Made by a program: the position numbers and the translations under genes. Below, one piece after another: positions 1 through 64,000 of a stretch of 64,000 bases of DNA. The notes under the pieces are model-generated. The model saw nothing but the letters and a program-made list of their open reading frames with translations, searched no databases and was not told the DNA's origin. Source of the stretch: Bacteroidales bacterium Phil12 (lineage in GTDB: Bacteria > Bacteroidota > Bacteroidia > Bacteroidales > P3); NCBI GenBank assembly GCA_002633275.1, contig NWBO01000141.1, positions 21,635 to 85,634 of the forward strand. Reading direction: 5' to 3'. How positions within the stretch are numbered: position 1 is the stretch's first letter; each line of letters begins with the position of its first letter.

Positions 1-39
1 TTTTCGGCGGACGTTTTGTTTTTAGATTATTTGAAAGGA

Positions 40-1200
40 TTAAATCTTGTCTTCGATTTGTTTTGTTATTTCATTCAAGCGGTCTTTTGTTGGGACGAAT
101 TGTTCATTGATTGTATCGACAGTTTCAATGCAAGACTCGTCAAAAAAGCGTTGCATAAACTTCATACTTAATCCTGCCCAGCCGTAAGAACCAAATAAAA
201 AGCCTTTCTTTCCTTTGACGATAAGTCCTTGCAGATAGGTCATAAAGGAAGCAACGGTAGGGAGCATTCCTTTGTTCAATGTAGGTGAGCCTACGCAGAT
301 ATATTCAGCGTCCAAACAATCCGCCATAATATCCGAAATGTGGTTGCTTTGCAAACAAAACATCTTGAATTTATAGCCTTTATTCTCGAATGCTTTGGCA
401 ACAGCCCTAGCGATTTTTTCTGTTGAGTGCCACATCGAGTCATATACGATAACGGCTTTCTTTTCGGTTTTACCCGTTGCCCAATCGGTGTAAAGAGATA
501 AATATTTATCCAAATCCTTACGGAAGATAAGACCATGAGACGGGCAAATCATATTGATGCTTAACGTACCGACAGTCTTCAAAGCATTGACAACTTGTGG
601 TGAATAAGGCATAACTATATTGGCGTAATAGGTTTTTGCTTGTTGGAAAACGAAATCCAAAGGCAATTCATCGGCGAATATTTCGCTGTGAGCTATATGT
701 TGTCCGAAAGCATCGTTAGAGAATAATATCTTTTCTTCTTCCAAATATGTAACCATATTGTCGGGCCAATGTACCATAGGTGTTGCAACGAAATCAAAGG
801 TACGAGAGCCTACTTTTCTTTGGTCTCCACTTTTGATAATATCCCATTTCCAAGAAGATGTGTCGTAATGCAATTGCAATTCTTGTTGAGCCTTTGCCGT
901 TGTGATTACTGTTGCATTTTTGGCAGCATTCATAACAACGGGCATAGCACCGGAGTGATCCATTTCAACGTGATTACAAATTACGTAGTCTATCTTTGAC
1001 GGGTCGATGATTTCAGTTATACGTTCTAAAAGTTCCTCACCGAACGGAGCCTTTACGGTATCTATCAATGTGATTTTTTCATCTATAACAAGATAAGCGT
1101 TGTATGAAGAACCGTAGTGGGTCAAATATCCATGGAAGTTACGAACGTTCCAATCGCTTGCACCCACCTCAAAAATGTTTTTTGCAATTTCTTTTTTCAT
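40..1200 (-). CDS. FprA-type flavodiiron protein (A-type flavoprotein)
   Basis: Flavodiiron proteins reduce O2 (or NO) to water in the cytoplasm of anaerobes, using a diiron centre and FMN. The N-terminal two thirds is a metallo-beta-lactamase-like domain with the iron ligands H77, E79 and D81 in the HVEMDHSGA stretch. From about residue 250 a flavodoxin domain follows (VIVYDSMWHSTEKIA). Length 386 is usual for the class with no fused rubredoxin. It stands alone; a TAACTTTG promoter element lies about 90 bases before the start codon. Electron donor is not identifiable here. Choice between O2 and NO as the main substrate cannot be made from sequence. Confidence 0.95.
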   Translation of the reverse strand: MKKEIAKNIFEVGASDWNVRNFHGYLTHYGSSYNAYLVIDEKITLIDTVKAPFGEELLERITEIIDPSKIDYVICNHVEMDHSGAMPVVMNAAKNATVITTAKAQQELQLHYDTSSWKWDIIKSGDQRKVGSRTFDFVATPMVHWPDNMVTYLEEEKILFSNDAFGQHIAHSEIFADELPLDFVFQQAKTYYANIVMPYSPQVVNALKTVGTLSINMICPSHGLIFRKDLDKYLSLYTDWATGKTEKKAVIVYDSMWHSTEKIARAVAKAFENKGYKFKMFCLQSNHISDIMADCLDAEYICVGSPTLNKGMLPTVASFMTYLQGLIVKGKKGFLFGSYGWAGLSMKFMQRFFDESCIETVDTINEQFVPTKDRLNEITKQIEDKI

Positions 1201-1287
1201 ATTTTATTGTTTTTTAGTATTTGTACGTTTAATTCAATTGTATTCAGACTTCATGATATTAAAAAGCTCTAAAATTTTATCGGTGTG

Positions 1288-1295
1288 CAAAGTTA
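1288..1295 (-). promoter_or_regulatory. -7 promoter element before the flavodiiron gene
   Basis: TAACTTTG on the minus strand matches the Bacteroidota -7 consensus TAnnTTTG. No clean TTTG is seen at the proper distance upstream, so only the -7 box supports it. It would give a leader of roughly 80 bases. Confidence 0.5.
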
Positions 1296-1414
1296 CGCAA
1301 AATTCTTTATTCGTTGAAAGAGGGGGAATAAAATTTGTTGTGAATTATGTTGTGAGATTCCGATGTTTTTTGGTCAAAAACAGTTGAAATTATTAGAATT
1401 GCTGTTTTTTTCCT

Positions 1415-1422
1415 TACCTTTG
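1415..1422 (+). promoter_or_regulatory. -7 promoter element directly before glycosyltransferase start
   Basis: TACCTTTG ends only four bases before the ATG at 1427. In this phylum transcription starts a few bases after this box, so the message would have almost no 5' leader. The -33 element is not clear. Confidence 0.55.
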
Positions 1423-1426
1423 CAAT

Positions 1427-2557
1427 ATGAAAAAACGAGCGTTGATAAGCGTAAGCAATGATTTATATAACGATAACAGAGTTTTGAAGACTTGCAAAAG
1501 CCTTGAAAAATATGGTTTATCAGTTACCGTCGTTTGCAAAAGGGCTGCCAAAGAAAGGAAATCTCAAAACGCTGATTTCTCTTTGAAATATCCGAAATTA
1601 AAAACCATTCGTCTTAGGTTTTTGTTTAAGAAGAATGTTTTTTATTATGCTGAATTGAATTTGAGAATATTTTTCGTTTTGTTATTTAAGCGTTTTGATG
1701 TTTTGTGGGCGAATGATTTGGACACCTTGCTTGCGAATTATCTTGTAAGTAGGCTGAGGCGAAAACCACTTATATTTGATTCTCACGAGATGTTTTGTTA
1801 TGTTGCCGAATTGCGTGTAGGCAGTGTTCAGCAACGTGTTTGGCTTGTCTTGGAAAAGTCTATCGTTCCTAATTTGAAGTATATTACAACGGTTTGTGAG
1901 CCTATCAAACAATATTTTTTTGACAAATATAAAGTCAATGCCGAAATTGTAAGAAATATTCCGCCATATAGCGAGGACAATCAAAGGAGAAAAATTTATC
2001 CATGCAAAGAAAAATATATTATTTGGCAGGGTTCTACAAATATTGACAGAGGTTTGGAGGAGTTGGTGGAATGTATGCAATATGTTGATTGCAAATTGTA
2101 CATCTGTGGTACAGGAGATATTTTTCAGAACTTAAAAAATCTTATTGAGCGGTATGGGTTGGGAAATAAAGTCTTTTTGCTTGGTAAGTTGCCTTATGAA
2201 AAAATGATTGAAAAGACTAAAAACGCCACTTTGGGCATATCGATAGACAAGCCGACTAATAGAAATTATGCTATTTCGTTGCCAAATAAGATTTTTGAGT
2301 ACATCAATTCCGCTGTGCCTGTTTTGTATTCGCCTCTTAGCGAAATAAAAAATATTGAGGACAAGTTCCGTTGTGGTGTTGAGGTTGTTTCGTATCAGCC
2401 GTTGGAGTTGGCGAAGCAAATAAACGAATTGATAAATAATGATGACTTGTTACAGAAATTAAGTGATAACTGTTTGTTTGCACAAAAGCAATTGAATTGG
2501 CAGCAAGAAGAAAAGACATTATTTAGTCTTTTGGATAAAATCAAGGCATTGGATTAA
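1427..2557 (+). CDS. Family 4-like (GT-B) glycosyltransferase
   Basis: Predicted retaining sugar-nucleotide glycosyltransferase of the GT-B fold, acting at the cytoplasmic face on an unknown glycan. The N-terminal half begins with a Rossmann-like strand (ALISVSNDLYNDNRV), and the C-terminal half has the nucleotide-sugar site: SLPNKIFEYINSAVPVL near residues 285-302 corresponds to the E-x7-E region of GT4 enzymes, though the first Glu is replaced. Length 376 is typical. There are no neighbouring polysaccharide genes, so the acceptor is unknown. The promoter box ends four bases before the start, suggesting a leaderless mRNA. A 21-base ladder repeat follows the stop codon. Confidence 0.8.
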   Translation: MKKRALISVSNDLYNDNRVLKTCKSLEKYGLSVTVVCKRAAKERKSQNADFSLKYPKLKTIRLRFLFKKNVFYYAELNLRIFFVLLFKRFDVLWANDLDTLLANYLVSRLRRKPLIFDSHEMFCYVAELRVGSVQQRVWLVLEKSIVPNLKYITTVCEPIKQYFFDKYKVNAEIVRNIPPYSEDNQRRKIYPCKEKYIIWQGSTNIDRGLEELVECMQYVDCKLYICGTGDIFQNLKNLIERYGLGNKVFLLGKLPYEKMIEKTKNATLGISIDKPTNRNYAISLPNKIFEYINSAVPVLYSPLSEIKNIEDKFRCGVEVVSYQPLELAKQINELINNDDLLQKLSDNCLFAQKQLNWQQEEKTLFSLLDKIKALD

Positions 2558-2561
2558 TCAC

Positions 2562-2666
2562 AAAATTAGTTTCAGTAACTAAAAAATTAGTTTCACTAAT
2601 CAATTAATTGATATGGCTATTTAATTCTATGATTTGCGACATTATTTTTTCTATTCCTTTGTTTCG
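2562..2666. repeat. 21-base ladder repeat, site 1 (convergent gap)
   Basis: Five consecutive 21-base steps between the convergent glycosyltransferase and GIY-YIG genes. Two neighbouring units both begin AAAATTAGTTTCA; the next have TGATATGGCT and TGCGACATTAT, words seen again at 51.69 kb and 58.18 kb. Confidence 0.75.
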
Positions 2667-2672
2667 CATTTT

Positions 2673-3344
2673 TTACCTTACCTTATCGTGATTTTCATTT
2701 TCCTTTCTTAAATCATCAAGTATTTTGCCCTTATATGAAAAATATTTTGCTCCTTGATAGGCTCCGGATGTATTCTGTACATCTTCTGGCATAAATGTTC
2801 CAACGAAAGGCGACAACTTATATATACGTCCTTCATATTCGATGGTATCGTCCGATGCTACTTTTACGATTATACCGGTAGGAATGAAAGTAATGTCTTC
2901 TCCGATTTTTATGCCGCACATACTGAATTTGAAGCGAGAACGTTTAACTTCTCGTTTAATGCTGACAGGTTTTGTGTTGTCAATTGGTTTATTCTCATGA
3001 TATAAAATAACTTCCGCATCATCAACCGTCGTTGCAATATCGCGAAAAATATCAAGAGCCACTTGCGGGGCGACATTAAAAAATTCGCGATTTTGGCGAA
3101 TACGCAAGTCTGTTAAACGATCTATTGTCTTATGTACTAATTTTTCGACCTCGTTATATTTGCAAGTTTTCATAGTCGCAAATATCTCAAAAGGTAAAGG
3201 TACGGCAGTATTGTCAAGTTCCTTTGACCTAATATCTACGGGGCGAGAACTTTTGCCAATCTTTACCCAATCCTCTTTGAAACTGGGATTGGTAAGTATA
3301 TACACATATCCTTTCTCCACGATTTTTGCTATTGTTTTTGCCAA
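2673..3344 (-). CDS. GIY-YIG nuclease family protein (T5orf172/MUG113-like)
   Basis: A small predicted nuclease-fold protein. The GIY-YIG core sits at residues 12-100: GYVYILTNPSF supplies the first strand, VKIGKS the second 'YIG' strand, then a conserved Arg (DIRSKEL) and a Glu in NEVEKLVH that would bind metal. This spacing is that of the T5orf172/MUG113 subgroup rather than UvrC or homing nucleases. The remaining 110 residues have no domain I recognise and are rich in Lys, Ile and Asp, ending in a charged tail. No methylase, integrase or other partner is adjacent, so its role (DNA repair, defence or other) is open. A very strong hairpin lies just upstream of the start. Confidence 0.75.
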   Translation of the reverse strand: MAKTIAKIVEKGYVYILTNPSFKEDWVKIGKSSRPVDIRSKELDNTAVPLPFEIFATMKTCKYNEVEKLVHKTIDRLTDLRIRQNREFFNVAPQVALDIFRDIATTVDDAEVILYHENKPIDNTKPVSIKREVKRSRFKFSMCGIKIGEDITFIPTGIIVKVASDDTIEYEGRIYKLSPFVGTFMPEDVQNTSGAYQGAKYFSYKGKILDDLRKENENHDKVR

Positions 3345-3367
3345 ATTGAAACTACTTTTATTACAAT

Positions 3368-3415
3368 TTAACGATTAACGGCGAGCATCGTCAAATGCTC
3401 GCCGTCAATCGTTAA
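3368..3415 (-). terminator. Near-perfect 21-bp hairpin between two minus-strand genes
   Basis: Arms at 3368-3388 and 3395-3415 pair over 21 positions with one mismatch, around a six-base loop. It begins 11 bases after the stop of the T9SS gene (3426-4148) and ends 24 bases before the GIY-YIG start, so it most likely ends or stabilises the upstream transcript. No strong U-tract follows. Confidence 0.7.
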
Positions 3416-3425
3416 AAGCAATGAT

Positions 3426-4148
3426 TTAGTGTTTAACTATTAATTTTTTTGTTACCAACAAAGGTCTGCCGTCAGCAGTGATAGAGTAGAAATAAACTCC
3501 ATTAACTAAATCTGAAACGTTTAACGAAACTTTGCTTGCGATACCAACTTTCAAATTAACTTCCTTAACTGTTGAACCCAAAGAGTTTCTTACAACCAAT
3601 TTTGCATTTCTGAAATTTGCAGGGATTGAATACGCAATATTCGTTGCAGACATTGCAGGGTTAGGCTGTGCATTCAAAGAAAGTTTTACGTTTTTGCTGT
3701 TTTGGGAAGCCAATGAACTTTGAACTTGATAAATAACGTTCAATGTTTTGAGTACTTCGTTTGTGTTGTGGTCAATGAATTTCACAACAACTGTCGAAGT
3801 TACGCCATTGGCATATAGATATTGTAAATCAAATCCCTCATAAGTTTCCTCCGGATCAATCAATACAGGTGTAGAAACAGTTTCTGTCATACATGTTCCA
3901 TTAAAACACATCATAACGTCATTACCCTCAGAAACGCCAGACTTATCTATCTCAACGCGGAAATTCAATTCGGTATTGGCTTTATTCTGAATATGAATGT
4001 AATCTATTCTCATCGGCTGTTCCATATCCAATGGAATTGCAAGTTCATTACCCTCAATAACTTCGTCGTGATACAATAAATCAATGCTTTGGGCACTTGC
4101 CATAAAGATGCCTAACACGGCAACCAAAAACAAATAAATTTTTTTCAT
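3426..4148 (-). CDS. Secreted protein with type IX secretion sorting tail
   Basis: A 240-residue exported protein. It has a cleavable signal peptide (MKKIYLFLVAVLGIFMASAQ) and a C-terminal T9SS type A sorting domain from about residue 165: the PNPAMSATNIAYSIP motif, then VYFYSITADGRP and a basic end (VTKKLIVKH). Such tails route proteins through the T9SS outer-membrane translocon and are then cleaved. The middle is beta-rich and Ig-like, with two Cys close together (MMCFNGTCM). No catalytic motif is visible, so the function is unknown. It has its own strong promoter at 4201-4231 and heads no operon, since a large hairpin follows it. Confidence 0.85.
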   Translation of the reverse strand: MKKIYLFLVAVLGIFMASAQSIDLLYHDEVIEGNELAIPLDMEQPMRIDYIHIQNKANTELNFRVEIDKSGVSEGNDVMMCFNGTCMTETVSTPVLIDPEETYEGFDLQYLYANGVTSTVVVKFIDHNTNEVLKTLNVIYQVQSSLASQNSKNVKLSLNAQPNPAMSATNIAYSIPANFRNAKLVVRNSLGSTVKEVNLKVGIASKVSLNVSDLVNGVYFYSITADGRPLLVTKKLIVKH

Positions 4149-4200
4149 TTTAATATCCTTTCCTATTTAATTATGTTTATAACATTCTAATTTTGGGCTG

Positions 4201-4231
4201 CAAAGATACGACATTTTTATAAAATGACAAA
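4201..4231 (-). promoter_or_regulatory. Bacteroidota-type promoter for the T9SS protein gene
   Basis: On the minus strand TTTG (4228-4231) is followed after exactly 19 bases by TATCTTTG (4201-4208), matching the -33/-7 consensus. It lies about 55 bases before the start codon at 4148. Confidence 0.8.
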
Positions 4232-4248
4232 TTTATATTCTAAAAATC

Positions 4249-5094
4249 TTATTCAATATCAATCTCATTTACCTGCAATACTTCACCGTTATCGGCGTTA
4301 GTAGCGAATACGACTATCTTGCAGTTGGCTGTATTCCAAGAAGAATTTATATTAATCTCATAGTTTTTGTTGATATTTTGATTTGCGCTTGCGGAAGCGA
4401 AAAATGAATAATCAACAAGACCATTGGTTCTTAAAACATGGTTGAATACATAGTCTTTAACCATAGGATTGTTTGCATCGTTGGTCAGTTGAGTACCTAT
4501 TATACCATCTTCCAAGACCAAAATAGTTATTAACACCGGTTGATTAATGTCTTGTAATATTTCACCATTCACACTGACTAAAAATTTATTATCTCTTTTC
4601 GTTGCACCAAGATTAATATTCATTGTGTGCTTTGTTGAAGAAAGTAAAGAAACAATAGTCGAACGCCAATCATCTTTTAGTACTCCTTTTGAGGAACTTG
4701 TACTGTTGTTCTTACGATTTATAACGCCGATAGGGTTGCTTGTTATTCCAAAATCGTTATACCATTTCTCGCCGTATTCAGTACGGAAATCCATATTGCC
4801 ATTGGCTGAACTCGGTCTTGCAAAAGCACCTGCATGAACAGCCATAGCAACCAACTTTTCGCCAAATTCATTCTGTAAATCAGTTACAAGTTCTGCTGCC
4901 GCAGGACAATTGACACAACTCCAACCGGTGTAATCCTCTAAAAGTATTGCTTGTTCGTTTTGCTTTTTTGTTATAGGCGTTTGCTCGGAAGTTTCACCTT
5001 CGGGATAGATAACATATTCGTTTTCTTCAAAATTATCACAAGCCACAAACATTAACGGCAGCATTGCCAATGTTATATATTTCAAAATTTTCAT
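4249..5094 (-). CDS. Omp28-related outer-membrane lipoprotein
   Basis: Exported lipoprotein: the N-terminus ends in a lipobox (LMFVAC, lipidated Cys near residue 19). An Omp28-type thioredoxin-like domain follows, with a CxxC pair in GWSCVNCPAAAELV (about residues 58-71) and the family stretch VAMAVHAGAFA. Omp28 proteins are surface lipoproteins of Porphyromonas and relatives; the CxxC suggests redox activity but this is not established. It is the third gene of a likely operon (TlpA, DUF6029, Omp28), with about 60-base gaps. Length 281 is normal. Function in the cell is unknown. Confidence 0.8.
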   Translation of the reverse strand: MKILKYITLAMLPLMFVACDNFEENEYVIYPEGETSEQTPITKKQNEQAILLEDYTGWSCVNCPAAAELVTDLQNEFGEKLVAMAVHAGAFARPSSANGNMDFRTEYGEKWYNDFGITSNPIGVINRKNNSTSSSKGVLKDDWRSTIVSLLSSTKHTMNINLGATKRDNKFLVSVNGEILQDINQPVLITILVLEDGIIGTQLTNDANNPMVKDYVFNHVLRTNGLVDYSFFASASANQNINKNYEININSSWNTANCKIVVFATNADNGEVLQVNEIDIE

Positions 5095-5156
5095 ACCTAT
5101 TTATATTTTAATGTTCTTTCAAATAAGCCATAAATTTACCCAATCGGATATTTTCC

Positions 5157-6848
5157 CTAAAAACTTGACGTTATTGTCATAAACATACCGTTGCTTGCAG
5201 GCACTTCTCTACAAACTCCGCCTATACACATGATGCCCTGTCGCTGTTTTCCGTAAGAAAGACTAACTCTTGTTGTTCCGAAAGTGCAACCGGCAGAGAC
5301 GTTATAGTAATGTACTTTGTCGCCTTGTTCTGTTCCGTAGTTCCATTGGTCGGAAGCAGCCAAAAACCAATGACCTGCAAAATTGTATTCCGCACCATAT
5401 TGAAACCAATTGCCTTTTGCAAATTCGTCATAGTCTTGTTTGGTAAATAACGCTTGAATTTCTCCTTTGATTGACTGATGTGCAGCCAATTTGTATGTTC
5501 CGTCAATGACAGCAATGTGTGCATAAATCATAGGATTGCCTGCATGACCGTATGCGATAGGGTTGAACTCTTGGTAAGAATACATAAAGTTCATCTTGAA
5601 ATTAGAAGAGATTTTTTTGTTTATCTCCAAATTTATTTCAGAGAAGTATTTCTCTTCGCCGATACTGAATAAATCTGTCTCGTATCCGTTAGTACCTGCT
5701 TCAAATAAAGCATAGCCGTCAATAGGAGTCATATCCAAAGAATGAATATTGGAATAATTCAATTTAATAGAAGTTCCGTATTTACCACCGAGCAAAGTGC
5801 CTTTTGGAATCTTGTACATAATATCGGCACTAAAACCAATCTCGCCGTTGATTTGTGTTGCATAGGAATACATACTCATCAAAGAGTAAGAATGATTACG
5901 AGTGATTGACGGCAAATAATTAACGTTTAACATATTTCCTGTTTCGGTACGTTTGGATTTGAAAGACATATTGTCTATACGTTTTCCTTCCAATCGGATT
6001 CCTAAACCTTTAATGGAATATTCGGCAGTAAGCAATTGAGCATTACCTTTGCGATAGATGTAGTTATTTACCGCATTTGGGTCTTGACCTTTGAAAGCAA
6101 ATTCTCCCGACAAAGCGAAAGCGTTATAACCGAAATTGAAACGCACTGCACCTGCACCTATATTTTCGGGAAGATTTAGTTTGTAGTTGTCATTGTTTCT
6201 TGTGATGTATTTAGTGCCTGCTTTTTCATAAGTGGAAACAAAACTACCGCCCAAAGATAAACTTACAGGGGAAGAAGCAAGCGAAGGAATCATTTCACTT
6301 AATGAAAATTCGCCGTCAATACCACGAACAAGACCATTATCGTTTTGCCAAATATCGTCCCAATAGTATCTTTGTTTTCCAATAATACCTTTAAGGATTA
6401 TTCCTTTATAAGGTCTTGCTACAACACGAACTCCGTCCATGGCATTATCCAATCCGAGATTTCTTTCTTCGTAAGAACGGAATATTAATCCGTTGCCGAA
6501 TTGTTCGTAATAATTACCTGCGGTTATTTCCAAAAAATCTTTTTTGTAAGAAACAAAACGGTATGGAACACCGGAACCTTTGTATTGTTTATCAAAGCCC
6601 AAAATAGGATTTAGATAAGATTCAAATCTTACACCGGCTGAAAAATCTCCGTTAGTATATAAAATATTCGCAAAAGTATTCGACAATAGTTTTTCATCAA
6701 CTTTTTGAGCCCCGATGGTTTTGTCTTCTTTGGACATTTGAATATCGGTTTGGAAATTGCCGGTAACTTTGCCTCCAAGTATTCCTTGTGCGTTTGCATG
6801 TACGAACACAAAAGAAACAGAGGCCAATAATACAATTATTTTCTTCAT
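5157..6848 (-). CDS. DUF6029 family outer-membrane protein
   Basis: A 563-residue protein with a signal peptide (ends near VHANAQ) and many alternating amphipathic strands rich in Tyr, Gly and Asn ending in Phe, as in an outer-membrane beta-barrel. The N-terminal block (NYYEQFGNGLIFRSYEERN) is characteristic of DUF6029 proteins of Bacteroidota. It lies between tlpA-like and Omp28-like genes in the same orientation, an arrangement that suggests joint work in envelope redox or transport. No enzymatic motif is visible. A Cys pair near the C-terminus (MCIGGVCREVP) could form a disulfide, which would fit the thioredoxin-like neighbours. Confidence 0.75.
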   Translation of the reverse strand: MKKIIVLLASVSFVFVHANAQGILGGKVTGNFQTDIQMSKEDKTIGAQKVDEKLLSNTFANILYTNGDFSAGVRFESYLNPILGFDKQYKGSGVPYRFVSYKKDFLEITAGNYYEQFGNGLIFRSYEERNLGLDNAMDGVRVVARPYKGIILKGIIGKQRYYWDDIWQNDNGLVRGIDGEFSLSEMIPSLASSPVSLSLGGSFVSTYEKAGTKYITRNNDNYKLNLPENIGAGAVRFNFGYNAFALSGEFAFKGQDPNAVNNYIYRKGNAQLLTAEYSIKGLGIRLEGKRIDNMSFKSKRTETGNMLNVNYLPSITRNHSYSLMSMYSYATQINGEIGFSADIMYKIPKGTLLGGKYGTSIKLNYSNIHSLDMTPIDGYALFEAGTNGYETDLFSIGEEKYFSEINLEINKKISSNFKMNFMYSYQEFNPIAYGHAGNPMIYAHIAVIDGTYKLAAHQSIKGEIQALFTKQDYDEFAKGNWFQYGAEYNFAGHWFLAASDQWNYGTEQGDKVHYYNVSAGCTFGTTRVSLSYGKQRQGIMCIGGVCREVPASNGMFMTITSSF

Positions 6849-6912
6849 TATTTTCGATTATAAATTTGAAAAACTTATAACAACCCTATTTATTAAATTC
6901 TTTTTAGGAATG

Positions 6913-7407
6913 TTATTTGTTTGATAACTCTTTGTATTTTGCTATTGTGTTTTGCTCATCTCCCTCTGCATAGCCTGCGTGTTGCCACAATATCGTGCCG
7001 TCAGCACCGACGATAAAAGTATGAGGAGGATTATTTACGCCCATAGCACGTTTGAAATCCGAATTTTCATCAATGACAACTTCATATTCCCATTCGGAAC
7101 TATTGACAAGTGTCTTGACTTTGCCTTTTGTTCTTGTATCATCGATAGAAACGGCATATACTTTAACTCCCGTTTCTTCCCTCCAATCGGAATACAATTC
7201 AGCCATAGCGTTTAGTTCATCTAAACAAGGGTGGCACCATGTTGCCCAAAAACAAACGATATAAGGTTTGCCGTCATTAGAGAAACTACCTGTATTGACT
7301 ACTTTGCCATTTACGTCTTTTACGTCTATCTTTGCAATCTTAGCATCTTGTGCATTTATACATAAAGCAAACAAAACCATCGTTGCAAGTAAAAATATCT
7401 TTTTCAT
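6913..7407 (-). CDS. TlpA-like periplasmic thioredoxin
   Basis: Periplasmic thiol-disulfide oxidoreductase of the TlpA/ResA group. A signal peptide (MKKIFLLATMVLFALCINAQ) is followed by a thioredoxin fold with the active site WATWCHPC (C58 and C61) and the cis-Pro region NNPPHTFIVG. Length 164 is typical. It is first in the predicted operon with DUF6029 and the Omp28-like lipoprotein, both of which carry Cys pairs, so they may be its substrates; that is inference. The 'HP' between the active cysteines differs from the CPPC and CEPC forms more often seen in this family but remains compatible with a reductase. Confidence 0.85.
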   Translation of the reverse strand: MKKIFLLATMVLFALCINAQDAKIAKIDVKDVNGKVVNTGSFSNDGKPYIVCFWATWCHPCLDELNAMAELYSDWREETGVKVYAVSIDDTRTKGKVKTLVNSSEWEYEVVIDENSDFKRAMGVNNPPHTFIVGADGTILWQHAGYAEGDEQNTIAKYKELSNK

Positions 7408-7462
7408 ATCGGTTAAGATTTTTTGTGTTGTTATTAATTCTATGTTATTTACTGATTTTGTC

Positions 7463-8440
7463 TTATTTATTGCGTATTGTCAAATATTGTACCAACGCTC
7501 TGAGGTTTATGGAATATTCGTTGAGCGGCATATTATCCACAATCTTTAATGCTTTATCGGAATAATCTTTTTGAACCTTGAAAGTCTTTTGCAAAGCACC
7601 ACTCTCATTTACCTTTTTAATGAAATCCTCTATTTCTTCCTTAGATTTGTTGTCTTCAAAGAAGAAATCAACAGCCTCATCTTTCTCTTTGTCGCTAATA
7701 GTTTCCAAATAATGAATGAAAGGTAAGGTTATTTTCTTTTCCCTAATGTCGTTGCCAAGCCCTTTGCCCATAAGGTTATTTGTATCATAATCCAAAATAT
7801 CGTCTCTTATCTGAAACGCCATTCCTATATGCTCGCCAAGTTCGGCTATTTCTTTAAGATTTACATTTTTGTTGCCGCAACTTCTTGCACCGCACTCGGT
7901 AGCAGCGCATATCAACGATGCGGTTTTGTAGTATATAACTTTGGAATACGATTCGATAGAAGTGTCTTTGCCGTTGGTTATATCCGTTTCTTTAATCTCG
8001 CCGGCAGGCAAATTGAGTGCAATGCGGGCAAACACATCCATTAAATTAAAATCTTCTTGTGTTTTTATCGTAGCAAGAGCCTTGCCATAAAGAAAATCGC
8101 CTACCAATATCGCGGGGCGATCACCGAATAAGGCATTGACAGTTGTTTTGTTACGGCGTATTTTAGAGGAATCAATGACATCATCGTGCAGAAGAGAAGC
8201 AGTATGCAAGAGTTCAATAATAACGGCAGCCCTAAGTGTTTGGGGAGTTATATCGCCAAAAGTTTTTGCAATCAAAAACACAAGCAGAGGTCTTATTCTC
8301 TTACCTTTGAGTGAATTTGTATGAGCAAGGATAGTATTCAAAAGAGTGTCATCAGTGTGAAAATTTTTATCAAAAGCCTCCTCAAACTGTTGCATTGGTT
8401 GTTGCAAACATTCAATAATATCTTCAAGTCTATTGTCCAT
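7463..8440 (-). CDS. Polyprenyl diphosphate synthase (octaprenyl/long-chain type)
   Basis: Cytoplasmic trans-prenyltransferase that chains isopentenyl diphosphate onto an allylic primer to make the side chain of menaquinone. Both aspartate-rich motifs are present: LLHDDVIDSSKIRR (DDxxD, near residue 90) and QIRDDILDYD (near residue 212), with GKRIRP at the start of the fold. Length 325 matches IspB/HepT-type enzymes. It is separated by 55 bases from the TlpA gene and carries its own -7 box (TATCTTTG, 8463-8470), so it probably leads the transcript. Together with dxs at 62 kb it represents isoprenoid synthesis in this window. Chain length cannot be read with certainty. Confidence 0.9.
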   Translation of the reverse strand: MDNRLEDIIECLQQPMQQFEEAFDKNFHTDDTLLNTILAHTNSLKGKRIRPLLVFLIAKTFGDITPQTLRAAVIIELLHTASLLHDDVIDSSKIRRNKTTVNALFGDRPAILVGDFLYGKALATIKTQEDFNLMDVFARIALNLPAGEIKETDITNGKDTSIESYSKVIYYKTASLICAATECGARSCGNKNVNLKEIAELGEHIGMAFQIRDDILDYDTNNLMGKGLGNDIREKKITLPFIHYLETISDKEKDEAVDFFFEDNKSKEEIEDFIKKVNESGALQKTFKVQKDYSDKALKIVDNMPLNEYSINLRALVQYLTIRNK

Positions 8441-8462
8441 CTAAAACAAGTTTATCAAGGTG

Positions 8463-8470
8463 CAAAGATA
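8463..8470 (-). promoter_or_regulatory. -7 promoter element for polyprenyl synthase
   Basis: TATCTTTG on the minus strand, about 22 bases before the start codon at 8440. The -33 box is not clear. Confidence 0.55.
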
Positions 8471-8517
8471 CACATTTTTTGTAATAAATGTTTTGTTTTG
8501 TAAGAAAAACGAATATT

Positions 8518-8601
8518 TTCAAGTGTTATCGTTTTTTTAGTGTTAAACACTATTTTGATAGATACTCATAATATTTTAGTTGTATGAGAAACGTTTTATT
8601 T
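8518..8601. repeat. 21-base ladder repeat, site 2 (3' of adenine deaminase)
   Basis: Four 21-base steps that end exactly at the adenine deaminase stop codon. A TTTT tract recurs once per unit, and the second unit holds the dyad AGTGTTAAACACT. Confidence 0.7.
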
Positions 8602-10257
8602 CTATGCAAATACAGACGTAAATTCAAATGACTTCGCATCAAACAAACCCTTATCGCTGAGTTTTATTTCGGGGATTACCAAAAGAGCCATAAACGCCAT
8701 AGTCATAAATGGTGCATTCATCTTGCAGCCCAATGATTTGGCAAAATTATTCAGACTTTCGTACTTGCTTGAAACAACATCTATTGTTTCGCCACTCATA
8801 AGTCCTGCAATAGGTAGTGGCAGACTTTCTGTTTTTTCTCCATTTGTGATACATATACCACCTTTGTTTGCAACGAGTTGATTGATAACTTTAACAATAA
8901 GTTCATCACATGTTCCAACAGCAATTATATTGTGAGAATCGTGTGCTATCGTAGAAGCCATTGCCCCATTCTTTAATCCGAAACCATTAATGAATGCAAT
9001 GGCAGGCTTTGTATTATTGTACCTGTTACATACCACTAATTTCAAGACATCGTTTTCAGTGTCGGATACCACGAAATTATCTTGGATTTTGGCATTGCAA
9101 ACAATAGCTTTTGTATATAATTCCTTGTCTTTGGCTTTAATTACTTTGATTGCAGATGTTTGAGCAATTAATTTAATATCTTTTTCAGTGATTTCGCTTC
9201 TATTGAAATTGTTAATAATATTCGTATTATCGCTAAGTAAATCGTTGCAAACAAGGTTATTATTTGCTTTATCGAAGACTTGTTCGCCTGAAATGAAAGT
9301 GGATTGTATTTCAAAGTCTTTTAGATTATTTACAATGATAAAGTCTGCATAGTCGCCTTTTCTGAGCATTCCGATTGGTAAATTGTAATGAGAGATTGGA
9401 TTTAACGAACTTGTTTGCAGTATATTGAATAAAGATACTCCTTTTCCGATACTTCTCTTTACGAGTGTGTCAATATAAGAATTTTGAAGTTCGTTCGGGT
9501 GAATGTCATCACTGCAAAACATAGTCATTGTAGGGTATTTGTCAATCAGTTGCCATAGATTATCAAAGTTTTTTGCGGCACTGCCTTCACGAATCAAGCA
9601 CTTTATTCCATATTTTATTTTAGTCTCCGCTTCATCGTATGAAGAACTTTCATGGTCTGTGGAAATGCCTGCAAGCGAGTATGCTAAAATATCTTTGTCG
9701 TCTAACATCGGAGCATGGCCGTCAGTAGGTTTTCCGACTTGTTTGGCGTAGTCGATTTTTCTTAGCACTTCCTCGTTTTTGTTCAATACACCTGGGAAAT
9801 TCATCATCTCTGCAAGAGAATATATTTCCTTTTTCTCTAATAATTGTTTGACATCTTGGCTATTCAATGTGTAGCCCGAAGTCTCGAAACTCGTTGCCGG
9901 AACGCAGGAAGGAGCCGTGAAAGCAAAGTGAAAACACGATTGCTTGCTGTTTTCAATCATAAAATTTACACCTTGCTTGCCGCACACGTTTGCTATCTCG
10001 TGAGGATCGCACACAGCACCCACGACGCCGTGTCGTACAGCCTCTTTTGCATATTGAGAGGGCAAGAGCATAGAACTTTCAATATGAACATGGGCATCAA
10101 TCAAACCGGGAAGAATATATGGTGCGTTGTTATCAAGGTCGGGTATTGGAATAATATCCTCAATTTTACCATTCTTAACGTGCAACTCTCCATCTATAAC
10201 TGTTTTGTCTGCAACGGATAAGATATGTCCTTTTACTACGAAATTATTGTTTAACAT
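8602..10257 (-). CDS. ade: Adenine deaminase
   Basis: Hydrolyses adenine to hypoxanthine and ammonia in purine salvage. It belongs to the amidohydrolase superfamily: the metal-binding PGLIDAHVHIESSML stretch, KPTDGHAPML, STDHESS, and the family C-terminus ending IPEIKLSDKGLFD all fit bacterial Ade (not the adenosine deaminase-like type). I place the start at 10257 (MLNNNFVVKG): the reading frame stays open upstream only because it runs through 21-base ladder units, and those residues are not family-like. That gives 551 residues, near the family's usual size. Ladder repeats flank the gene on both sides. Confidence 0.93.
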   Translation of the reverse strand: MLNNNFVVKGHILSVADKTVIDGELHVKNGKIEDIIPIPDLDNNAPYILPGLIDAHVHIESSMLLPSQYAKEAVRHGVVGAVCDPHEIANVCGKQGVNFMIENSKQSCFHFAFTAPSCVPATSFETSGYTLNSQDVKQLLEKKEIYSLAEMMNFPGVLNKNEEVLRKIDYAKQVGKPTDGHAPMLDDKDILAYSLAGISTDHESSSYDEAETKIKYGIKCLIREGSAAKNFDNLWQLIDKYPTMTMFCSDDIHPNELQNSYIDTLVKRSIGKGVSLFNILQTSSLNPISHYNLPIGMLRKGDYADFIIVNNLKDFEIQSTFISGEQVFDKANNNLVCNDLLSDNTNIINNFNRSEITEKDIKLIAQTSAIKVIKAKDKELYTKAIVCNAKIQDNFVVSDTENDVLKLVVCNRYNNTKPAIAFINGFGLKNGAMASTIAHDSHNIIAVGTCDELIVKVINQLVANKGGICITNGEKTESLPLPIAGLMSGETIDVVSSKYESLNNFAKSLGCKMNAPFMTMAFMALLVIPEIKLSDKGLFDAKSFEFTSVFA

Positions 10258-10263
10258 TATTAA

Positions 10264-10347
10264 AATAGTTATGGAGATTAATTTATCAGTGTCCATAACT
10301 ATTTTACTGATTATGGACACTATTTTATCGGTGAAAGAGACTGTTTA
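10264..10347. repeat. 21-base ladder repeat, site 3 (3' of universal stress gene)
   Basis: Four 21-base steps. Neighbouring units are reverse complements: AGTGTCCATAA (10288-10298) and TTATGGACACT (10311-10321) form an 11-bp stem with a 12-base loop. TTTT recurs every 21 bases. The last unit includes the stop codon of the stress-protein gene. Confidence 0.8.
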
Positions 10348-11199
10348 TAGGAATACAGCATTCATTCCCGATTTCTTTAACGGCACGCAAATAACAGGTA
10401 CTTTTGCATAGCGGACAACATCTTGGGCTCTTGGGTCAGCGGCAAAATCCGTAGTAATATCCCTACCCATAACGATGCACATATCCACACCGTTTGTCTC
10501 ATTATTCATAAATTTTATTGATTCATCTGCGAAATCCTTACTTTGTGCAAGCATAGGCATTTTCACAACATTGCATTCCACACCTTTTGAAAGTATGAAA
10601 TTTTCTGCTTTTGAAGCAGTGTATTCCAAATGTAATTTTTGGTCGCTTTCTATTCCGTCCCAAGAGCCTATTAGTATGGTGATTCTCGCTCCATATTCTT
10701 TTGCCAATTTTATTGCAGTCGGAACTTTTTGTCTCGAAGAAAGATTTAATTCAAGAGGCAAAAGAATATTTCTTATAGGTTTCGGTTCAATATTGACAGC
10801 AACCGTCATCAAAGGTATTTCAGCCGTGCGAATAAGTTTATGCGTGTTTGCTCCAATTGTATTCAAACCGGTATTGGAAGTACCAACGACAAGCAAATCA
10901 ATCTTATTTTCTCTTATGAAATTGTTAATCTCACCCGTGATACGTCCTCTGCGAATGTAGGCTGTAACATCCAATCCGTACAGAGTTTTGATATTTTTCT
11001 GCAATTCGGAGAAATGCAGCCTTTGAACATCTTCCGAAACTTCTTGTTGTCCCAAAAGTTTGCCGAAAAAACCAACCTCTTCACTGACGTGTAACAATGA
11101 ATAATTGGTATCAGAATCTTTGAATAAGAATTTACAGAATTTCAAACAAGCATTCAAACTTAAATCGTTGAAATCTGTCGTTATCAAAATATTTCTCAT
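10345..11199 (-). CDS. Universal stress protein, tandem UspA domains
   Basis: Two Usp domains in one chain: residues 1-140 (start RNILITTDFNDLS; ending with VVGTSNTGLN) and about 145-284 (start IRNILLPLELN; ending MGRDI and VPVICVP). Usp proteins bind ATP or other nucleotides and help survival under stress, with no single defined reaction. The ATP-binding G-x2-G-x9-G(S/T) signature is only partly kept in domain 1 and weak in domain 2. It is a monocistronic gene between glutaminase and adenine deaminase. Length is normal for the double-domain form found in Bacteroidota. Confidence 0.88.
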   Translation of the reverse strand: MRNILITTDFNDLSLNACLKFCKFLFKDSDTNYSLLHVSEEVGFFGKLLGQQEVSEDVQRLHFSELQKNIKTLYGLDVTAYIRRGRITGEINNFIRENKIDLLVVGTSNTGLNTIGANTHKLIRTAEIPLMTVAVNIEPKPIRNILLPLELNLSSRQKVPTAIKLAKEYGARITILIGSWDGIESDQKLHLEYTASKAENFILSKGVECNVVKMPMLAQSKDFADESIKFMNNETNGVDMCIVMGRDITTDFAADPRAQDVVRYAKVPVICVPLKKSGMNAVFL

Positions 11200-11331
11200 T
11201 TTATTTTAATTTTTATTATCTTTTGAAATTGTTTGTTCGCAAGAATAAATTACTATCATTAATGTATATGTATAAATTATTATGCAGAACTATTGTTTAT
11301 TCTGTATTCGAACAGTGTTTATTGTAAAATA

Positions 11332-12246
11332 TCAGAAAATAGATTCTTTTGTTTCAGTCGTTAATAGTTCCAAAAATTTCATACCTACAACCGAATTGCC
11401 TTTTTCATTTAAGCGTGGCGAGAATACTGTTACCGCATATCTTTGCGGATATATGGCAGAAATTCCCCCACCTACGCCGCTTTTTCCGGGCAGACCCACC
11501 AAATAGGAAAAGTCTCCCGATTCATCGTAAAAACCACATGTAAGCATTATTGCATTTATTCGTTTGACTTGTGAAGCCGTTAAATGAACGTTTGCATAAT
11601 TAAACTCTTTTTTGTGGTCTGCAAAGCAAATGAATGCCTTTGATAATTCTTTGCAATTCATTTCTATGCTACACATCAATAAATAAAATTGTAATACATG
11701 TTCTATATCGTTTTCTATATTGTGATAATATTTCAGCATATTGGTTATTGCCGCATTCAAATAGCCACAACTTCTTTCCGAACGGGCAACAGAAAAATTG
11801 TAATTGACCGTTTCGCTTTGCGATATGCAACGTACAAAATCAAGAAAATCACTCTCGGGATTTGGTAAGTGAGAAAGAAGGATGTCTGCCACTACAATCG
11901 CTCCTGCATTGATAAACGGATTACGTGGAATGCCATGTTCAAGTTCCAATTGAACCAAAGAATTAAACGCACTGCCCGAAGGCTCTTTTCCCATACGATT
12001 CCATAATTTATCTCCCTCCAAAGCAAAAGCCATTGCGAATGAAAAAACTTTTGAAATACTTTGAATGGAAAATCTTGTGTCTGCTTTGCCACATTGATAC
12101 TGATCTCCATTAAGTGTTTGCAGACAAACGCCTATTTGGTCGGGATTTACCTTTTCCAGCGCAGGTATATAATCTGCTTGCTTGCCAATTTGACTATATT
12201 GTTGTACTTTCTCGTAAATGTTTTCTATGATTTGTTGATAGTCCAT
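11332..12246 (-). CDS. glsA: Glutaminase A
   Basis: Hydrolyses L-glutamine to glutamate and ammonia. It has the beta-lactamase-like serine hydrolase fold: the nucleophile Ser and general base Lys are in FSIQSISKVFSFAMA (SxxK), and the family motifs EPSGSAFNS, NPFINAGAI, RSCGYLNAA and the GKSGVGGGI loop are all intact. Length 304 is exactly the family norm. It is separated from the upstream stress gene by about 130 bases with no clear promoter match. In enteric bacteria glsA aids acid tolerance through ammonia release; whether this applies here is inference. Confidence 0.95.
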   Translation of the reverse strand: MDYQQIIENIYEKVQQYSQIGKQADYIPALEKVNPDQIGVCLQTLNGDQYQCGKADTRFSIQSISKVFSFAMAFALEGDKLWNRMGKEPSGSAFNSLVQLELEHGIPRNPFINAGAIVVADILLSHLPNPESDFLDFVRCISQSETVNYNFSVARSERSCGYLNAAITNMLKYYHNIENDIEHVLQFYLLMCSIEMNCKELSKAFICFADHKKEFNYANVHLTASQVKRINAIMLTCGFYDESGDFSYLVGLPGKSGVGGGISAIYPQRYAVTVFSPRLNEKGNSVVGMKFLELLTTETKESIF

Positions 12247-12271
12247 GTCGTAAAAATATGTTGTTGTAATA

Positions 12272-14695
12272 TTAGAACGGATAACCTATGCCAAATTGTA
12301 TTGCAATATCAGAAAATTTTGCATTATCCAATACAAAACGTTCAGCCAGGTCTCTACTCGGATCCCAAACTTTTATTGCAAAATCCAATCTGAAAAGAAA
12401 GATTCCAAAGTTCAAACGAGCTCCTAAACCGGTTCCACAAGCAATTTCTTTGTAGAAGTCTTTACTGATAGTACCTCCTTCCAAACCTACTTGGTCTGAT
12501 AATGTCCAAATATTTCCTAAGTCTAAAAACATTGCACCTTCCAAAAAGCCTGCAATAGGGAAACGATATTCAAAATTCGCTCCTATCGCAATATCGCCTG
12601 CTCGGTCATATTTTCTATTGCCTGACGGAGTGCTGCTGCCCGGACCTAAACTTCTGAGTTGCCAAGCACGTAAGCCATTGGCTCCACCACCGAAAAAGGC
12701 TTTTTCATAAGGCAAGGCTTCCGCATTTGCATAAGGGATACCGATGCCGCCATAAATCTTATAAACGAATGAAGTGTTTTGTGTCAAATAATTATAGTGC
12801 GTGAAAGAAAAGTCAGTTCTTACATATTGCGAAAAAGGAATATTAAACAAAGTGTAATGTCCGTCGTCGTCCTTGCTTTGATTAAACGTCATAGAATATA
12901 AATCCAAAACATTTCCCGCCGTTTCAATGTTAAAAGAAAAGTAATTGAAATCTTGTTTTTGTGTTGTTTGCTGACCGTTGTAGTTATAAGAAAAACGCAT
13001 TGCCATAACCAAGTGGTCGGACATCTGATATTGTATTCTTTTGTCCATATTGTTTATGATTTCAGCGTATTGAGGGTCGGTTATCTCCATATTTACGAAA
13101 TTTACCTCCAATGGTATAATGGCAAAGTATTTCTTTTCGGTTGTATTCCACGAGTAACCGTAATTAAGATTAAATATAGAGCGTTCGTAATAAGAACGTT
13201 TCTGAATGTTATATCCTGTTTTGATACTCGTATGAGGATGAAATTTCATGGAATAGAATGATGTTTTGAAAGGGGCTAAGAACCTTGGTATTTCTATACC
13301 GAAATCCAATCCCGCTTCAAAAGCATTGAATACGTCCCAACCTGCTTTGGTATTGTTTTTTCTAAAAATGTTGCTGTTGATTTCTGCTGCCAATTTAAGA
13401 TTTGCAGTGAATATTTCTGCACCATGTAGCAAGTTTTTGTCAGAATAAGACAAATTGCCTGCCATACCAAGATTTGACGACGATGAATTGGTCGCATTAT
13501 TCATAGGGTCGTTTGTTGCCGAGTAGTTCAACTCAAAAGATGAAGAAAGACTTATCGGTTTGTTTCTTGTAAGGCGGATATAACAAACCAATTCGTTAGT
13601 ATCTTTATCTTCCTTGGTTATATCTTCGTAGAAAATGTCTATATACTTAAAGTTTCTTAGTTGAAACAACGATGAATAAGTACTTTGACTTGCTTCGGGC
13701 GAAAAAAGATTGTTGTTTGTCATTAAAATACTCCTCATAATAGTACGTTCTTTTATCGCAGGCTTTTCCGTGTTGTATATAAAATAAAGCGGAGTTGGTT
13801 TATAGCCTTTTTGCTGTTTGTGATAGAAAAGAACGGTGTCTATATCGGGTATATAGTCTGGCGATTGTGGTGAAACGTAGTTCGGATGCAGATATATCTT
13901 TGATATTTTGTATGGTTTGTGCCTTGTGATATTAACAGAATCGGAACCACTGCCGATAGGGTTTTTTACAAGCATGATGATACTTGTTTTATCAATGCCG
14001 TTAGTTGTGTCGATATTGAAAGTAATATATTTTGGCACGAATGTATAATAACCTTTGGACAACATACCTTGCGAAACATCGTTACGGATTTTTACAAGAT
14101 GTTCTTCGTTATATATTTCGCCTTTTTGAGGAATGTTTTTAATGAAATTTTTTATTTCTTTTTCGATGTTAGTGTCTTCGACCTGAACGATGAAAGTATC
14201 GATAATAGCGCAAGTAGGGGCATTTATATTATAGTTTATCACACGGCGACGTTTGTAATAACTCCAAGGGGCATACCATTTTCTGACAGGCGAAAAAGAA
14301 GTAGTAACCACCGCATCAAAACAGCCATGTGTTTTCAAATATTTTTTAATGTTTTGACAAGATACTTCCGTCAAGTCATCGTTTATTTCCACAGGTTTGT
14401 CGCCCAATCTACGTAAGACATATTTTTCAAGAAAGTTGCATGTACTGTCGTCTCCCGGGCCGGAAGCGGAATAGATATACATACCGATTTTTGCACCCAA
14501 TATTTTATGATTAGGGTCTTGCTGGATGTATTTTGTAATATCGCCTTTTGAAATATTTTTGTTGTTAATTTCGATTTTATTCTTGCTTAATAAATAACCG
14601 TTCTTGGAAAGATGACGATTTGGAGAGCAAGAGCAAACAACCACCACTATAACAAAAAGCAGAATGATAATATTATATTTTTTCAAACACTTCAT
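12272..14695 (-). CDS. TamL-like outer-membrane assembly lipoprotein (BamA/TamA superfamily)
   Basis: An 807-residue Omp85-superfamily protein. The N-terminus is a lipoprotein signal (hydrophobic run ending VVVVCSCSPN), which marks TamL, the lipidated TamA version of Bacteroidota. POTRA-like repeats occupy about residues 30-330, and the C-terminal half is a barrel with the surface-antigen lid motif FFGGGANGLRAWQ and a terminal FGIGYPF. TamL is thought to pair with TamB to insert barrels or move lipids, but no tamB is adjacent here. It overlaps no neighbour; waaA starts upstream five bases before it, so the two are probably cotranscribed. Confidence 0.85.
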   Translation of the reverse strand: MKCLKKYNIIILLFVIVVVVCSCSPNRHLSKNGYLLSKNKIEINNKNISKGDITKYIQQDPNHKILGAKIGMYIYSASGPGDDSTCNFLEKYVLRRLGDKPVEINDDLTEVSCQNIKKYLKTHGCFDAVVTTSFSPVRKWYAPWSYYKRRRVINYNINAPTCAIIDTFIVQVEDTNIEKEIKNFIKNIPQKGEIYNEEHLVKIRNDVSQGMLSKGYYTFVPKYITFNIDTTNGIDKTSIIMLVKNPIGSGSDSVNITRHKPYKISKIYLHPNYVSPQSPDYIPDIDTVLFYHKQQKGYKPTPLYFIYNTEKPAIKERTIMRSILMTNNNLFSPEASQSTYSSLFQLRNFKYIDIFYEDITKEDKDTNELVCYIRLTRNKPISLSSSFELNYSATNDPMNNATNSSSSNLGMAGNLSYSDKNLLHGAEIFTANLKLAAEINSNIFRKNNTKAGWDVFNAFEAGLDFGIEIPRFLAPFKTSFYSMKFHPHTSIKTGYNIQKRSYYERSIFNLNYGYSWNTTEKKYFAIIPLEVNFVNMEITDPQYAEIINNMDKRIQYQMSDHLVMAMRFSYNYNGQQTTQKQDFNYFSFNIETAGNVLDLYSMTFNQSKDDDGHYTLFNIPFSQYVRTDFSFTHYNYLTQNTSFVYKIYGGIGIPYANAEALPYEKAFFGGGANGLRAWQLRSLGPGSSTPSGNRKYDRAGDIAIGANFEYRFPIAGFLEGAMFLDLGNIWTLSDQVGLEGGTISKDFYKEIACGTGLGARLNFGIFLFRLDFAIKVWDPSRDLAERFVLDNAKFSDIAIQFGIGYPF

Positions 14696-14700
14696 ACGAA

Positions 14701-15912
14701 CTAAAAAATCTCAGTTAAAATCTTATTTGTCGCTCCTATATTTTCTTTAACATAATCTCCTGCAATATTAGCGGTATTCGTGTAAATAGTTTCATTATTC
14801 AGTAAATTAGTTAGCCACACTGATAAATTAGTTTCATTGATTATTTCTTTGGCTCCACCAAGTGCGATAAGGTCTTGTGCTTCTTTGAATTTTTTATTAT
14901 TAGGACCGAAAGCAACAGGTTTATTGAATACTGCCGCTTCCAATATGTTATGAATGCCTGCTCCAAAACCGCCACCGATATATGCAATGTCGCAAAGAGA
15001 ATATAAAAACATAAGCATACCTATATTGTCTATGATAAGCACACGATAGTTTTTCGCATTTTCTTCACTTAAAGACGAAAAAGCAATACTATTGTCAAAC
15101 TGCGAAAGTAGTGTTGATATATGATTTTTATCTATCAAATGAGGGGCTAATATAATCTTCAAATCGTTCAGATTATCCGTTGCCTTTTTGATTATTTTCT
15201 CGTCCTCAGGCCACGAACTTCCTGCGATAAAAACTTTCTTGCCGTCTATGAATTTATTTATTATCGGAAAAGTTTTATGCTCCTTGCTCATAGAATAAAC
15301 TCTGTCAAAACGGGTATCGCCACATATTTTGTTGTTTGTGTAGTTTATCGAATTTAGAAGAGATGCTGTTTTTTCATCTTGGACAAAAAACATATTGAAT
15401 TTATTCAACTGTTTTCTAAACCAAGATGAATAAGGTTTGAAGATATAATGCTTTTCTCGCAGAATAAGACTTACCGAATACAATGGAGTGTTCTTTAACT
15501 CGAAGATATAATTCCACCAAAATTCGTATTTAACGAAAAACACCATATCGGGTTTTGCCAAAGCGACGAAAAGTTTTGCATTTTTTATTGTATCAAAAGG
15601 CAGATAAACTACACAATCGGCATAAGCATAGTTTTGTCTTACTTCATAACCGGAAGGAGAGAAAAATGTGAGTAGTATTTGGTATTCGGGCTTAGTTGTT
15701 TTGATTTCTTCGATAAGATTTCTTGCTTGTTCGAACTCACCAAGCGATGCACAATGAAACCATGCTGTTTTTTTGTTTTTATCCAATAGCGAGAGTTTTT
15801 GCCACGTCTGACTTTGCCCTTTACACATCGTGCGAATTTTTTCGCTGAACAATGCAGCGATATTACACGCCAAAGAAAAGATGATTATACCTAAATTATA
15901 TATAAGTCTCAT
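14701..15912 (-). CDS. waaA: 3-deoxy-D-manno-octulosonic acid (Kdo) transferase
   Basis: Transfers Kdo from CMP-Kdo to lipid A precursors at the inner membrane, a key step of lipopolysaccharide core synthesis. It shows an N-terminal membrane anchor (residues 4-22), the WFHCASLGEFEQAR motif of the acceptor domain, VSLILREKH, FIAGSSWPEDE, and the nucleotide-sugar region YIGGGFGAGIHNILEAA. Length 403 is usual for the phylum. It is immediately followed by the TamL-like gene, linking LPS and outer-membrane assembly. Its 3' end carries sequence resembling two or three ladder units (14784-14845), yet the protein length there is normal. Confidence 0.92.
   Translation of the reverse strand: MRLIYNLGIIIFSLACNIAALFSEKIRTMCKGQSQTWQKLSLLDKNKKTAWFHCASLGEFEQARNLIEEIKTTKPEYQILLTFFSPSGYEVRQNYAYADCVVYLPFDTIKNAKLFVALAKPDMVFFVKYEFWWNYIFELKNTPLYSVSLILREKHYIFKPYSSWFRKQLNKFNMFFVQDEKTASLLNSINYTNNKICGDTRFDRVYSMSKEHKTFPIINKFIDGKKVFIAGSSWPEDEKIIKKATDNLNDLKIILAPHLIDKNHISTLLSQFDNSIAFSSLSEENAKNYRVLIIDNIGMLMFLYSLCDIAYIGGGFGAGIHNILEAAVFNKPVAFGPNNKKFKEAQDLIALGGAKEIINETNLSVWLTNLLNNETIYTNTANIAGDYVKENIGATNKILTEIF
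14784..14845. repeat. Possible 21-base ladder units inside waaA
   Basis: Three units of 20, 21 and 21 bases begin AAAT-AGT or AAATTAGT. The third contains GTTTCATTGATTATTTC, an exact 17-base match to the intergenic ladder at 58.16 kb. It is translated in frame (seven residues per unit). Coincidence in AT-rich DNA is possible. Confidence 0.45.
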
Positions 15913-15967
15913 CGCAGGAATATATCAATTAAATATTGGTAGGGATAAAGATTAGCGTCAAACAATA

Positions 15968-16765
15968 TTAGTAATAATATATTTTATCGGCCGAACGTCC
16001 GAAGAATGGAAACATCCAACCAACTTTTAATGTGAGCATGTGGTCGGTATAACGGGTATCGTCTCCGCCTTGCAAGTCGGCTTGATAATTACGGGTCATT
16101 TTAGTCCAAGCAATCTTCCAATCAATACCGACAAACCAGTTGGCGTAAGATTTTTTGCTTATATGACGATAGCCTAAGAACAAACCGGTCATCGGGCCAC
16201 GCATCTGACGGTCGTAAAGATATTTGTAATCGCCCTCCAATTGATAAACCCTACTTAAAGTTGCCTCATAAATAATTTGGTGTTGCAAGTAACCGCCCCA
16301 CAGCGTAACTTCCAAACCGCTATTTGGGTTGCTGCCAAAAATTGGAAAGATTTTACCTATACCCAGACACAAAGAAAGATTTCTGTTGTAAGCAACCACT
16401 CCTGCATCTGTCCCGTCCGAGCCAACGATTATAGGTTTTTCGCCCGTTGTGTATAATGTTGCCAAATAATCTTTCATATGTTTTATGTTGTCTGAGCCAA
16501 ACTGAAAACCAAAATCCACATTGATTATCCAGTTGTTTAACGTCTTCCAACCCAAATCGGCATTGACATTGAAAAATGATGAATATCTGTTTCCCATTTC
16601 ACCAAAAGGCATTGTCCAACCTACCGATGCTGCAAAGAATGGGGTAGATATATTTGTATCTTGCCCAGTTATTTTTGCAGCTTCCTTATCGTTTTGAGCT
16701 GATAGCCCGACAGATGATAACACCAATGCCAATATCATTATGGTAAATATTTTTGTCTTTTTCAT
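15968..16765 (-). CDS. Small outer-membrane beta-barrel protein, function unknown
   Basis: A 265-residue exported protein with a signal peptide (ending LSSVGLSAQ). The mature part alternates aromatic and small residues in short strands (GWKTLNNWIINVDFGFQFG, LGYRHISKKSYANWFVGIDW) and ends FPFFGRSADKIYYY, typical of an 8- to 10-strand barrel of Bacteroidota. No motif reveals a substrate. It sits four bases downstream of the M14 carboxypeptidase gene, so the two are probably translated from one message. Family not recognised. Confidence 0.7.
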   Translation of the reverse strand: MKKTKIFTIMILALVLSSVGLSAQNDKEAAKITGQDTNISTPFFAASVGWTMPFGEMGNRYSSFFNVNADLGWKTLNNWIINVDFGFQFGSDNIKHMKDYLATLYTTGEKPIIVGSDGTDAGVVAYNRNLSLCLGIGKIFPIFGSNPNSGLEVTLWGGYLQHQIIYEATLSRVYQLEGDYKYLYDRQMRGPMTGLFLGYRHISKKSYANWFVGIDWKIAWTKMTRNYQADLQGGDDTRYTDHMLTLKVGWMFPFFGRSADKIYYY

Positions 16766-16769
16766 TTTA

Positions 16770-18176
16770 TTATTGTTTTATGATTTTTCGAGTGATTATT
16801 TCTTGTTTGTTATTATACATTTTTATGATATATGAACCCGATTGTAGGTTTTGTATATCTATTGTCGTTAAAGGCGTGTTTATTACACCTTTGTCTGTAA
16901 TCCGTGCATTGAGGTCAAATATTTCGTATCTCAAATTCTGATTTGACTGAACGTTTATAATGTTTCGTGCAGGCAATGGGTAGATTTGGATTTGTGGAGA
17001 TAGTGTTTCGGTTAAGGACGTGTTTATCGGCGACAATTCCACGTTGTTTTCAGTTAGGACGTCGCCGATGGAAATTTCCATAGTCTTTGAATGATAACCG
17101 TCTTTTGAGAAAGTAACGGAATAAGTGCCGTTCAAAATCGGACGGAAATAGTATCCGTTATCGTTGGTATAAACTTGCGAAGAGTCTTTGTCGTGATTGT
17201 CTATGCTTACAATTACATCGTTTATCGGCTGATTGGTTATGCTATCTGTAACAATCCCTTGAAAACCTATGTTGCAGTAATCGAAAAATGTAAATAATGA
17301 GTTTTTTAATCTATACCAATAATCGTTTAGCAATGATTCCTTGGGCATATAGTCCATACTTATTTCCAAAGTAATTTCTCTGCAATGAGCGAAATAAGTA
17401 CTCCAATCTTGTCTTGAACCATAGATAACATACCAATCACCACCATTTACAACGCCGTTGTTATTAACATCGGTAAAATAGTTACTGTAATCATTTTGCA
17501 GATGTTTAACAAAATTTTCGCCTAATGAGTCAAACCAAATTTTATCGGCGTGAGTCTTTTGATTTGAGCGATAAGTATCCCAAGGATAATTGAAAACTTC
17601 GCTGCCGGTGTGAATGTTGCAAGACATATTAAAGCGTTCCTTGTTTTGATATTCGATAAAGGCAGTGGTTTCTTTTTGTTGCAATTCTCCGTCAGAGTTA
17701 GTATTTGAGCGAATATCGGGAAAATTTCTATTCAAATCAACGTAATTGGCGTTATACCTTATGGCATTTTTTACATTGTCGTTACCACCGTGCCAAGTGC
17801 CGTCGGGATTTGCAAAAGGACATATATAAATATCGGGCAAATTGGAAGTTATAATCAGTTCGGGGTTGTTTATCAAAGAATCAATCAAACGCAAAAGCAT
17901 AACAGACCCCGTCAATTCGTTTCCGTGTATGGCAGCGGAATAAAAGAATTTAGGCTTGTTGAGATTACTATTCGGTTCAGAGGAAATCTTCAAACATAAA
18001 ATCAATCTATTGTTGATGCTTGTGCCGATAGTGTCCAAGCGGCAAATATCACTATGGTCTTTTGCTGTTTGTTGCATATAGGTTACAAAGGTACTGTAAG
18101 TAGGGTAGTATTCCCACTTTTCAGCCTTTGCAGATAAGCAATACAAAAATAATAACAACAAAAAAATTCTTTTCAT
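16770..18176 (-). CDS. Secreted M14 zinc carboxypeptidase with T9SS tail
   Basis: A zinc carboxypeptidase secreted through type IX secretion. I place the start at 18176 (MKRIFLLLLFLYCLSAKA), which gives a clean signal peptide. The peptidase domain has the zinc ligands His and Glu in AAIHGNELTG and His in CNIHTGSEVFNYPW, the substrate Arg in DLNRNFPD, and the catalytic Glu in REITLEISMDYMP. A carboxypeptidase regulatory-like beta-sandwich follows (about residues 300-375), then a T9SS sorting tail (PLPARNIINVQSN ... IITRKIIKQ). It probably removes C-terminal residues from peptides outside the cell or on its surface. Confidence 0.92.
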   Translation of the reverse strand: MKRIFLLLLFLYCLSAKAEKWEYYPTYSTFVTYMQQTAKDHSDICRLDTIGTSINNRLILCLKISSEPNSNLNKPKFFYSAAIHGNELTGSVMLLRLIDSLINNPELIITSNLPDIYICPFANPDGTWHGGNDNVKNAIRYNANYVDLNRNFPDIRSNTNSDGELQQKETTAFIEYQNKERFNMSCNIHTGSEVFNYPWDTYRSNQKTHADKIWFDSLGENFVKHLQNDYSNYFTDVNNNGVVNGGDWYVIYGSRQDWSTYFAHCREITLEISMDYMPKESLLNDYWYRLKNSLFTFFDYCNIGFQGIVTDSITNQPINDVIVSIDNHDKDSSQVYTNDNGYYFRPILNGTYSVTFSKDGYHSKTMEISIGDVLTENNVELSPINTSLTETLSPQIQIYPLPARNIINVQSNQNLRYEIFDLNARITDKGVINTPLTTIDIQNLQSGSYIIKMYNNKQEIITRKIIKQ

Positions 18177-18197
18177 AAAGAAATCCGAATTAGGACG

Positions 18198-18205
18198 CAA
18201 AGGTA
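18198..18205 (-). promoter_or_regulatory. -7 promoter element for the M14 carboxypeptidase
   Basis: TACCTTTG on the minus strand, 21 bases before the start codon at 18176. A TTTG at 18229-18232 lies 23 bases further up, slightly long. Confidence 0.55.
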
Positions 18206-18385
18206 CAAAAAAAACATATCATAAAAAGCAAACTTATTAAAATATTGTTGTTTTAGGGATATTTGTAAGAATTTTGTGGAGTTAATATTCATTAGACTGA
18301 TAAATGACAGTGATTGTACGATTTTTGACAACAATTTTTGTTTTCTTACAATAAAGAGGGAGAAAATAGAGTTTATAAATAGTTT

Positions 18386-19111
18386 ATGAGTGGAAAAATT
18401 TTCAAGATATTGTGTGTGATAATTGTTGGGGCATTGTGTTTAGTGTATGGTAATGATGCAAAAACGCAAAACGTTCCTCAAAATTCGCCTAAGTATGATA
18501 CAAAGCCTGTTATCTTTGGTTGGTATGTGGGATTTAATACTATGTATTCAACTCTTTCCGGTAAAAAAAATATTCCTTACAACGATACCATTATGGCATT
18601 TCATTCCAATACGAAAGTAGGTGCTCAAATAGGGGTTTTGGCAGATTTGCGTATTTTTTCCTTTCTAAATCTTAGATTTTTGCCCAACATATCTTTCAGT
18701 GATAGGAATTTTACCTTTTTGATTAAAGACGGCGATAAATTTCGCGAAGCAAACCAAAATTTTGAGGTTATTTATTTGGATTTACCCATAGAGTTCAAAC
18801 TTTCAGCTAAACGTTGGAACAATTTTCGCCCTTATGTGCTTGGCGGAATGAAATACGATTACGATATGGGTTCCATAAGAAGAAAAAAAATAGGAGATAA
18901 CGAGTTTTTATTCAAAATAAACGAAAGCGAATTGTTTTATACATTGGGTGTAGGCTTTGATTTTTATTTTTCTTTCTTCAAAATGACTCTTGAAATCAAG
19001 AACTCTTTCGGTTTGACGGACGTTCTTAACAAGGACTACAAGACCGTTTATTCCGATTGTATAGAAAAAATGAAAAGTCAGATGTTTTCCATAAATTTAA
19101 TATTCCAATAA
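18386..19111 (+). CDS. PorT-like outer-membrane barrel protein (probable T9SS component)
   Basis: A 241-residue barrel protein with an N-terminal export signal. The sequence (FGWYVGFNTMYSTLSG, then RIFSFLNLRFLPNISFSDRN, LDLPIEFKLSAKRWNNFRPY, and the terminal FSINLIFQ) follows the layout of PorT, a barrel required for type IX secretion in Porphyromonas and Flavobacterium. The presence of three proteins with T9SS tails in this window supports the need for such a component. Generic outer-membrane barrel proteins share this look, so the assignment is moderate. It ends two bases before the start of the FAD enzyme gene and is likely cotranscribed with it. Confidence 0.65.
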   Translation: MSGKIFKILCVIIVGALCLVYGNDAKTQNVPQNSPKYDTKPVIFGWYVGFNTMYSTLSGKKNIPYNDTIMAFHSNTKVGAQIGVLADLRIFSFLNLRFLPNISFSDRNFTFLIKDGDKFREANQNFEVIYLDLPIEFKLSAKRWNNFRPYVLGGMKYDYDMGSIRRKKIGDNEFLFKINESELFYTLGVGFDFYFSFFKMTLEIKNSFGLTDVLNKDYKTVYSDCIEKMKSQMFSINLIFQ

Positions 19112-19113
19112 CG

Positions 19114-20649
19114 ATGCGTAAGACCATACAAATTACACTGACTCCCGAAGATTATTACGACAAAAATACTTTTGAAAACATTATTGCAAAAAAGAGCGGA
19201 ATAAATAGCAAGTACTTGTCTTATATGATTAACAAGGAAAGTTTAGATGCTCGTAAAATGCCGGTGTATCATTTGGAAATTATAACCTCGTCTGATAACG
19301 ATTTGCCAAATATTAATCCCGAGCCATTTTTGAATGTAAGCAATTCAATGCCTGTTGTTGTGGTGGGAGCAGGTCCTTGTGGGCTTATGGCAGCATTGAA
19401 ACTTATTCAAAAAGGATTAAAACCTATAATCATAGAACGAGGTTCGGCGGTAGAGAAACGTAAAAAAGATGTTGCTTTGATTGTTAGGAACGAAGCCCTT
19501 AATGAAGAAAGCAATTTTTGTTTTGGAGAGGGCGGAGCAGGTACTTTTTCTGACGGCAAGTTATATACACGCAGTAGCAAAAAAGGTAATATCGAAGAAG
19601 TTTTGCAACTGTTTGTTTATTTCGGTGCAAACAAACAAATACTCTATCAATCACATCCGCATATAGGTACAGATGTCTTATCCCGAGTTGTTAAAAACAT
19701 AAGAGAGAAAATACTGCAATGCGGCGGAGAATATAGATTCGATACCAAGGTTGTGGATTTTATTGTAAAAAATGATGAGGTTATCGGAGTAGTTACTGCA
19801 AATGGCGAAGAGATTTTAGCAAACAAAGTGATTTTGGCAACAGGGCATTCGGCAAGTGGTATATACCAATTATTCTATGATAGAAATTGGCATATAGAAG
19901 CCAAACCTTTTGCAATGGGTGTAAGAGTTGAGCATCCGCAAGAAATGATAAACGCTAACCAATATCATAACAAAAAATATTCAACACTACTTCCTCCTGC
20001 CGAATATTCATTGACAACAAACAATGAGGGCAGGGGTGTGTTTTCTTTTTGTATGTGTCCGGGAGGAGTGGTTGTTCCAACACCGGATAAAGAAGGTATA
20101 ATGGTAGTTAATGGAATGTCTTCTTCCACAAGAGGCGGCAGGTTTGCAAATAGTGCGATAGTGGTTACGGTAAATGAGGAAGACGCACAAGAGTTTAGTG
20201 ATTTTGGAGCGTTGTCTTTATTGAAATTTCAGCAGCAATGGGAAAAAAATATGTATTTCGACAGAAGAATATGCCCGGCACAAAGGCTAAGCGATTTTGT
20301 AAATAACAAAGTTTCTTCGTCTTTATCGGAAAGTTCGTATAGGCCTTCTCTTGTCGCTTGTGATATGAAAGAAAGATTGCCAAAAGTTGTAAGCAAAAAT
20401 TTGCAGTTAGGTTTTGCTGTTTTTGATAGAAAGATAAAAGGATTTATTACAGACCAAGCCAATATTATAGGATTGGAGAGCAGAACGTCTTCCCCTGTTC
20501 GTATTCCAAGAGATAAGGAAACGATGCAGCATACAACTCTAAAAAATCTTTATCCTTGCGGAGAGGGGGCAGGTTATGCGGGAGGAATAACGTCTTCTGC
20601 CATAGACGGAATAAATGCAGCGAAAAAGATAGCCGAAGCATTGGCGTAA
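19114..20649 (+). CDS. FAD-dependent oxidoreductase, uncharacterised (COG2509-like)
   Basis: A cytoplasmic flavoprotein. I start at 19114 (MRKTIQITLTPEDYYD), two bases after the previous stop; the frame upstream is only overlap with PorT. A small N-terminal domain (residues 1-80) precedes the dinucleotide-binding motif VVVVGAGPCGLMAALKL and the Glu binding ribose (IIIERG). Family motifs follow: FCFGEGGAGTFSDGKLYTR, the GHSASG motif, and the C-terminal FAD contact YPCGEGAGYAGGITSSAIDG. The substrate is unknown for this family. Length 511 is typical. Ladder repeats follow its stop codon. Confidence 0.85.
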   Translation: MRKTIQITLTPEDYYDKNTFENIIAKKSGINSKYLSYMINKESLDARKMPVYHLEIITSSDNDLPNINPEPFLNVSNSMPVVVVGAGPCGLMAALKLIQKGLKPIIIERGSAVEKRKKDVALIVRNEALNEESNFCFGEGGAGTFSDGKLYTRSSKKGNIEEVLQLFVYFGANKQILYQSHPHIGTDVLSRVVKNIREKILQCGGEYRFDTKVVDFIVKNDEVIGVVTANGEEILANKVILATGHSASGIYQLFYDRNWHIEAKPFAMGVRVEHPQEMINANQYHNKKYSTLLPPAEYSLTTNNEGRGVFSFCMCPGGVVVPTPDKEGIMVVNGMSSSTRGGRFANSAIVVTVNEEDAQEFSDFGALSLLKFQQQWEKNMYFDRRICPAQRLSDFVNNKVSSSLSESSYRPSLVACDMKERLPKVVSKNLQLGFAVFDRKIKGFITDQANIIGLESRTSSPVRIPRDKETMQHTTLKNLYPCGEGAGYAGGITSSAIDGINAAKKIAEALA

Positions 20650-20751
20650 ATAGTATGTGATACTACAAAATTGGTGTTAAACATTATCAAATTAGTGTTA
20701 AACATTGGTAAAATAATATTAAACATCAGTAAAACGATTAGTGGTACCGTT
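20650..20751. repeat. 21-base ladder repeat, site 4 (3' of FAD enzyme)
   Basis: Four clean units from 20668: three share the pattern AAA, AT-rich triplet, GTGTTAAACAT; the fourth changes to CGATTAGTGGTACC. The stretch before (20650-20667) holds the small dyad AGTATGTGATACT. The rest of this 312-base gap up to mltD holds a -7 box and no gene. Confidence 0.8.
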
Positions 20752-20901
20752 ATTGTACTATGTTTTAATAATATTTTATATTCTCTTTATTGCTGCTTTT
20801 GTAATATATGAGTGGTTATTTAACTTGTGAAAGATATTGCAGAACCATGCTTGTTTTGAATAATTATTTTGTAGAACTCACGTGGTTTGAAAAAAATGTT
20901 G

Positions 20902-20909
20902 TAATTTTG
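20902..20909 (+). promoter_or_regulatory. -7 promoter element for mltD
   Basis: TAATTTTG about 52 bases before the mltD start; a TTTG at 20886-20889 is closer than the ideal spacing, so only the -7 box is convincing. Confidence 0.45.
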
Positions 20910-20961
20910 ACAACCTTAAATCCCCTCTGAGGTTGGGGTAACAAATAAATCAGACATAAAT

Positions 20962-22620
20962 ATGACACTATATAAAAAAATACTGTTGCTGTTGATTGCT
21001 GCTATTTCGTTACAGGTGGTTGTGGCTCAAAACGATGATGAAATATATTCCAACTTTGAACGTAACTATAACGAGTTGCTGCAATCATACTATATGAAGA
21101 CTAATGAGAAGCAGAACAATCAAAATTATTCGGGTACTACGTATGGTCGTAAAAAGGCATCGGAACTGACGGACGATGAAATTAAAAATAGATTGAAAGT
21201 TATACCTTCTTGCGTACCTCTTGTATATAATTCTGTCGTAAGAAATCACATTGTATATTATATAGACCGTATTGGGGACAGAGTTGGTGTGATGTTGGGC
21301 GTAAGTAAGTATTATTTTCCGATTTTCGAGAATATTTTGGACGCTTACGGTGTGCCGAGTGATTTGAAATACCTTGTTGTAATAGAATCGGCGTTTAATC
21401 CTAAGGCGGTATCTCGTGCGGGGGCAACAGGTCTTTGGCAGTTTATGTATGCAACGGGACGTAATTACGATTTAAGGGTTAATAGTATTGTTGATGATAG
21501 ACGAGACCCGATAAAATCGACTATTGCGGCGGCTCAATATCTTAAAGACTTATATTCTATTTATCATGATTGGTCTTTGGTGTTGGCTGCATATAATTGT
21601 GGGCCTGGTAATGTCAATAAGGCTATCAAACGTTCGGGGGAAAATGACTTCTGGCAAATATATTCTTACTTACCAAAAGAGACAAGAAACTATGTACCTG
21701 CTTTTATTGCGGCGACGTATGCAATGAATTACGCCGATAAACACGGTATATGTGCAGCCAATTTATCTAAACCTTTGGATTTGATAAACGATACTGTCAA
21801 TGTTTCAAGAGATATTTATTTTGGTCAAATTGAAAAGGTTTTGGGTATATCCATAGACCAAATAAAAGAGATGAATCCTCAATATAAAATGAACTATATT
21901 CCGGGAACAACGGCTAAATACTCATTGCGTCTGCCACTTAAAAACATTGAGAAGTTTATTGAATTGGAAGATTCCATCGCTTCTACCGACACGAATGTGT
22001 ATAATTTAAGGAATTTGGCTTCCGATGGTACGATTAAAATGAATGTAAATTGTGATTCACAATCGGATGCGGTGTATATCACCAAAACAATTACTCATAA
22101 GGTACAATCAAGAGAAAGTTGGTCGTCCATTGCAAGAAGATATGGCGTTAGCGTTAGCGATTTGAGAAAATGGAACAGAAAAGTTAAGACAAACAAATTA
22201 CGCAAAGGTACATTGCTTTCGGTAAAACAGCGTGTGGCTGTTGAAAAACAGAAATATATTCCACAGAGCGAAAGCGAAAAAGAGAGTATTGTTGAAGAAA
22301 GCATAACGGCTGCCGATAACGAGAACAATCAAGTGGAACAAATAACGGCAAACAACACTAACAAGTCTTCTGTTAATAACACTTCGTCTAAAAACAAAAC
22401 CAATATTAACAGCAAAACAAATAACACTAAGGCGAATACTAATAACAAAAAAGCAACTAATCAGAAAACGTCTAAAACGCATACCGTTAAAAGCGGCGAT
22501 ACTATTACCAAGATTGCCGCAAGGTATAACACAACGGTTGAAAAAATTATGAAGTTAAACAATATGGATAAGAAATCTGCCGACAGACTTCGTTTAGGAC
22601 AAAAGATAAAAGTAAAGTAA
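20962..22620 (+). CDS. mltD: MltD-type lytic transglycosylase with two LysM domains
   Basis: Cleaves peptidoglycan glycan strands without hydrolysis, leaving 1,6-anhydroMurNAc ends; acts in the periplasm. A signal peptide (ending LQVVVAQ) is followed by the SLT domain (about residues 110-250) with the catalytic Glu in VVIESAFNPKAVSRAG and the family motifs GATGLWQFM and AAYNCGPGNVNKAI. Two LysM peptidoglycan-binding repeats lie near residues 375-420 and 505-550 (HTVKSGDTITKIAARYN), joined by a low-complexity linker rich in Asn, Lys, Thr and Ser. It is first of a three-gene plus-strand set with the SGNH and membrane protein genes. Confidence 0.92.
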   Translation: MTLYKKILLLLIAAISLQVVVAQNDDEIYSNFERNYNELLQSYYMKTNEKQNNQNYSGTTYGRKKASELTDDEIKNRLKVIPSCVPLVYNSVVRNHIVYYIDRIGDRVGVMLGVSKYYFPIFENILDAYGVPSDLKYLVVIESAFNPKAVSRAGATGLWQFMYATGRNYDLRVNSIVDDRRDPIKSTIAAAQYLKDLYSIYHDWSLVLAAYNCGPGNVNKAIKRSGENDFWQIYSYLPKETRNYVPAFIAATYAMNYADKHGICAANLSKPLDLINDTVNVSRDIYFGQIEKVLGISIDQIKEMNPQYKMNYIPGTTAKYSLRLPLKNIEKFIELEDSIASTDTNVYNLRNLASDGTIKMNVNCDSQSDAVYITKTITHKVQSRESWSSIARRYGVSVSDLRKWNRKVKTNKLRKGTLLSVKQRVAVEKQKYIPQSESEKESIVEESITAADNENNQVEQITANNTNKSSVNNTSSKNKTNINSKTNNTKANTNNKKATNQKTSKTHTVKSGDTITKIAARYNTTVEKIMKLNNMDKKSADRLRLGQKIKVK

Positions 22621-22645
22621 TAACAAACAAGTCAGACTTACTAAG

Positions 22646-24007
22646 ATGAAAATCTCTAAACTCATCTTAACTTTTTCCGCAGTTTTATTGTTGTTGGGTG
22701 TTATCGTATTGGTATTTCCGAAAGGCGGATTTAAAATCGGGGCGTTGGAATTGAGGTTCCCAACATTTGAGGAGTTGTTTTTAACAGAAAAGGTGCAGTA
22801 TTCGGATATTGATGCTTTGTTTGATGAAGACACATCAAAACACAATCTTGATAAAGACGACAAACAAGTAAAAATAAAAGAAGATAATCTCGTTAAAATA
22901 GAACTTCCACAAGATAATCCCCATTATTTGGATAAACTATTTGCTTCGTTGGATAGCATAAGTATAAATAATGATAAGGTAAGAATTATTCATTACGGCG
23001 ATTCTCAAATAGAAGGCGACAGAATTACGTCTTACTTACGTTTGCGTCTGCAAAATCAATTCGGCGGCAAGGGACAAGGCGAGATACCTCTGCATTCATT
23101 GTCCAATATTAAGAATGTAAGTTTTGAATATTCAGATAACTGGAATTTTTATTCAATTATAGATTTGGAGAAACACGATTTTCATCGCTATGGTCTTATG
23201 CAAGCAGCCACTGTTCCCGAAGATGAAAATTCTTTTGTAAAACTAAACTTCGCCAAAGCGATTAGCGGTGATATTACTTTGTATTATGGAAACCACAGCG
23301 AGAATGCTCAAATCGTTTTCGTTGCAAATAAAGACACATTGGCTTTGTATTCATTGGATAACGAAGTGTTACTTTCCAAACAAACCTGCCATATAACCAA
23401 GCCGACCAAATCACTGACTATTTCTGTCAATGGTCGTCCCGAATTGTATTCTTTGGATTTCAGCAATGGCAGTGGAGTATATTTTGACAATGTGTCATTG
23501 AGAGGTTCATCGGGTTATGGCTTTAACAAAAACAATGTGGATTTCCTTTGCCGAATGGGTAATATGCTTAATGTTAGATTGATTATTCTTCAATTTGGTG
23601 TTAATGCCGTGCCGCAAGATGAACAGACTATTGTTTCTTCATATCAGTTCTACAAAACCAATCTCAAAAGACAAGTCGATTTCATTAAACGTACCAATCC
23701 GCAAGCGGCTATAATTATCGTCGGTATATCCGATAGAAGTCGTAAAAAGGGAGATGGCTATGAAACTAACCCTAATATCCCAAAAATTCTCGCAGTTCAA
23801 AAGCAGGTTGCCCAAGAATGCGGCGTTGCTTTTTGGAATTTGTTTGAGGCTATGGGTGGGAATAATTCCATGCCATCATGGGTGTTAAGGGACAAGCCGT
23901 TGGCGAATAAGGATTTTACACATTTCAACGATGCCGGAGCTAAATATGTCGGCGAGATGTTTTATAAAGCATTGGAAAACGCTTATAAAGATTACAAAAC
24001 AAGATAA
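22646..24007 (+). CDS. Membrane-anchored SGNH/GDSL hydrolase
   Basis: Predicted envelope esterase or acetylesterase. It has one N-terminal transmembrane segment (residues 6-24), an acidic linker, then an SGNH fold: block I in IIHYGDSQIEGDRITSYL (nucleophile Ser), block III in LQFGVNAVPQ (Asn), and block V in FTHFNDAGAKYVG (the His follows Thr-His-Phe, with the usual Asp nearby). An inserted jelly-roll-like part occupies residues 160-290. This layout occurs in proteins that act on surface glycans or peptidoglycan. It starts 25 bases after mltD and ends 27 bases before the membrane protein, so a shared role in cell wall or surface glycan processing is likely. Confidence 0.8.
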   Translation: MKISKLILTFSAVLLLLGVIVLVFPKGGFKIGALELRFPTFEELFLTEKVQYSDIDALFDEDTSKHNLDKDDKQVKIKEDNLVKIELPQDNPHYLDKLFASLDSISINNDKVRIIHYGDSQIEGDRITSYLRLRLQNQFGGKGQGEIPLHSLSNIKNVSFEYSDNWNFYSIIDLEKHDFHRYGLMQAATVPEDENSFVKLNFAKAISGDITLYYGNHSENAQIVFVANKDTLALYSLDNEVLLSKQTCHITKPTKSLTISVNGRPELYSLDFSNGSGVYFDNVSLRGSSGYGFNKNNVDFLCRMGNMLNVRLIILQFGVNAVPQDEQTIVSSYQFYKTNLKRQVDFIKRTNPQAAIIIVGISDRSRKKGDGYETNPNIPKILAVQKQVAQECGVAFWNLFEAMGGNNSMPSWVLRDKPLANKDFTHFNDAGAKYVGEMFYKALENAYKDYKTR

Positions 24008-24034
24008 ATAAATACATAAATATATCAACGAGTT

Positions 24035-25507
24035 ATGAAAGATTTTATTAAAAACAATTATCATTATATTTGCATTGCGGTGATAATGATAATTTCGTTT
24101 TGCTTCTATTCTTATTTGCGTTACCCTTTGTTAAATTCGGACGATGCATGGTGTGTGCTTATGGCACAAACGTTTCATCTACCTGATGATTTATTTGCTT
24201 GGAATCAATCACGTGGAGGCAATATTGTAGCGATGATTGCCCAAATATTTATGTGGTGCGGTTTTAGAACGATAACGGCAGTAAGTATTGCGGAATATCT
24301 TTTACTATTAGTCGGAGTACTTTGCTTCGGGACATTATTCAAACATAAAAGCAGCAGGATATTTTTAGCAATAATTTTCTTTCTGCCCTTTCAAAGGTTT
24401 ATAGATATAACTCGTTTCTTTATAGGTTGGGAATATAGCGTGTTGGCTGTGTCGGTTATGTTTATCAATAAAGTTTGGGATATGGATAAAAACACATTGA
24501 AAGCCAAAGTATTTATGTGTCTTGCAATGTTGTTCATGGTTATTGCTATATGGGTTCTTTATAATGCTATATTTAGTATCATTGTTTTGATTGTTGTCCT
24601 TTTGTTCTATAATGGCAAAAAATTACCGCATAAGAATGTTTGTTGGTTTTCTATTATTGGTGGTATTGTTTGTATTGCTTTAATTAAATTTATTTATTCT
24701 TTCAATGCTGCGGAATGTGCCGAATGCAATAAAATCAGCGGAATAAAAGATATATTGAAAGCACTACTTATTCTGTACTACGATTACAGAGCCATACTTG
24801 TTTTCCATACCAAAGAATATATAGTTAGCATTCACACCTATTTATGTATTATCTTTTTAATCACACTGACATATTTCATAATTAAGAAAAAATGGTACAA
24901 AGTTCTATTGAAAGACAAATGGATTACTTTTTTCTTCCTTGATTTTTGTGCATTTTATGGCATACACTTACTTTCTTTATGGGTAATGAAGAATGGTATG
25001 GGACGTTGGTATTATGTTTCTTGTTACATATCTTTATCTATGTGTGTATTGCTTATATTTGACAGGCTGTATGACGAGAAACTTATGCGTCATCTTAGGA
25101 AATTCTTATACGTTGTATTGTTTGTCGGAGCGATAAGCCCTGTATATACTATGTTGGAATCGAAGCCAAAAAACCTTAAACCTATGGAGCGATACGCTAA
25201 TGAATTGGAGCCTTTGGGTAAGTGCGGAATTATTGGTGATTGGTGGCATTCTTATATTTGTTCCGTGGCACACCCTGACAAAGTGCTTTCCACTCCGCAT
25301 CAAGACGATTGGGCATACACTCGTAACCCTCAAAGAGCTGAACAAGTCGCTGCAATGGATACTATATACATCGTGAAAGACGGTTGGCTTGATGATTTTC
25401 CCGATACAACGCAGCAATTCGGTTACAAATTTAGGCGGCACGGCAACGGCTTTCATCTTGGCAATTGGGATTTGTGTCAATATATCAATGAAGGTAAGGT
25501 AGAATAA
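24035..25507 (+). CDS. Polytopic membrane protein, glycosyltransferase-like
   Basis: A 490-residue protein with about ten to eleven predicted membrane spans and a C-terminal globular tail. After the first span there is a periplasmic loop with an Asp pair (PLLNSDDAWCVLMAQ), which resembles the catalytic loop of GT-C glycosyltransferases that use polyprenyl-phosphate sugars. No exact family is recognised. The C-terminal region (from residue 390) ends with aromatic-rich sequence after the last span. Gene order after mltD and the SGNH hydrolase suggests modification of an envelope glycan. Ladder repeats follow it. Confidence 0.6.
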   Translation: MKDFIKNNYHYICIAVIMIISFCFYSYLRYPLLNSDDAWCVLMAQTFHLPDDLFAWNQSRGGNIVAMIAQIFMWCGFRTITAVSIAEYLLLLVGVLCFGTLFKHKSSRIFLAIIFFLPFQRFIDITRFFIGWEYSVLAVSVMFINKVWDMDKNTLKAKVFMCLAMLFMVIAIWVLYNAIFSIIVLIVVLLFYNGKKLPHKNVCWFSIIGGIVCIALIKFIYSFNAAECAECNKISGIKDILKALLILYYDYRAILVFHTKEYIVSIHTYLCIIFLITLTYFIIKKKWYKVLLKDKWITFFFLDFCAFYGIHLLSLWVMKNGMGRWYYVSCYISLSMCVLLIFDRLYDEKLMRHLRKFLYVVLFVGAISPVYTMLESKPKNLKPMERYANELEPLGKCGIIGDWWHSYICSVAHPDKVLSTPHQDDWAYTRNPQRAEQVAAMDTIYIVKDGWLDDFPDTTQQFGYKFRRHGNGFHLGNWDLCQYINEGKVE

Positions 25508-25526
25508 ATCGTATGCACAGAAGCGA

Positions 25527-25673
25527 AAAATAATGTTTAACACTAAAAAATTAATCTCCCACATTAATAAATTAGTGTTAAACATTAAAAAATTAGTTTC
25601 TCATACTGTAAAACCGATTAAATGACTGTGAAAAACCATAAAAGACGCCGAAAAATCATTAAAAGGCAAAAAA
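25527..25673. repeat. 21-base ladder repeat, site 5 (between membrane protein and pyrH)
   Basis: Seven 21-base steps, each starting with AAA(A). Units 1 and 3 are inverted: AATGTTTAACACTAA (25532-25546) pairs perfectly with TTAGTGTTAAACATT (25572-25586), a 15-bp stem. The array runs up to the pyrH promoter box. Confidence 0.85.
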
Positions 25674-25679
25674 ATTTCA

Positions 25680-25687
25680 TACCTTTG
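25680..25687 (+). promoter_or_regulatory. -7 promoter element for pyrH
   Basis: TACCTTTG, 20 bases before the pyrH start codon and directly after the last ladder unit. Confidence 0.6.
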
Positions 25688-25707
25688 CACGACAAAATCA
25701 AAAGGCT

Positions 25708-26421
25708 ATGAAGTATAAAAGAATATTATTGAAACTTTCCGGCGAGAGTTTAATGGGAAACCAATCCTACGGTATTTCTCCCGAGATGCTGACGATGTAT
25801 TGCAGCGAAATCAAACAAGCATACGAAAAAGGCGTTGAGGTTGCTGTCGTTATAGGCGGTGGCAATATCTATCGCGGAATGCAAGGCTCGACGAAAGGTA
25901 TGGACAGAGTGCAAGGCGATTATATGGGAATGATGGCTACGATGATTAATTCTTTGGCTTTGCAAGGCGAATTGGAACGTCAAGGTGTGAAAACGGAATT
26001 ATTGGGCGGCTTAGCCATAGAACCTATAAGCAAGGCTTTCTCTCGAAGACGTGCAATAGAAGCATTGGAGTCAAAGAAGGTTGTTATCATCGGCGGAGGA
26101 ACGGGTAATCCTTTCTTTACGACCGATACCGCTTCCACATTGAGAGCCATAGAAATCAAAGCCGATGTTATCTTGAAGGGGACAAGAGTCGATGGCGTCT
26201 ATACCGCAGACCCCGAGAAGGACAAAAACGCAAAGAAATACGAAACGATTTCATTCGACGAAGCGATGAATAAGAAATTAAAAGTTATGGATTTGACGGC
26301 TTTTGCCTTGTGTCAGGAGAACAATCTTCCGATATATGTCTTTGATATGAACAAACAAGGCAACTTGCAAAAGGTTGTGGAGGGCGAAAACATCGGAACA
26401 TTGGTTTGTCAGAACGTATAA
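25708..26421 (+). CDS. pyrH: UMP kinase
   Basis: Phosphorylates UMP to UDP with ATP, supplying all pyrimidine nucleotides; a hexameric cytoplasmic enzyme of the amino acid kinase fold. Motifs: KRILLKLSGESLMG at the N-terminus, VVIGGGNIYRG for phosphate binding, DYMGMMATMINSLAL, and the nucleotide site VDGVYTADPEKD. Length 237 is the family norm. It is followed after 33 bases by the C69 dipeptidase gene rather than by frr, the partner seen in many bacteria. Confidence 0.97.
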   Translation: MKYKRILLKLSGESLMGNQSYGISPEMLTMYCSEIKQAYEKGVEVAVVIGGGNIYRGMQGSTKGMDRVQGDYMGMMATMINSLALQGELERQGVKTELLGGLAIEPISKAFSRRRAIEALESKKVVIIGGGTGNPFFTTDTASTLRAIEIKADVILKGTRVDGVYTADPEKDKNAKKYETISFDEAMNKKLKVMDLTAFALCQENNLPIYVFDMNKQGNLQKVVEGENIGTLVCQNV

Positions 26422-26454
26422 AACGAAAATATAATTTACAATAACAATAATAAG

Positions 26455-28185
26455 ATGAGAAGAAAGAGTATTTTGGCGGGATTATTATTCACCACCGCCT
26501 TAGCATTAAGCACGGCAGCCTTTGCTTGCACCAATTTCTTATTCACAAAAGGTGCTACAAAGGACGGCTCAACGATGATTACCTATGCGGCAGATTCTCA
26601 TACTTTGTATGGAGAACTTTATTACAGACGTGCTGCACAATATCCGGCAGGAACGATGATTCAAATCATTGAATGGGACACCGGCAAACCGCTTATCAAA
26701 ATTCCACAAGCAGCACAAACCTACACCACCGTTGGAAATATGAACGAATGGGGTTTGGTTATAGGTGAAACGACTTACGGCGGAAGAGAAGAATGTTGGG
26801 ATCTGGGCAACGGCATTGACTACGGCTCATTGATATACTTAACATTGCAAAGAACCAAGACCGCTCGTGAAGCCATTAAGCAAATAGCGGATTTTATGGC
26901 TACATACGGCTACGCTTCGGAGGGAGAAAGTTTTTCCATAGCCGACGGAGAAGAAGTTTGGATAATGGAACTTATCGGCAAGGGTAAAGGTAACAAAGGT
27001 GCCGTTTGGGTTGCAAGAATGATACCCGACGGTTATGTTTCGGGACACGCCAACCAAGCACGTATAACCACATTCCCTTTGGAGACAAAGAAGAACACAG
27101 CATCTATCTCCTACAAAAATATTAAGAAAATCTTCGATAAAAACATTACAACCGTATATGCTGACGACGTTATCACATTTGCACGTTCCAAGGGTTGGTT
27201 CAATGGTAAGGATTCCGACTTTTCTTTTTCCGACACCTACGCTCCATTGACTTTCTCGGGCGTTAGAGGTTGCGAGGCCAGAGTTTATGCAATGTTCAAC
27301 CGCATCAACTCAACTATGCACAAATATGAAGACTACGCAATGGGAAAAACTTTGGCTTCGGGCAATGTGGAAAGAATGCCTCTTTGGATTAAACCCGACC
27401 ATAAAGTGAGCGTTAAGGAAGTTATGGACTTGATGCGTGATTATTATCAAGGTACGGCAATGGATATGTCTAAGGATTTGGGAGCAGGTCCTTATGGTTG
27501 TCCTTACCGTTGGAGACCTATGACTTGGAGTGTTGATGGTCAAAACTATATCCACGAAAGAGCAACTTCCACCCAGCAGACAGGTTTTTCATTTGTCGGA
27601 CAAACCAGAAGTTGGATGCCTGCAAAAGCCAAAGGTATCTTATGGTTCGGCGTAGATGACACATATACTACGGTTTATGTGCCTATGTATGGTTCTATCG
27701 CCAAAGTTCCTCATTGCTTTGAGGAAGGTAACGGTTCTATGGTCGAATATTCGCCGACTTCCGCTTTCTGGAAATTCAACCAAGTTACGAATTGGGTATA
27801 TACCCGTTGGAAAGATATGATTGTCGATTTGCAAAAAGTACAAAACGATTTGGAGAACTCATTCATTAAAGAGGTAGAACAAATCGACGCTAAGGTAAAG
27901 AATATGGACGACGTTGATGCAATGTGTAATATATTGACAGACTTTTCCGTTGCAAAGGGAGACCAGACTTTCGAGGCTTGGAGCAATCTTTACAATTACT
28001 TATTGGTTAAATACATCGACGGTAACATCAAGAAAGAAAAGGACGGCAAATTTGAGGAGACCGGCTACCGCAAGGGCGATTGTGTCTTTCCGCAGCAGCC
28101 TGCCTATCCGGAAGAGTGGTATCGTATGATTGTCAAAGACCACGGAGACGTGATAAAGGACTTGACCCCGAAGGAGACCAAATAA
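26455..28185 (+). CDS. Exported C69-family dipeptidase
   Basis: A cysteine dipeptidase of peptidase family C69 (PepD type), an N-terminal nucleophile hydrolase. The signal peptide ends at AFA and the next residue is Cys25 (CTNFLF), so removal of the signal peptide should itself expose the catalytic N-terminal Cys. Family motifs follow: DGSTMITYAADSH, NEWGLVIGETTYGGR and GKGNKGAVWVARMIPDG. Length 576 fits secreted Bacteroidota members. It likely degrades dipeptides in the periplasm or outside, feeding amino acid fermentation. The codon use in the gene body is richer in G and C than its neighbours. A strong terminator follows. Confidence 0.9.
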   Translation: MRRKSILAGLLFTTALALSTAAFACTNFLFTKGATKDGSTMITYAADSHTLYGELYYRRAAQYPAGTMIQIIEWDTGKPLIKIPQAAQTYTTVGNMNEWGLVIGETTYGGREECWDLGNGIDYGSLIYLTLQRTKTAREAIKQIADFMATYGYASEGESFSIADGEEVWIMELIGKGKGNKGAVWVARMIPDGYVSGHANQARITTFPLETKKNTASISYKNIKKIFDKNITTVYADDVITFARSKGWFNGKDSDFSFSDTYAPLTFSGVRGCEARVYAMFNRINSTMHKYEDYAMGKTLASGNVERMPLWIKPDHKVSVKEVMDLMRDYYQGTAMDMSKDLGAGPYGCPYRWRPMTWSVDGQNYIHERATSTQQTGFSFVGQTRSWMPAKAKGILWFGVDDTYTTVYVPMYGSIAKVPHCFEEGNGSMVEYSPTSAFWKFNQVTNWVYTRWKDMIVDLQKVQNDLENSFIKEVEQIDAKVKNMDDVDAMCNILTDFSVAKGDQTFEAWSNLYNYLLVKYIDGNIKKEKDGKFEETGYRKGDCVFPQQPAYPEEWYRMIVKDHGDVIKDLTPKETK

Positions 28186-28217
28186 ACTTTATTTAGTTTT
28201 CATTATATTATTTGACG

Positions 28218-28250
28218 AACCGCCGCTATTATGTGGCGGTTTATTTTATT
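28218..28250 (+). terminator. Intrinsic terminator after the C69 dipeptidase
   Basis: AACCGCC (28218-28224) and GGCGGTT (28235-28241) form a seven-bp GC-rich stem followed by TATTTTATTTATTT. Confidence 0.85.
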
Positions 28251-28281
28251 TATTTGAATTTGTTCCGCTCCGCACTGCCAT

Positions 28282-28617
28282 TAATATATAATGATGTACT
28301 GTTAATATATAATGATGTACTGTTCCTCCCATTGTCTTTAATTTTTATTCAAAACACCCCATTTTTTTATCCGCTACACCCCATTTAGAGTTTCAAATAC
28401 GCAGGTTTGTGTTCCAAACACGGTAGTTTTCGTTCCAAACAGTCTGATACGTGATGTATATAGTACTATATAGCGACTATATATAGTACTATATAGTAAC
28501 CATATATAGTACTATCTGCGTCACGTATTAGCCTGTTTGGAACGAAAACCTGCGTGTTTGGAACGAGAACTACCGTTTTTGGAATATAAACCTGCGTATT
28601 TTTATTAAAAACTGCCG
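28282..28617. repeat. Gapless 16-unit 21-base ladder with a giant dyad
   Basis: Sixteen consecutive 21-base units without indels fill the gap between the convergent dipeptidase and beta-lactamase genes. The first two are identical. The array is also a large imperfect inverted repeat: the left arm from about 28395 (AATACGCAGGTTT, then TTCCAAACACGGTAGTTT) reappears inverted in the right arm ending at about 28603, with one extra unit on the right. The centre (28455-28515) is AT-rich with TAGTACTATATA repeated three times. Confidence 0.9.
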
Positions 28618-28622
28618 GTTTG

Positions 28623-28659
28623 AAAAAAAAAAGAATCCGCCGATGGTTCTACCGACGGA
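28623..28659 (-). terminator. Intrinsic terminator of the beta-lactamase gene
   Basis: Read on the minus strand, TCCGTCG and CGGCGGA pair over seven positions (one G-T) and are followed within a few bases by a run of ten T. Confidence 0.8.
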
Positions 28660-28728
28660 ATTTCAAAAAATGAAGTTATATTGTTTTCCGTTTATTCATC
28701 ATATTAAAAAAAACGTATGTGGATTACA

Positions 28729-29664
28729 CTAATTCAAAGAACAAATAAATCGATATATCGTTTTTGAAATTTCGGCAATAACTGTCTCGGCCTCTTCCTG
28801 CGTTCCCTTGTAATCTTTTACAAGAATGACAACCGTATATGTTCTGCCATCGGGAAGAGTTATGAATCCACCGTCATTCACAGCGGCAATTTCTCCTTTT
28901 TCGTTGGTGTAGCCCGAGCCTGTTCTGTGTGCGAAAGTTATGTTTTTATCTTTGGGAAGACCTGCCGCTATACGGTTCATTCCTGTCTGACATAGTTGCA
29001 TTGTGTGTTTGATATAGTCTTGACAAGGTTTGCAAGTCAGAGTGTCGGTGAATACTTTATGGACAAGTCTTGCAAAGGACATTGGAGAAGTTACGTTGGA
29101 ATACGCAAGCGAATGGTCTTTTGACATATCGGCTTCTTTGTATATGAGTTTGAAACTGCGTTCGGGCAATATGGCAGAGGCTATTATGCTGTCGGTGTTT
29201 GCAACATTTACAATGCGGTCAAAAAGAATATTGCTTGCGTTGTTGTCGCTATCTACCATAAGATACATAATCAAATCCTTTATGCTTATATCGAAACCTT
29301 CGGGGCTGTACTTTTTCAGCATAGGACTCCAAGTGTTGGTATCTATTTCATTGCTGCGAATGGTAAGTACGGAGTCAAGAGAGGAGTCGGTTTTGTTAAG
29401 TACATCGCATACGGCAATGGACTGATGAAGTTTGAACATACTCATCAACGGGTAATTTACGGTGTTGTTGAAAGCAAAAGTGCCCTTGTCGTCAATGATT
29501 ATGGCAACTCCGAATTGTCCTTTTTTGTCTGCAATTATCTTTTGTATATCACTTTCAAGTGTAGTGAAATCCACTGTTTTGTTTGGCGAACACGCCGAAA
29601 GCAATTGCATCAAGACAGCAAAAATAACAACTATGTTTGATTTTAATCTAAGTAATCTATACAT
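28729..29664 (-). CDS. Class A beta-lactamase (subclass A2-like), lipoprotein
   Basis: A serine beta-lactamase. The N-terminus is a lipoprotein signal (MQLLSAC, lipidated Cys25), so it should be membrane-anchored in the periplasm. Active-site motifs: S75-x-x-K78 in LMSMFKLH, SDN at 139-141, a candidate omega-loop Glu177, and R247-T-G in HRTGSG, where most class A enzymes have KTG. Arg at this place is also found in carbenicillinase-type enzymes. The SMFKLHQS sequence and overall pattern match the A2 group (CfxA/CepA/CblA/PER) of Bacteroidota. No resistance genes or mobile element are near, so it looks chromosomal. Substrate range cannot be read. Confidence 0.88.
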   Translation of the reverse strand: MYRLLRLKSNIVVIFAVLMQLLSACSPNKTVDFTTLESDIQKIIADKKGQFGVAIIIDDKGTFAFNNTVNYPLMSMFKLHQSIAVCDVLNKTDSSLDSVLTIRSNEIDTNTWSPMLKKYSPEGFDISIKDLIMYLMVDSDNNASNILFDRIVNVANTDSIIASAILPERSFKLIYKEADMSKDHSLAYSNVTSPMSFARLVHKVFTDTLTCKPCQDYIKHTMQLCQTGMNRIAAGLPKDKNITFAHRTGSGYTNEKGEIAAVNDGGFITLPDGRTYTVVILVKDYKGTQEEAETVIAEISKTIYRFICSLN

Positions 29665-29675
29665 AGCAAAGAGAT

Positions 29676-30722
29676 TTAGAAGATATATTGTAAGCCGACT
29701 TGATAACCTATATATAAAGATTGGGAGTTGTCGTTGTCAATCTTGTTCCAAAGATTGTCGGAAGGAAGAATGTTATCAAAGTCGGTGGAAGAAGAATAGA
29801 AGTAGTTAAGGCTTACTCCTGCGAAGATATTGTAATGTTTTGCAATAGTGAATGACGGAGCAAGAAGATAAGAGAAATTTGTTGCTGAGGATTCATCGGA
29901 AGTTGTAGTATTTATCGAAGTGGCTTTAATCTCGTTGTCGATTCTGAAATAGTTGGTAATAGGGATATGTACGCCGTAACCACCTTCGGCAACGAAGTTA
30001 TTGTCTTGGTTTGTCTTGGTGTTAAGACCCAAACCTAAGATACCGTAAGTGTATTTACCGCCCGAACGAAAAGATATAACGGCATTGGACAATAAATCGT
30101 AGGATATTGCGATACCTTTTTCACCTTTTTTGATAATGTTGATAAGTCCTATCGGGTATTCGCATTGGTCGGCGATATTGATTAAACCTGCGAACTGTAC
30201 GCCTTTAACGTCTTTGGCTATGTTGATAAGTCCGGAGAATTGCAGACCATAGACATTGTTTGCCATATTGAAGAGTCCTGATAATTGCAGGCCTTTAACA
30301 TTTTTGGCTGTATTGACTGCTCCCGATAATTGCAGACCTTTGAAATCTACTTTGACGATATTTGCTAATCCGCCTACTTGTATTCCTTTGTAAGAACCGC
30401 CTACCGTATTGACACCTCCTGCGATGGCAATTCCTTTACCGTAGTTTCCGATATGATTGGAGATGCCTGCCAATTGAAATCCTTTTGCGTTTTGAGAAAT
30501 AACGTTGCTTATGGACGCTATTGTGAAGTTTTCCTCATTTTTTGAAACACCTACCAATAGATTAAGAGAAGCTCCGTTGGTATATTCTTTTGCATTTGCT
30601 CCGTTAGTACCCACTGGATATGTGAAAGTAAATTGGAAAGGAGAGAATAATTCTTCTTGTTGTGCGTTTGACGTTATGACGGCGATTAAACATAAAGCCA
30701 AGCATACTAAAAGTCTTTTCAT
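29676..30722 (-). CDS. Exported protein with surface repeats (LA_2272-type)
   Basis: A 348-residue exported protein (signal peptide ending VITSNAQ). Residues about 65-215 consist of imperfect repeats of roughly 15-16 residues with the pattern G-hydrophobic-Q-hydrophobic-S/A-G-L-x-N-I/M-A, for example KGLQLSGLFNMANN then YGLQFSGLINIAKD then KGVQFAGLINIADQ. Such repeats form a beta-solenoid and occur in the LA_2272 family of surface proteins; the family name is from memory. The C-terminal 120 residues look like a small beta-barrel or sandwich ending in YQVGLQYIF. Function unknown. It starts 11 bases upstream of the beta-lactamase gene and is probably cotranscribed. Confidence 0.7.
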   Translation of the reverse strand: MKRLLVCLALCLIAVITSNAQQEELFSPFQFTFTYPVGTNGANAKEYTNGASLNLLVGVSKNEENFTIASISNVISQNAKGFQLAGISNHIGNYGKGIAIAGGVNTVGGSYKGIQVGGLANIVKVDFKGLQLSGAVNTAKNVKGLQLSGLFNMANNVYGLQFSGLINIAKDVKGVQFAGLINIADQCEYPIGLINIIKKGEKGIAISYDLLSNAVISFRSGGKYTYGILGLGLNTKTNQDNNFVAEGGYGVHIPITNYFRIDNEIKATSINTTTSDESSATNFSYLLAPSFTIAKHYNIFAGVSLNYFYSSSTDFDNILPSDNLWNKIDNDNSQSLYIGYQVGLQYIF

Positions 30723-30775
30723 AGTTGTTGTTTTTAAGTTTCCTAAGTTCCAAAGGAAAGTTAATAAATTCGTAT

Positions 30776-30818
30776 CAAAAGCGTGGAACTTTGTTGCCGT
30801 TGAGGCCTGACGCTTTTG
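30776..30818 (-). ncRNA. Possible structured 5' leader of the surface-repeat gene
   Basis: CAAAAGCGT (30776-30784) and ACGCTTTTG (30810-30818) form a perfect nine-bp stem around a 25-base loop rich in G and C (AGGCC, CGGCAACAAAG). It lies inside the roughly 170-base leader between promoter and start codon. No U-tract follows, so it is not an obvious terminator. No known riboswitch is recognised. Confidence 0.35.
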
Positions 30819-30902
30819 TCAAAAAAACGTAAACAAATCCGAAAACATAATAATGAATATCAAGACTATGTTGTCGAAATATGTGGCGGCTTTATACGAT
30901 TG

Positions 30903-30933
30903 CAAAATTACGAACTATTTTTTAGATGACAAA
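30903..30933 (-). promoter_or_regulatory. Bacteroidota-type promoter for the surface-repeat/beta-lactamase pair
   Basis: TTTG (30930-30933) then 19 bases then TAATTTTG (30903-30910) on the minus strand. It would give a long leader of about 170 bases before the ATG at 30722. Confidence 0.75.
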
Positions 30934-30968
30934 AAACGAGATTTGGCGAATGTGGTGGCAATGATTAT

Positions 30969-31493
30969 TTAGAGGGTTATTTTATAAAGCACGTGCGGAT
31001 TGAGAATGGAGTCGGCAGCAAGAGTCGGAATGTTAAATTCACATACTTTGGTCATACCGATTTTCTGCATTACCCGTTCGGAGGGTTTATTAATCTTGGC
31101 GGTAAAGGAATATAGCTCTTTAATTCCTATTTCCCTTGCCAAAGTGATAACGGCTGTGGCAGCCTCGGGAGCGTATCCGCATTTATGGAATTTGCTTGCA
31201 AGCCTCCAACCTATTTCCGTGCCTGAGACAACATCGGATTTGAAACCGATTTGATGTAGTCCGACATAGCCGATAAACTCTTTGGTTGCTTTTAATTCAA
31301 TTGCATAAAGACCGTAGCCTTTTTGTTGAAATTCCAAAGATATTCTCTCATAAAACGTTTCTGTTTCTGCGTCAGAAAGCAAAGCAGGAAAATATTTCAT
31401 TACTTCGTTATCCTTATTCATTTGCTTAAATAAAGGAATATCTTCCGCTTTCCATGAACGAATTATAAGTCTTTCGGTTTGTGCGAATATCAT
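30969..31493 (-). CDS. GNAT-family N-acetyltransferase (RimJ/RimL-like)
   Basis: Predicted acetyl-CoA-dependent acetyltransferase of the RimJ/RimL branch, which acetylates protein N-termini, amino acids or antibiotics. It has the typical opening TERLIIRSWKAED, the acetyl-CoA motif region GWRLASKFHKCGYAPEAATA and the closing NKPSERVMQKIGM. Length 174 is usual. It lies 37 bases after SpoIID in the same direction. The acceptor is unknown. Confidence 0.88.
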   Translation of the reverse strand: MIFAQTERLIIRSWKAEDIPLFKQMNKDNEVMKYFPALLSDAETETFYERISLEFQQKGYGLYAIELKATKEFIGYVGLHQIGFKSDVVSGTEIGWRLASKFHKCGYAPEAATAVITLAREIGIKELYSFTAKINKPSERVMQKIGMTKVCEFNIPTLAADSILNPHVLYKITL

Positions 31494-31530
31494 AGTGATG
31501 CTGCGTTTAAGAGTTAAGGGTATGGCAGAA

Positions 31531-32670
31531 TTAAGAGTCTTTGTTGAGGTTTTTGATTTTGACGTCCTTATAATAAAACTCTATAACCTCCCAATATTCA
31601 TAACCGCTTTCGCACATATTGACAGCACCCTCTTGGCTCATACCGACACCGTGTCCGTAGCCTCTGCCTTTGAGTTTGATGTTACTGCCCCATACGACAA
31701 CATCGAAATAAGTGCTTTTTAACTTAAAGTCTTTGCGAATTTGCGTCAAAGGAACGCCTAATATGTCGGTCTTTCTGCCTTGTGATTGAGAGAAAGAAAG
31801 CAGTTCGTCCTTGTTTTTCTTTGTGTTGATGCCCTTGCTTTTGAAATAGTTCAGCCATTGCTTTTGCGTCAGTTCCTTTTCCCATTTTGCATTCGGCATA
31901 TTCAAGGAAAAAGAATCCACGACGCTGCGCAGATACGGAATTTTGTTACTCCATACATCTTCGCTGTTAGATGTCTGTCCGCCACTGTTGGAGTGGAAGA
32001 GTGTTTCTATTATCTTATCGTTTTCATCCACTATAATCTCGCCATTTGTACTTGCAGCCCCTTCGATACATTGCGGCTTGTTCGCACGAGAAAGATACAC
32101 CTGACAATTTACGTCATCGCAAAGATTGTAGCCGTCCTTGGCGTGTTTGTTTATAAATCTATACATATAACTTCTGCAACAAATGGCTTGAACTTTGAAG
32201 AACTCCACATTGTCGCTCGCTCCACCGGCTTCGCTTTGCACAACGCCGGCCAAATAATTGTCTTGACTTACATCGTTTATAATTATAAGGTTCTTTTTGG
32301 CAGTGTCTAACTTTATTATGATATTGTTGTCATATCGTCTTGGCTTGACGTTATCAGGAGTAATTTGGACAAAACATTTCAAATCCTCACTTGTTATTTT
32401 TATGCTGTCGGTCTTTGCAATCGTTTTGTCGTTTAATGAAACTGCAACCTTGCCGTCTTTGACTGATATATTGACTTTATTGCTTTTGTTTAGTTTTATT
32501 GAATCGTTCAAAGTGTAAGCACCAAAGGACGGAGTAAGGGTTAATGACGTTATGTTGCAAGTGGAAAAAACTCTTACCCTTACGTTTTGTGCCATTGTCT
32601 TGGTGGTGCAGGCTGCAAATAAAGTTATAGTAAGAATATTTATGCTTAATAAATAAAGTATCTTCTTCAT
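31531..32670 (-). CDS. SpoIID/LytB domain protein (exported)
   Basis: Related to SpoIID, a lytic transglycosylase acting on denuded peptidoglycan, and LytB, an amidase enhancer. Start chosen at 32670 (MKKILYLLSINILTITLFAAC), giving a lipoprotein-like signal; the longer open frame upstream overlaps queA and lacks family similarity. The SpoIID core (about residues 120-330) shows DYLAGVVQSEAGG with the Glu matching the catalytic one, KVQAICCRSYMYR, HSNSGGQTSNSEDVW, and the closing GRGYGHGVGMSQEGA. Length 379. In non-spore-formers like this one its cell-wall role is not defined. Confidence 0.87.
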   Translation of the reverse strand: MKKILYLLSINILTITLFAACTTKTMAQNVRVRVFSTCNITSLTLTPSFGAYTLNDSIKLNKSNKVNISVKDGKVAVSLNDKTIAKTDSIKITSEDLKCFVQITPDNVKPRRYDNNIIIKLDTAKKNLIIINDVSQDNYLAGVVQSEAGGASDNVEFFKVQAICCRSYMYRFINKHAKDGYNLCDDVNCQVYLSRANKPQCIEGAASTNGEIIVDENDKIIETLFHSNSGGQTSNSEDVWSNKIPYLRSVVDSFSLNMPNAKWEKELTQKQWLNYFKSKGINTKKNKDELLSFSQSQGRKTDILGVPLTQIRKDFKLKSTYFDVVVWGSNIKLKGRGYGHGVGMSQEGAVNMCESGYEYWEVIEFYYKDVKIKNLNKDS

Positions 32671-32749
32671 TTTCTTTGTTATTCCTTTTGTTGTTGTTTT
32701 AATATTGTCGTTTGCGGTTATTGTTTGTTTGGTTATCGTCTGCGTTATA

Positions 32750-33964
32750 TCATTGTTTCTTGCGGAAAAGACAGGCATCGCCGTATGAAAGAAACCTATA
32801 ATTATTGTCCGTTGCGTGTTGATAAACTTTTTTCCAATCCTCACCAATCATTGCACTGACAAGCAAAAGCAAAGTACTCTTAGGCTGATGAAAATTAGTT
32901 ACCATACCTTTGACAATCTTGTATTCATATTGCGGTGTTATGATTAACTGCGTTTGACCATACACGCTTTGCATATTATTATCGTTAAGCATATCAAGGA
33001 TAGCCGAAAGCGATTCTTTTGCAGTGATGTGCTTATGATTTTCGTATGGATACCATTGTTTGATGTCGATTTCGCTATACGTTTTGCCGTTTTCAATCAA
33101 ATCGACGCCGAACCAATAAAGCGATTCTATCGTACGAACAGACGTTGTACCAACACAGATAATTTCTTTGTCGATATAATTCAAAAGATTTTCGATTACG
33201 TGCTTTGCAATAGTGATTTTCTCGGTGTGCATTATATGGTCGCCGATTGTTTCGGTGGTAACGGGTTTGAAAGTTCCCGCACCGACATGAAGAGTAATGA
33301 AATCGGTTTTGATGTTCCTTGATTTCAAATCTTCAAAAGTCTTATCCGTGAAGTGTAATCCCGCCGTTGGGGCGGCAACAGAGCCGTTGAAATGTGCATA
33401 AACGGTTTGGTAGTCTTGTTTGTCGTGTTCTTCGGATTGTCTGTTAAGATAAGGAGGTAAGGGAATGACACCGAAATGTTGCATAATCTCGGCAAAAGAA
33501 AAGTCTTTATCCCAAGAAAATTCAACAGCCCAACTCTCGTTTTCGCTATACAATCTTTTGGCGTTAAGTGTTACAGCCTCCCCGTTGATTGCTTTGGCCT
33601 GAGACAATACGCCGTCTTTCCATTTTTTGTTGTTACCAATCAAACATTTCCATGTGGTTGTCCCGGTTTGAGAGAATGCAAGTTGAAAATCGTTAGGTGT
33701 TATCGGCTCCAAGCAAAATATTTCTATCGTGCTGCCTGTTGGTTTCTTGAAAAACAAACGTGCATAAACGACTTTCGTATCATTGAAAATCAAAAGTGAG
33801 TTGTCATCTAAAATATTTGGCAGTTGTTTGAATATCTTGTCTTCTATTGTCGTTCCGTCGTAGCATAATAACTTTGCCTCATCACGTTTTTGCAAGGCAA
33901 ATTTTGCAATCTTTTCTTCTTCCAACGGATAATTAAAGTCCTTTATCTGAATATCTTTTACCAC
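32750..33964 (-). CDS. queA: S-adenosylmethionine:tRNA ribosyltransferase-isomerase
   Basis: Moves the ribosyl group of SAM onto preQ1 at the tRNA wobble base to form epoxyqueuosine. Motifs: FNDTKVVYARL, GSVAAPTAGLHFT, LHVGAGTFKPV, GTTSVRTIESL and MVTNFHQPKSTLLLLVSAMIG. Length 404 is longer than the enterobacterial form (about 356) but usual for Bacteroidota. Its natural substrate includes tRNA-His(GUG), which is encoded in this window. The leader has a -7 box (34042-34049) and a small hairpin. The end of the gene is 79 bases before SpoIID. Confidence 0.96.
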   Translation of the reverse strand: MVKDIQIKDFNYPLEEEKIAKFALQKRDEAKLLCYDGTTIEDKIFKQLPNILDDNSLLIFNDTKVVYARLFFKKPTGSTIEIFCLEPITPNDFQLAFSQTGTTTWKCLIGNNKKWKDGVLSQAKAINGEAVTLNAKRLYSENESWAVEFSWDKDFSFAEIMQHFGVIPLPPYLNRQSEEHDKQDYQTVYAHFNGSVAAPTAGLHFTDKTFEDLKSRNIKTDFITLHVGAGTFKPVTTETIGDHIMHTEKITIAKHVIENLLNYIDKEIICVGTTSVRTIESLYWFGVDLIENGKTYSEIDIKQWYPYENHKHITAKESLSAILDMLNDNNMQSVYGQTQLIITPQYEYKIVKGMVTNFHQPKSTLLLLVSAMIGEDWKKVYQHATDNNYRFLSYGDACLFRKKQ

Positions 33965-33983
33965 TTCTGTACTTTTTGATATT

Positions 33984-34049
33984 GCAAACCGTATTTTGAG
34001 GGTTTGCGTGTGATTATCAAACTGCTTTAATGAATTTTTTGCAAAGGTA
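33984..34049 (-). promoter_or_regulatory. queA promoter box and leader hairpin
   Basis: TACCTTTG on the minus strand at 34042-34049. The leader between it and the start holds a seven-bp stem: GCAAACC (33984-33990) with GGTTTGC (34001-34007), ten-base loop. Whether the hairpin regulates is unknown. Confidence 0.45.
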
Positions 34050-34064
34050 ACTCATTTTAACAAT

Positions 34065-34190
34065 TTATAAGGTCTGTCAAACTAAAAAATAATATCAATA
34101 ACCAATAAAATAATCTCAATGATTAGTAAATTAGTTTCACTAATCATTTTACTGATGTTTAAAACTAATTTTGCGATAACAATTATTAAT
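34065..34190. repeat. 21-base ladder repeat, site 6 (between divergent queA and ackA)
   Basis: Six 21-base steps; successive units start AAAATAAT, AAAATAATCTC, AAATTAGTTTC, then switch to TT-starting units. GATTAGT and ACTAATC in neighbouring units form a small stem. This is one of the few ladders not at a 3' gene end. The rest of this 441-base gap holds the queA leader and the ackA promoter. Confidence 0.75.
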
Positions 34191-34271
34191 TTTCTGCGAA
34201 TGTATTAGTGGTTTGTGGCGAGTATCGAGAACTCTGTTTTGCGGTAAAAGAGAGAAAAATAAAATAAAGGC

Positions 34272-34302
34272 TTTGTCGTTTTGAAAAATAGTTGTAATTT
34301 TG
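34272..34302 (+). promoter_or_regulatory. Bacteroidota-type promoter for ackA
   Basis: TTTG (34272-34275), 19 bases, TAATTTTG (34295-34302). Leader of about 95 bases before the ATG at 34406. Confidence 0.8.
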
Positions 34303-34405
34303 AAAATCGTTTCCCAAAAAGGGATAATGATGATAATTCTTGTTTTTAAGGAAAACAAAAAATTGGTACAAGTAAGACAAAGAAGGTAAAAATAAAAAGA
34401 ATATT

Positions 34406-35611
34406 ATGAAGATATTAGTTTTGAATTGCGGAAGTTCTTCAATCAAGTATCAGTTGATTGATATTATTAACGACAATGAGTCGAAACTTTTGGCAAAGGG
34501 TCTTTGCGAAAGAGTGGGTTTGGAAATGGGTGAATTTACACACAAACCACAGGGCAAGGACAAATACTACGAGAAAGTCCCTATTCCAACTCACAAGGAC
34601 GGTATCAATATGATATTAAAAGCCTTGACAGATGAGAAGATGGGCGTCGTATCATCTCTTAGCGAGATAGAGGCTTGCGGACATAGGGTTGCTCATGGTG
34701 GAGAAGTATTCACAAAGAGCGTTCTTGTAGATGAGAAGGTAAAACAACATATAAGGAATTTGATTTCTTTGGCACCTTTACATGCTCCTGCTAATTTGGC
34801 GGGTATAGAGGCAATGGAACATTTGCTTCCTAATGCACCTCAGGTTGCAGTGTTTGATACCGCTTTTCACCATACTATGCCTGCTAAGGCGTATTTGTAT
34901 GGTATTCCTATCAAATATTATGAAAAAGACAGAATACGTCGTTACGGTTTTCACGGAACATCTCACAGATATGTTGCACCTAAGGCTGCGGCAATGGTTG
35001 GAATGGATATAAACAATTCTAAAATCATTTCTTGCCACTTAGGTAGCGGTGCTTCGGTAGCAGCCATTGTCAATGGAAAGAGTATAGATACTTCAATGGG
35101 ATTTACCACGGTTGAAGGATTGATGATGGGTAGTCGTTGCGGAGATATTGATGTCGGAGCTGTTTTGTATATTGGCGAAAAAGAAGGTTGGGGTTATAAG
35201 GAATTAAACAAATTCATTACCAAAGACTGCGGCCTTAATGGTTTAACGGAAGGTGTAACCGATATGCGAGATATTATGGCAGGAAAACGAGAAGGTAATC
35301 AACGTTTGAGCGATGCTTTTGATGTTTTCGCTTATAGAGTTAAGAAATATATAGGTGCCTATGCGGCTGCAATGGGTGGAGTCGATATTATCCTATTTAC
35401 GGGAGGTATCGGCGAGAATGCTTGGTGGCAAAGAGAAGCAATATCTACCGGCTTGGAGTTTTTGGGTGCAAAAATTGACAAACAAATCAACGAGCAAACG
35501 GCAGGTAAAGACGGTATAATTTCAACACCTGACAGTAAAGTCAAACTATTGTCCGTAACAACGGATGAGGAATATGTGATTGCAAAAGATACATACCTTT
35601 TGGCTAAATAA
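34406..35611 (+). CDS. ackA: Acetate kinase
   Basis: Converts acetyl phosphate and ADP to acetate and ATP, the energy-yielding last step of acetate fermentation. ASKHA-fold motifs are complete: VLNCGSSSIKYQL at the start, VAVFDTAFHHTMP, YGFHGTSHRYV, CHLGSGASVAAI, and FTGGIGENAWWQR. Length 401 is typical. The usual partner pta is not adjacent; instead the next gene, an acyltransferase, overlaps the stop codon by one base, so the two are translated together. It has its own consensus promoter. Confidence 0.97.
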   Translation: MKILVLNCGSSSIKYQLIDIINDNESKLLAKGLCERVGLEMGEFTHKPQGKDKYYEKVPIPTHKDGINMILKALTDEKMGVVSSLSEIEACGHRVAHGGEVFTKSVLVDEKVKQHIRNLISLAPLHAPANLAGIEAMEHLLPNAPQVAVFDTAFHHTMPAKAYLYGIPIKYYEKDRIRRYGFHGTSHRYVAPKAAAMVGMDINNSKIISCHLGSGASVAAIVNGKSIDTSMGFTTVEGLMMGSRCGDIDVGAVLYIGEKEGWGYKELNKFITKDCGLNGLTEGVTDMRDIMAGKREGNQRLSDAFDVFAYRVKKYIGAYAAAMGGVDIILFTGGIGENAWWQREAISTGLEFLGAKIDKQINEQTAGKDGIISTPDSKVKLLSVTTDEEYVIAKDTYLLAK

Positions 35612-36177
35612 TGAAATTGTTAGGTAAAATAATATTGAAACTCGGCGGTTTTCGTCTCCAATCGGATTTTTCACAGGAGATGAAAAACGCCGTTATCATA
35701 GAAGCTCCTCATACAAGTATGTGGGATTTTGTGTGGGGGAGAGCAGGATTATGGGCGTTGGGGGTGAAATCTCATTTCCTTATCAAGAAGGAGATGTTCT
35801 TCTTTCCTTTGGGAGGAATCCTCAAATGCTTGGGTGCAGTGCCTGTCAATAGAGGGCATGACGGCAAAGGATTTTTCGATGACATTATTCACGAATTGAA
35901 AACCAACAAGGATTTTTCGTTGGTACTTACACCCGAAGGCACGCGTAAGAAAACCAACAATTGGAAGAAAGGTTTTTATTATATTGCACAAGCTAGTGAA
36001 AAACCAATCTTCTTGGCATGGATTGATTATGAAAAGAAAACTTGCGGAATGGATAAATCAAGCAAAATAATCCCGACCGGTGACTACGCAAAAGATTTCA
36101 AACAAATTGAAGAGTTTTATAAAACCGTTAGGGCAAAGTACCCGTTACAATTTAATTTGAGTAAAGAAAATTTATAA
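35611..36177 (+). CDS. PlsC-like 1-acyl-glycerol-phosphate acyltransferase
   Basis: A 188-residue membrane-associated acyltransferase. The catalytic HxxxxD box is in IIEAPHTSMWDFVW (H and D), and the phosphate-binding motif is TPEGTRKKTNNWKKGFYYIA. The short form with TPEGTRK rather than FPEGTRS matches the small group of uncharacterised PlsC relatives found in Bacteroidota. Its ATG overlaps the last base of the ackA stop codon, suggesting translational coupling between acetate metabolism and lipid synthesis. The exact acyl acceptor is uncertain. Confidence 0.82.
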   Translation: MKLLGKIILKLGGFRLQSDFSQEMKNAVIIEAPHTSMWDFVWGRAGLWALGVKSHFLIKKEMFFFPLGGILKCLGAVPVNRGHDGKGFFDDIIHELKTNKDFSLVLTPEGTRKKTNNWKKGFYYIAQASEKPIFLAWIDYEKKTCGMDKSSKIIPTGDYAKDFKQIEEFYKTVRAKYPLQFNLSKENL

Positions 36178-36216
36178 ATTTTATTAATCTTGTTGTTAGT
36201 CTTGCTCAAAATATTA

Positions 36217-36224
36217 TAATTTTG
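36217..36224 (+). promoter_or_regulatory. -7 promoter element for aspS
   Basis: TAATTTTG about 50 bases before the aspS start. A TTG about 21 bases upstream is a weak -33 match. Confidence 0.5.
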
Positions 36225-36274
36225 CATTGTCATTTACATATTGTGAATGAGTAATTATCTTTATATATACGAAT

Positions 36275-38029
36275 ATGCTTAGAACAAAAACTTGCGGAGA
36301 ATTAAGAATAGAAGATTGCGGTCAAAAGGTTGTGCTATGTGGTTGGTTGCAAAAATCACGCGATTTGGGAAGTATGACTTTTATTGATTTAAGAGACCGT
36401 TACGGAATAACGCAATTGGTTTGCAATATCGATACAAACAAAGAGCTTTACACTCAAACGAAGAGCCTTAACAGAGAATATGTTCTTCAAGTTACAGGCA
36501 CGGTAAGAGAGAGAAGTAATAAAAACAAAAACATACCTACCGGTGATATTGAGATAGAAGTAGAAAAGATAAACATCTTGAATACCGCCAAATTACCGCC
36601 TTTTACGATAGAAGACAATACTGACGGCGGCGATGAATTAAGAATGAAGTATCGTTATTTGGATTTACGTCGTCCTGTTATCAGAAAGAATTTGGAATTA
36701 AGACATAGATTGGCACGTTTGATAAGAAATTATCTTTCTGACGAGAGTTTTCTTGAAATAGAGACACCTTTCTTGATTCGTTCCACCCCGGAAGGAGCAA
36801 GAGATTTCGTTGTTCCTTCAAGAATGAACCCTAATCAGTTTTATGCTTTGCCACAAAGTCCGCAGCAATATAAACAACTGCTTATGGTTGCAGGCTTTGA
36901 CAGGTATTTTCAGATAGTTAAATGTTTTAGAGACGAAGATTTGCGTGCCGACCGTCAGCCTGAATTTACACAGATAGACTGTGAGATGTCTTTTGTTGAG
37001 CAGGAAGATGTTCTTGTAATGTTTGAAGGTTTGATAAAACATTTGTTTGAACAAGAAAAAGGCTTGAAATTCGACAAATTCCCGAGAATGACTTGGCAAG
37101 ATGCGATGAAATATTACGGAAGTGATAAACCTGATTTGCGTTTTGATATGAAATTCGTTGAACTTAACGATGTGGCACAAGGCAAAGGTTTTTCGGTTTT
37201 CGATGATGCTGAATTGGTTGTAGGTATTTGTGCCAAAGGCTGCGCATCTTACACAAGAAAACAGTTGGACGCTTTGACGGATTTCGTTAAACGTCCGCAA
37301 GTCGGTGCAAAAGGTTTGGTTTATATCAAATACAATGAGGACGGAACATTCAAATCATCAATCGATAAGTTCTATTCGCAAGAGGATTTGCAACAATTTG
37401 CAACAAAATTCGGTGCAGAAAAAGGCGATTTGATGCTTGTAATGTCAGGTAAAACGATGCAGGTTCGCACTCAACTTTGTGCATTGCGTTTGGAAATGGG
37501 TTCTCAACTTAATCTTAGAGACCCATTCAACTACGCTATAACTTGGATAACCGATTTTCCATTGTTGGAATGGAGTGAAGAGGATAAGCGTTTTTATGCT
37601 ATGCACCACCCATTCACCTCTCCAAACCCGGAGGATTATCCTGAGTTGTTGGATAAAGATCCGGGCAAGGTACGTGCTTGGGCATACGACTTGGTTATCA
37701 ACGGCATGGAAGTCGGTGGTGGCAGTGTGAGAATACACGACAGAAATATGCAGATGCGTATGTTTGAGGCTTTGGGCTTTACACCTGAATCGGCAATGGC
37801 TCAGTTCGGATTCTTTATGAATGCTTTTGAATACGGAGCGCCACCTCACGCAGGTATAGCCTTTGGTTTTGACCGTTTATGTTCTATATTTGCAGGCGTT
37901 GAGAGTATTCGAGATTTCATAGCCTTTCCAAAGAACAACAGCGGAAGAGACCTTATGAGTGATTCGCCAAATGTTATCGACCAAAAACAATTGGACGAAT
38001 TGTACTTATCATTGGTTAAGACAGAATAG
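36275..38029 (+). CDS. aspS: Aspartyl-tRNA synthetase
   Basis: Charges tRNA-Asp. Class IIb synthetase: OB-fold anticodon domain (residues 1-110, [20 protein letters not shown]), motif 1 region, motif 2 in [19 protein letters not shown], bacterial GAD insertion (about 280-410), and motif 3 in [15 protein letters not shown]. Length 584 is the bacterial form. A strong terminator follows, so it is probably monocistronic. No Asn-specific change is visible, so a non-discriminating role cannot be judged. Confidence 0.97.
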
Positions 38030-38057
38030 TGATTAGTTAAATCACATAATGCTTAAT

Positions 38058-38095
38058 GGGATTGCTGCAAAGTCGCGGCAATCCTATTATTTTAG
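38058..38095 (+). terminator. Intrinsic terminator after aspS
   Basis: GGATTGC (38059-38065) and GCAATCC (38078-38084), extended inward by three pairs to a ten-bp stem with a six-base loop, followed by TATTATTTTA. Confidence 0.8.
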
Positions 38096-38202
38096 TGTTC
38101 GGTATTTTAATATTTTATGACACTCCACAAAGAAACAATATTTGCGGTATAGTATCTGGGAGTTATATATAAAGATATATTAAATTTTTTTTACCTTATT
38201 TC

Positions 38203-38233
38203 TTTGTCATATTACTAAAAACCTGTACTTTTG
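38203..38233 (+). promoter_or_regulatory. Consensus promoter upstream of a short leader ORF
   Basis: TTTG (38203-38206), exactly 19 bases, TACTTTTG (38226-38233). One of the best promoter matches in the window. It points toward a 25-codon ORF, a hairpin with T-tract, and then the UDG-like gene. Confidence 0.8.
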
Positions 38234-38257
38234 CAAGCGATTAAGACAACAAAGACA

Positions 38258-38335
38258 ATGAAGGATTTGAATAAAACACTAATTTTAATAATGCAACAAT
38301 CTCTGCCACAGCGAGTAGTGGGGGGTAAGATTTGA
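38258..38335 (+). CDS. Possible 25-residue leader peptide
   Basis: A short ORF starting about 18 bases after the predicted transcription start: MKDLNKTLILIMQQSLP then QRVVGGKI and TGA. It is followed by a terminator-like hairpin at 38384-38425, then the UDG-like gene at 38553. The layout resembles a leader-peptide attenuator but no codon run (His, Trp, Leu) stands out. It could equally be a small RNA whose ORF is accidental. Confidence 0.3.
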   Translation: MKDLNKTLILIMQQSLPQRVVGGKI

Positions 38336-38383
38336 TTTTGAAAACACAACTTCGGTAGTTAAAGAACGCTACTATATAAAATG

Positions 38384-38425
38384 TATGCAGATGCATTTTT
38401 AGAAATTCGTCTGCATATTTTTTTG
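38384..38425 (+). terminator. Terminator-like hairpin in the leader of the UDG-like gene
   Basis: TATGCAGA (38384-38391) pairs with TCTGCATA (38410-38417) over eight bases, with an 18-base loop, followed by TTTTTTTTG. It would end a transcript of about 185 bases from the promoter at 38203. The remaining 38426-38552 holds AT-rich DNA and no recognised feature. Confidence 0.6.
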
Positions 38426-38552
38426 TTTGTAACTTGGGAAAGGGAAAATAAAAATTGCGTAGCGATAAATAAAAATCTGAATTTGAGAAACGTGTATAAC
38501 ATTAAAATATTAATAATTAAAACAATTATATAACAAAGAAATAGAAGTAGTA

Positions 38553-39398
38553 ATGAAAAATACATTTTTGAATAGTAACGAGTTGGGTTTGATTAATGAA
38601 ATTCCAAAACTCATAGCCAATCAATTGTTGGGAGAAGACCAATTGGACATTATTCTGGGGCGATACATAATAATGGTGAATAACTATGATTTCTCGTATG
38701 AGGAATGGCAGAATCATTTCGGCTCAGGTATGCAACCTTATAATAATGGAGATAGTAATACAACATCTGTTACAATGAAAATAACTCACCCGATATTTAA
38801 AGAAGATTTCAAAAATAAGGGGGCAATAGGATTAGACGTGCCGACATGGTTTAATGTTAAAGTATCTCGACCACGCATTATGCTCATCGCCCAAGACCCA
38901 TTACGGAGTGAAAAATATTATGGCGAGTGTCATGATGCTGTTGTAAGTTCTCCTTTTGGATTGCATGATGCTACCCACAGAGAAAAACCTAACGGCGGAA
39001 AAATGGTTTATGAACTTGTAAAACGATTGGTTGATAAAGATTACGGGGTTTATCTAACAGATGCCAACAAATATTATGTTGGTAACCATAAAGAAAGTAA
39101 TGCATACGCCAAATGTAAAAAGGAAGTCTATGCCGATATACTTAAAAAGGAAATTGAGTTAGTTCAACCAACATTATGTGTATGCTTAGGACGTAAAGCC
39201 GAGCAGGCAATTCGTAGATTAGGCATTGAAGATGCCTTGTTTATGCCCCACCTATCCGGTGCGGCGCGAGGTGCAATTGTAAAACGTTATCCCGATTTGA
39301 AAACATTGAGAGCAACGGCAGAGAATATTGCGGATAAATATTCCGAAGAAATAATAAATAAAATAAAGGAAATAGCCGAAAATCCTGCAATAGAGTAG
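38553..39398 (+). CDS. Uracil-DNA glycosylase superfamily protein
   Basis: A 281-residue protein whose middle and C-terminal parts have the uracil-DNA glycosylase fold: RIMLIAQDPLRSEKYYG corresponds to motif A (usually GxDPY or GEAPG), and CVCLGRKAEQAIRRLG with MPHLSGAARGAI corresponds to the later HP(S) motif region. The N-terminal 90 residues are unassigned. Motif A lacks the classical catalytic Asp-Pro-Tyr arrangement of family 1 (it has QDPLRS), so activity is uncertain. It lies in a short accessory-looking island and has a long leader with promoter, short ORF and terminator-like hairpin. DNA repair or defence are both possible. Confidence 0.7.
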   Translation: MKNTFLNSNELGLINEIPKLIANQLLGEDQLDIILGRYIIMVNNYDFSYEEWQNHFGSGMQPYNNGDSNTTSVTMKITHPIFKEDFKNKGAIGLDVPTWFNVKVSRPRIMLIAQDPLRSEKYYGECHDAVVSSPFGLHDATHREKPNGGKMVYELVKRLVDKDYGVYLTDANKYYVGNHKESNAYAKCKKEVYADILKKEIELVQPTLCVCLGRKAEQAIRRLGIEDALFMPHLSGAARGAIVKRYPDLKTLRATAENIADKYSEEIINKIKEIAENPAIE

Positions 39399-39424
39399 GT
39401 AAAATTAAAAAATTAGTTTATATC

Positions 39425-39709
39425 ATGGCAAAAGTTTTTGTAGTAAATTAAGAAAACAAAGCAACAATAAAATTGTTTGCGGTTAATCAAGAATATAAAG
39501 CAGATTTGCTTTATATGGAAGTTAATCAAGAATACAAAGCCAAAGGTGATTGTTTTTGGTTTTATGTAAATCAAGAATACAAGGCTGATGTTAAAATTTA
39601 TTGGGTAAATCAAGAACATAAAGCAGATATTAAGGTATGCAAAGTTAGTCAAGAGCATAAAGCAAAATGGCAAAAGCCTAACCAATGGCAAAACAGATTA
39701 TTCAAATAA
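39425..39709 (+). pseudogene. DUF6150-type repeat protein gene with an early in-frame stop
   Basis: The frame from ATG 39425 reads MAKVFVVN, then TAA (39449-39451), then ENKATIKLF and five more repeats built on V-N-Q-E-Y/H-K-A-D. The stop falls exactly where every later repeat has the Gln of VNQE: the codon is TAA in place of CAA. So a single C-to-T change seems to have broken a DUF6150-like gene of about 94 residues. A TTG at 39473 could still start a shortened protein with five repeats. The period is 12-16 residues. Function of the family is unknown. One ladder-like unit (AAATTAGTTTATATC) overlaps the start. Confidence 0.7.
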
Positions 39710-39738
39710 TCCTTCTTTTGTTATTAATGTTTAATTAC

Positions 39739-39766
39739 AAATGGTAGTCTGATTAGACTACCATTT
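39739..39766. terminator. Perfect 12-bp hairpin before the SF0329-like gene
   Basis: AAATGGTAGTCT and AGACTACCATTT pair perfectly around the loop GATT. No T-tract follows on either strand, so it may be a terminator of the broken DUF6150 gene or an operator for the next gene, whose ATG is 22 bases further. Confidence 0.6.
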
Positions 39767-39787
39767 GGTGTTTAATAATAACACAAT

Positions 39788-40204
39788 ATGGTACATCGTT
39801 GGAGTAAGCTTAAAAGAGCATTGCAGTTGATAATAGACCCTACTACCGAATTTCAGATTCGTTGCAACGCATACAACATAGGTGAAAGTATACCAATACC
39901 TCGGTACTGGATTACTATTGGCAAAACTATCGTATGGGATTTTCCTAAAAATTTTATGGACGATACATCAGGGTGGTATTTTTTCGATGAAGTGCAGAAA
40001 CTGTCATGTTTGATAAGGGAATATGTTGATTGCCCCAAAGACGAGTTAATGATGCATCATTTTGATGATAGATGGAGAATCATTCCATATATAATGGCAT
40101 GTGACAGACGCATCGGCAAACGCCGTCTGAGAACTATGCTTGACAATACCAAAAATCAGGACATACGAGAAATTATTCAGAAGCGATTGATATCAAAAGA
40201 ATGA
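39788..40204 (+). CDS. SF0329-like small protein, function unknown
   Basis: A 138-residue cytoplasmic protein. It opens with HRWSKLKRALQLIIDP, the Trp-Ser-Lys-Leu-Lys start seen in SF0329-type proteins, followed by a beta-rich part (RYWITIGKTIVWDFPKN) and a helical C-terminus with basic residues (DRRIGKRRLRTML). The family name comes from memory and the match beyond the start is loose. Small proteins of this sort sometimes act as immunity proteins, but there is no toxin gene adjacent. Preceded by a strong 12-bp hairpin. Confidence 0.5.
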   Translation: MVHRWSKLKRALQLIIDPTTEFQIRCNAYNIGESIPIPRYWITIGKTIVWDFPKNFMDDTSGWYFFDEVQKLSCLIREYVDCPKDELMMHHFDDRWRIIPYIMACDRRIGKRRLRTMLDNTKNQDIREIIQKRLISKE

Positions 40205-40256
40205 ATCAATTAACATGAGTTTGCCGAACTCACGTTATATTAGGTATAAGGTCAAA

Positions 40257-40742
40257 CTATTTGGTCATCTGCTCAAAAGCTTTTACCACATATTCGGCAA
40301 TCTCGCAGTCTTGAAATTCCGTACCTCCGCCAACGCCTATTGCCCCGACTATCTCACCATTGACAAACAGAGGGTAACCTCCCGCCACAAGAGTGATACG
40401 AGCATCGTTGGTCTGAATACCCATAAGAGGAGCACCTTCGGCAGCAGCAAGAGCAACATCCTTTGTCTTGCATTGTGTTACTGCGCTTGTGTATGCTTTG
40501 CCTGGTACAAGAGTTATACTTAATACCAATGCGTCTCCATAGCGACGATATACACGTGGAAGCCCGCTTTTGTCAGCAACGGCAAAACTTATATCAACAC
40601 CCATTTCTTTGCTTTTTTGGTACGCAGCAGCGCACAGCTTGTCGCATAATTCATCCGACAAGATTTCTTTTTCATTTATCTGTCCCATACATAATGTTGT
40701 TGTGAGGATTGCAAACAATCCTAAGATTAATATTTTTTTCAT
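40257..40742 (-). CDS. GlcG/HbpS-family exported protein
   Basis: Member of the GlcG/HbpS (DUF336) family, some of which bind heme or sense redox state. Start placed at 40742 (MKKILILGLFAILTTTLCMGQ), which gives a signal peptide; the longer frame upstream crosses the divergent promoter. Family features: ISFAVADKSGLPRVYRRYGDA, KAYTSAVT, GGYPLFVNGEIVGAIGVGGG and the closing CEIAEYVVKAFEQM. Mature length about 140 is normal. It is divergent from an HxlR regulator gene with a 132-base shared gap, so HxlR probably controls it. Ligand unknown. Confidence 0.85.
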   Translation of the reverse strand: MKKILILGLFAILTTTLCMGQINEKEILSDELCDKLCAAAYQKSKEMGVDISFAVADKSGLPRVYRRYGDALVLSITLVPGKAYTSAVTQCKTKDVALAAAEGAPLMGIQTNDARITLVAGGYPLFVNGEIVGAIGVGGGTEFQDCEIAEYVVKAFEQMTK

Positions 40743-40847
40743 ACGTCTTTGTTTTTGTGATTGCAAAATTATATAAATTGTTACAACCCCGCAATATGTG
40801 ATAAATTTATCATAGTATGAATATTTTCTCACATTAGAGATATTTAG

Positions 40848-40855
40848 TATTTTTG
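40848..40855 (+). promoter_or_regulatory. -7 promoter element for the HxlR gene
   Basis: TATTTTTG, 19 bases before the start codon, within the divergent gap shared with the GlcG-like gene. This gap is the probable operator region. Confidence 0.55.
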
Positions 40856-40874
40856 CAGCCATAAAAAAGAAATT

Positions 40875-41240
40875 ATGTACGAATACAAGATTCCGCCAAT
40901 AGATTTGGATTGTGGTGTAACAATAACTCAATATGTAATGGGTGCAAAATGGAAACCTTATTTAATAAACTGTATGACAAAAGGCATTCATCGCCCCGTA
41001 GATTTTGAGCGCGTAATAAAAGGAGCAACAAGGCGTGTCTTGGTGCAACAACTTGGAGAATTGGAAGCGGTTGGTATGGTAAAAAGGGTAGTTTATGACA
41101 CAGTACAGATGAAAACAGAGTATTTTTTGACAGAACTCGGACAATCTCTTGTACCTATCATTCGTATGATGGATGCTTGGGGCAATGAACATAAGGATAT
41201 GTTTGACGAAATAGGGAATATCATAAAAATAAATGATTAA
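40875..41240 (+). CDS. HxlR-family transcriptional regulator
   Basis: A 121-residue winged-helix DNA-binding protein. The HxlR core runs from VTITQYVMGAKWKPYLINCM (replacing the usual GGKW stretch) through RPVDFERVIKGATRRVLVQQLGELEAVGMVKR (recognition helix region) to YFLTELGQSL. Cys at residue 15 (LDCGVTITQYV) matches the redox-sensing Cys of several family members (HypR/QorR type), with a second Cys in LINCM. It faces the GlcG-like gene and probably represses it in response to electrophile or oxidant stress; that is inference from gene order. Confidence 0.88.
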   Translation: MYEYKIPPIDLDCGVTITQYVMGAKWKPYLINCMTKGIHRPVDFERVIKGATRRVLVQQLGELEAVGMVKRVVYDTVQMKTEYFLTELGQSLVPIIRMMDAWGNEHKDMFDEIGNIIKIND

Positions 41241-41327
41241 CTTATTATATTGCAGACTTATATTAATTTGATATAAAATATATTGCAAGCAAAACAAAAC
41301 AATTAAAAGCAAAATAATCTTGAAAAA

Positions 41328-41359
41328 TTTGGTCAGTTCAAATAAACATTGTAAATTTG
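41328..41359 (+). promoter_or_regulatory. Bacteroidota-type promoter for tRNA-His (and era)
   Basis: TTTG (41328-41331), 20 bases, TAAATTTG (41352-41359), about 57 bases before the tRNA. Confidence 0.7.
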
Positions 41360-41415
41360 CAAACTGAAAATTTGGGCAGCGGTTATTTGACCGTTACCAT
41401 TATTTTCAGATAAAT

Positions 41416-41489
41416 GGTATCTGTAGTTCAGCGGTTAGAGCACCGGATTGTGGTTCCGGTTGTCGTGAGTTCGAATCTCACCAGGTACC
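41416..41489 (+). tRNA. tRNA-His (anticodon GTG)
   Basis: A full cloverleaf: acceptor arm GTATCTG with CAGGTAC (one G-T pair), D arm around AGTTCAGCGGTTAGAGC, anticodon stem CCGGA/TCCGG with GTG in the loop, and T arm GTGAG-TTCGAAT-CTCAC. The extra G at 41416 pairs with the discriminator C at 41489, the identity pair unique to tRNA-His. The 3' CCA is not encoded. The era start codon follows eight bases after the tRNA end. Confidence 0.95.
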
Positions 41490-41497
41490 CTTAGCAC

Positions 41498-42373
41498 ATG
41501 AAATCAGGATTTGTAAATATTATTGGTAATCCCAATGTAGGCAAAAGCACTTTGATGAATGCCTTAGTGGGAGAAAATCTTAGTATCATCACTTATAAAG
41601 CCCAGACAACAAGGCACAGAATTATGGGAATCCTTAACGGAGATGATTTTCAAATGATTTTCTCCGACACTCCCGGCATTGTCAATGTGGCTAATAAGTT
41701 GCACGAGCAGATGCTTGGTTTTATCAATGGTGCGTTGAAAGACGCCGACGTTTTTCTCTTGGTTACGGAAATAGGCGAGAAACTTAAAAACGAGAAAGTG
41801 TTGGAGAAAATCATCAATTCCTCAATTCCCGTTGTTTTGGTGCTAAACAAGATTGATATTTCCTCGCAACAAACGGTTAATCAGATGACGGAGTATTGGC
41901 AATCGATAATTCCGCGTGCCGTTATCATACCTGCAAGTGCGAAAGAGAAGTTCAATATCGACAAAATCCGTCAAACGCTTTACGATTTCTTACCCGAAAA
42001 TCCTCCTTATTTTCCGCAAGATGAATTAACGGACAAGTCTATGCGTTTCTTCGCGAGTGAGATTATAAGAGAGAAAATTCTGCTTAACTATGACAAAGAA
42101 ATACCTTACAGTGTCGAGGTTGCGATTGACCAATACAAAGAAGAACCTAACATAGACCGTATCAGTGCTATTATTTACGTTGAACGCGAGAGCCAAAAGA
42201 ATATCATTATCGGCAAAGGCGGACAAATGATTAAAAGAGTAGGTATTCAGGCTCGTAAGGACATAGAAGATTTCAGCGGTAAGCACACATATCTTAGTCT
42301 TTTCGTTAAAGTCAAAGACAATTGGCGTAACAGTACCAAGGATTTGAAGTTTTTCGGTTACGATAACAAGTAA
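41498..42373 (+). CDS. era: GTPase Era
   Basis: Essential GTPase that binds 16S rRNA and assists small-subunit assembly. G1 GNPNVGKST, switch region TTRHR, G3 DTPG, G4 NKID, and the C-terminal KH domain with NIIIGKGGQMIKRVG near residue 235. Length 291 is normal. The ATG lies only eight bases after the tRNA-His, so the message probably begins at the tRNA processing site and has almost no leader. rnc, a common era neighbour in other bacteria, is 5 kb away here. Confidence 0.97.
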   Translation: MKSGFVNIIGNPNVGKSTLMNALVGENLSIITYKAQTTRHRIMGILNGDDFQMIFSDTPGIVNVANKLHEQMLGFINGALKDADVFLLVTEIGEKLKNEKVLEKIINSSIPVVLVLNKIDISSQQTVNQMTEYWQSIIPRAVIIPASAKEKFNIDKIRQTLYDFLPENPPYFPQDELTDKSMRFFASEIIREKILLNYDKEIPYSVEVAIDQYKEEPNIDRISAIIYVERESQKNIIIGKGGQMIKRVGIQARKDIEDFSGKHTYLSLFVKVKDNWRNSTKDLKFFGYDNK

Positions 42374-42440
42374 CTCTTGAAAATACATCAGCATAAATCC
42401 AAGACACTTAAATCTCAATCAAAACATTCGAGGACTTTTT

Positions 42441-43688
42441 ATGGCAACAATGCATACAACATTGATTATAGGTGGAGGAGCAAGCGGTCTTATGGCTGCC
42501 AACATCCTTAGTAAGGAAGGACAAAAGGTAATCCTCTTGGAAAAGAAACATCAATGCGGATTGAAATTGCGTATAACGGGGAAAGGACGTTGTAATCTTA
42601 CCAACGCTTGCGATAAAGACGAGTTTTTGAGCCATGTTTCCGATGCCGATTTCTTTGCACCCGCATTTTATTGGTTTGATAACAAAGATTTGATGAGTTT
42701 CTTTGAGCAAAAAGATATCGAACTCAAAGTTGAGCGTGGCAATAGGGTATATCCGGCAAGCGGTAAAGCCAACGATATTTTCTTTGCCCTATTGCAAGAT
42801 ATTGAGCACAACGAAAACGTTGAAATAATCAAGAACTGCGATGTTAAACACTTGATAATCGAAGACGGCAGGGCTATCGGTGTTGTTGCCAATAACCAAA
42901 GAATACTTGCCGACAACATTATTATATGTACAGGCGGCAGAACTTATCCAACGACCGGGGCAACTGGCGATGGCTACCGAATACTCAAACTGCTTAACCA
43001 TAAGATAACAAAGCCTTTGCCTGCATTGGTAGGACTTAGAACTCAAAGCGGTTATCCGTCGGAACTTCAAAATCTTGAAATCAAACACTGCAAAGTAACC
43101 ATAACCGACAAGAACAAAAACATCATAGCCTCACGTTTTGGCGATATGACCTTAGATGAATACGGCGTCAGCGGACCTATAATTCTTTCGCTCTCTCGTG
43201 ATATAGCCAAAGACTTTGATGCAGGCGAAGAGATGTTTCTTTCCATAGACTTTAAGCCGAAAATCGATAAAGACAAACTCTATCAAGAAATTCTTGCAGC
43301 CTTTAAGGAACGCAGAACCGAGAACGCAAGCAGTATTGTTCGCAAGTGGGTGCAAAAGCCATTGGTTAATGAAATCCTTTCAACGTGCAAAATTAATCCT
43401 AAGACTATGGGTTACAAACTGACGGAGCGAGATGCCAAAAGCCTTCTTTGGTATTTGAAATTCCGCAGCGAAGAAATCATAGGCGATATGGGTTGGAACG
43501 AAGCCATAATAACCAAGGGCGGCGTTGCTCTTAACGAAGTGGATAAACACACACTGCAAAGCAAGAAAATCAAAAACCTTTATATCACCGGCGAACTCTT
43601 GGATTTGGATGCCGACACGGGAGGTTACAATCTTCAAATAGCCTTTTCAACGGCGGCATTGGCTTGTAAAGCGATAGCCAACCAATAA
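42441..43688 (+). CDS. HI0933-family flavoprotein (YhiN-like)
   Basis: An uncharacterised FAD/NAD(P)-dependent oxidoreductase of the HI0933/YhiN family. Motifs: TLIIGGGASGLMAANIL with the ribose-binding Glu in VILLEKK, then the family signature KLRITGKGRCNLTN, the CTGGRTYPTTGATGDGYRI stretch, and the closing YITGELLDLDADTGGYNLQIAFSTA. Length 415 is typical. The alternative start three codons in (MHTTLIIGGG) is also possible. Function unknown, perhaps reduction of a small metabolite. Same direction as era and prfB with about 45-70 base gaps. Confidence 0.9.
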   Translation: MATMHTTLIIGGGASGLMAANILSKEGQKVILLEKKHQCGLKLRITGKGRCNLTNACDKDEFLSHVSDADFFAPAFYWFDNKDLMSFFEQKDIELKVERGNRVYPASGKANDIFFALLQDIEHNENVEIIKNCDVKHLIIEDGRAIGVVANNQRILADNIIICTGGRTYPTTGATGDGYRILKLLNHKITKPLPALVGLRTQSGYPSELQNLEIKHCKVTITDKNKNIIASRFGDMTLDEYGVSGPIILSLSRDIAKDFDAGEEMFLSIDFKPKIDKDKLYQEILAAFKERRTENASSIVRKWVQKPLVNEILSTCKINPKTMGYKLTERDAKSLLWYLKFRSEEIIGDMGWNEAIITKGGVALNEVDKHTLQSKKIKNLYITGELLDLDADTGGYNLQIAFSTAALACKAIANQ

Positions 43689-43732
43689 ATGCGAAAAGAT
43701 TATTATGTATAACAATAAAACATCTGTACAAT

Positions 43733-44819
43733 ATGACAACAGAAGAAACTATCAAAGATTTTGAACTTCGTCTTCAAGATCTATGGAGGTGTCTTTGACA
43801 TCGCCAATAAACAAAACACGATAAAGGAAAAGCAGACTTTAACCGAAGCCCCCGACTTTTGGAACGACCCGAAGCAAGCCGAAAAACTCCTTAAAGAGAT
43901 TTCATCGCTTAAAGATGTGGTAAATGAATACGAGAGTGTGCATTCTGCGTTTGAGGATTTGAAAGTCTTGAAAGAGTTCTTTGATATGGGCGAAGCCACG
44001 CAAGAAGAATTGGATGCGGATATGGATAAACTTGAAAGGCAAATCGAGAGTTTGGAATTTAAGAAGATGCTTGGAGCGGAGGAGGACACACTTGACGCTA
44101 TTTTGACCATAAACTCGGGAGCAGGCGGCACAGAGAGTTGCGATTGGGTGGCTATGCTTATGCGTATGTACATTCGTTGGGCGGAGCGTAACGGCTATAA
44201 AGTCGAAGAAGTCTCCTCACAAGAAGGCGACGTTGCGGGATATAAAAACGTTACCCTTGAAATCAGCGGCAAATACACTTACGGTTATCTTAAAGGAGAG
44301 AACGGTGTGCATCGTTTGGTGAGGTTGTCGCCTTTCGATGCGGCAAACAAACGTCATACGTCCTTTGCATCCGTGTATGCTTACCCGATAGTCGATGAAA
44401 ATATAGAGATAAACATCAACCCTGCCGACATAGAATGGGAGACATTCCGCTCATCCGGTCCCGGCGGACAGAACGTAAATAAGGTGGAAACGGCAGTTCG
44501 TTTGCATTACAAGCCAGAAAACATCATCATCGAGTGCCAACAGACGCGTTCGCAACTGCAAAACCGCGAGAAAGCACTGCAAATGCTGCGCTCCCAACTC
44601 TACGAACAGGAACTTAGAAAGAAACAAGAGAAGATTGCAGAGATAGAAGCAGGCAAAAAACGTGTGGAATGGGGCAGCCAAATTCGTTCCTACGTTTTGC
44701 ACCCTTATCATATGGTTAAGGACTTGCGAACTTCTTATGAGACATCGGACACAAGCGGCGTTTTGGACGGCGATTTGGACGCAATGATTAAGGCATACCT
44801 TATGCAATACGGCGGATAA
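43733..44819 (+). CDS. prfB: Peptide chain release factor 2, with programmed +1 frameshift
   Basis: RF2 ends translation at UGA and UAA. Translation starts at ATG 43733 and meets an in-frame TGA at 43796-43798 after 21 codons; decoding shifts by +1 on CTT-T to continue as GAC ATC GCC. The slip site CTTTGAC is preceded by a Shine-Dalgarno-like GGAGGT (43785-43790) with three bases between, the classical arrangement that lets RF2 level control its own synthesis. Downstream motifs: [12 protein letters not shown] (the RF2-specific SPF tripeptide) and the catalytic GGQ in [11 protein letters not shown]. Combined length is about 361 residues, normal for RF2. A terminator hairpin follows the gene. 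Confidence 0.97.
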
Positions 44820-44845
44820 ATAATATACGCTGACTATATAATCAG

Positions 44846-44885
44846 TCTCTTTAACTGTTTTATTGGTTAAAGAGAGTGTTTTATT
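44846..44885 (+). terminator. Terminator after prfB
   Basis: CTCTTTAAC (44847-44855) pairs with GTTAAAGAG (44866-44874), extended one pair outward, followed by GTGTTTTATTTG. Confidence 0.75.
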
Positions 44886-45015
44886 TGTGTCCCACACTGT
44901 TTTAGCGTGAGTTCTACGAAATTAATCAATATATTATCAAAAGATTAAATATTTTTAATACGCATATATGAATGATGTCGATAGCGTTTTATTTGTTGCC
45001 GCCCGACTTATATAT

Positions 45016-45540
45016 AATATAGTCCAATTTGTATTTGCCGAAGCCGAGTTTTTGTTTTCTGTTCTCTAATTTTTGTTTGGCGGAGGCGAAAAACGTGTTG
45101 AAAGCAGGCTGATTTGTGCGTGATACAGCCGTACTTTTTTCCAAGTCAGCCTGACAAATTTCCAAGTCAGCCTGAAACGTCCATCAAAGTTGCGCAACTT
45201 TGATGCACTTGTTGGGCTGACTTGGAAAAGTATAGGGCTGAGTTGAACGAGAGTCGGGCTGTTTTTAATTGAAAACTTCAAACCGCAAAACACAAACTTC
45301 AAACGGCAGAATTAAAATTTGAAAGCATAAAATAAAAAATTCAAGGGAATAAATAAGAAATGGGCGTTGTTGAATTAAAAGTTAAGAGCGTAAAGTGAAA
45401 AATTCAAACCATTGATTGAAGAACTCAAACCAAAGATTGAAAATTTCAAAGCATAAAATAAAAAATTCAGTATAAAGATTGAGAAATTGAAAATGTTGAA
45501 TGAAAAAGTAAGATTAAAAATTATGGAGTTAAGGTGTCGA
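45016..45540. repeat. Large gapless 21-base ladder (about 25 units) between prfB and comEC
   Basis: Unbroken 21-base steps over 525 bases, running over the comEC stop codon. Rows align in columns, for example CCAAGTCAGCCTGA twice, GGGCTGA/GTTG, then ten AT-rich rows around GAAAAATTCAAA. A central 22-base perfect palindrome (45183-45204, core TTGCGCAA) is flanked by CCAAGTCAGCC (45162-45172) and its inverse GGCTGACTTGG (45215-45225). A related array lies inverted at 63.64-64.00 kb. The part of the gap before 45016 holds only the prfB terminator and AT-rich DNA. Confidence 0.9.
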
Positions 45541-46810
45541 AAAGACGGGCAGCAGATAATAAAAAACTCATCTCGGTGTTGCAAATATCCGTAAGTAAGG
45601 GCTGAATCTGCGGTACGGACGAAAAAATCAATAGTGCTATCAATGAAATCAAAATTAATTGCATAAACGGAACAACCATCAAATTGGAAAGTAAAAACAT
45701 CAGTGGAAATGTGCCGAAATTAATGAGAATTATCGGTAAAGTTAAGACTTGTGCAGATGTTGTGGCGCAGATATTGGACGAAATGCCCTGTGTGAAATAA
45801 CTTTTTCGCCATATATCAGGGAAAAATCGCTCCATAAGGTAAGGACGTACGACGATAAGACCCAAAACAGCGAGAAACGACAATTGAAATGAAACATTGA
45901 ACAGCGTAAAAGGATTGAAACAAAGGAAGATAAAGGCTGCGATGTAAAGGATATTGAGGCTGTCTTCCGTGAAAATCAATAGATTTGAAGCGATAAGTAA
46001 GCACAGCATAATGGCAACTCTTATCGCCGAGGGCGTAAGTCCGACGATGAAAGCGATTGCCCAACAGATGATGATGCAAAGTGCTTTGCGTATTATGAAA
46101 AACGGTTTGGTTCGCGGCAGAAGTGCTTTAATAATGACGTTTATGGCGAGGATTATAAGCATTATATGCAGACCCGACACGCAGAGTATATGGGCAAGAC
46201 CCGAAGTGTTGAATTGGGAGCGAATGATTGGGTCTAAATCTTTTTTGTTTCCCAAAAGCAAAGCACACGCAAGGTCTTTTTGGTTGTCGCCCATTGCGGT
46301 GGATTGAATGGTGGATTGCAAAGTTTGGTTGGTTTGTTGGGCAAGGGCAATAAGTTTATTACCTCGATTGGCAGCGATTATCTGATAAGAGTTAATAAAA
46401 GTCTGGTCGTAAATTCTTTTATGCCGCATATATCGAACGTAGTTAAAGCCGCCGTTCGGAAAATTCTTTATGGGAGTAATGTCAGCGGAAGAAACAATAA
46501 CGTCGCCGTAATTCAACAACTTGTTTTTGGCTCCGTAGGCGTTGTTCTTTGGGATATATATCTTGATTTTGCCGTCGGTGGGAAGCCATCGGGCGGTTGC
46601 GGTATCGTAAAAGCCGATGATTTTAGCGAGATATGAGTAGGTTTCAGGGCTTTCTTTTGGAGAGTCGATGATAAGATACTTGAAAATATTGCTTTGGTCA
46701 AGGTGTTTGGTGTAATGGTCGCGAAGGATAAGGGTGGGGAAGAGTGCATCGACGAGTAAAGTCAAAAGAATAAGGGCGATTAAGGGAATAACAATTGGGC
46801 GTTTAAGCAT
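45521..46810 (-). CDS. ComEC/Rec2-family competence membrane protein
   Basis: Inner-membrane channel for uptake of single-stranded DNA in natural transformation. A 429-residue protein with about eight membrane spans; the competence domain has the characteristic GLAHILCVSGLHIMLI and, further on, VGLTPSAIRVAIMLCLL and FNVSFQLSFLAVLGLI. The N-terminal OB-like periplasmic domain (residues 50-165) is present; the C-terminal beta-lactamase-like nuclease domain of Bacillus ComEC is absent, as in many Bacteroidota. The last residues (LFDTLTP) and the stop codon are encoded by a ladder unit. Whether competence functions here is unknown. Confidence 0.88.
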   Translation of the reverse strand: MLKRPIVIPLIALILLTLLVDALFPTLILRDHYTKHLDQSNIFKYLIIDSPKESPETYSYLAKIIGFYDTATARWLPTDGKIKIYIPKNNAYGAKNKLLNYGDVIVSSADITPIKNFPNGGFNYVRYMRHKRIYDQTFINSYQIIAANRGNKLIALAQQTNQTLQSTIQSTAMGDNQKDLACALLLGNKKDLDPIIRSQFNTSGLAHILCVSGLHIMLIILAINVIIKALLPRTKPFFIIRKALCIIICWAIAFIVGLTPSAIRVAIMLCLLIASNLLIFTEDSLNILYIAAFIFLCFNPFTLFNVSFQLSFLAVLGLIVVRPYLMERFFPDIWRKSYFTQGISSNICATTSAQVLTLPIILINFGTFPLMFLLSNLMVVPFMQLILISLIALLIFSSVPQIQPLLTDICNTEMSFLLSAARLFDTLTP

Positions 46811-46939
46811 TTCGGATATGGTTTTGCGGTTATGATTACGATTGTTAAGGCGACGAATATGACAATCAAAGAAAGAAAAGTTAAAGCCGCACGCTGTTAA
46901 TGATATGTACGGCTTTATGTGTTCGATATATCAAATAAA

Positions 46940-47806
46940 TTACTTTAATCCCGACTGAATAAAGGCTTTTTCTGCCATATAAGAAGAACGAACAAGAGGA
47001 CCGGACTCCACATTCTTAAAGCCCATCTGCATACCTATCTCACGATATTTGGCAAACTGTTCGGGGGTAACGTACTCCACAACGTCCAAATGTTTCTTTG
47101 TCGGCTGCAAATATTGTCCGATTGTGAATAACGAAACGCCTACATTCCTTACGTCTTGCATAAGTTCGATAACTTCGCTCTGTGTCTCGCCCAATCCGAC
47201 CATAATACCCGTTTTTGTAATAAAGCCTTTGTCGGCAGAATGTTTCAATGTTCGCAAACTTACATCATATTTGGCACGGGAACGTGTGGCATCGCTTAGT
47301 CGTTTGACGGTTTCCATATTGTGAGAAAACACATTTGGCTTGGACGACAAAACAATATCAATCAAATCTTCTCTGCCGTCAAAATCAGGGGTAAGAATTT
47401 CAATTGTCGTGTTAGGATTTTCCTTTCGTATGGCCTCAACGGTTTGACGCCAGTGTTCGGCTCCCTTATCCTCCAAATCATCTCTATCGACGGAAGTTAT
47501 AACGCAGTGATTAAGTTTCATCAACTTCACGCTCTGAGCCACTTTCATCGGTTCATTGCTATCCAACGGCAGTGGTTTACCTGTCATTGTCGCACAAAAC
47601 TTACACGAACGGGTGCATATCTCGCCTCCTATCATAAACGTCGCAGTACCGATGCCCCAGCATTTGGACGCATTGGGGCAGTGTCCGGAAGAACATATAG
47701 TATGGAGTTTGTTCATCTCCACAACTTTCTTCACTTCGGTGTATCTCTCGCCGGTTTCCAATGATATTTTTAACCAAGAAGGTTTCCTTTTTGCGTTATC
47801 CATCAT
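46940..47806 (-). CDS. lipA: Lipoyl synthase
   Basis: Radical SAM enzyme that inserts two sulfur atoms into protein-bound octanoyl groups to form lipoate. It has both iron-sulfur clusters: the auxiliary one in CSSGHCPNASKCWG (Cys-x4-Cys-x5-Cys) and the radical SAM one in CTRSCKFC (CxxxCxxC). The closing serine ligand is in SGPLVRSSYMA. Length 288 is normal. Lipoate is needed for 2-oxoacid dehydrogenases or the glycine cleavage system, none of which is in this window. It lies downstream of rnc with a ladder unit between. Confidence 0.96.
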   Translation of the reverse strand: MMDNAKRKPSWLKISLETGERYTEVKKVVEMNKLHTICSSGHCPNASKCWGIGTATFMIGGEICTRSCKFCATMTGKPLPLDSNEPMKVAQSVKLMKLNHCVITSVDRDDLEDKGAEHWRQTVEAIRKENPNTTIEILTPDFDGREDLIDIVLSSKPNVFSHNMETVKRLSDATRSRAKYDVSLRTLKHSADKGFITKTGIMVGLGETQSEVIELMQDVRNVGVSLFTIGQYLQPTKKHLDVVEYVTPEQFAKYREIGMQMGFKNVESGPLVRSSYMAEKAFIQSGLK

Positions 47807-47835
47807 GTATCGTTTTTTGTTGTTTAATAAAAAAT

Positions 47836-47877
47836 AAATAATGTTAAACGTCCGTCAAATAGTGTGAGACTATATTT
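47836..47877. repeat. 21-base ladder repeat, site 7 (3' of rnc)
   Basis: Two units starting AAATAATGTTAAACG and AAATAGTGTGAGAC. The shortest intergenic site. Confidence 0.55.
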
Positions 47878-47921
47878 TATTGTTTAGCCTTATCGTTATT
47901 CGCAAGTTGGGAAGTCTATGT

Positions 47922-48668
47922 TTATTTGTAGTCATCTACGTTTATAATGTCGCTATCCACCAAACGTTTGAACGTTTTCTCGCTTGCAAGTTGCTCCGCC
48001 GCTTTGATGGAATAGGCTACTGCTGTCTCTTGCGGGAAATTGTCGATAAAGATTTGGACTTTGTATTGCTTACGTTTATCTTGTTCGGAAACATTAATTA
48101 CGGCGTAAGACACTTTATGACGTGTTTTTTGTCCCCAATCGATAATCTTGCTTTTGTAATTCCAATCCTTTGTTTCAACGTCGGAGATGTCAAGATAGGA
48201 AGTAAAGATGCGGTTGATTAATACTTTGTATGTGAAATCGTAGCCTTTGTCCAAATATATCGCACCTGTCAAGGCCTCGAAAGCATCGCCACTCATGGAA
48301 ATAAATCCACCGCCGCGACCATGCGTGTATTCTATCAGTTGAGACAAACCTATCTTCTTGGATAAAGCATTAAGGCTTGCACGACTTACAATCTTGGAGC
48401 GCATCTCGGTAAGGAAGCCCTCGCCTTGATGAGGGTACTTTTTGAAAAGATAATCGCCGATAATGGTACTTAAAACCGTGTCGCCCAAATATTCCAAACG
48501 TTCGTTATTTATCTTATTGCCCTTTGCGTCTTTGTGAGACTTGGATTTGTGAATAAGAGCGGTTTTATACAAAAGAATATTCTCGGGTTTAAGCCCAAGA
48601 ATATTCCTAAGAAATTTCAATAATTCTTTATCTTGTTCTGTTTTCGTTTTTCTAAAAAACAAGAACAT
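47922..48668 (-). CDS. rnc: Ribonuclease III
   Basis: Double-stranded RNA endonuclease that processes rRNA precursors and controls many mRNAs. Start placed at 48668 (MFLFFRKTKTEQDKEL), one base after the fabF stop codon; the longer frame runs back into fabF. The catalytic signature is NNERLEYLGDTVLS (about residues 60-73, with the essential Glu and Asp), and the downstream acidic pair is in SGDAFEALTGAIYLD. A dsRNA-binding domain occupies the last 70 residues, ending in AAEQLASEKTFKRL. Length about 248. Part of the acpP-fabF-rnc operon. Confidence 0.95.
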   Translation of the reverse strand: MFLFFRKTKTEQDKELLKFLRNILGLKPENILLYKTALIHKSKSHKDAKGNKINNERLEYLGDTVLSTIIGDYLFKKYPHQGEGFLTEMRSKIVSRASLNALSKKIGLSQLIEYTHGRGGGFISMSGDAFEALTGAIYLDKGYDFTYKVLINRIFTSYLDISDVETKDWNYKSKIIDWGQKTRHKVSYAVINVSEQDKRKQYKVQIFIDNFPQETAVAYSIKAAEQLASEKTFKRLVDSDIINVDDYK

Positions 48669-48669
48669 A

Positions 48670-49917
48670 CTATTCAATCTTTTTAAGTACCAATGATGCG
48701 TTATGACCTCCGAAGCCAAAAGTATTGCTTATGGCTGCACGAATATCACGTTTTTGTGCTTTATTGAACGTGTAGTTCAATTCAGGTAATGCGTCATCAT
48801 CAGTGAAGTGGTTGATTGTAGGAGGAACGATACCATTCTTTATAGCCAAAGCAGTTGCCACAGTTTCTATTGCACCTGCCGCTCCAAGAAGATGTCCCGT
48901 CATTGATTTCGTGGAATTGATATTGATGTTCTTTGCATACTCGCCGAACAAACTTGATATGGCGTTAATCTCGGCAATATCTCCCAGCGGTGTTGATGTT
49001 CCGTGAGTGTTGATGTGGTCAATATCTTCGAGTTTCAACCCTGCTTCTTCGATTGCCAAAGCCATAGCACGTTTTGCTCCCAATCCCTCAGGGTGCGGTG
49101 CTGTCATGTGATGAGCATCTGCGGTCAAACCTGTACCGGCCAATTCAGCATAGATTTTTGCACCTCTTGCCTTAGCGTGTTCGTATTCCTCCAATATCAA
49201 AGCGCCTGCACCTTCTCCAAGAACGAAACCATCTCTATCCTTATCAAACGGACGAGAAGCCGTCTTCGGGTCATCGTTTCTTTGGCTTATGGCTTTCATT
49301 GAAGAAAATCCACCCAAACCTGCATGAGTGATTGCTGCTTCGCTACCACCTGCAAGCATAACCTTAGCTTTACCCAATTTGATATACATAAAAGACTCCG
49401 CCAAAGCATGTGCAGAAGACGCACAAGCACTTACCGTGCAAAAATTAGGACCACGAAAACCATATTTGATAGATATATGACCTGCACAAATATCGGCAAT
49501 CATCTTTGGAATAAAGAAAGGAGAGAAACGCAAAGTGCCATCACCTTGAACAAAACTTGTAACCTCTTCTTCAAAAGTTTGTATTCCACCAATACCAGAT
49601 GCCCATATAACACCGGCAAAGTCTTTATCTATTTTTTCTAAGTCCAATCCGCTATCTTGAACTGCTTGGTCGGCAGCAACGATACCGAATTGCGAAAATC
49701 TATCGTATTTTCTAATCTCTTTTCTGTCAAAATACTGACCACCATCGAAGTTTTTAACTTCACAAGCGAAAGTGGTCTTTGCATTTGTCGCATCAAAAAG
49801 CGTAATAGGTGCAGCACCACTCACACCATTAACCAATCCTTGCCAATATTCCTCAGCATTGTTGCCTATTGGTGTGAGAGCGCCTATACCCGTGATTACA
49901 ACACGTTTCATTTCCAT
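48670..49917 (-). CDS. fabF: 3-oxoacyl-ACP synthase II
   Basis: Condensing enzyme of fatty acid elongation: adds malonyl-ACP to acyl-ACP. The catalytic triad is complete: Cys in TVSACASSAHALAES (about residue 163), His in INTHGTSTPLGD and His in STKSMTGHLLGAAGA. The start RVVITGIGALTPIGN and the end GGHNASLVLKKIE are typical. Length 415 is the norm. It lies 21 bases after acpP and ends one base before rnc starts, an operon kept across many bacteria. Confidence 0.97.
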   Translation of the reverse strand: MEMKRVVITGIGALTPIGNNAEEYWQGLVNGVSGAAPITLFDATNAKTTFACEVKNFDGGQYFDRKEIRKYDRFSQFGIVAADQAVQDSGLDLEKIDKDFAGVIWASGIGGIQTFEEEVTSFVQGDGTLRFSPFFIPKMIADICAGHISIKYGFRGPNFCTVSACASSAHALAESFMYIKLGKAKVMLAGGSEAAITHAGLGGFSSMKAISQRNDDPKTASRPFDKDRDGFVLGEGAGALILEEYEHAKARGAKIYAELAGTGLTADAHHMTAPHPEGLGAKRAMALAIEEAGLKLEDIDHINTHGTSTPLGDIAEINAISSLFGEYAKNININSTKSMTGHLLGAAGAIETVATALAIKNGIVPPTINHFTDDDALPELNYTFNKAQKRDIRAAISNTFGFGGHNASLVLKKIE

Positions 49918-49938
49918 AATAGAACGAAATGAAATTAA

Positions 49939-50175
49939 TTATTTATTAGCGTTTTCTATGTAAGCGATAGCATCACCTACTGTTGCAATCTTTTGAGCAT
50001 CGTCATCAGGAATTGAAATATTGAATTCTTTTTCAAGTTCCATTATCAACTCAACTGTATCCAATGAGTCAGCACCTAAATCACTTGTAAAATTTGCCTC
50101 AGGTGTAACCTGGCTCTCTTCAACGCCTAACTTATCTACGACGATAGCTATTACTTTTTTTGCAATTTCTGACAT
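49939..50175 (-). CDS. acpP: Acyl carrier protein
   Basis: Small acidic carrier of growing fatty acyl chains. The 4'-phosphopantetheine attachment Ser37 is in the signature [10 protein letters not shown]. Length 78 is standard. It is the first gene of the acpP-fabF-rnc operon, consistent with the high expression needed for ACP. The upstream 321-base gap separates it from the divergent PurN-GuaD gene. Confidence 0.97.
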
Positions 50176-50276
50176 AACTTTTAAAATTTATTAGTTAAAA
50201 ATTAGAATTGCAAAGTTGCAATAAATTTTTCAATTCAGCAAGAAAAAGAGCCTGAAAACGACACTTTTGAAAATTT

Positions 50277-50430
50277 TACCTTTGTAAATCAAAGTTTTAT
50301 GAAATTTAATTTTTGGTGTAAATGTGTAAATTTTTTCGAGTTTTACCTTGACTTTATTGTGTAATTTTACAAAATATGAGCCTCTTGAAAAATTTTTTGC
50401 CGTTTTTTAAGTTATTATTGTGTATTTTTG
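50277..50430 (+). promoter_or_regulatory. AT-rich gap with candidate -7 boxes for the PurN-GuaD gene
   Basis: The gap 50176-50496 is very AT-rich and holds no gene. Plus-strand -7 matches occur at 50277-50284 (TACCTTTG) and 50423-50430 (TATTTTTG); the second has a TTTG 23 bases upstream and is nearer the start at 50497. No clear match is seen for acpP on the other strand. Confidence 0.4.
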
Positions 50431-50496
50431 TTTTCTGTAAAGAATACTTATATTTATACCGAAAATAAATACACAAATTAATTAATATCAAATCGT

Positions 50497-51510
50497 ATGA
50501 AGAGACTTGCTTTATTTGCATCGGGAAACGGCACAAACGTCCAACAAATCAGCGAATATTTCAAAGACAGCAAAGAAATCAAAGTTGATTGTGTTGTTGT
50601 CAATAAACAGAATATATATGTAATCGAAAGGGCTAAGAATTTGAATCTTGATTGCTTTTATTTCAATAGAGAGGATTTTTATAAAACCGACAAGGTTCTT
50701 AATCTTATGCGTCAAAGACAAATAGATTATATCATCTTGGCGGGATTTTTATGGTTGATTCCAAATAATCTTATCTCCAATTACGACCACAAGATAATAA
50801 ATATTCACCCTGCGTTATTGCCTAATTATGGTGGCAAAGGTATGTATGGTCATCATGTTCATGAGGCTGTTATCAAAGCCAAAGAAAAACAAAGCGGCAT
50901 AACAATACATTATGTCAATGACAAATATGATTCCGGCGATATAATTTTTCAGGCCGTTTGCGAAGTAAAACCGACAGACACGGCTGACGATTTAGCGGCG
51001 AGTATCCATCTATTGGAAAAAACTTATTTTCCAAAAGTTATTGAACAAACAATTTTCTTGCAAACGACAATAGAAATGGCAAAACAAAATATTGTCAATA
51101 ATGTCGGAGGACCGTTTGCGGCTCTTATTGTCAAAAACAGAGAAATCATAGCAAGTGCAACTAATACCGTAACCTCAACCAACGACCCTACCGCCCACGC
51201 AGAAGTTAATGCCATTCGTAAGGCTTGCGAAAAAATTCAAAATTTCGACCTTTCGGGTTGCGAGATATACACTTCTTGCGAGCCTTGTCCTATGTGTTTA
51301 AGTGCTATTTATTGGGCGAGAATCGATAAAATATATTTTGCAGGTGATAAAGACGATGCGAAAAGTGGGGATTTTGACGATTCATTTATATATAACCAAA
51401 TTTCATTGGATAAAGCCGACAGAGAAATAAAAAGTGTTCAGTTTTTGAAAAAAATGGGCAAAGAACCTTTTGAAGTTTGGAACAATAAAAAAGATAGAAT
51501 ACATTATTAA
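50497..51510 (+). CDS. Fusion of PurN (GAR transformylase) and GuaD (guanine deaminase)
   Basis: Two purine enzymes in one 337-residue chain. Residues 1-185 are PurN, which formylates glycinamide ribonucleotide: FASGNGTNVQQI at the start, IINIHPALLPNYGGKGMYG with the catalytic Asn and His, and the catalytic Asp in YDSGDIIFQ. Residues 190-337 are a guanine deaminase of the cytidine deaminase fold: GGPFAALIVKN, zinc His and Glu in DPTAHAEVNAIRKAC, two Cys in SCEPCPMC, and FDDSFIYNQI. Both halves keep their active residues, so both may work. One continuous frame with no stop or shift suggests a real fusion. Neither part is common next to the other. Confidence 0.9.
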   Translation: MKRLALFASGNGTNVQQISEYFKDSKEIKVDCVVVNKQNIYVIERAKNLNLDCFYFNREDFYKTDKVLNLMRQRQIDYIILAGFLWLIPNNLISNYDHKIINIHPALLPNYGGKGMYGHHVHEAVIKAKEKQSGITIHYVNDKYDSGDIIFQAVCEVKPTDTADDLAASIHLLEKTYFPKVIEQTIFLQTTIEMAKQNIVNNVGGPFAALIVKNREIIASATNTVTSTNDPTAHAEVNAIRKACEKIQNFDLSGCEIYTSCEPCPMCLSAIYWARIDKIYFAGDKDDAKSGDFDDSFIYNQISLDKADREIKSVQFLKKMGKEPFEVWNNKKDRIHY

Positions 51511-51592
51511 TACGATAGTGTCAATAAATAACAGATGTGATTAAAACAGTAGGTGTAATAATCAATTTATCTTTATTTACGTGATGTTATTC

Positions 51593-51718
51593 AAATAGTG
51601 TCCCCAACTAATAAAATAATTAGGGACACTGTTTTATTAATCTCAATGATTAGCAAAATAGTGTTAAACATTGTTAAAGTGATTAGTGATATGGCTAAAA
51701 TCACTTCAATTTCGTAAG
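51593..51718. repeat. 21-base ladder repeat, site 8 (3' of PurN-GuaD)
   Basis: Six 21-base steps. GTGTCCC and GGGACAC in the first two units are inverted. The words AGTGTTAAACATT, TCTCAATGATTAG and TGATATGGCT recur from sites 1, 4, 5 and 6. Confidence 0.8.
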
Positions 51719-51736
51719 TCGTATTCAATAATTTTG

Positions 51737-51744
51737 TAATTTTG
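51737..51744 (+). promoter_or_regulatory. -7 promoter element for mtnN-luxS
   Basis: TAATTTTG, 25 bases before the mtnN start and directly after the ladder. The -33 position falls inside the last ladder unit. Confidence 0.5.
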
Positions 51745-51769
51745 CGTGTAATAACAGTTGTGATATAAA

Positions 51770-52408
51770 ATGAAGATAGGAATTTTAACGGCAATGGAAT
51801 CGGAGTACAAACAATTCGTTTCATTGCAGAATGAGGGTCTGAAAGACAGAAATATAGTTGTAAGAAAATGTGGCATAGGAAAAGTTAATGCGGCTGTAAC
51901 CACTTTTGATTTTATAAAGCAGGAAAATCCCGATATAATATTTTCGACAGGTGTTGCCGGCGGTTGCGGAGAAGATATTGAGGTTATGGATATCGTTTTT
52001 GCCGAAAGGGTAAGTTATCACGACGTATGGTGTGGAAAACCTAATGTAAAAGGACAAATACAAGGCTTGCCCGAAGAGTTTTTTGCTCCCAAAGAAATTG
52101 TTAGCAGCGTAAAGCAATTGAATATACCTAACGTAAAATTCGGTAAAACTGTATCTGGGGATTTGTTTGTGGATACTGTTGAAAAGATGAGAGAGATAAA
52201 ACATAATTTTCCTGATGCAATGGCAGTAGATATGGAATCGGCAGCCATTGCACAAGTATGCCACATAATGCAAATACCTTTTATATCATTGCGAATTATA
52301 AGTGATATACCTTTGAAAGAAAACAATCATCAGCAGTATAAAGATTTTTGGAAAAATATTGCAGAGAACTCTTTTGAAACTGCAAAACAAATAATTTTAT
52401 CTGTTTAA
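51770..52408 (+). CDS. mtnN: 5'-methylthioadenosine/S-adenosylhomocysteine nucleosidase
   Basis: Removes adenine from S-adenosylhomocysteine and methylthioadenosine. Motifs: IGILTAMESEYKQF, the purine-ribose site STGVAGGCGE, and the catalytic and substrate-binding region AVDMESAAIAQVCH with the following ISDIP (catalytic Asp). Length 212 is a little under the usual 230. It is followed after 36 bases by luxS; the two carry out consecutive steps that detoxify and recycle S-adenosylhomocysteine. The adenine released can be used by the adenine deaminase encoded at 8.6 kb. Confidence 0.95.
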   Translation: MKIGILTAMESEYKQFVSLQNEGLKDRNIVVRKCGIGKVNAAVTTFDFIKQENPDIIFSTGVAGGCGEDIEVMDIVFAERVSYHDVWCGKPNVKGQIQGLPEEFFAPKEIVSSVKQLNIPNVKFGKTVSGDLFVDTVEKMREIKHNFPDAMAVDMESAAIAQVCHIMQIPFISLRIISDIPLKENNHQQYKDFWKNIAENSFETAKQIILSV

Positions 52409-52444
52409 TAAAATATTCAAATACATTATAAAAGACTTAAAACA

Positions 52445-52924
52445 ATGGAAAAGATAGCGAGTTTTCAAATAAATCATCTAAGACTTAAACGTGGCATTTA
52501 CGTTTCAAGAAAAGACAATGTGGGAGGAGAAACCATAACTACTTTTGATATTCGTATGAAAGAGCCTAATAACGAACCTGTGTTGCATAATGGTGCAATA
52601 CATACAATAGAACATTTGGCAGCAACTTTTCTTCGCAACAATGAAAAGTGGAAAGACAAAATAATTTATTGGGGACCTATGGGTTGTCTGACGGGCAATT
52701 ATCTTCTTATGAAAGGTGATTTGGATAGCAAAGATATTGTCGATTTAATGACTAAAACCTTTGAATTTGTTGCCGATTTCAGCGGAGATATACCCGGAGC
52801 GAGTGCAAAAGATTGCGGGAACTATCTTCTTCACGACCTAAATATGGCAAAATACGAGGCAAAAAAGTATCTTAATGAGGTTCTTTATAAAATTAAAGAC
52901 GAAAATTTACGTTATCCAAATTGA
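52445..52924 (+). CDS. luxS: S-ribosylhomocysteine lyase (autoinducer-2 synthesis)
   Basis: Splits S-ribosylhomocysteine into homocysteine and DPD, the precursor of autoinducer 2. The iron-binding HxxEH is at residues 53-57 (HTIEHL), the third ligand Cys is in ASAKDCGNY near residue 125, and the [10 protein letters not shown] stretch is intact. Length 159 is normal. With mtnN directly upstream it completes the activated methyl cycle by the LuxS route rather than by SAH hydrolase. A MerR-type regulator gene follows after 21 bases. Confidence 0.97.
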
Positions 52925-52945
52925 TAGCATAAAGCGATAAAGACG

Positions 52946-53266
52946 ATGTTAGAAAACAAAATTTATTATACAATCGGTGAAGTTGCGGACGAGTTTAATG
53001 TTACGTTTGCAACGTTGAGGTATTGGGAAACGCAGTTTTCAAACCTCAAACCCGACAAAAACAAACGTGGCGTCAGATTGTATAGAAAGCAAGATGTGGA
53101 AGTGATAAAAAAGATTTTGTTTTTAACTCGTCAAAAAGGCTACTCGATTGCAGGAGCAAAGAAAGAATTTGCAAAACAACGAATAAATGGCGACGAAGAA
53201 GAGGTTTTGCAGACATTACTCGAAACAAAAGAACTTTTGTTGCAACTCAAAGAACGATTGAAATAA
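52946..53266 (+). CDS. MerR-family regulator
   Basis: A 106-residue protein with a MerR winged helix (residues 6-75: YYTIGEVADEFNVTFATLRYWETQF, then RLYRKQDVEVIKKI) and a short C-terminal helix that can dimerise. It lacks the extra sensor domain and the conserved metal-binding Cys, as in the compact MerR proteins widespread in Bacteroidota. It is in line with mtnN and luxS and close enough to be cotranscribed, but targets are unknown. Confidence 0.88.
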   Translation: MLENKIYYTIGEVADEFNVTFATLRYWETQFSNLKPDKNKRGVRLYRKQDVEVIKKILFLTRQKGYSIAGAKKEFAKQRINGDEEEVLQTLLETKELLLQLKERLK

Positions 53267-53347
53267 TAAACAACGACTATAAACAAAAAATAATTTTACT
53301 TAAATTCTTGATATAAATTAGGGTTGAATTGAAACGACTAAACTAAA

Positions 53348-54334
53348 ATGAATAACAAAAAAACGATAGCATTGGTTTGTGGCGGCTATTCAGGTGAATA
53401 TGTAATATCATTACAGAGCGCTCAACAAGTTGAGGAAAATCTTCAAGACGATTATAATATATATAAAATCATTATTAATAAAGACGAGTGGTTTTATGAA
53501 CACGAAAGCGGCAAAATATTGGTTGATAAAAACGACTTCTCATTAAATCTTAACGGAAAGAAAATTCTTTTTGATGCTGCCTTTATTATCGTTCATGGAA
53601 CGCCGGGAGAGAATGGTTTGTTGCAAGGATATTTTGATATGCTTAATATTCCATACAATACATGTGATGCTTTGACGAGTGCCGTTACGTTTGACAAAGT
53701 TGTTTGCAATGCCGTTGTAAAACAAATGGGGATAGTCAATGTGGCAAACAACACTTTCGTTTATGAAGATGAGAAGCCTTTGAGTGAAGATGAGATATTG
53801 ACAAAGGTTAGTCTGCCGGTATTTGTAAAACCTTCGCAAGGCGGTTCGTCATTGGGTACATTCAAAGTTACGGAAAAAGATGATTTGCTGCAAAAGATAG
53901 ATGAAGCGTTCAAAGTTCATCAAAAAGTAATCATAGAAGAATTTATCAAAGGTCGTGAATTTAGTTGCGGCGTTATGCAAATTGACGGTAAAGTTACGGC
54001 ATTGCCTATCGCTGAGATTTGTCCTAAAACGGAGTTTTTTGATTGGGAAGCGAAATATAAAGGTTTAAGTGAAGAGATTGTTCCTGCTCCTATCGATGAA
54101 AAAACCACTGATTTAATTCAACGCACGGCAGAAAAGATTTATAAGAATCTTAACTGTAAAGGCGTTTGTAGAATAGATTTCATTTTGAAAACAGAAACGA
54201 ATGAATTGTTTTTCTTGGAAGTCAATACAACACCTGGACAAAGTAAAGAAAGTATTGTTCCTAAACAAATACGTTTTATGGGCAAGACCACAAAATGGCT
54301 TTACAAAACACAAGTAGAAAATACTCTTAAATAG
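53348..54334 (+). CDS. ddl: D-alanine--D-alanine ligase
   Basis: Joins two D-Ala with ATP for peptidoglycan precursors; ATP-grasp fold. Features: CGGYSGEYVISLQSA at the N-terminus, FIIVHGTPGENGLLQGYFD, the ATP-binding VFVKPSQGGSSLGT, EEFIKGREFSCGVM and the metal-binding LEVNTTPG. Length 328 is typical. The start GEYVIS in place of the usual EHEVS is common in Bacteroidota. It follows the MerR gene by 81 bases and precedes an ABC exporter. Confidence 0.95.
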   Translation: MNNKKTIALVCGGYSGEYVISLQSAQQVEENLQDDYNIYKIIINKDEWFYEHESGKILVDKNDFSLNLNGKKILFDAAFIIVHGTPGENGLLQGYFDMLNIPYNTCDALTSAVTFDKVVCNAVVKQMGIVNVANNTFVYEDEKPLSEDEILTKVSLPVFVKPSQGGSSLGTFKVTEKDDLLQKIDEAFKVHQKVIIEEFIKGREFSCGVMQIDGKVTALPIAEICPKTEFFDWEAKYKGLSEEIVPAPIDEKTTDLIQRTAEKIYKNLNCKGVCRIDFILKTETNELFFLEVNTTPGQSKESIVPKQIRFMGKTTKWLYKTQVENTLK

Positions 54335-54394
54335 ATTTCACATATCATTTTGCCAATATCTCACAATAGCGAACTAACATAGCACACTCAAAAC

Positions 54395-56212
54395 ATGAAG
54401 AGTATATTTAGATTATTGCGATATATTTTCTCTTATAAGAAGGATGTTGTTTTGAATATCCTCTTTAATGTTTTGTATGTCTTTTTTAATTTGTTTTCCA
54501 TTGCTATGGTTGTTCCTTTTATGAGTGTATTGTTCGGAATAATAGAAGCCCCCGAGGTTTGTCCCGAACTTAGTTTCTCAAAAGACGCTGTTATGGGCTA
54601 TCTTGCCTATTATTTGAACTATTACAAGGAAAGTCAAGGCTTTTTTACTTGCTTAATATACATTTCTTGCGGATTTATTTTCTTTACCGTACTTGGCAAT
54701 CTCTGTCGTTATCTTGGTTTTTATTTTCTTGAACCTATACGAAGCGGAGTTATAAAAGATGTACGAAACGATGTGTATAATAAGATAACGTCTTTGCCAA
54801 TATCTTTCTTTTCTTCTCAAAAACGTGGCGATATTATTTCTCGTATGACTGCCGATGTGAGTACGGTGGAATGGAGCGTCTTTACTTGTCTGCAAATGGC
54901 GGTGAAAGACCCCGTAATGATTATTGTTTATACGGCAACGCTATTGTTGGCATCTTGGAAATTTGTGCTATTTATTCTTTTGATTTTGCCCATACCTATG
55001 TTTTTGATTAAAAAAATCGGCGAATCCCTTAATAGAAATTCTTACAAAGGACAACAAAAAATCGGCTCTTTGCTTTCTTTTGCCGAAGAGGCTTTATCAA
55101 TGATTAAGATAACAAAGTCTTTGAATGCCGAAAAGGTTATGGCTGACAAATTCTTTTCTCATAACACTTCTTACGCAAAGACAATGAACAAAGTGATTGC
55201 TCGACAAGAATTGGCAGCACCATTGACAGAGTTTTTCTCTATAATGATTCTTGCACTTGTTGTTATTTTTGGCGGTTTAATGGTATTGAACTCCAAAATG
55301 CACCCTGCTATTTTAATTGCCTTTACACTATTGTTTTCCCGTTTAATATCTCCCGTAAAAGAATTGATAACTGCCTACTACAACCTTAAAAAAGGCGAGG
55401 CAGCCGCAAGCAGAATCAACGCCATATTAGATGCTGAAATAACTATCCAGGAACACCAAAATCCGATAACAAATTTTTCTTTCAAAGACAATATAACTTT
55501 CAATAATGTTGGCTTTGCTTACAAACAAAACGATAGTTTTTGCTTAAAAGATATTAGTTTCTCTGTTCATAAAGGGCAAAAAGTTGCTATTGTCGGTGCT
55601 TCGGGTGCAGGCAAGAGTACTCTTTTCGATTTGTTTGTACGTTTTGCAGACCCGACAAGCGGTAAGATAACCATGGACGGAGTTGATATAAAGGATTTGT
55701 CTTTGAAAACTCTGCGTTCGTGCTTTGGTGTTGTAACGCAAGAAAGTATTTTGTTTAACGACACAATCAAAAACAATATAGCCTTTGGTCTTGATAGTGT
55801 AAATATGGAAGATATAATAAACGCCGCCCGTATTGCCAATGCAGAGGAGTTTATAAAAGATTTACCGCAAGGTTATGATACTGTAACAGGCGATAGAGCC
55901 ATGCAATTGTCGGGTGGGCAAAGACAAAGGCTTTGTATTGCGAGAGCCATCTTGCGTAATCCTCAAATCCTGCTTATGGACGAAGCCACAAGTGCTATGG
56001 ATACTGAAAACGAACATAAAGTTACCACAGCCATATCCAATGCCATGCAGGGCAGAACAATGATTGTTATCGCTCACAGATTATCGACCGTAATCGACAG
56101 CGATTTGATAATTGTTATGGATAAAGGAACGATTGTAGAAGCTGGTACGCACAAAGAACTTTTGGATAAAAACGGATATTACACAAAACTTATAAAACTT
56201 CAAACTTTATAA
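54395..56212 (+). CDS. ABC exporter, fused permease and ATPase (MsbA-like)
   Basis: A half-transporter that works as a homodimer. Six membrane helices in residues 15-320, then a nucleotide-binding domain: Walker A GASGAGKST, Q-loop VTQESILF, signature LSGGQRQR, Walker B ILLMDEATSAMD and the switch His in IVIAHRLST. It resembles MsbA and other lipid or peptide exporters; an exact substrate cannot be given. It ends six bases before the next gene (an LTA-synthase-like membrane protein), and the pair may work on one envelope lipid or polymer. Confidence 0.9.
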   Translation: MKSIFRLLRYIFSYKKDVVLNILFNVLYVFFNLFSIAMVVPFMSVLFGIIEAPEVCPELSFSKDAVMGYLAYYLNYYKESQGFFTCLIYISCGFIFFTVLGNLCRYLGFYFLEPIRSGVIKDVRNDVYNKITSLPISFFSSQKRGDIISRMTADVSTVEWSVFTCLQMAVKDPVMIIVYTATLLLASWKFVLFILLILPIPMFLIKKIGESLNRNSYKGQQKIGSLLSFAEEALSMIKITKSLNAEKVMADKFFSHNTSYAKTMNKVIARQELAAPLTEFFSIMILALVVIFGGLMVLNSKMHPAILIAFTLLFSRLISPVKELITAYYNLKKGEAAASRINAILDAEITIQEHQNPITNFSFKDNITFNNVGFAYKQNDSFCLKDISFSVHKGQKVAIVGASGAGKSTLFDLFVRFADPTSGKITMDGVDIKDLSLKTLRSCFGVVTQESILFNDTIKNNIAFGLDSVNMEDIINAARIANAEEFIKDLPQGYDTVTGDRAMQLSGGQRQRLCIARAILRNPQILLMDEATSAMDTENEHKVTTAISNAMQGRTMIVIAHRLSTVIDSDLIIVMDKGTIVEAGTHKELLDKNGYYTKLIKLQTL

Positions 56213-56218
56213 TTTGTC

Positions 56219-58069
56219 ATGAGTATAAATAAAAATATAAAGAACATTAACGACAACATCAAGGAGTTTAACACAAATATCTCCAACATCGTTAAAAGCA
56301 AACTCCCTTTGCAACTGCAATACATTCTAAGTGTATATTTCTTGGGATTATTCTTTATGTTGCTTTACCGATTTGCAGGTTACGCCATTCATTGCTTTGT
56401 ATCTTTTTCGGATATCAATCCTATCTTGCTTTTGAGAAGTCTTTTGGTGGGCATTCGTTTTGATTCCATTGTTTTGTGTTGGATTCTCGCCGTATTCCTG
56501 ATAGCAATGGCAGTAGGTGCGATATTTAACATCAACAAGAAATGGTTTTATCGTTCGTTGCATATACTTATCTGTTTTGTGTTTATTATTGTCTATTGTT
56601 TGATAGCAATAGATTTGGCTTACTTTACATATTTCAAAAGCCATATCAATATAATCGTTTTATCTTGGGTTCAATCTCCTGCATACATTAGTTCCATTAT
56701 CGTACGACACCCGGTTGTTTTATTATACTTTGCTATCTTTATGATTTCTCTTGCGTGGTATATTTGGCTGATGTATTGTCTTTACAATGCAACTCTATTC
56801 AAAGTCATTCCGCCGTTTGTTCAAGAAAGAAAACTGTCCAAAACCATTCTTGTGTCCGTACTTTTGTTTGCTTTGTGCGGACTTGGTATGTACGGCAGGA
56901 TAACAGAGAGGAAGCCTTTGGGAGTTTCTTCTGCTGCTTTTTGCGATAGCAATTTCTTTAATCAATTAGCCGTAAGCCCGCTGTTTAATTTGGAGAAAAG
57001 TATCGAAGAAGAAGTTTTCCAAAACATTCCTCCGCTTACGGTCATAGACGGAGGTACAACACGAGAAACAGTTAAACAGCAGATGATTTCTCAAACCGAT
57101 ATACCGTCTTCAACAATCGCTTTGCCAAAATCGACAAGCATTGTAATGGTGCTTATGGAAGACATAACGCTCAGTGATGTAAATAGCAAGCAGATGCCGT
57201 ATCTTTCTTCTTTAACCGACAACGCTTTGTCCTTTACCAATGTTTATCCCGACGGCGAGAATATTTATAATGGAGTGTTCTCCACTCTGTTCGCCTATCC
57301 TAATATTCTTTCGGCTAATTCCATGAACTCCGTTATCACTGCCAAATTCTCCGGACTGCCTAACGTTCTCAAAGAAAAGACATACAAAACCCTGTTCATC
57401 ACAAGACAACAAAAGAACGGCAACGATATGATACGTTTTCTTTATCGCAACGATTTCGACGATGTTATTGCCGAGACGAATATCACCGCCGAAGATGAGG
57501 TTGAAGAAATATCCAAACTTACCGACACATTCCTTTCTTGTATCTTGGTTAGCAACAATTCACAAGACCAACATATCAAAAATACCGACAATCACATCAA
57601 AAAACTTATAAATTCCGCAAAACAAACAGCGTGGTTCAAATCCACCGTTTTTGTTTTCGTAGGTTGCAACGGTAAGGATAAAATTCCGTTTATCGTATAT
57701 ATGCCAAGCGTTATCAAATATTCAACCAACGACAACCTTGCCTGCCAAACCGATATTGCCCCTACAATCCTTGCAATGGCAGACAAATCATACCTGAACG
57801 AAAACACTTTGGGCTTAAACATTTTCGGCGGTCAGCGAACCTACGCCATTTCGTCTTATCCTCATTATGCAGTTGCACAAGACAGCGTTTGGAAATATGT
57901 TTGGAGGGACTCGGGACACGAAAGCCTTTACTATCGCGGCAGCGACAAGGAAAACAAAAACTATATCAAAGCCTACTCGCAGCAAGCCGAGAATATGAAA
58001 ACTTATCTTTTCTCCATGCTTCAATACACTCAATACTCTATTTCGCAAATGAAATTGACAAGAAAATAA
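56219..58069 (+). CDS. LTA-synthase/sulfatase-like membrane protein with degenerate active site
   Basis: A 616-residue protein with five N-terminal membrane spans (about residues 37-230) and an extracytoplasmic alkaline-phosphatase-superfamily domain, as in lipoteichoic acid synthases and phosphoethanolamine transferases. The first metal ligand Glu is kept (VLMEDI, E314), but the nucleophilic Thr expected after the Gly-x at 346-348 is Asn (DGENIY), and the metal-binding Asp-His of the usual ADHG is replaced (FVGCNG, 481-485). The fold is otherwise intact (KIPFIVYMPS, QTDIAPTILAM). So it may be a pseudoenzyme or use other residues. Six bases after the ABC exporter. Confidence 0.78.
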   Translation: MSINKNIKNINDNIKEFNTNISNIVKSKLPLQLQYILSVYFLGLFFMLLYRFAGYAIHCFVSFSDINPILLLRSLLVGIRFDSIVLCWILAVFLIAMAVGAIFNINKKWFYRSLHILICFVFIIVYCLIAIDLAYFTYFKSHINIIVLSWVQSPAYISSIIVRHPVVLLYFAIFMISLAWYIWLMYCLYNATLFKVIPPFVQERKLSKTILVSVLLFALCGLGMYGRITERKPLGVSSAAFCDSNFFNQLAVSPLFNLEKSIEEEVFQNIPPLTVIDGGTTRETVKQQMISQTDIPSSTIALPKSTSIVMVLMEDITLSDVNSKQMPYLSSLTDNALSFTNVYPDGENIYNGVFSTLFAYPNILSANSMNSVITAKFSGLPNVLKEKTYKTLFITRQQKNGNDMIRFLYRNDFDDVIAETNITAEDEVEEISKLTDTFLSCILVSNNSQDQHIKNTDNHIKKLINSAKQTAWFKSTVFVFVGCNGKDKIPFIVYMPSVIKYSTNDNLACQTDIAPTILAMADKSYLNENTLGLNIFGGQRTYAISSYPHYAVAQDSVWKYVWRDSGHESLYYRGSDKENKNYIKAYSQQAENMKTYLFSMLQYTQYSISQMKLTRK

Positions 58070-58193
58070 ATTTTTATTACAAACCACTTTATTGATGTTT
58101 AACATTAATAAAATAATCATTAACACTAACAAAACAGTGTTAATGATTATTTTTTTGGTTTCATTGATTATTTCACTAATATGCGACACTTGT
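58068..58193. repeat. 21-base ladder repeat, site 9 (3' of LTA-synthase-like gene)
   Basis: Six 21-base steps. AATAATCATTAACACT (58112-58127) and AGTGTTAATGATTATT (58136-58151), in neighbouring units, form a perfect 16-bp stem with an eight-base loop. It includes the 17-base word shared with waaA. Confidence 0.88.
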
Positions 58194-58327
58194 TTTTCGG
58201 ATTGCAATTAGGCTGTGTCGTTTCTGTTTTAGGTTATATTTTCCTCTACCGTGAAAAAGACAATGAAAAGATTCCACTTACTATAATGAAAAGCCCAGAT
58301 TTTTATTATAAAAAAAGATATGACTTT

Positions 58328-58359
58328 TTTGAAATTTGGAGAAATCAGTTGTAATTTTG
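58328..58359 (+). promoter_or_regulatory. Promoter pointing into the composite repeat
   Basis: TTTG (58328-58331), 20 bases, TAATTTTG (58352-58359). No ORF of note follows on this strand; the repeat block begins 24 bases after it. The stretch 58215-58327 shows nothing else. Confidence 0.5.
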
Positions 58360-58383
58360 AAAAGTCGGCTTCGGAGATGTAAA

Positions 58384-58735
58384 AAAGACTGACTTTTTAC
58401 CCTAAAAAGACAGTCTTTTTGGGGTAAAAAGTCAGTCTTTTTGAATAGTCCGCATCGATGTTTCCAAAATTACAAGCAGAGTTTCTGAAATTAGCAGCAA
58501 ATTTTCTGAAATCGGCAGCAGAAAAAAATATCTCCGCTGCTAATTTTTGAAACATAGGAATAGAAGGTACAAAAAAGCATACCTTTTTAGGGTAAAAAAG
58601 CATACCTTTTTGAGGTAAAAAAGCATGCTTTTTTGACTACTCCGCATCGATGTTTCCAAAATTACAAGCCAACTTTTTGAAATTAGCAGTTGAAAAAAAT
58701 AAATCCGCTGCCAATTTTTGAAAATTTTAATACAA
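58384..58735. repeat. Composite repeat: two copies of a 190-base block with 21- to 23-base units
   Basis: TCCGCATCGATGTTTCCAAA at 58449 and again at 58641 (192 bases apart) lies in two copies of the same block: near-palindromic units (AAAAAGACAGTCTTTTT, AAAAAGCATACCTTTTT) spaced 22-23 bases, then 21-base units around GAAATTAGCAGC, then CCGCTGC-AATTTTTGAAA. AAAAAAGCATGCTTTTTT (58617-58634) is a perfect 18-base palindrome. The region ends with A7-GAC-T9 at 58734-58752. Confidence 0.85.
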
Positions 58736-58861
58736 AAAAAGACTTTTTTTTTGCAGTTATTTACTCAAAAAGGTCTTTTCATTATTTTTTAATTGCTTCA
58801 TCAAGTTTGAAAAACTCCGATAAAATCAATAAAATATATATACTTTTTGTTTTGCCTATCT

Positions 58862-59500
58862 TTAATTTAGATGAACGCTTATAAGGTTCATAAACTCCGC
58901 TCTTGTTTTCGGATTGGTTTTGAATGCCCCTGTGAAATCCGATGTCGTGGTAAGGGAGTTTTGCTTCTGAACGCCACGCATTGACATACACAAATGGCGA
59001 GCCTCTATCACAACGGCAACACCTAATGGGTTTAACGTCTCTTGTATGCAATCCAAAATTTCTCTTGTCATACGCTCTTGGACTTGCAGCCTTCGTGCAA
59101 AGCAATCCACAACACGAGGAATTTTACTTAAACCAACAATTCTGCCATTTGGAATATACGCCACGTGAGCCTTACCGAAGAAAGGGACAAGATGATGCTC
59201 GCAAAGGGAATATATCTCTATATCCTTGACAATGACCATTTGTTTGTAATCTTCCTTAAACATCGCACTTTTGAGTATTTCGGCAGGGTTCATATCGTAG
59301 CCTTGCGTGAAGAATTGCATAGCCTTTGCCACTCTCTCGGGAGTTTTCAATAAACCTTCTCTTTCGGGATTTTCGCCCAAAAGTGCGAGAATTTCCTTGT
59401 AATGAGCGGCAAGTTTGCTTATTGTTTGAGGGTTGTAGCGTTCCAATTTTTGGTAACCCCTCGTTATATCTTCGTCGTTGTATTCGTTATGGTTTGTCAT
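58862..59500 (-). CDS. folE: GTP cyclohydrolase I
   Basis: First enzyme of tetrahydrofolate (and pterin) synthesis: converts GTP to dihydroneopterin triphosphate. Zinc ligands and active site are present: [22 protein letters not shown] (Cys and His), [21 protein letters not shown], and [11 protein letters not shown] (second Cys). Length 212 is typical of FolE-1. It has a -7 box (TATTTTTG, 59563-59570) about 62 bases upstream. On its other side is the convergent composite repeat. Confidence 0.96.
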
Positions 59501-59562
59501 AGTTTCTTATTGTTTTGAAATGGTTGGCAATAAAACATTTTTTATTTTTGAAAAATAATTTG

Positions 59563-59570
59563 CAAAAATA
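59563..59570 (-). promoter_or_regulatory. -7 promoter element for folE
   Basis: TATTTTTG on the minus strand, just after the terminator of the upstream T9SS gene. Confidence 0.55.
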
Positions 59571-59572
59571 CG

Positions 59573-59605
59573 AAAAAAGCCGACAGGTTGTATATCCCGT
59601 CGGCT
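59573..59605 (-). terminator. Intrinsic terminator of the large T9SS/Omp28 gene
   Basis: On the minus strand AGCCGAC (59599-59605) pairs with GTCGGCT (59578-59584), followed by a run of six T. It begins 21 bases after the stop codon. Confidence 0.85.
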
Positions 59606-59626
59606 AAATTTCAGATTAATGTGCTG

Positions 59627-61483
59627 TTATTTCGTAATGGAAAGTTTGTTTGTCGTAATTCCGTTATCGGTTACAACTCTTATGTAATACATTCCGTTTG
59701 CAAGATTTGAAGTGTTGATGTTTATTTGATTTTCACCGCTCTTCAAATTTTGTGTTCCCATATTCAAAACTTCTCTACCCATTAAATCCAATACGTTTAT
59801 TGTTGCAGCATCGGCATCATTAACACTTACGCTCAATGTTACCATATCTTTTGCAGGGTTAGGATAAACAACGGCTTGGAATATATTGCCGTCAGCTTCG
59901 TTCAAACCAACGATGTCTGAGATTTTGAAGTCTTTCTTTTCGCTTGCGCCCCAGTCGCCTTTGCTGTTATAAGTAAGGGTTTTGCCGTCAGCATCTACAA
60001 CAAGGTATCTGCCATTTGTTGCACCGTCGCCGCCTTCGTCTTTGATTTCAAATGTGTAGCAACCAGGAGTGTTTATTCTCCACAACTGAATGGTATCTCT
60101 TACGGTCGTACCGTTGGAGTAGTTACCGCCTTGGTCTATAACGTCTCCGTTGTCATTATATACGAACCAGGAAATTTCTGATGCTTTGTTGTCCGTTCTT
60201 AAAATCAAATGAGGAGCACCCTTACCTTCATTGATTTTAGGTTTAGAGAATGTAGCGGTCTTAGGATTGTTGTCTTCGTATGGTTGTCCGTTAAGTTCGG
60301 TTATGCCTACTTCTATTGTGGATGTTGCACCGGTAAGAGTGATTATAGGCTCATCGAAAGCAATCTTAGGAGAATTTTGGAAAGAACCGATACCTTCTGT
60401 TGTAGTCCAAGTATAAGTTTTAACGTCGTTTGTTGCTGTATTTGTATATTGGAACGTAACACTTGTCAAAGCATCGCCTGCATCGTTGTGGAAAGAAACA
60501 AAAACTTTTGATAAGTCTTTGCAGCCAAATTCTTGTTCAAAAGCAACGCTTTTTACGGAAGCACCCAAACCTGTAACATTTGTATATTCAGGTTCAACTT
60601 TTATACCTGTATAGATATTAGGAGCCTTTACTTTGGCGTTAGCCGATTGTCCTTCTGTCAAGAACACTGCCAATTCAAATTCGCCCAATGCTGCTTCTAC
60701 ATTAGTGTTGCTACCATAACTATAATCTTTGTAAGAAGCAGGAATATCGTAAGTATATTCTTTTTCAACAAATGTTCCGGCAGGAATTACGCCGCTTTCG
60801 TTTGCAGTTGCAATAGCTTCACCCCATGTTCCGGTAATCATCTCTCTTAACATATGCATATGACGATACCTTGTCATATTACCACTGCTTGAAATAATAT
60901 ATTCCGAATTATAGTTGCCATAGTTAGCTTGGTCTCCTTCTACATTGTTTTGCAGAAGAACAACATTCAAACGGTTTTCATCTGCCGTAACATCGGAAGT
61001 GTAATAAACTTCAACTTTGACAGTCATTTTTCTTGTTGTTGCGTCTATTGAAGCCTTGGCAGCAACATTGACAGGAGAATTTTGATTTAAGATTTGATTG
61101 GCAGAACCTGTCCAGCCTGTACTCGAAGGCCCTACATTTTCAATAAGAGCGGTTGCACTCGACCCCATTCTGTTTAATGTTCCGGCAGGATAGCCGCCGA
61201 TATTACGTTGTGAAGCAAGAGCATCGCCATATTGAGTTGTGAAATTAGGCTTATATCCGCTTGCATAACCTCCTTGATGGATGTTTATCGCAACGACTCT
61301 GCCTTCATGCTGGTTTGCGTAAGATTGAACGTTTTGATGTCCGAGAGGACAATAACCGCAGCCGATTCCGGTGTATTCCTCAATAACCACATTACGCTTT
61401 TGTACTTCTGTACTTACGATTGTTTGGGCAAATGTTCCATATCCAAGAACCAAACTTGCCACGGCAAATAATACTTTTTTCAT
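59627..61483 (-). CDS. Secreted Omp28-related protein with T9SS tail
   Basis: A 618-residue secreted protein: signal peptide (ending LGYGTFAQ), Omp28/thioredoxin-like domain with EEYTGIGCGYCPLGHQNVQ (CxxC near residues 42-45) and VVAINIHQGGYASG, beta-rich Ig-like middle, a domain with calcium-binding-like turns (NDNGDVIDQGGNYSNG, KDEGGDGATNG), and a T9SS tail (VYPNPAKDMVTLSV ... TTNKLSITK). It is a larger, surface-exported relative of the lipoprotein at 4.2 kb. Role unknown; adhesion, redox or nutrient binding are possible. Has its own promoter and terminator. Confidence 0.88.
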   Translation of the reverse strand: MKKVLFAVASLVLGYGTFAQTIVSTEVQKRNVVIEEYTGIGCGYCPLGHQNVQSYANQHEGRVVAINIHQGGYASGYKPNFTTQYGDALASQRNIGGYPAGTLNRMGSSATALIENVGPSSTGWTGSANQILNQNSPVNVAAKASIDATTRKMTVKVEVYYTSDVTADENRLNVVLLQNNVEGDQANYGNYNSEYIISSSGNMTRYRHMHMLREMITGTWGEAIATANESGVIPAGTFVEKEYTYDIPASYKDYSYGSNTNVEAALGEFELAVFLTEGQSANAKVKAPNIYTGIKVEPEYTNVTGLGASVKSVAFEQEFGCKDLSKVFVSFHNDAGDALTSVTFQYTNTATNDVKTYTWTTTEGIGSFQNSPKIAFDEPIITLTGATSTIEVGITELNGQPYEDNNPKTATFSKPKINEGKGAPHLILRTDNKASEISWFVYNDNGDVIDQGGNYSNGTTVRDTIQLWRINTPGCYTFEIKDEGGDGATNGRYLVVDADGKTLTYNSKGDWGASEKKDFKISDIVGLNEADGNIFQAVVYPNPAKDMVTLSVSVNDADAATINVLDLMGREVLNMGTQNLKSGENQININTSNLANGMYYIRVVTDNGITTNKLSITK

Positions 61484-61546
61484 AGTGTTTATTAATTTTA
61501 ATGTTATTATATCGTTATTTAACTATATTTTCAACGATTTCGGCGG

Positions 61547-61578
61547 CAAAGTTAAGAATTAATATCTAATCTGCCAAA
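61547..61578 (-). promoter_or_regulatory. Bacteroidota-type promoter for the large T9SS/Omp28 gene
   Basis: TTTG (61575-61578), 20 bases, TAACTTTG (61547-61554) on the minus strand. The -33 box touches the first unit of the ladder. Confidence 0.7.
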
Positions 61579-61682
61579 AAATATTGCCTGTTTTTAACAA
61601 ATTGGTGTTTAATATTGGTAAATTAGTGTTTAACATTAACAAATCAGTGTTAAATATTAAAAATTTCTTGTTTAATACTGTT
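61578..61682. repeat. 21-base ladder repeat, site 10 (overlapping the dxs 3' end)
   Basis: Five 21-base steps. Three share AAAT-(TGG/TAG/CAG)-TGTT(T/A)AA-ATT; the fourth (TTGTTTAATACTGTT) still matches and lies inside dxs, encoding its last residues. The dxs stop codon (61650-61652) falls within the third unit. Confidence 0.8.
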
Positions 61683-63551
61683 CTTGTCAATGCCGCAAAT
61701 ATGCTTCAATTCGCTTATTGTACCTTGTTCGATAAACTTATCTTCAATGCCAAGCACCTTTATATCTTTTTTGTATCCGTTGGATAAGGCGTAGTTTTCC
61801 ACGCTCCAACCGAAACCGCCCGTCTTGACGCCGTCCTCAACCGTTATGATTTTATCATACGTATCAAAAACTCTTTTTAACATATCTTCGTCCAACGGCT
61901 TTAAGAAACCAAAGTAATACAAACCCACATCGATGCCTTGTTCTTTCAATTCTTCGACGGCTTGTTCGGCATCGCCTCCGACAGTTCCGATAAACAGCAC
62001 GGCAATTTTGTCGCCTTTGTTTAATTCTTGTGCCTTGCCGATTTCGATATTCGTAAAATCCTGCTTCCAATCGGCAACAAACCCTTCGCCTCTCGGATAA
62101 CGAATTGCAAAAGGCTTATCGACAGAAAGCGAACTGTACATCATATTACGCATCTCCACCTCGTCTTTCGGGGCTGCGACAATCATATTCGGTATCATAT
62201 TCAAGTAAGCCAAGTCAAACACACCGTGATGCGTCGCACCGTCATCTCCGACCAAGCCCGCTCTATCGATACAAAACGTTACAGGAAGATTTTGCAAAGC
62301 CACATCGTGAATGATTTGGTCAAAAGAACGCTGCAAAAACGACGAATAAATACAACAAAACGGCTTGATATTTCGTGTTGCGAAGCCTGCCGCCAACGTA
62401 ACGGCGTGTTCTTCCGCAATACCGACGTCAAACGTGCGTTTCGGAAAGCGTTCATTCATCTCATTCAAGCAAGACCCCGTAAGCATCGCCGGAGTAATCG
62501 CCACGATATTCTCATATTTCTCCGCCAATTCCACCATACTCTTGCCGAAAACTTCCGAAAATTTTAACGGCTCATCGGCAGTTCGCGGCTTCGCTTCTCT
62601 TTTTCCCGTCTTGGCATCAAAAAGTCCCGGAGCGTGATACACTGTCGGGTTGTTTTCCGCCGCCGTCAAACCCTTACCTTTCGTGGTAATGATATGTAGT
62701 AACTTAGGTCCGGGTATTTTTTTCAGTTTGTCGATTGTCTTTATCAGAGTATGCAAGTCGTGTCCGTCTATCGGGCCGAAGTAGCGAATATTTAACGCTT
62801 CAAAGAAGTTACTCTTGCCAGCGAACAAGTGCTTGAAGAAAATGAGTATCGAACGTAAAAACGTGCGGTTCTTATTATATTCGTCCTTGTTGCCGCCAAG
62901 TGCGTTCCATATCTTGTTTTTGAATTTATTGTACTTATATGACGATGTTATCGAAGTGAAATATTGGCTCATCGCACCGCTGCGTTTATCGATGCTTATG
63001 CCGTTATCGTTCAATATCACCAAAAGGTTTGCGTTTGTGCTGCCTGCATGATTTAACGCCTCGAAAGCCATACCTCCCGTCATCGAACCGTCGCCAATCA
63101 CCGCGATATGATAATGATTGTCGTTGTTATTTATCTTATCCGCCAACGCCATTGCAAGGGTTGCCGATATGGAAGTTGTGGCGTGTCCTGCCCCGAACGT
63201 ATCGTATATACTCTCGCTTCTCTTCGGGAAACCGCTCAAACCGTTAAGTTTTCTAATATTTTTGAACGCTTCTCTTCTTCCCGTAAGCACTTTGTGGGCG
63301 TATGCCTGATGTCCTACGTCAAAAACCAATGTATCATTGGGAACATCGAACAAATAATGCAGAGCAACAATCAATTCCACCGTACCTAACGACGACGCCA
63401 AGTGGCCGGGATTTTCGCTAAGCACATCTATTATATATTGTCTGAGTTCTTTGCAAAGCTGTGTCAGTTGTTCGCCGTTAAGCGTCTTGACATCTTTTGG
63501 CGAATTGACGTTATTTAATATATTGTATTGAAAATTGTCATCCATAATCAA
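61650..63551 (-). CDS. dxs: 1-deoxy-D-xylulose-5-phosphate synthase
   Basis: First enzyme of the MEP route to isoprenoids: joins pyruvate and glyceraldehyde 3-phosphate using thiamine diphosphate. Motifs: HQAYAHKVLTGR, the TPP site GDGSMTGGMAFEALNHAG, YFGPIDGHDL, DVGIAEEHAVTLAAG (catalytic Glu), and YSSFLQRSFDQIIHDV. Length 633 is typical. The last ten or so residues (NSIKQEIFNI) come from a ladder unit. A TAATTTTG promoter box lies at 63595-63602. Supplies precursors to the polyprenyl synthase at 7.5 kb. Confidence 0.96.
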   Translation of the reverse strand: MIMDDNFQYNILNNVNSPKDVKTLNGEQLTQLCKELRQYIIDVLSENPGHLASSLGTVELIVALHYLFDVPNDTLVFDVGHQAYAHKVLTGRREAFKNIRKLNGLSGFPKRSESIYDTFGAGHATTSISATLAMALADKINNNDNHYHIAVIGDGSMTGGMAFEALNHAGSTNANLLVILNDNGISIDKRSGAMSQYFTSITSSYKYNKFKNKIWNALGGNKDEYNKNRTFLRSILIFFKHLFAGKSNFFEALNIRYFGPIDGHDLHTLIKTIDKLKKIPGPKLLHIITTKGKGLTAAENNPTVYHAPGLFDAKTGKREAKPRTADEPLKFSEVFGKSMVELAEKYENIVAITPAMLTGSCLNEMNERFPKRTFDVGIAEEHAVTLAAGFATRNIKPFCCIYSSFLQRSFDQIIHDVALQNLPVTFCIDRAGLVGDDGATHHGVFDLAYLNMIPNMIVAAPKDEVEMRNMMYSSLSVDKPFAIRYPRGEGFVADWKQDFTNIEIGKAQELNKGDKIAVLFIGTVGGDAEQAVEELKEQGIDVGLYYFGFLKPLDEDMLKRVFDTYDKIITVEDGVKTGGFGWSVENYALSNGYKKDIKVLGIEDKFIEQGTISELKHICGIDKNSIKQEIFNI

Positions 63552-63594
63552 AAACTTTTACGCATTGACGTTATTTATCTTGTTTAAGACGTTG

Positions 63595-63602
63595 CAAAAT
63601 TA
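63595..63602 (-). promoter_or_regulatory. -7 promoter element for dxs
   Basis: TAATTTTG on the minus strand, about 44 bases before the start codon at 63551. Confidence 0.55.
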
Positions 63603-63643
63603 CAAAAATACAGCCGAATTTCGCCTCCCCGTCTTGTTTTTTA

Positions 63644-64000
63644 CACATTTTTATCGTTTTGCGCTTTTATTTCTCCTCCAATTTTCATTCAATGCCTTGA
63701 AATTTTAATTTTATGCTCTTAACTTTTAATTCAACAACGCCCATTCCTTATTTATTCCTTTGAAATACGTGTTTTGCAGTTTGCAGTTTGAGTTTTGCGG
63801 CTTGAAGTTTTTAATTAAAAACAGCCCAACTCTCGTTCAACTCAGCCCAATACTTTTCCAAGTCAGCCTAACAAATTTCCAAGTCAGCCCAACAAGTGCA
63901 TCAAAGTTGCGCAACTTTGCCCTTGATAGTTGCGCAACTTTCATCGTCAAAGTTGCGCAACTTTGATGGACGTTTCAGGCTGACTTGGAAAAGTATTGGG
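63644..64000. repeat. Large 21-base ladder, inverted relative of the 45 kb array, running off the window
   Basis: Read on the minus strand, 17 rows of 21 bases repeat the words of the 45 kb array in the same order (CCAAGTCAGCCTGAAACG, GGGCTGACTTGG, GGGCTGAGTTGAACGAGAG, TGGGCGTTGTTGAATT). The palindromic core AAAGTTGCGCAACTTT is multiplied: two full copies and one diverged copy instead of one. The array is cut by the window end. Confidence 0.88.

What the first reader, a model, noticed from the sequence alone, without database searches (positions are those of the whole stretch)
2562..61682. A dispersed intergenic repeat class built on an exact 21-base step
At least ten gaps (2562-2666, 8518-8601, 10264-10347, 20668-20751, 25527-25673, 34065-34190, 47836-47877, 51593-51718, 58068-58193, 61578-61682) carry short arrays in which an A- or T-tract returns every 21 bases and the 17 bases between are drawn from a small set of words: AGTGTTAAACATT, AGTTTCACTAATC, TCTCAATGATTAG, TGTCCATAAC, TGATATGGCT, TGCGACA. 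Sequence differs between sites and between neighbouring units, but the step does not. Seen directly: the step, the words and the positions. Inference: one family with a function or a copying mechanism. I recall no named family with this design; REP/BIME elements are the nearest idea but have no such constant step.
Basis: seen in the sequence. Interest (0 to 1): 0.88.

Follow-up and report, generated by a model that had tools for sequence, protein, structure and literature searches.

The report
Intergenic arrays with two-turn step
Between the genes of this Bacteroidales bacterium and of several relatives lie short rows of mirror-symmetric DNA words that return every 21 (sometimes 22) bases, about two turns of the helix, and the words differ between species while the step stays; they are likely rows of docking sites for a DNA-binding protein, which has not been identified.

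Summary
In the window, intergenic lag-21 identity is 0.3815 against 0.2963 (sd 0.0051) in 200 dinucleotide shuffles; coding DNA shows only a small excess. A 21-column model finds 168 arrays (658 units) in 796 kb of this genome and no array of three or more units in 326 kb of outgroup DNA. The unit is a 15-bp pseudo-palindrome, TARTn7AYTA, plus a 6-nt A/T linker. Against a 95%-identical relative, 6 of 25 indels of >=6 bp in arrays are exactly 21, 42 or 63 bp; the columns 2 and 4 bases either side of the dyad change in 9 of 432 cells against 150 of 1836 elsewhere, which suggests purifying selection. Other species and genera of the family have arrays with different words at step 21 or 22 (55 loci; 20 and 23: 3; 19 and 24: 0). 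So it is a class of repeats defined by step, not by sequence. Arrays tend to lie near gene 3' ends, before the next promoter, and occur in convergent gaps. Best reading: rows of sites for a dimeric DNA-binding protein on one helix face. The binder is unknown; HU-HIG proteins are a weak, phylogeny-confounded candidate. REP/RAYT, LytTR and known RNA families were tested and rejected.

The parts
2564..2647 (.). array, 4 units (TTCAGTA TTCACTA ATGGCTA TTGCGAC); the relative G005 has two 21-bp insertions here
8535..8597 (.). array, 3 units; G005 is 42 bp longer
10242..10346 (.). array, 5 units, with the inverted pair GTCCATA/TATGGAC; overlaps the GTG-start end of an ORF call
20648..20752 (.). array, 5 units (ATGTGAT GTTAAAC GTTAAAC ATTAAAC TAGTGGT)
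25528..25611 (.). array, 4 units by the model; lag-21 signal runs on to about 25703
34087..34191 (.). array, 5 units, several words
47815..47898 (.). array, 4 units by the model, the middle two clear
51593..51697 (.). array, 5 units, with GTCCCCA and TAGGGAC side by side
58069..58194 (.). array, 6 units, with adjacent inverted CATTAAC/GTTAATG
61579..61683 (.). array, 5 units; overlaps the TTG-start end of an ORF call
28254..28638 (.). 21-step stretches with a different word set (TGTTTGGAACGAAAACCTGCG and others)
45102..45524 (.). 21-step array with another word set (CCAAGTCAGCCTGA; AAACTTCAAACCGCA)
58436..58547 (.). 21-step array with another word set (AAATTAGCAGCAAATTTTCTG); by eye the pattern runs from about 58330 to 58760
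63663..63921 (.). 21-step array sharing pieces with 45137-45420: one inverted (81%), one direct (91%)

Best explanation
Intergenic DNA of this genome and of relatives in several genera carries tandem arrays of dyad-symmetric units repeating every 21 (in some arrays 22) bp, and these are likely rows of binding sites for a dimeric DNA-binding protein that would line up on one face of the helix. Shown: the step, the dyad frame TARTn7AYTA with A/T linkers, the set of inner 7-mers, whole-unit differences between close relatives, slow change at positions +-2 and +-4 from the dyad, and the tendency to lie near a gene's 3' end before the next promoter. Inferred: that a protein reads the units; that two helical turns between centres is why the step is 21-22; that positions +-2, where A and T are interchangeable, are read in the minor groove; and that the bound array covers or insulates the DNA between transcription units (arrays also occur in convergent gaps, where no promoter is expected). 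Also inferred: arrays spread and change by loss, gain and copying of whole units, so that the words drift apart between species while the step is kept. The binder is unknown; HU-HIG proteins (Pfam PF18291), many in this genome and found in the same genera as the arrays, are a weak prediction (my probability about 0.2).
For: Lag-21 signal about 17 sd above shuffles. 168 arrays/658 units in 796 kb; 0 arrays of >=3 units in 326 kb of outgroup DNA against about 183 per Mb here. Inner 7-mers far above independent columns, e.g. GTGAGTG 12 seen/0.17 expected, TTCACTA 7/0.12 among 365 units. G000 against G005 (95% identity), 108 units: columns 6, 8, 12, 14 differ in 9 of 432 cells, the other 17 columns in 150 of 1836; with G005 as the detecting genome 9 of 420 against 138 of 1785; frame columns 3, 4, 16, 17 differ in 37 of 432, so selection of matching units alone does not explain it. 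Of 25 indels >=6 bp in array blocks, 4 are 21, 1 is 42, 1 is 63 bp; outside, of 13 indels >=6 bp none is 21 and one is 42. In other members of the family, among 172 intergenic loci with a dominant repeat lag, 34 are at 21 and 21 at 22; lags 19, 20, 23, 24 have 0, 1, 2, 0. Dyad symmetry in 133 arrays of 10 other species (>=3 units, >=15% GC), no symmetric model imposed: mean z 2.03, 65 above 2. Columns 8/12 are TT or AA in 265 of 658 units, so they do not simply base-pair. Gaps of 100-600 bp with an array of >=3 units: tandem 55/153, convergent 19/45, divergent 13/44; in tandem gaps 38 of 55 arrays lie nearer the 3' end; of 38 promoter-like TAnnTTTG motifs in tandem gaps with one array, 29 lie beyond the array, 4 before, 5 inside. 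HU-HIG at E<=1e-14 in 40 of 81 family genomes, absent from most or all members of other genera; fresh 4-kb stretches: clear arrays in 4 of 8 HU-HIG+ genomes plus 1 weak, a lag-22 repeat in 1 of 8 HU-HIG-.
Against: No binder has been shown. Overall divergence inside arrays (6.45%) equals that of other intergenic DNA (6.46%). 19 of 25 indels in array blocks are not multiples of 21; some are one indel split by the aligner (window 8513: 32 + 10), others lie in poorly aligned blocks, and three large blocks were left out. The G000 frame was symmetrised in the model, so its own dyad score is biased. Columns 9/11 prefer CC and GG, which is not dyad-symmetric. Some relatives mix 21 and 22 (pairs at 42 and 43 in G010). 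No clear signal in same-genus G004, G007, G011, in samples of 17-65 kb. Adjacent units are more alike than chance (48 pairs against 26.6, sd 4.4), as local duplication would give. The HU-HIG link is confounded by phylogeny: Spearman 0.60, p 1.6e-4 over 35 genomes not treated as a tree; G081, G034, G061, G011 have HU-HIG and no pairs at 21/22/42/44 in the small sample; G010 has arrays with one strict HU-HIG hit; HU-HIG-negative G015 has a lag-22 repeat, and G017 and G018 have weak lag-21 repeats (4 and 9 pairs, none at 42); the fresh HU-HIG- stretches held far less intergenic DNA (2.9 against 7.2 kb). G047, of another family, has 12 HU-HIG matches and no such signal in 17 kb; it is not among the 35. 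G013 (14 matches, arrays present) had no row and is missing from the 35 too.
Confidence: 0.5

Rival explanations
1. Neutral repeat turnover: a 21-22-bp unit duplicates and deletes by slippage or unequal recombination, and words spread between arrays by gene conversion; no protein reads them.
For: Whole-unit indels between close relatives; adjacent units more alike than chance; overall divergence equal to other intergenic DNA; one locus in G024 is a row of about nine similar units.
Against: Neutral duplication gives no reason for 21-22 in unrelated word sets across genera, nor for slow change at four symmetric columns, nor for unlinked arrays sharing words while neighbours in one array differ.
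Confidence: 0.27
2. RNA-level elements: tandem hairpins acting as terminators or 3'-end stabilisers, made by inverted neighbouring units.
For: Arrays tend to sit near 3' ends; RNA folding z mean -2.96 over both strands of 113 arrays, and stems >=10 bp in 25 of 113 against 0 of 113 shuffled; adjacent inverted word pairs somewhat above chance (36 against 25.1, sd 4.3).
Against: Against arrays redrawn from the same pool of units the excess is modest (25 against 10-20 in 12 draws). Direct word pairs are more enriched than inverted ones (48 against 26.6). Divergent gaps have arrays too (13 of 44). A separate GC-rich terminator-like hairpin stands beside the array at 28217 (window 20001-40000 only). 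No Rfam match in a window array.
Confidence: 0.12
3. A mobile element of REP/BIME or MITE type moved by a transposase.
For: High copy number, intergenic, imperfect palindromes.
Against: No Y1/RAYT match in 9 of 9 array genomes searched; GTAG/CGTC tetramers are rare in arrays; in the aligned stretches I saw unit-level differences and no clean gain of a whole array, three large unaligned blocks left out.
Confidence: 0.05

Closest known systems
ArgR ARG boxes (E. coli): two 18-bp semi-palindromic boxes separated by 3 bp (PMC6640053, two passages seen)
   Same: Dyad sites with centres 21 bp apart (18 + 3), about two helical turns, for a symmetric protein
   Different: Two boxes at control regions, one motif; here 2-9 units in many gaps, also convergent ones, with many words that change between species
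AraC araI1-araI2 (recalled, no call)
   Same: 17-bp sites 21 bp apart on one face
   Different: Single operon, direct half-sites
REP/BIME with RAYT
   Same: Intergenic, palindromic, high copy
   Different: No RAYT found, no tag, constant step, species-specific words
TAACTGA intergenic repeats of Beggiatoaceae, Cyanobacteria and five Bacteroidetes (PMC4679880, passages seen)
   Same: Intergenic direct-repeat sets, 2-6 copies per set
   Different: One heptamer repeated; no 21-bp step, no word set
HU/IHF family, HU-HIG branch (PF18291)
   Same: Possible binders; HU and IHF read the minor groove (recalled)
   Different: No sequence-specific array binding shown here for HU-HIG

Membership tests
REP/BIME | RAYT/Y1 transposase in the genome | tested here: not met
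   PF01797: 0 of 9 array genomes incl. G000 at E<=0.001
REP/BIME | GTAG or CGTC tag at one end | tested here: not met
   GTAG/CTAC/CGTC/GACG 9/10/10/1 times in 13.8 kb of arrays with 658 units; no chance expectation computed
REP/BIME | Intergenic high-copy palindromic repeats | tested here: met
LytTR direct-repeat sites (21-bp step, recalled) | LytTR regulator encoded | tested here: not met
   0 matches at E<=0.001 in G000 and G005
ArgR boxes | Centre distance 21 bp of dyad sites | tested here: met
ArgR boxes | ARG-box consensus (TGAATn4ATTCA, recalled) | tested here: not met
   Frame found is TARTn7AYTA, by inspection; no ARG-box scan was run
CRISPR | Identical repeats with unique spacers | tested here: not met
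   Words vary between neighbouring units and are shared between unlinked arrays
Known RNA families | Rfam match in an array | tested here: not met
   At gathering thresholds only one tRNA and one DUF805b match in the window, neither in an array
HU-HIG binding arrays | HU-HIG protein binds the unit | not testable with these tools
   Only co-occurrence shown

The most novel reading that the evidence does not exclude
A bacterial chromatin-like addressing system: a family of paralogous dimeric proteins, perhaps HU-HIG, each reading its own half-word, coats intergenic DNA in rows locked to two helix turns; word sets and readers change together from species to species while the step stays fixed by the helix.
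Probability: 0.15. Interest if true: 0.95.

Novelty: categorically new. Interest (0 to 1): 0.8.

Why it matters
Repeat families are normally defined by sequence. Here the conserved thing is a distance of about two helix turns, kept across genera while the words are replaced. If the arrays are protein-bound, sites at (by extrapolation) hundreds of gaps per genome must have changed their words between related species, which makes co-evolution of a global DNA-binding protein with its sites directly testable. If they are neutral, a duplication process with a 21-22-bp ruler needs explaining.

Tried and rejected
LytTR regulators (recalled 21-bp direct repeats): no match in G000 and G005. REP/RAYT. 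RNA hairpins as the main cause. Known RNA families. Phage carriage: 17 viral contigs hold an exact 18-mer, 0 of 17 has a chain of >=3 units, so most likely chance. Translation: stop codons occur in the words, by inspection. Coding heptads as the source: coding excess is far smaller than the intergenic one. Arrays confined to promoters: not so, convergent gaps carry them. The reversed-sequence control of the unit model gave 35 chains on C53 (78 forward) and 4 in the window (16 forward); I judged it a poor control, because reversed arrays keep their period and A/T tracts, and used outgroup DNA instead. Of the 16 window calls of the model five are left out of the parts as doubtful: 4521-4583, 14784-14846 and 17455-17517, wholly inside ORF calls, 18274-18336, and the two-unit 38487-38528. 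For the binder only HU-HIG, LytTR and (as transposase) Y1 were searched; no further DNA-binding family was tested the same way. The paper on HU-HIG that I recalled is not held; the paper search for it listed four papers on other subjects. No structure prediction was run.
Full report
What was checked. In the window's intergenic DNA (40 segments, 7948 bases) the identity at lag 21 is 0.3815; 200 dinucleotide shuffles give 0.2963, sd 0.0051, maximum 0.3111. Other lags lie at 0.28-0.31, and 42 and 63 also stand out. On contig C53 of the same genome (395 kb) lag 21 gives 0.3515, lags 15-27 otherwise 0.304-0.315. Coding DNA has 0.2876 at 21 against 0.277-0.282 at multiples of 3 that are not multiples of 21; the outgroup pool has 0.2874 over 0.280-0.284, G013 0.2832 over 0.260-0.273. 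So a weak coding signal exists, partly general; why it is larger in G013 is open. The ten gaps have 0.38-0.67.

The unit. A model trained on the arrays (symmetrised) gives WAnTARTnWnWnWnAYTAnTW: a 15-bp pseudo-palindrome TARTn7AYTA and a 6-nt A/T linker. In 796 kb of this genome there are 168 arrays of 2-9 units, 658 units in all; 35 of the 168 lie more than half inside an ORF call; 112 of 270 gaps of >=100 bp carry one. The same model finds no array of >=3 units in 326 kb of outgroup DNA, and 17 in 380 kb of three sister species. Inner 7-mers come from a small set far above independent columns: of 365 units on C53 and the window, GTTAAAC 83, ATTAAAC 32, GTTAATG 17, GTGAGTG 12 (0.17 expected), TTCACTA 7 (0.12). 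The inner word looks modular: in 512 units other than GTTAAAC the strongest couplings are columns 9-11, 12-13 and 7-8, while 7 and 13 are nearly independent; columns 9/11 are mostly T-A, C-C or G-G.

Evolution over a short distance. G005 is 95.2% identical over 38 kb of the window, and further stretches of C53 and C101 align. In array blocks 6 of 25 indels of >=6 bp are exact multiples: 21 bp four times, 42 once, 63 once; some of the others are split or poorly aligned, and three large blocks were left out. Outside arrays, of 13 indels of >=6 bp none is 21 and one is 42. Gained or lost units are not always copies of their neighbours (window 8513: words GTTAATG and GTGAGAG beside GTTAAAC). Over 108 aligned units, columns 6, 8, 12 and 14 (T, W, W, A at +-4 and +-2) differ in 9 of 432 cells, all other columns in 150 of 1836; with detection in G005, 9 of 420 against 138 of 1785. 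The pooled Fisher p of 1.5e-11 counts most units twice. Columns 3, 4, 16 and 17, which also define the frame, differ in 37 of 432, so the choice of matching units alone does not explain the deficit. Array divergence as a whole (6.45%) is that of other intergenic DNA (6.46%); coding is 4.5%.

Evolution over longer distances. The word TTAGTGTTAAACATT (<=1 mismatch) occurs 207 times in G000 and 193 in G005, and 0-3 times in each of 59 other relatives. Yet the 21- or 22-base signal recurs in sister species with other words: G001 (TAATC...GATTA), G013 (TTTTCWGAAAA; also ACATATGT at step 22), G010 (AAAGACTTGRTTTT), G008, G012, G006, weaker in G003 and G009, and in other genera of the family: G014 (step 22), G016 (21 and 22), G022, G024. 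It was not clear in same-genus G004, G007 and G011, in samples of 17-65 kb; G002 gave almost no intergenic DNA. Pairs of words at 42 and 44 are frequent and at 43 rare, so the step seems uniform within an array, except in G010 and G003. Of 172 intergenic loci with a dominant repeat lag in other members of the family, 34 are at 21 and 21 at 22, against 0, 1, 2, 0 at 19, 20, 23, 24; 51 are at lag 51, a repeat of G012 by the per-genome counts. Of 10 such loci in 15 genomes of other families one is at 21. The ten named loci with a relative of one window protein are uncultured assemblies (one an Erysipelotrichales, 32% identity); five titles name deer or sheep gut. The nearest, RUG093, is 99% identical in that protein and has the same words; L051, L052, L053, L055 and L057 show a lag-21 excess with other words, L056 and L058-L060 do not. 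In 133 arrays of ten other species, with no symmetric model, dyad scores exceed column-permuted controls (mean z 2.03, 65 above 2).

Placing. In gaps of 100-600 bp, arrays of >=3 units occupy 55 of 153 tandem, 19 of 45 convergent and 13 of 44 divergent gaps; in tandem gaps 38 of 55 lie nearer the upstream gene's 3' end; of 38 TAnnTTTG promoter-like motifs (Bacteroidetes type, recalled) in tandem gaps with one array, 29 lie downstream of the array, 4 upstream, 5 inside.

Mechanism. Two turns between dyad centres, symmetric slow positions, tolerance of A or T at +-2, and use of unrelated words at nearly the same step all fit rows of a dimeric protein on one helix face. This is inferred. ArgR is a known case of the geometry: two 18-bp boxes 3 bp apart (PMC6640053, passages). 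The RNA rival is weakened because long stems are only modestly above arrays redrawn from the same units (25 of 113 against 10-20). Neutral turnover remains the main rival.

Candidate binder. LytTR has no match in G000 and G005. HU-HIG (PF18291) matches number 30 in G000, 16 in G005, 39 in G014, and 1-4 in 13 of 14 genomes of other families (12 in G047); at E<=1e-14 they occur in 40 of 81 genomes of the family, in genera g1, g2, g4, g10, g12 and in one g3 genome. The first five are the genera where I had seen clear arrays. In fresh 4-kb stretches, 4 of 8 carriers show clear arrays, 1 weak, 3 none; among 8 non-carriers one (G015) shows a lag-22 repeat, but the non-carrier sample holds only 2.9 kb of intergenic DNA against 7.2. 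Earlier stretches of non-carriers G017 and G018 held weak lag-21 repeats. Phylogeny is not controlled; G013, a carrier with arrays, and G047, a carrier without, are not among the 35 genomes of the rank test. C53 encodes three different HU-HIG paralogs of 134-136 aa side by side next to rplQ-rpoA-like genes (the rplQ and rpoA names are recalled from the sequences). I give HU-HIG about 0.2.

Novelty. Six paper searches for such arrays listed none; I saw listings only, capped at 10-20 rows, of open-licence papers. The nearest intergenic repeat in print that I met, TAACTGA (PMC4679880, passages), has a 7-nt unit. Filing it as categorically new is a judgement: the geometry has precedents (ArgR), the genome-wide class defined by step has none that I know.

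Noticed in passing
window 45137-45420 and 63684-63919: Two arrays with other word sets share pieces: 45209-45420 with 63874-63684 inverted (81%), 45137-45202 with 63854-63919 direct (91%)
   Followed up: partly
window 58415-58552 and 58606-58723: A gap holding a direct partial duplication (81-86%) of a 21-step region
   Followed up: no
L167 about 9500-12000 (G000:C101): Repeat of 66-base period, CRISPR-like in layout; a source of the lag 66/132 signal
   Followed up: no
L041 1807-3524 (G000:C53): Three different HU-HIG paralogs side by side; C14 hits have the same E-values and spacing, so perhaps a duplicate contig
   Followed up: partly
L082, L142-L145 (G012): Abundant 51-base repeat in G012 that swamps its autocorrelation
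   Followed up: no
coding DNA of G013 loci L083, L137-L141: Lag-21/42/63 excess in ORF interiors larger than in G000 or outgroups; unexplained
   Followed up: no
window 39366-39401: DUF805b cis-regulatory RNA match (Rfam RF02914)
   Followed up: no
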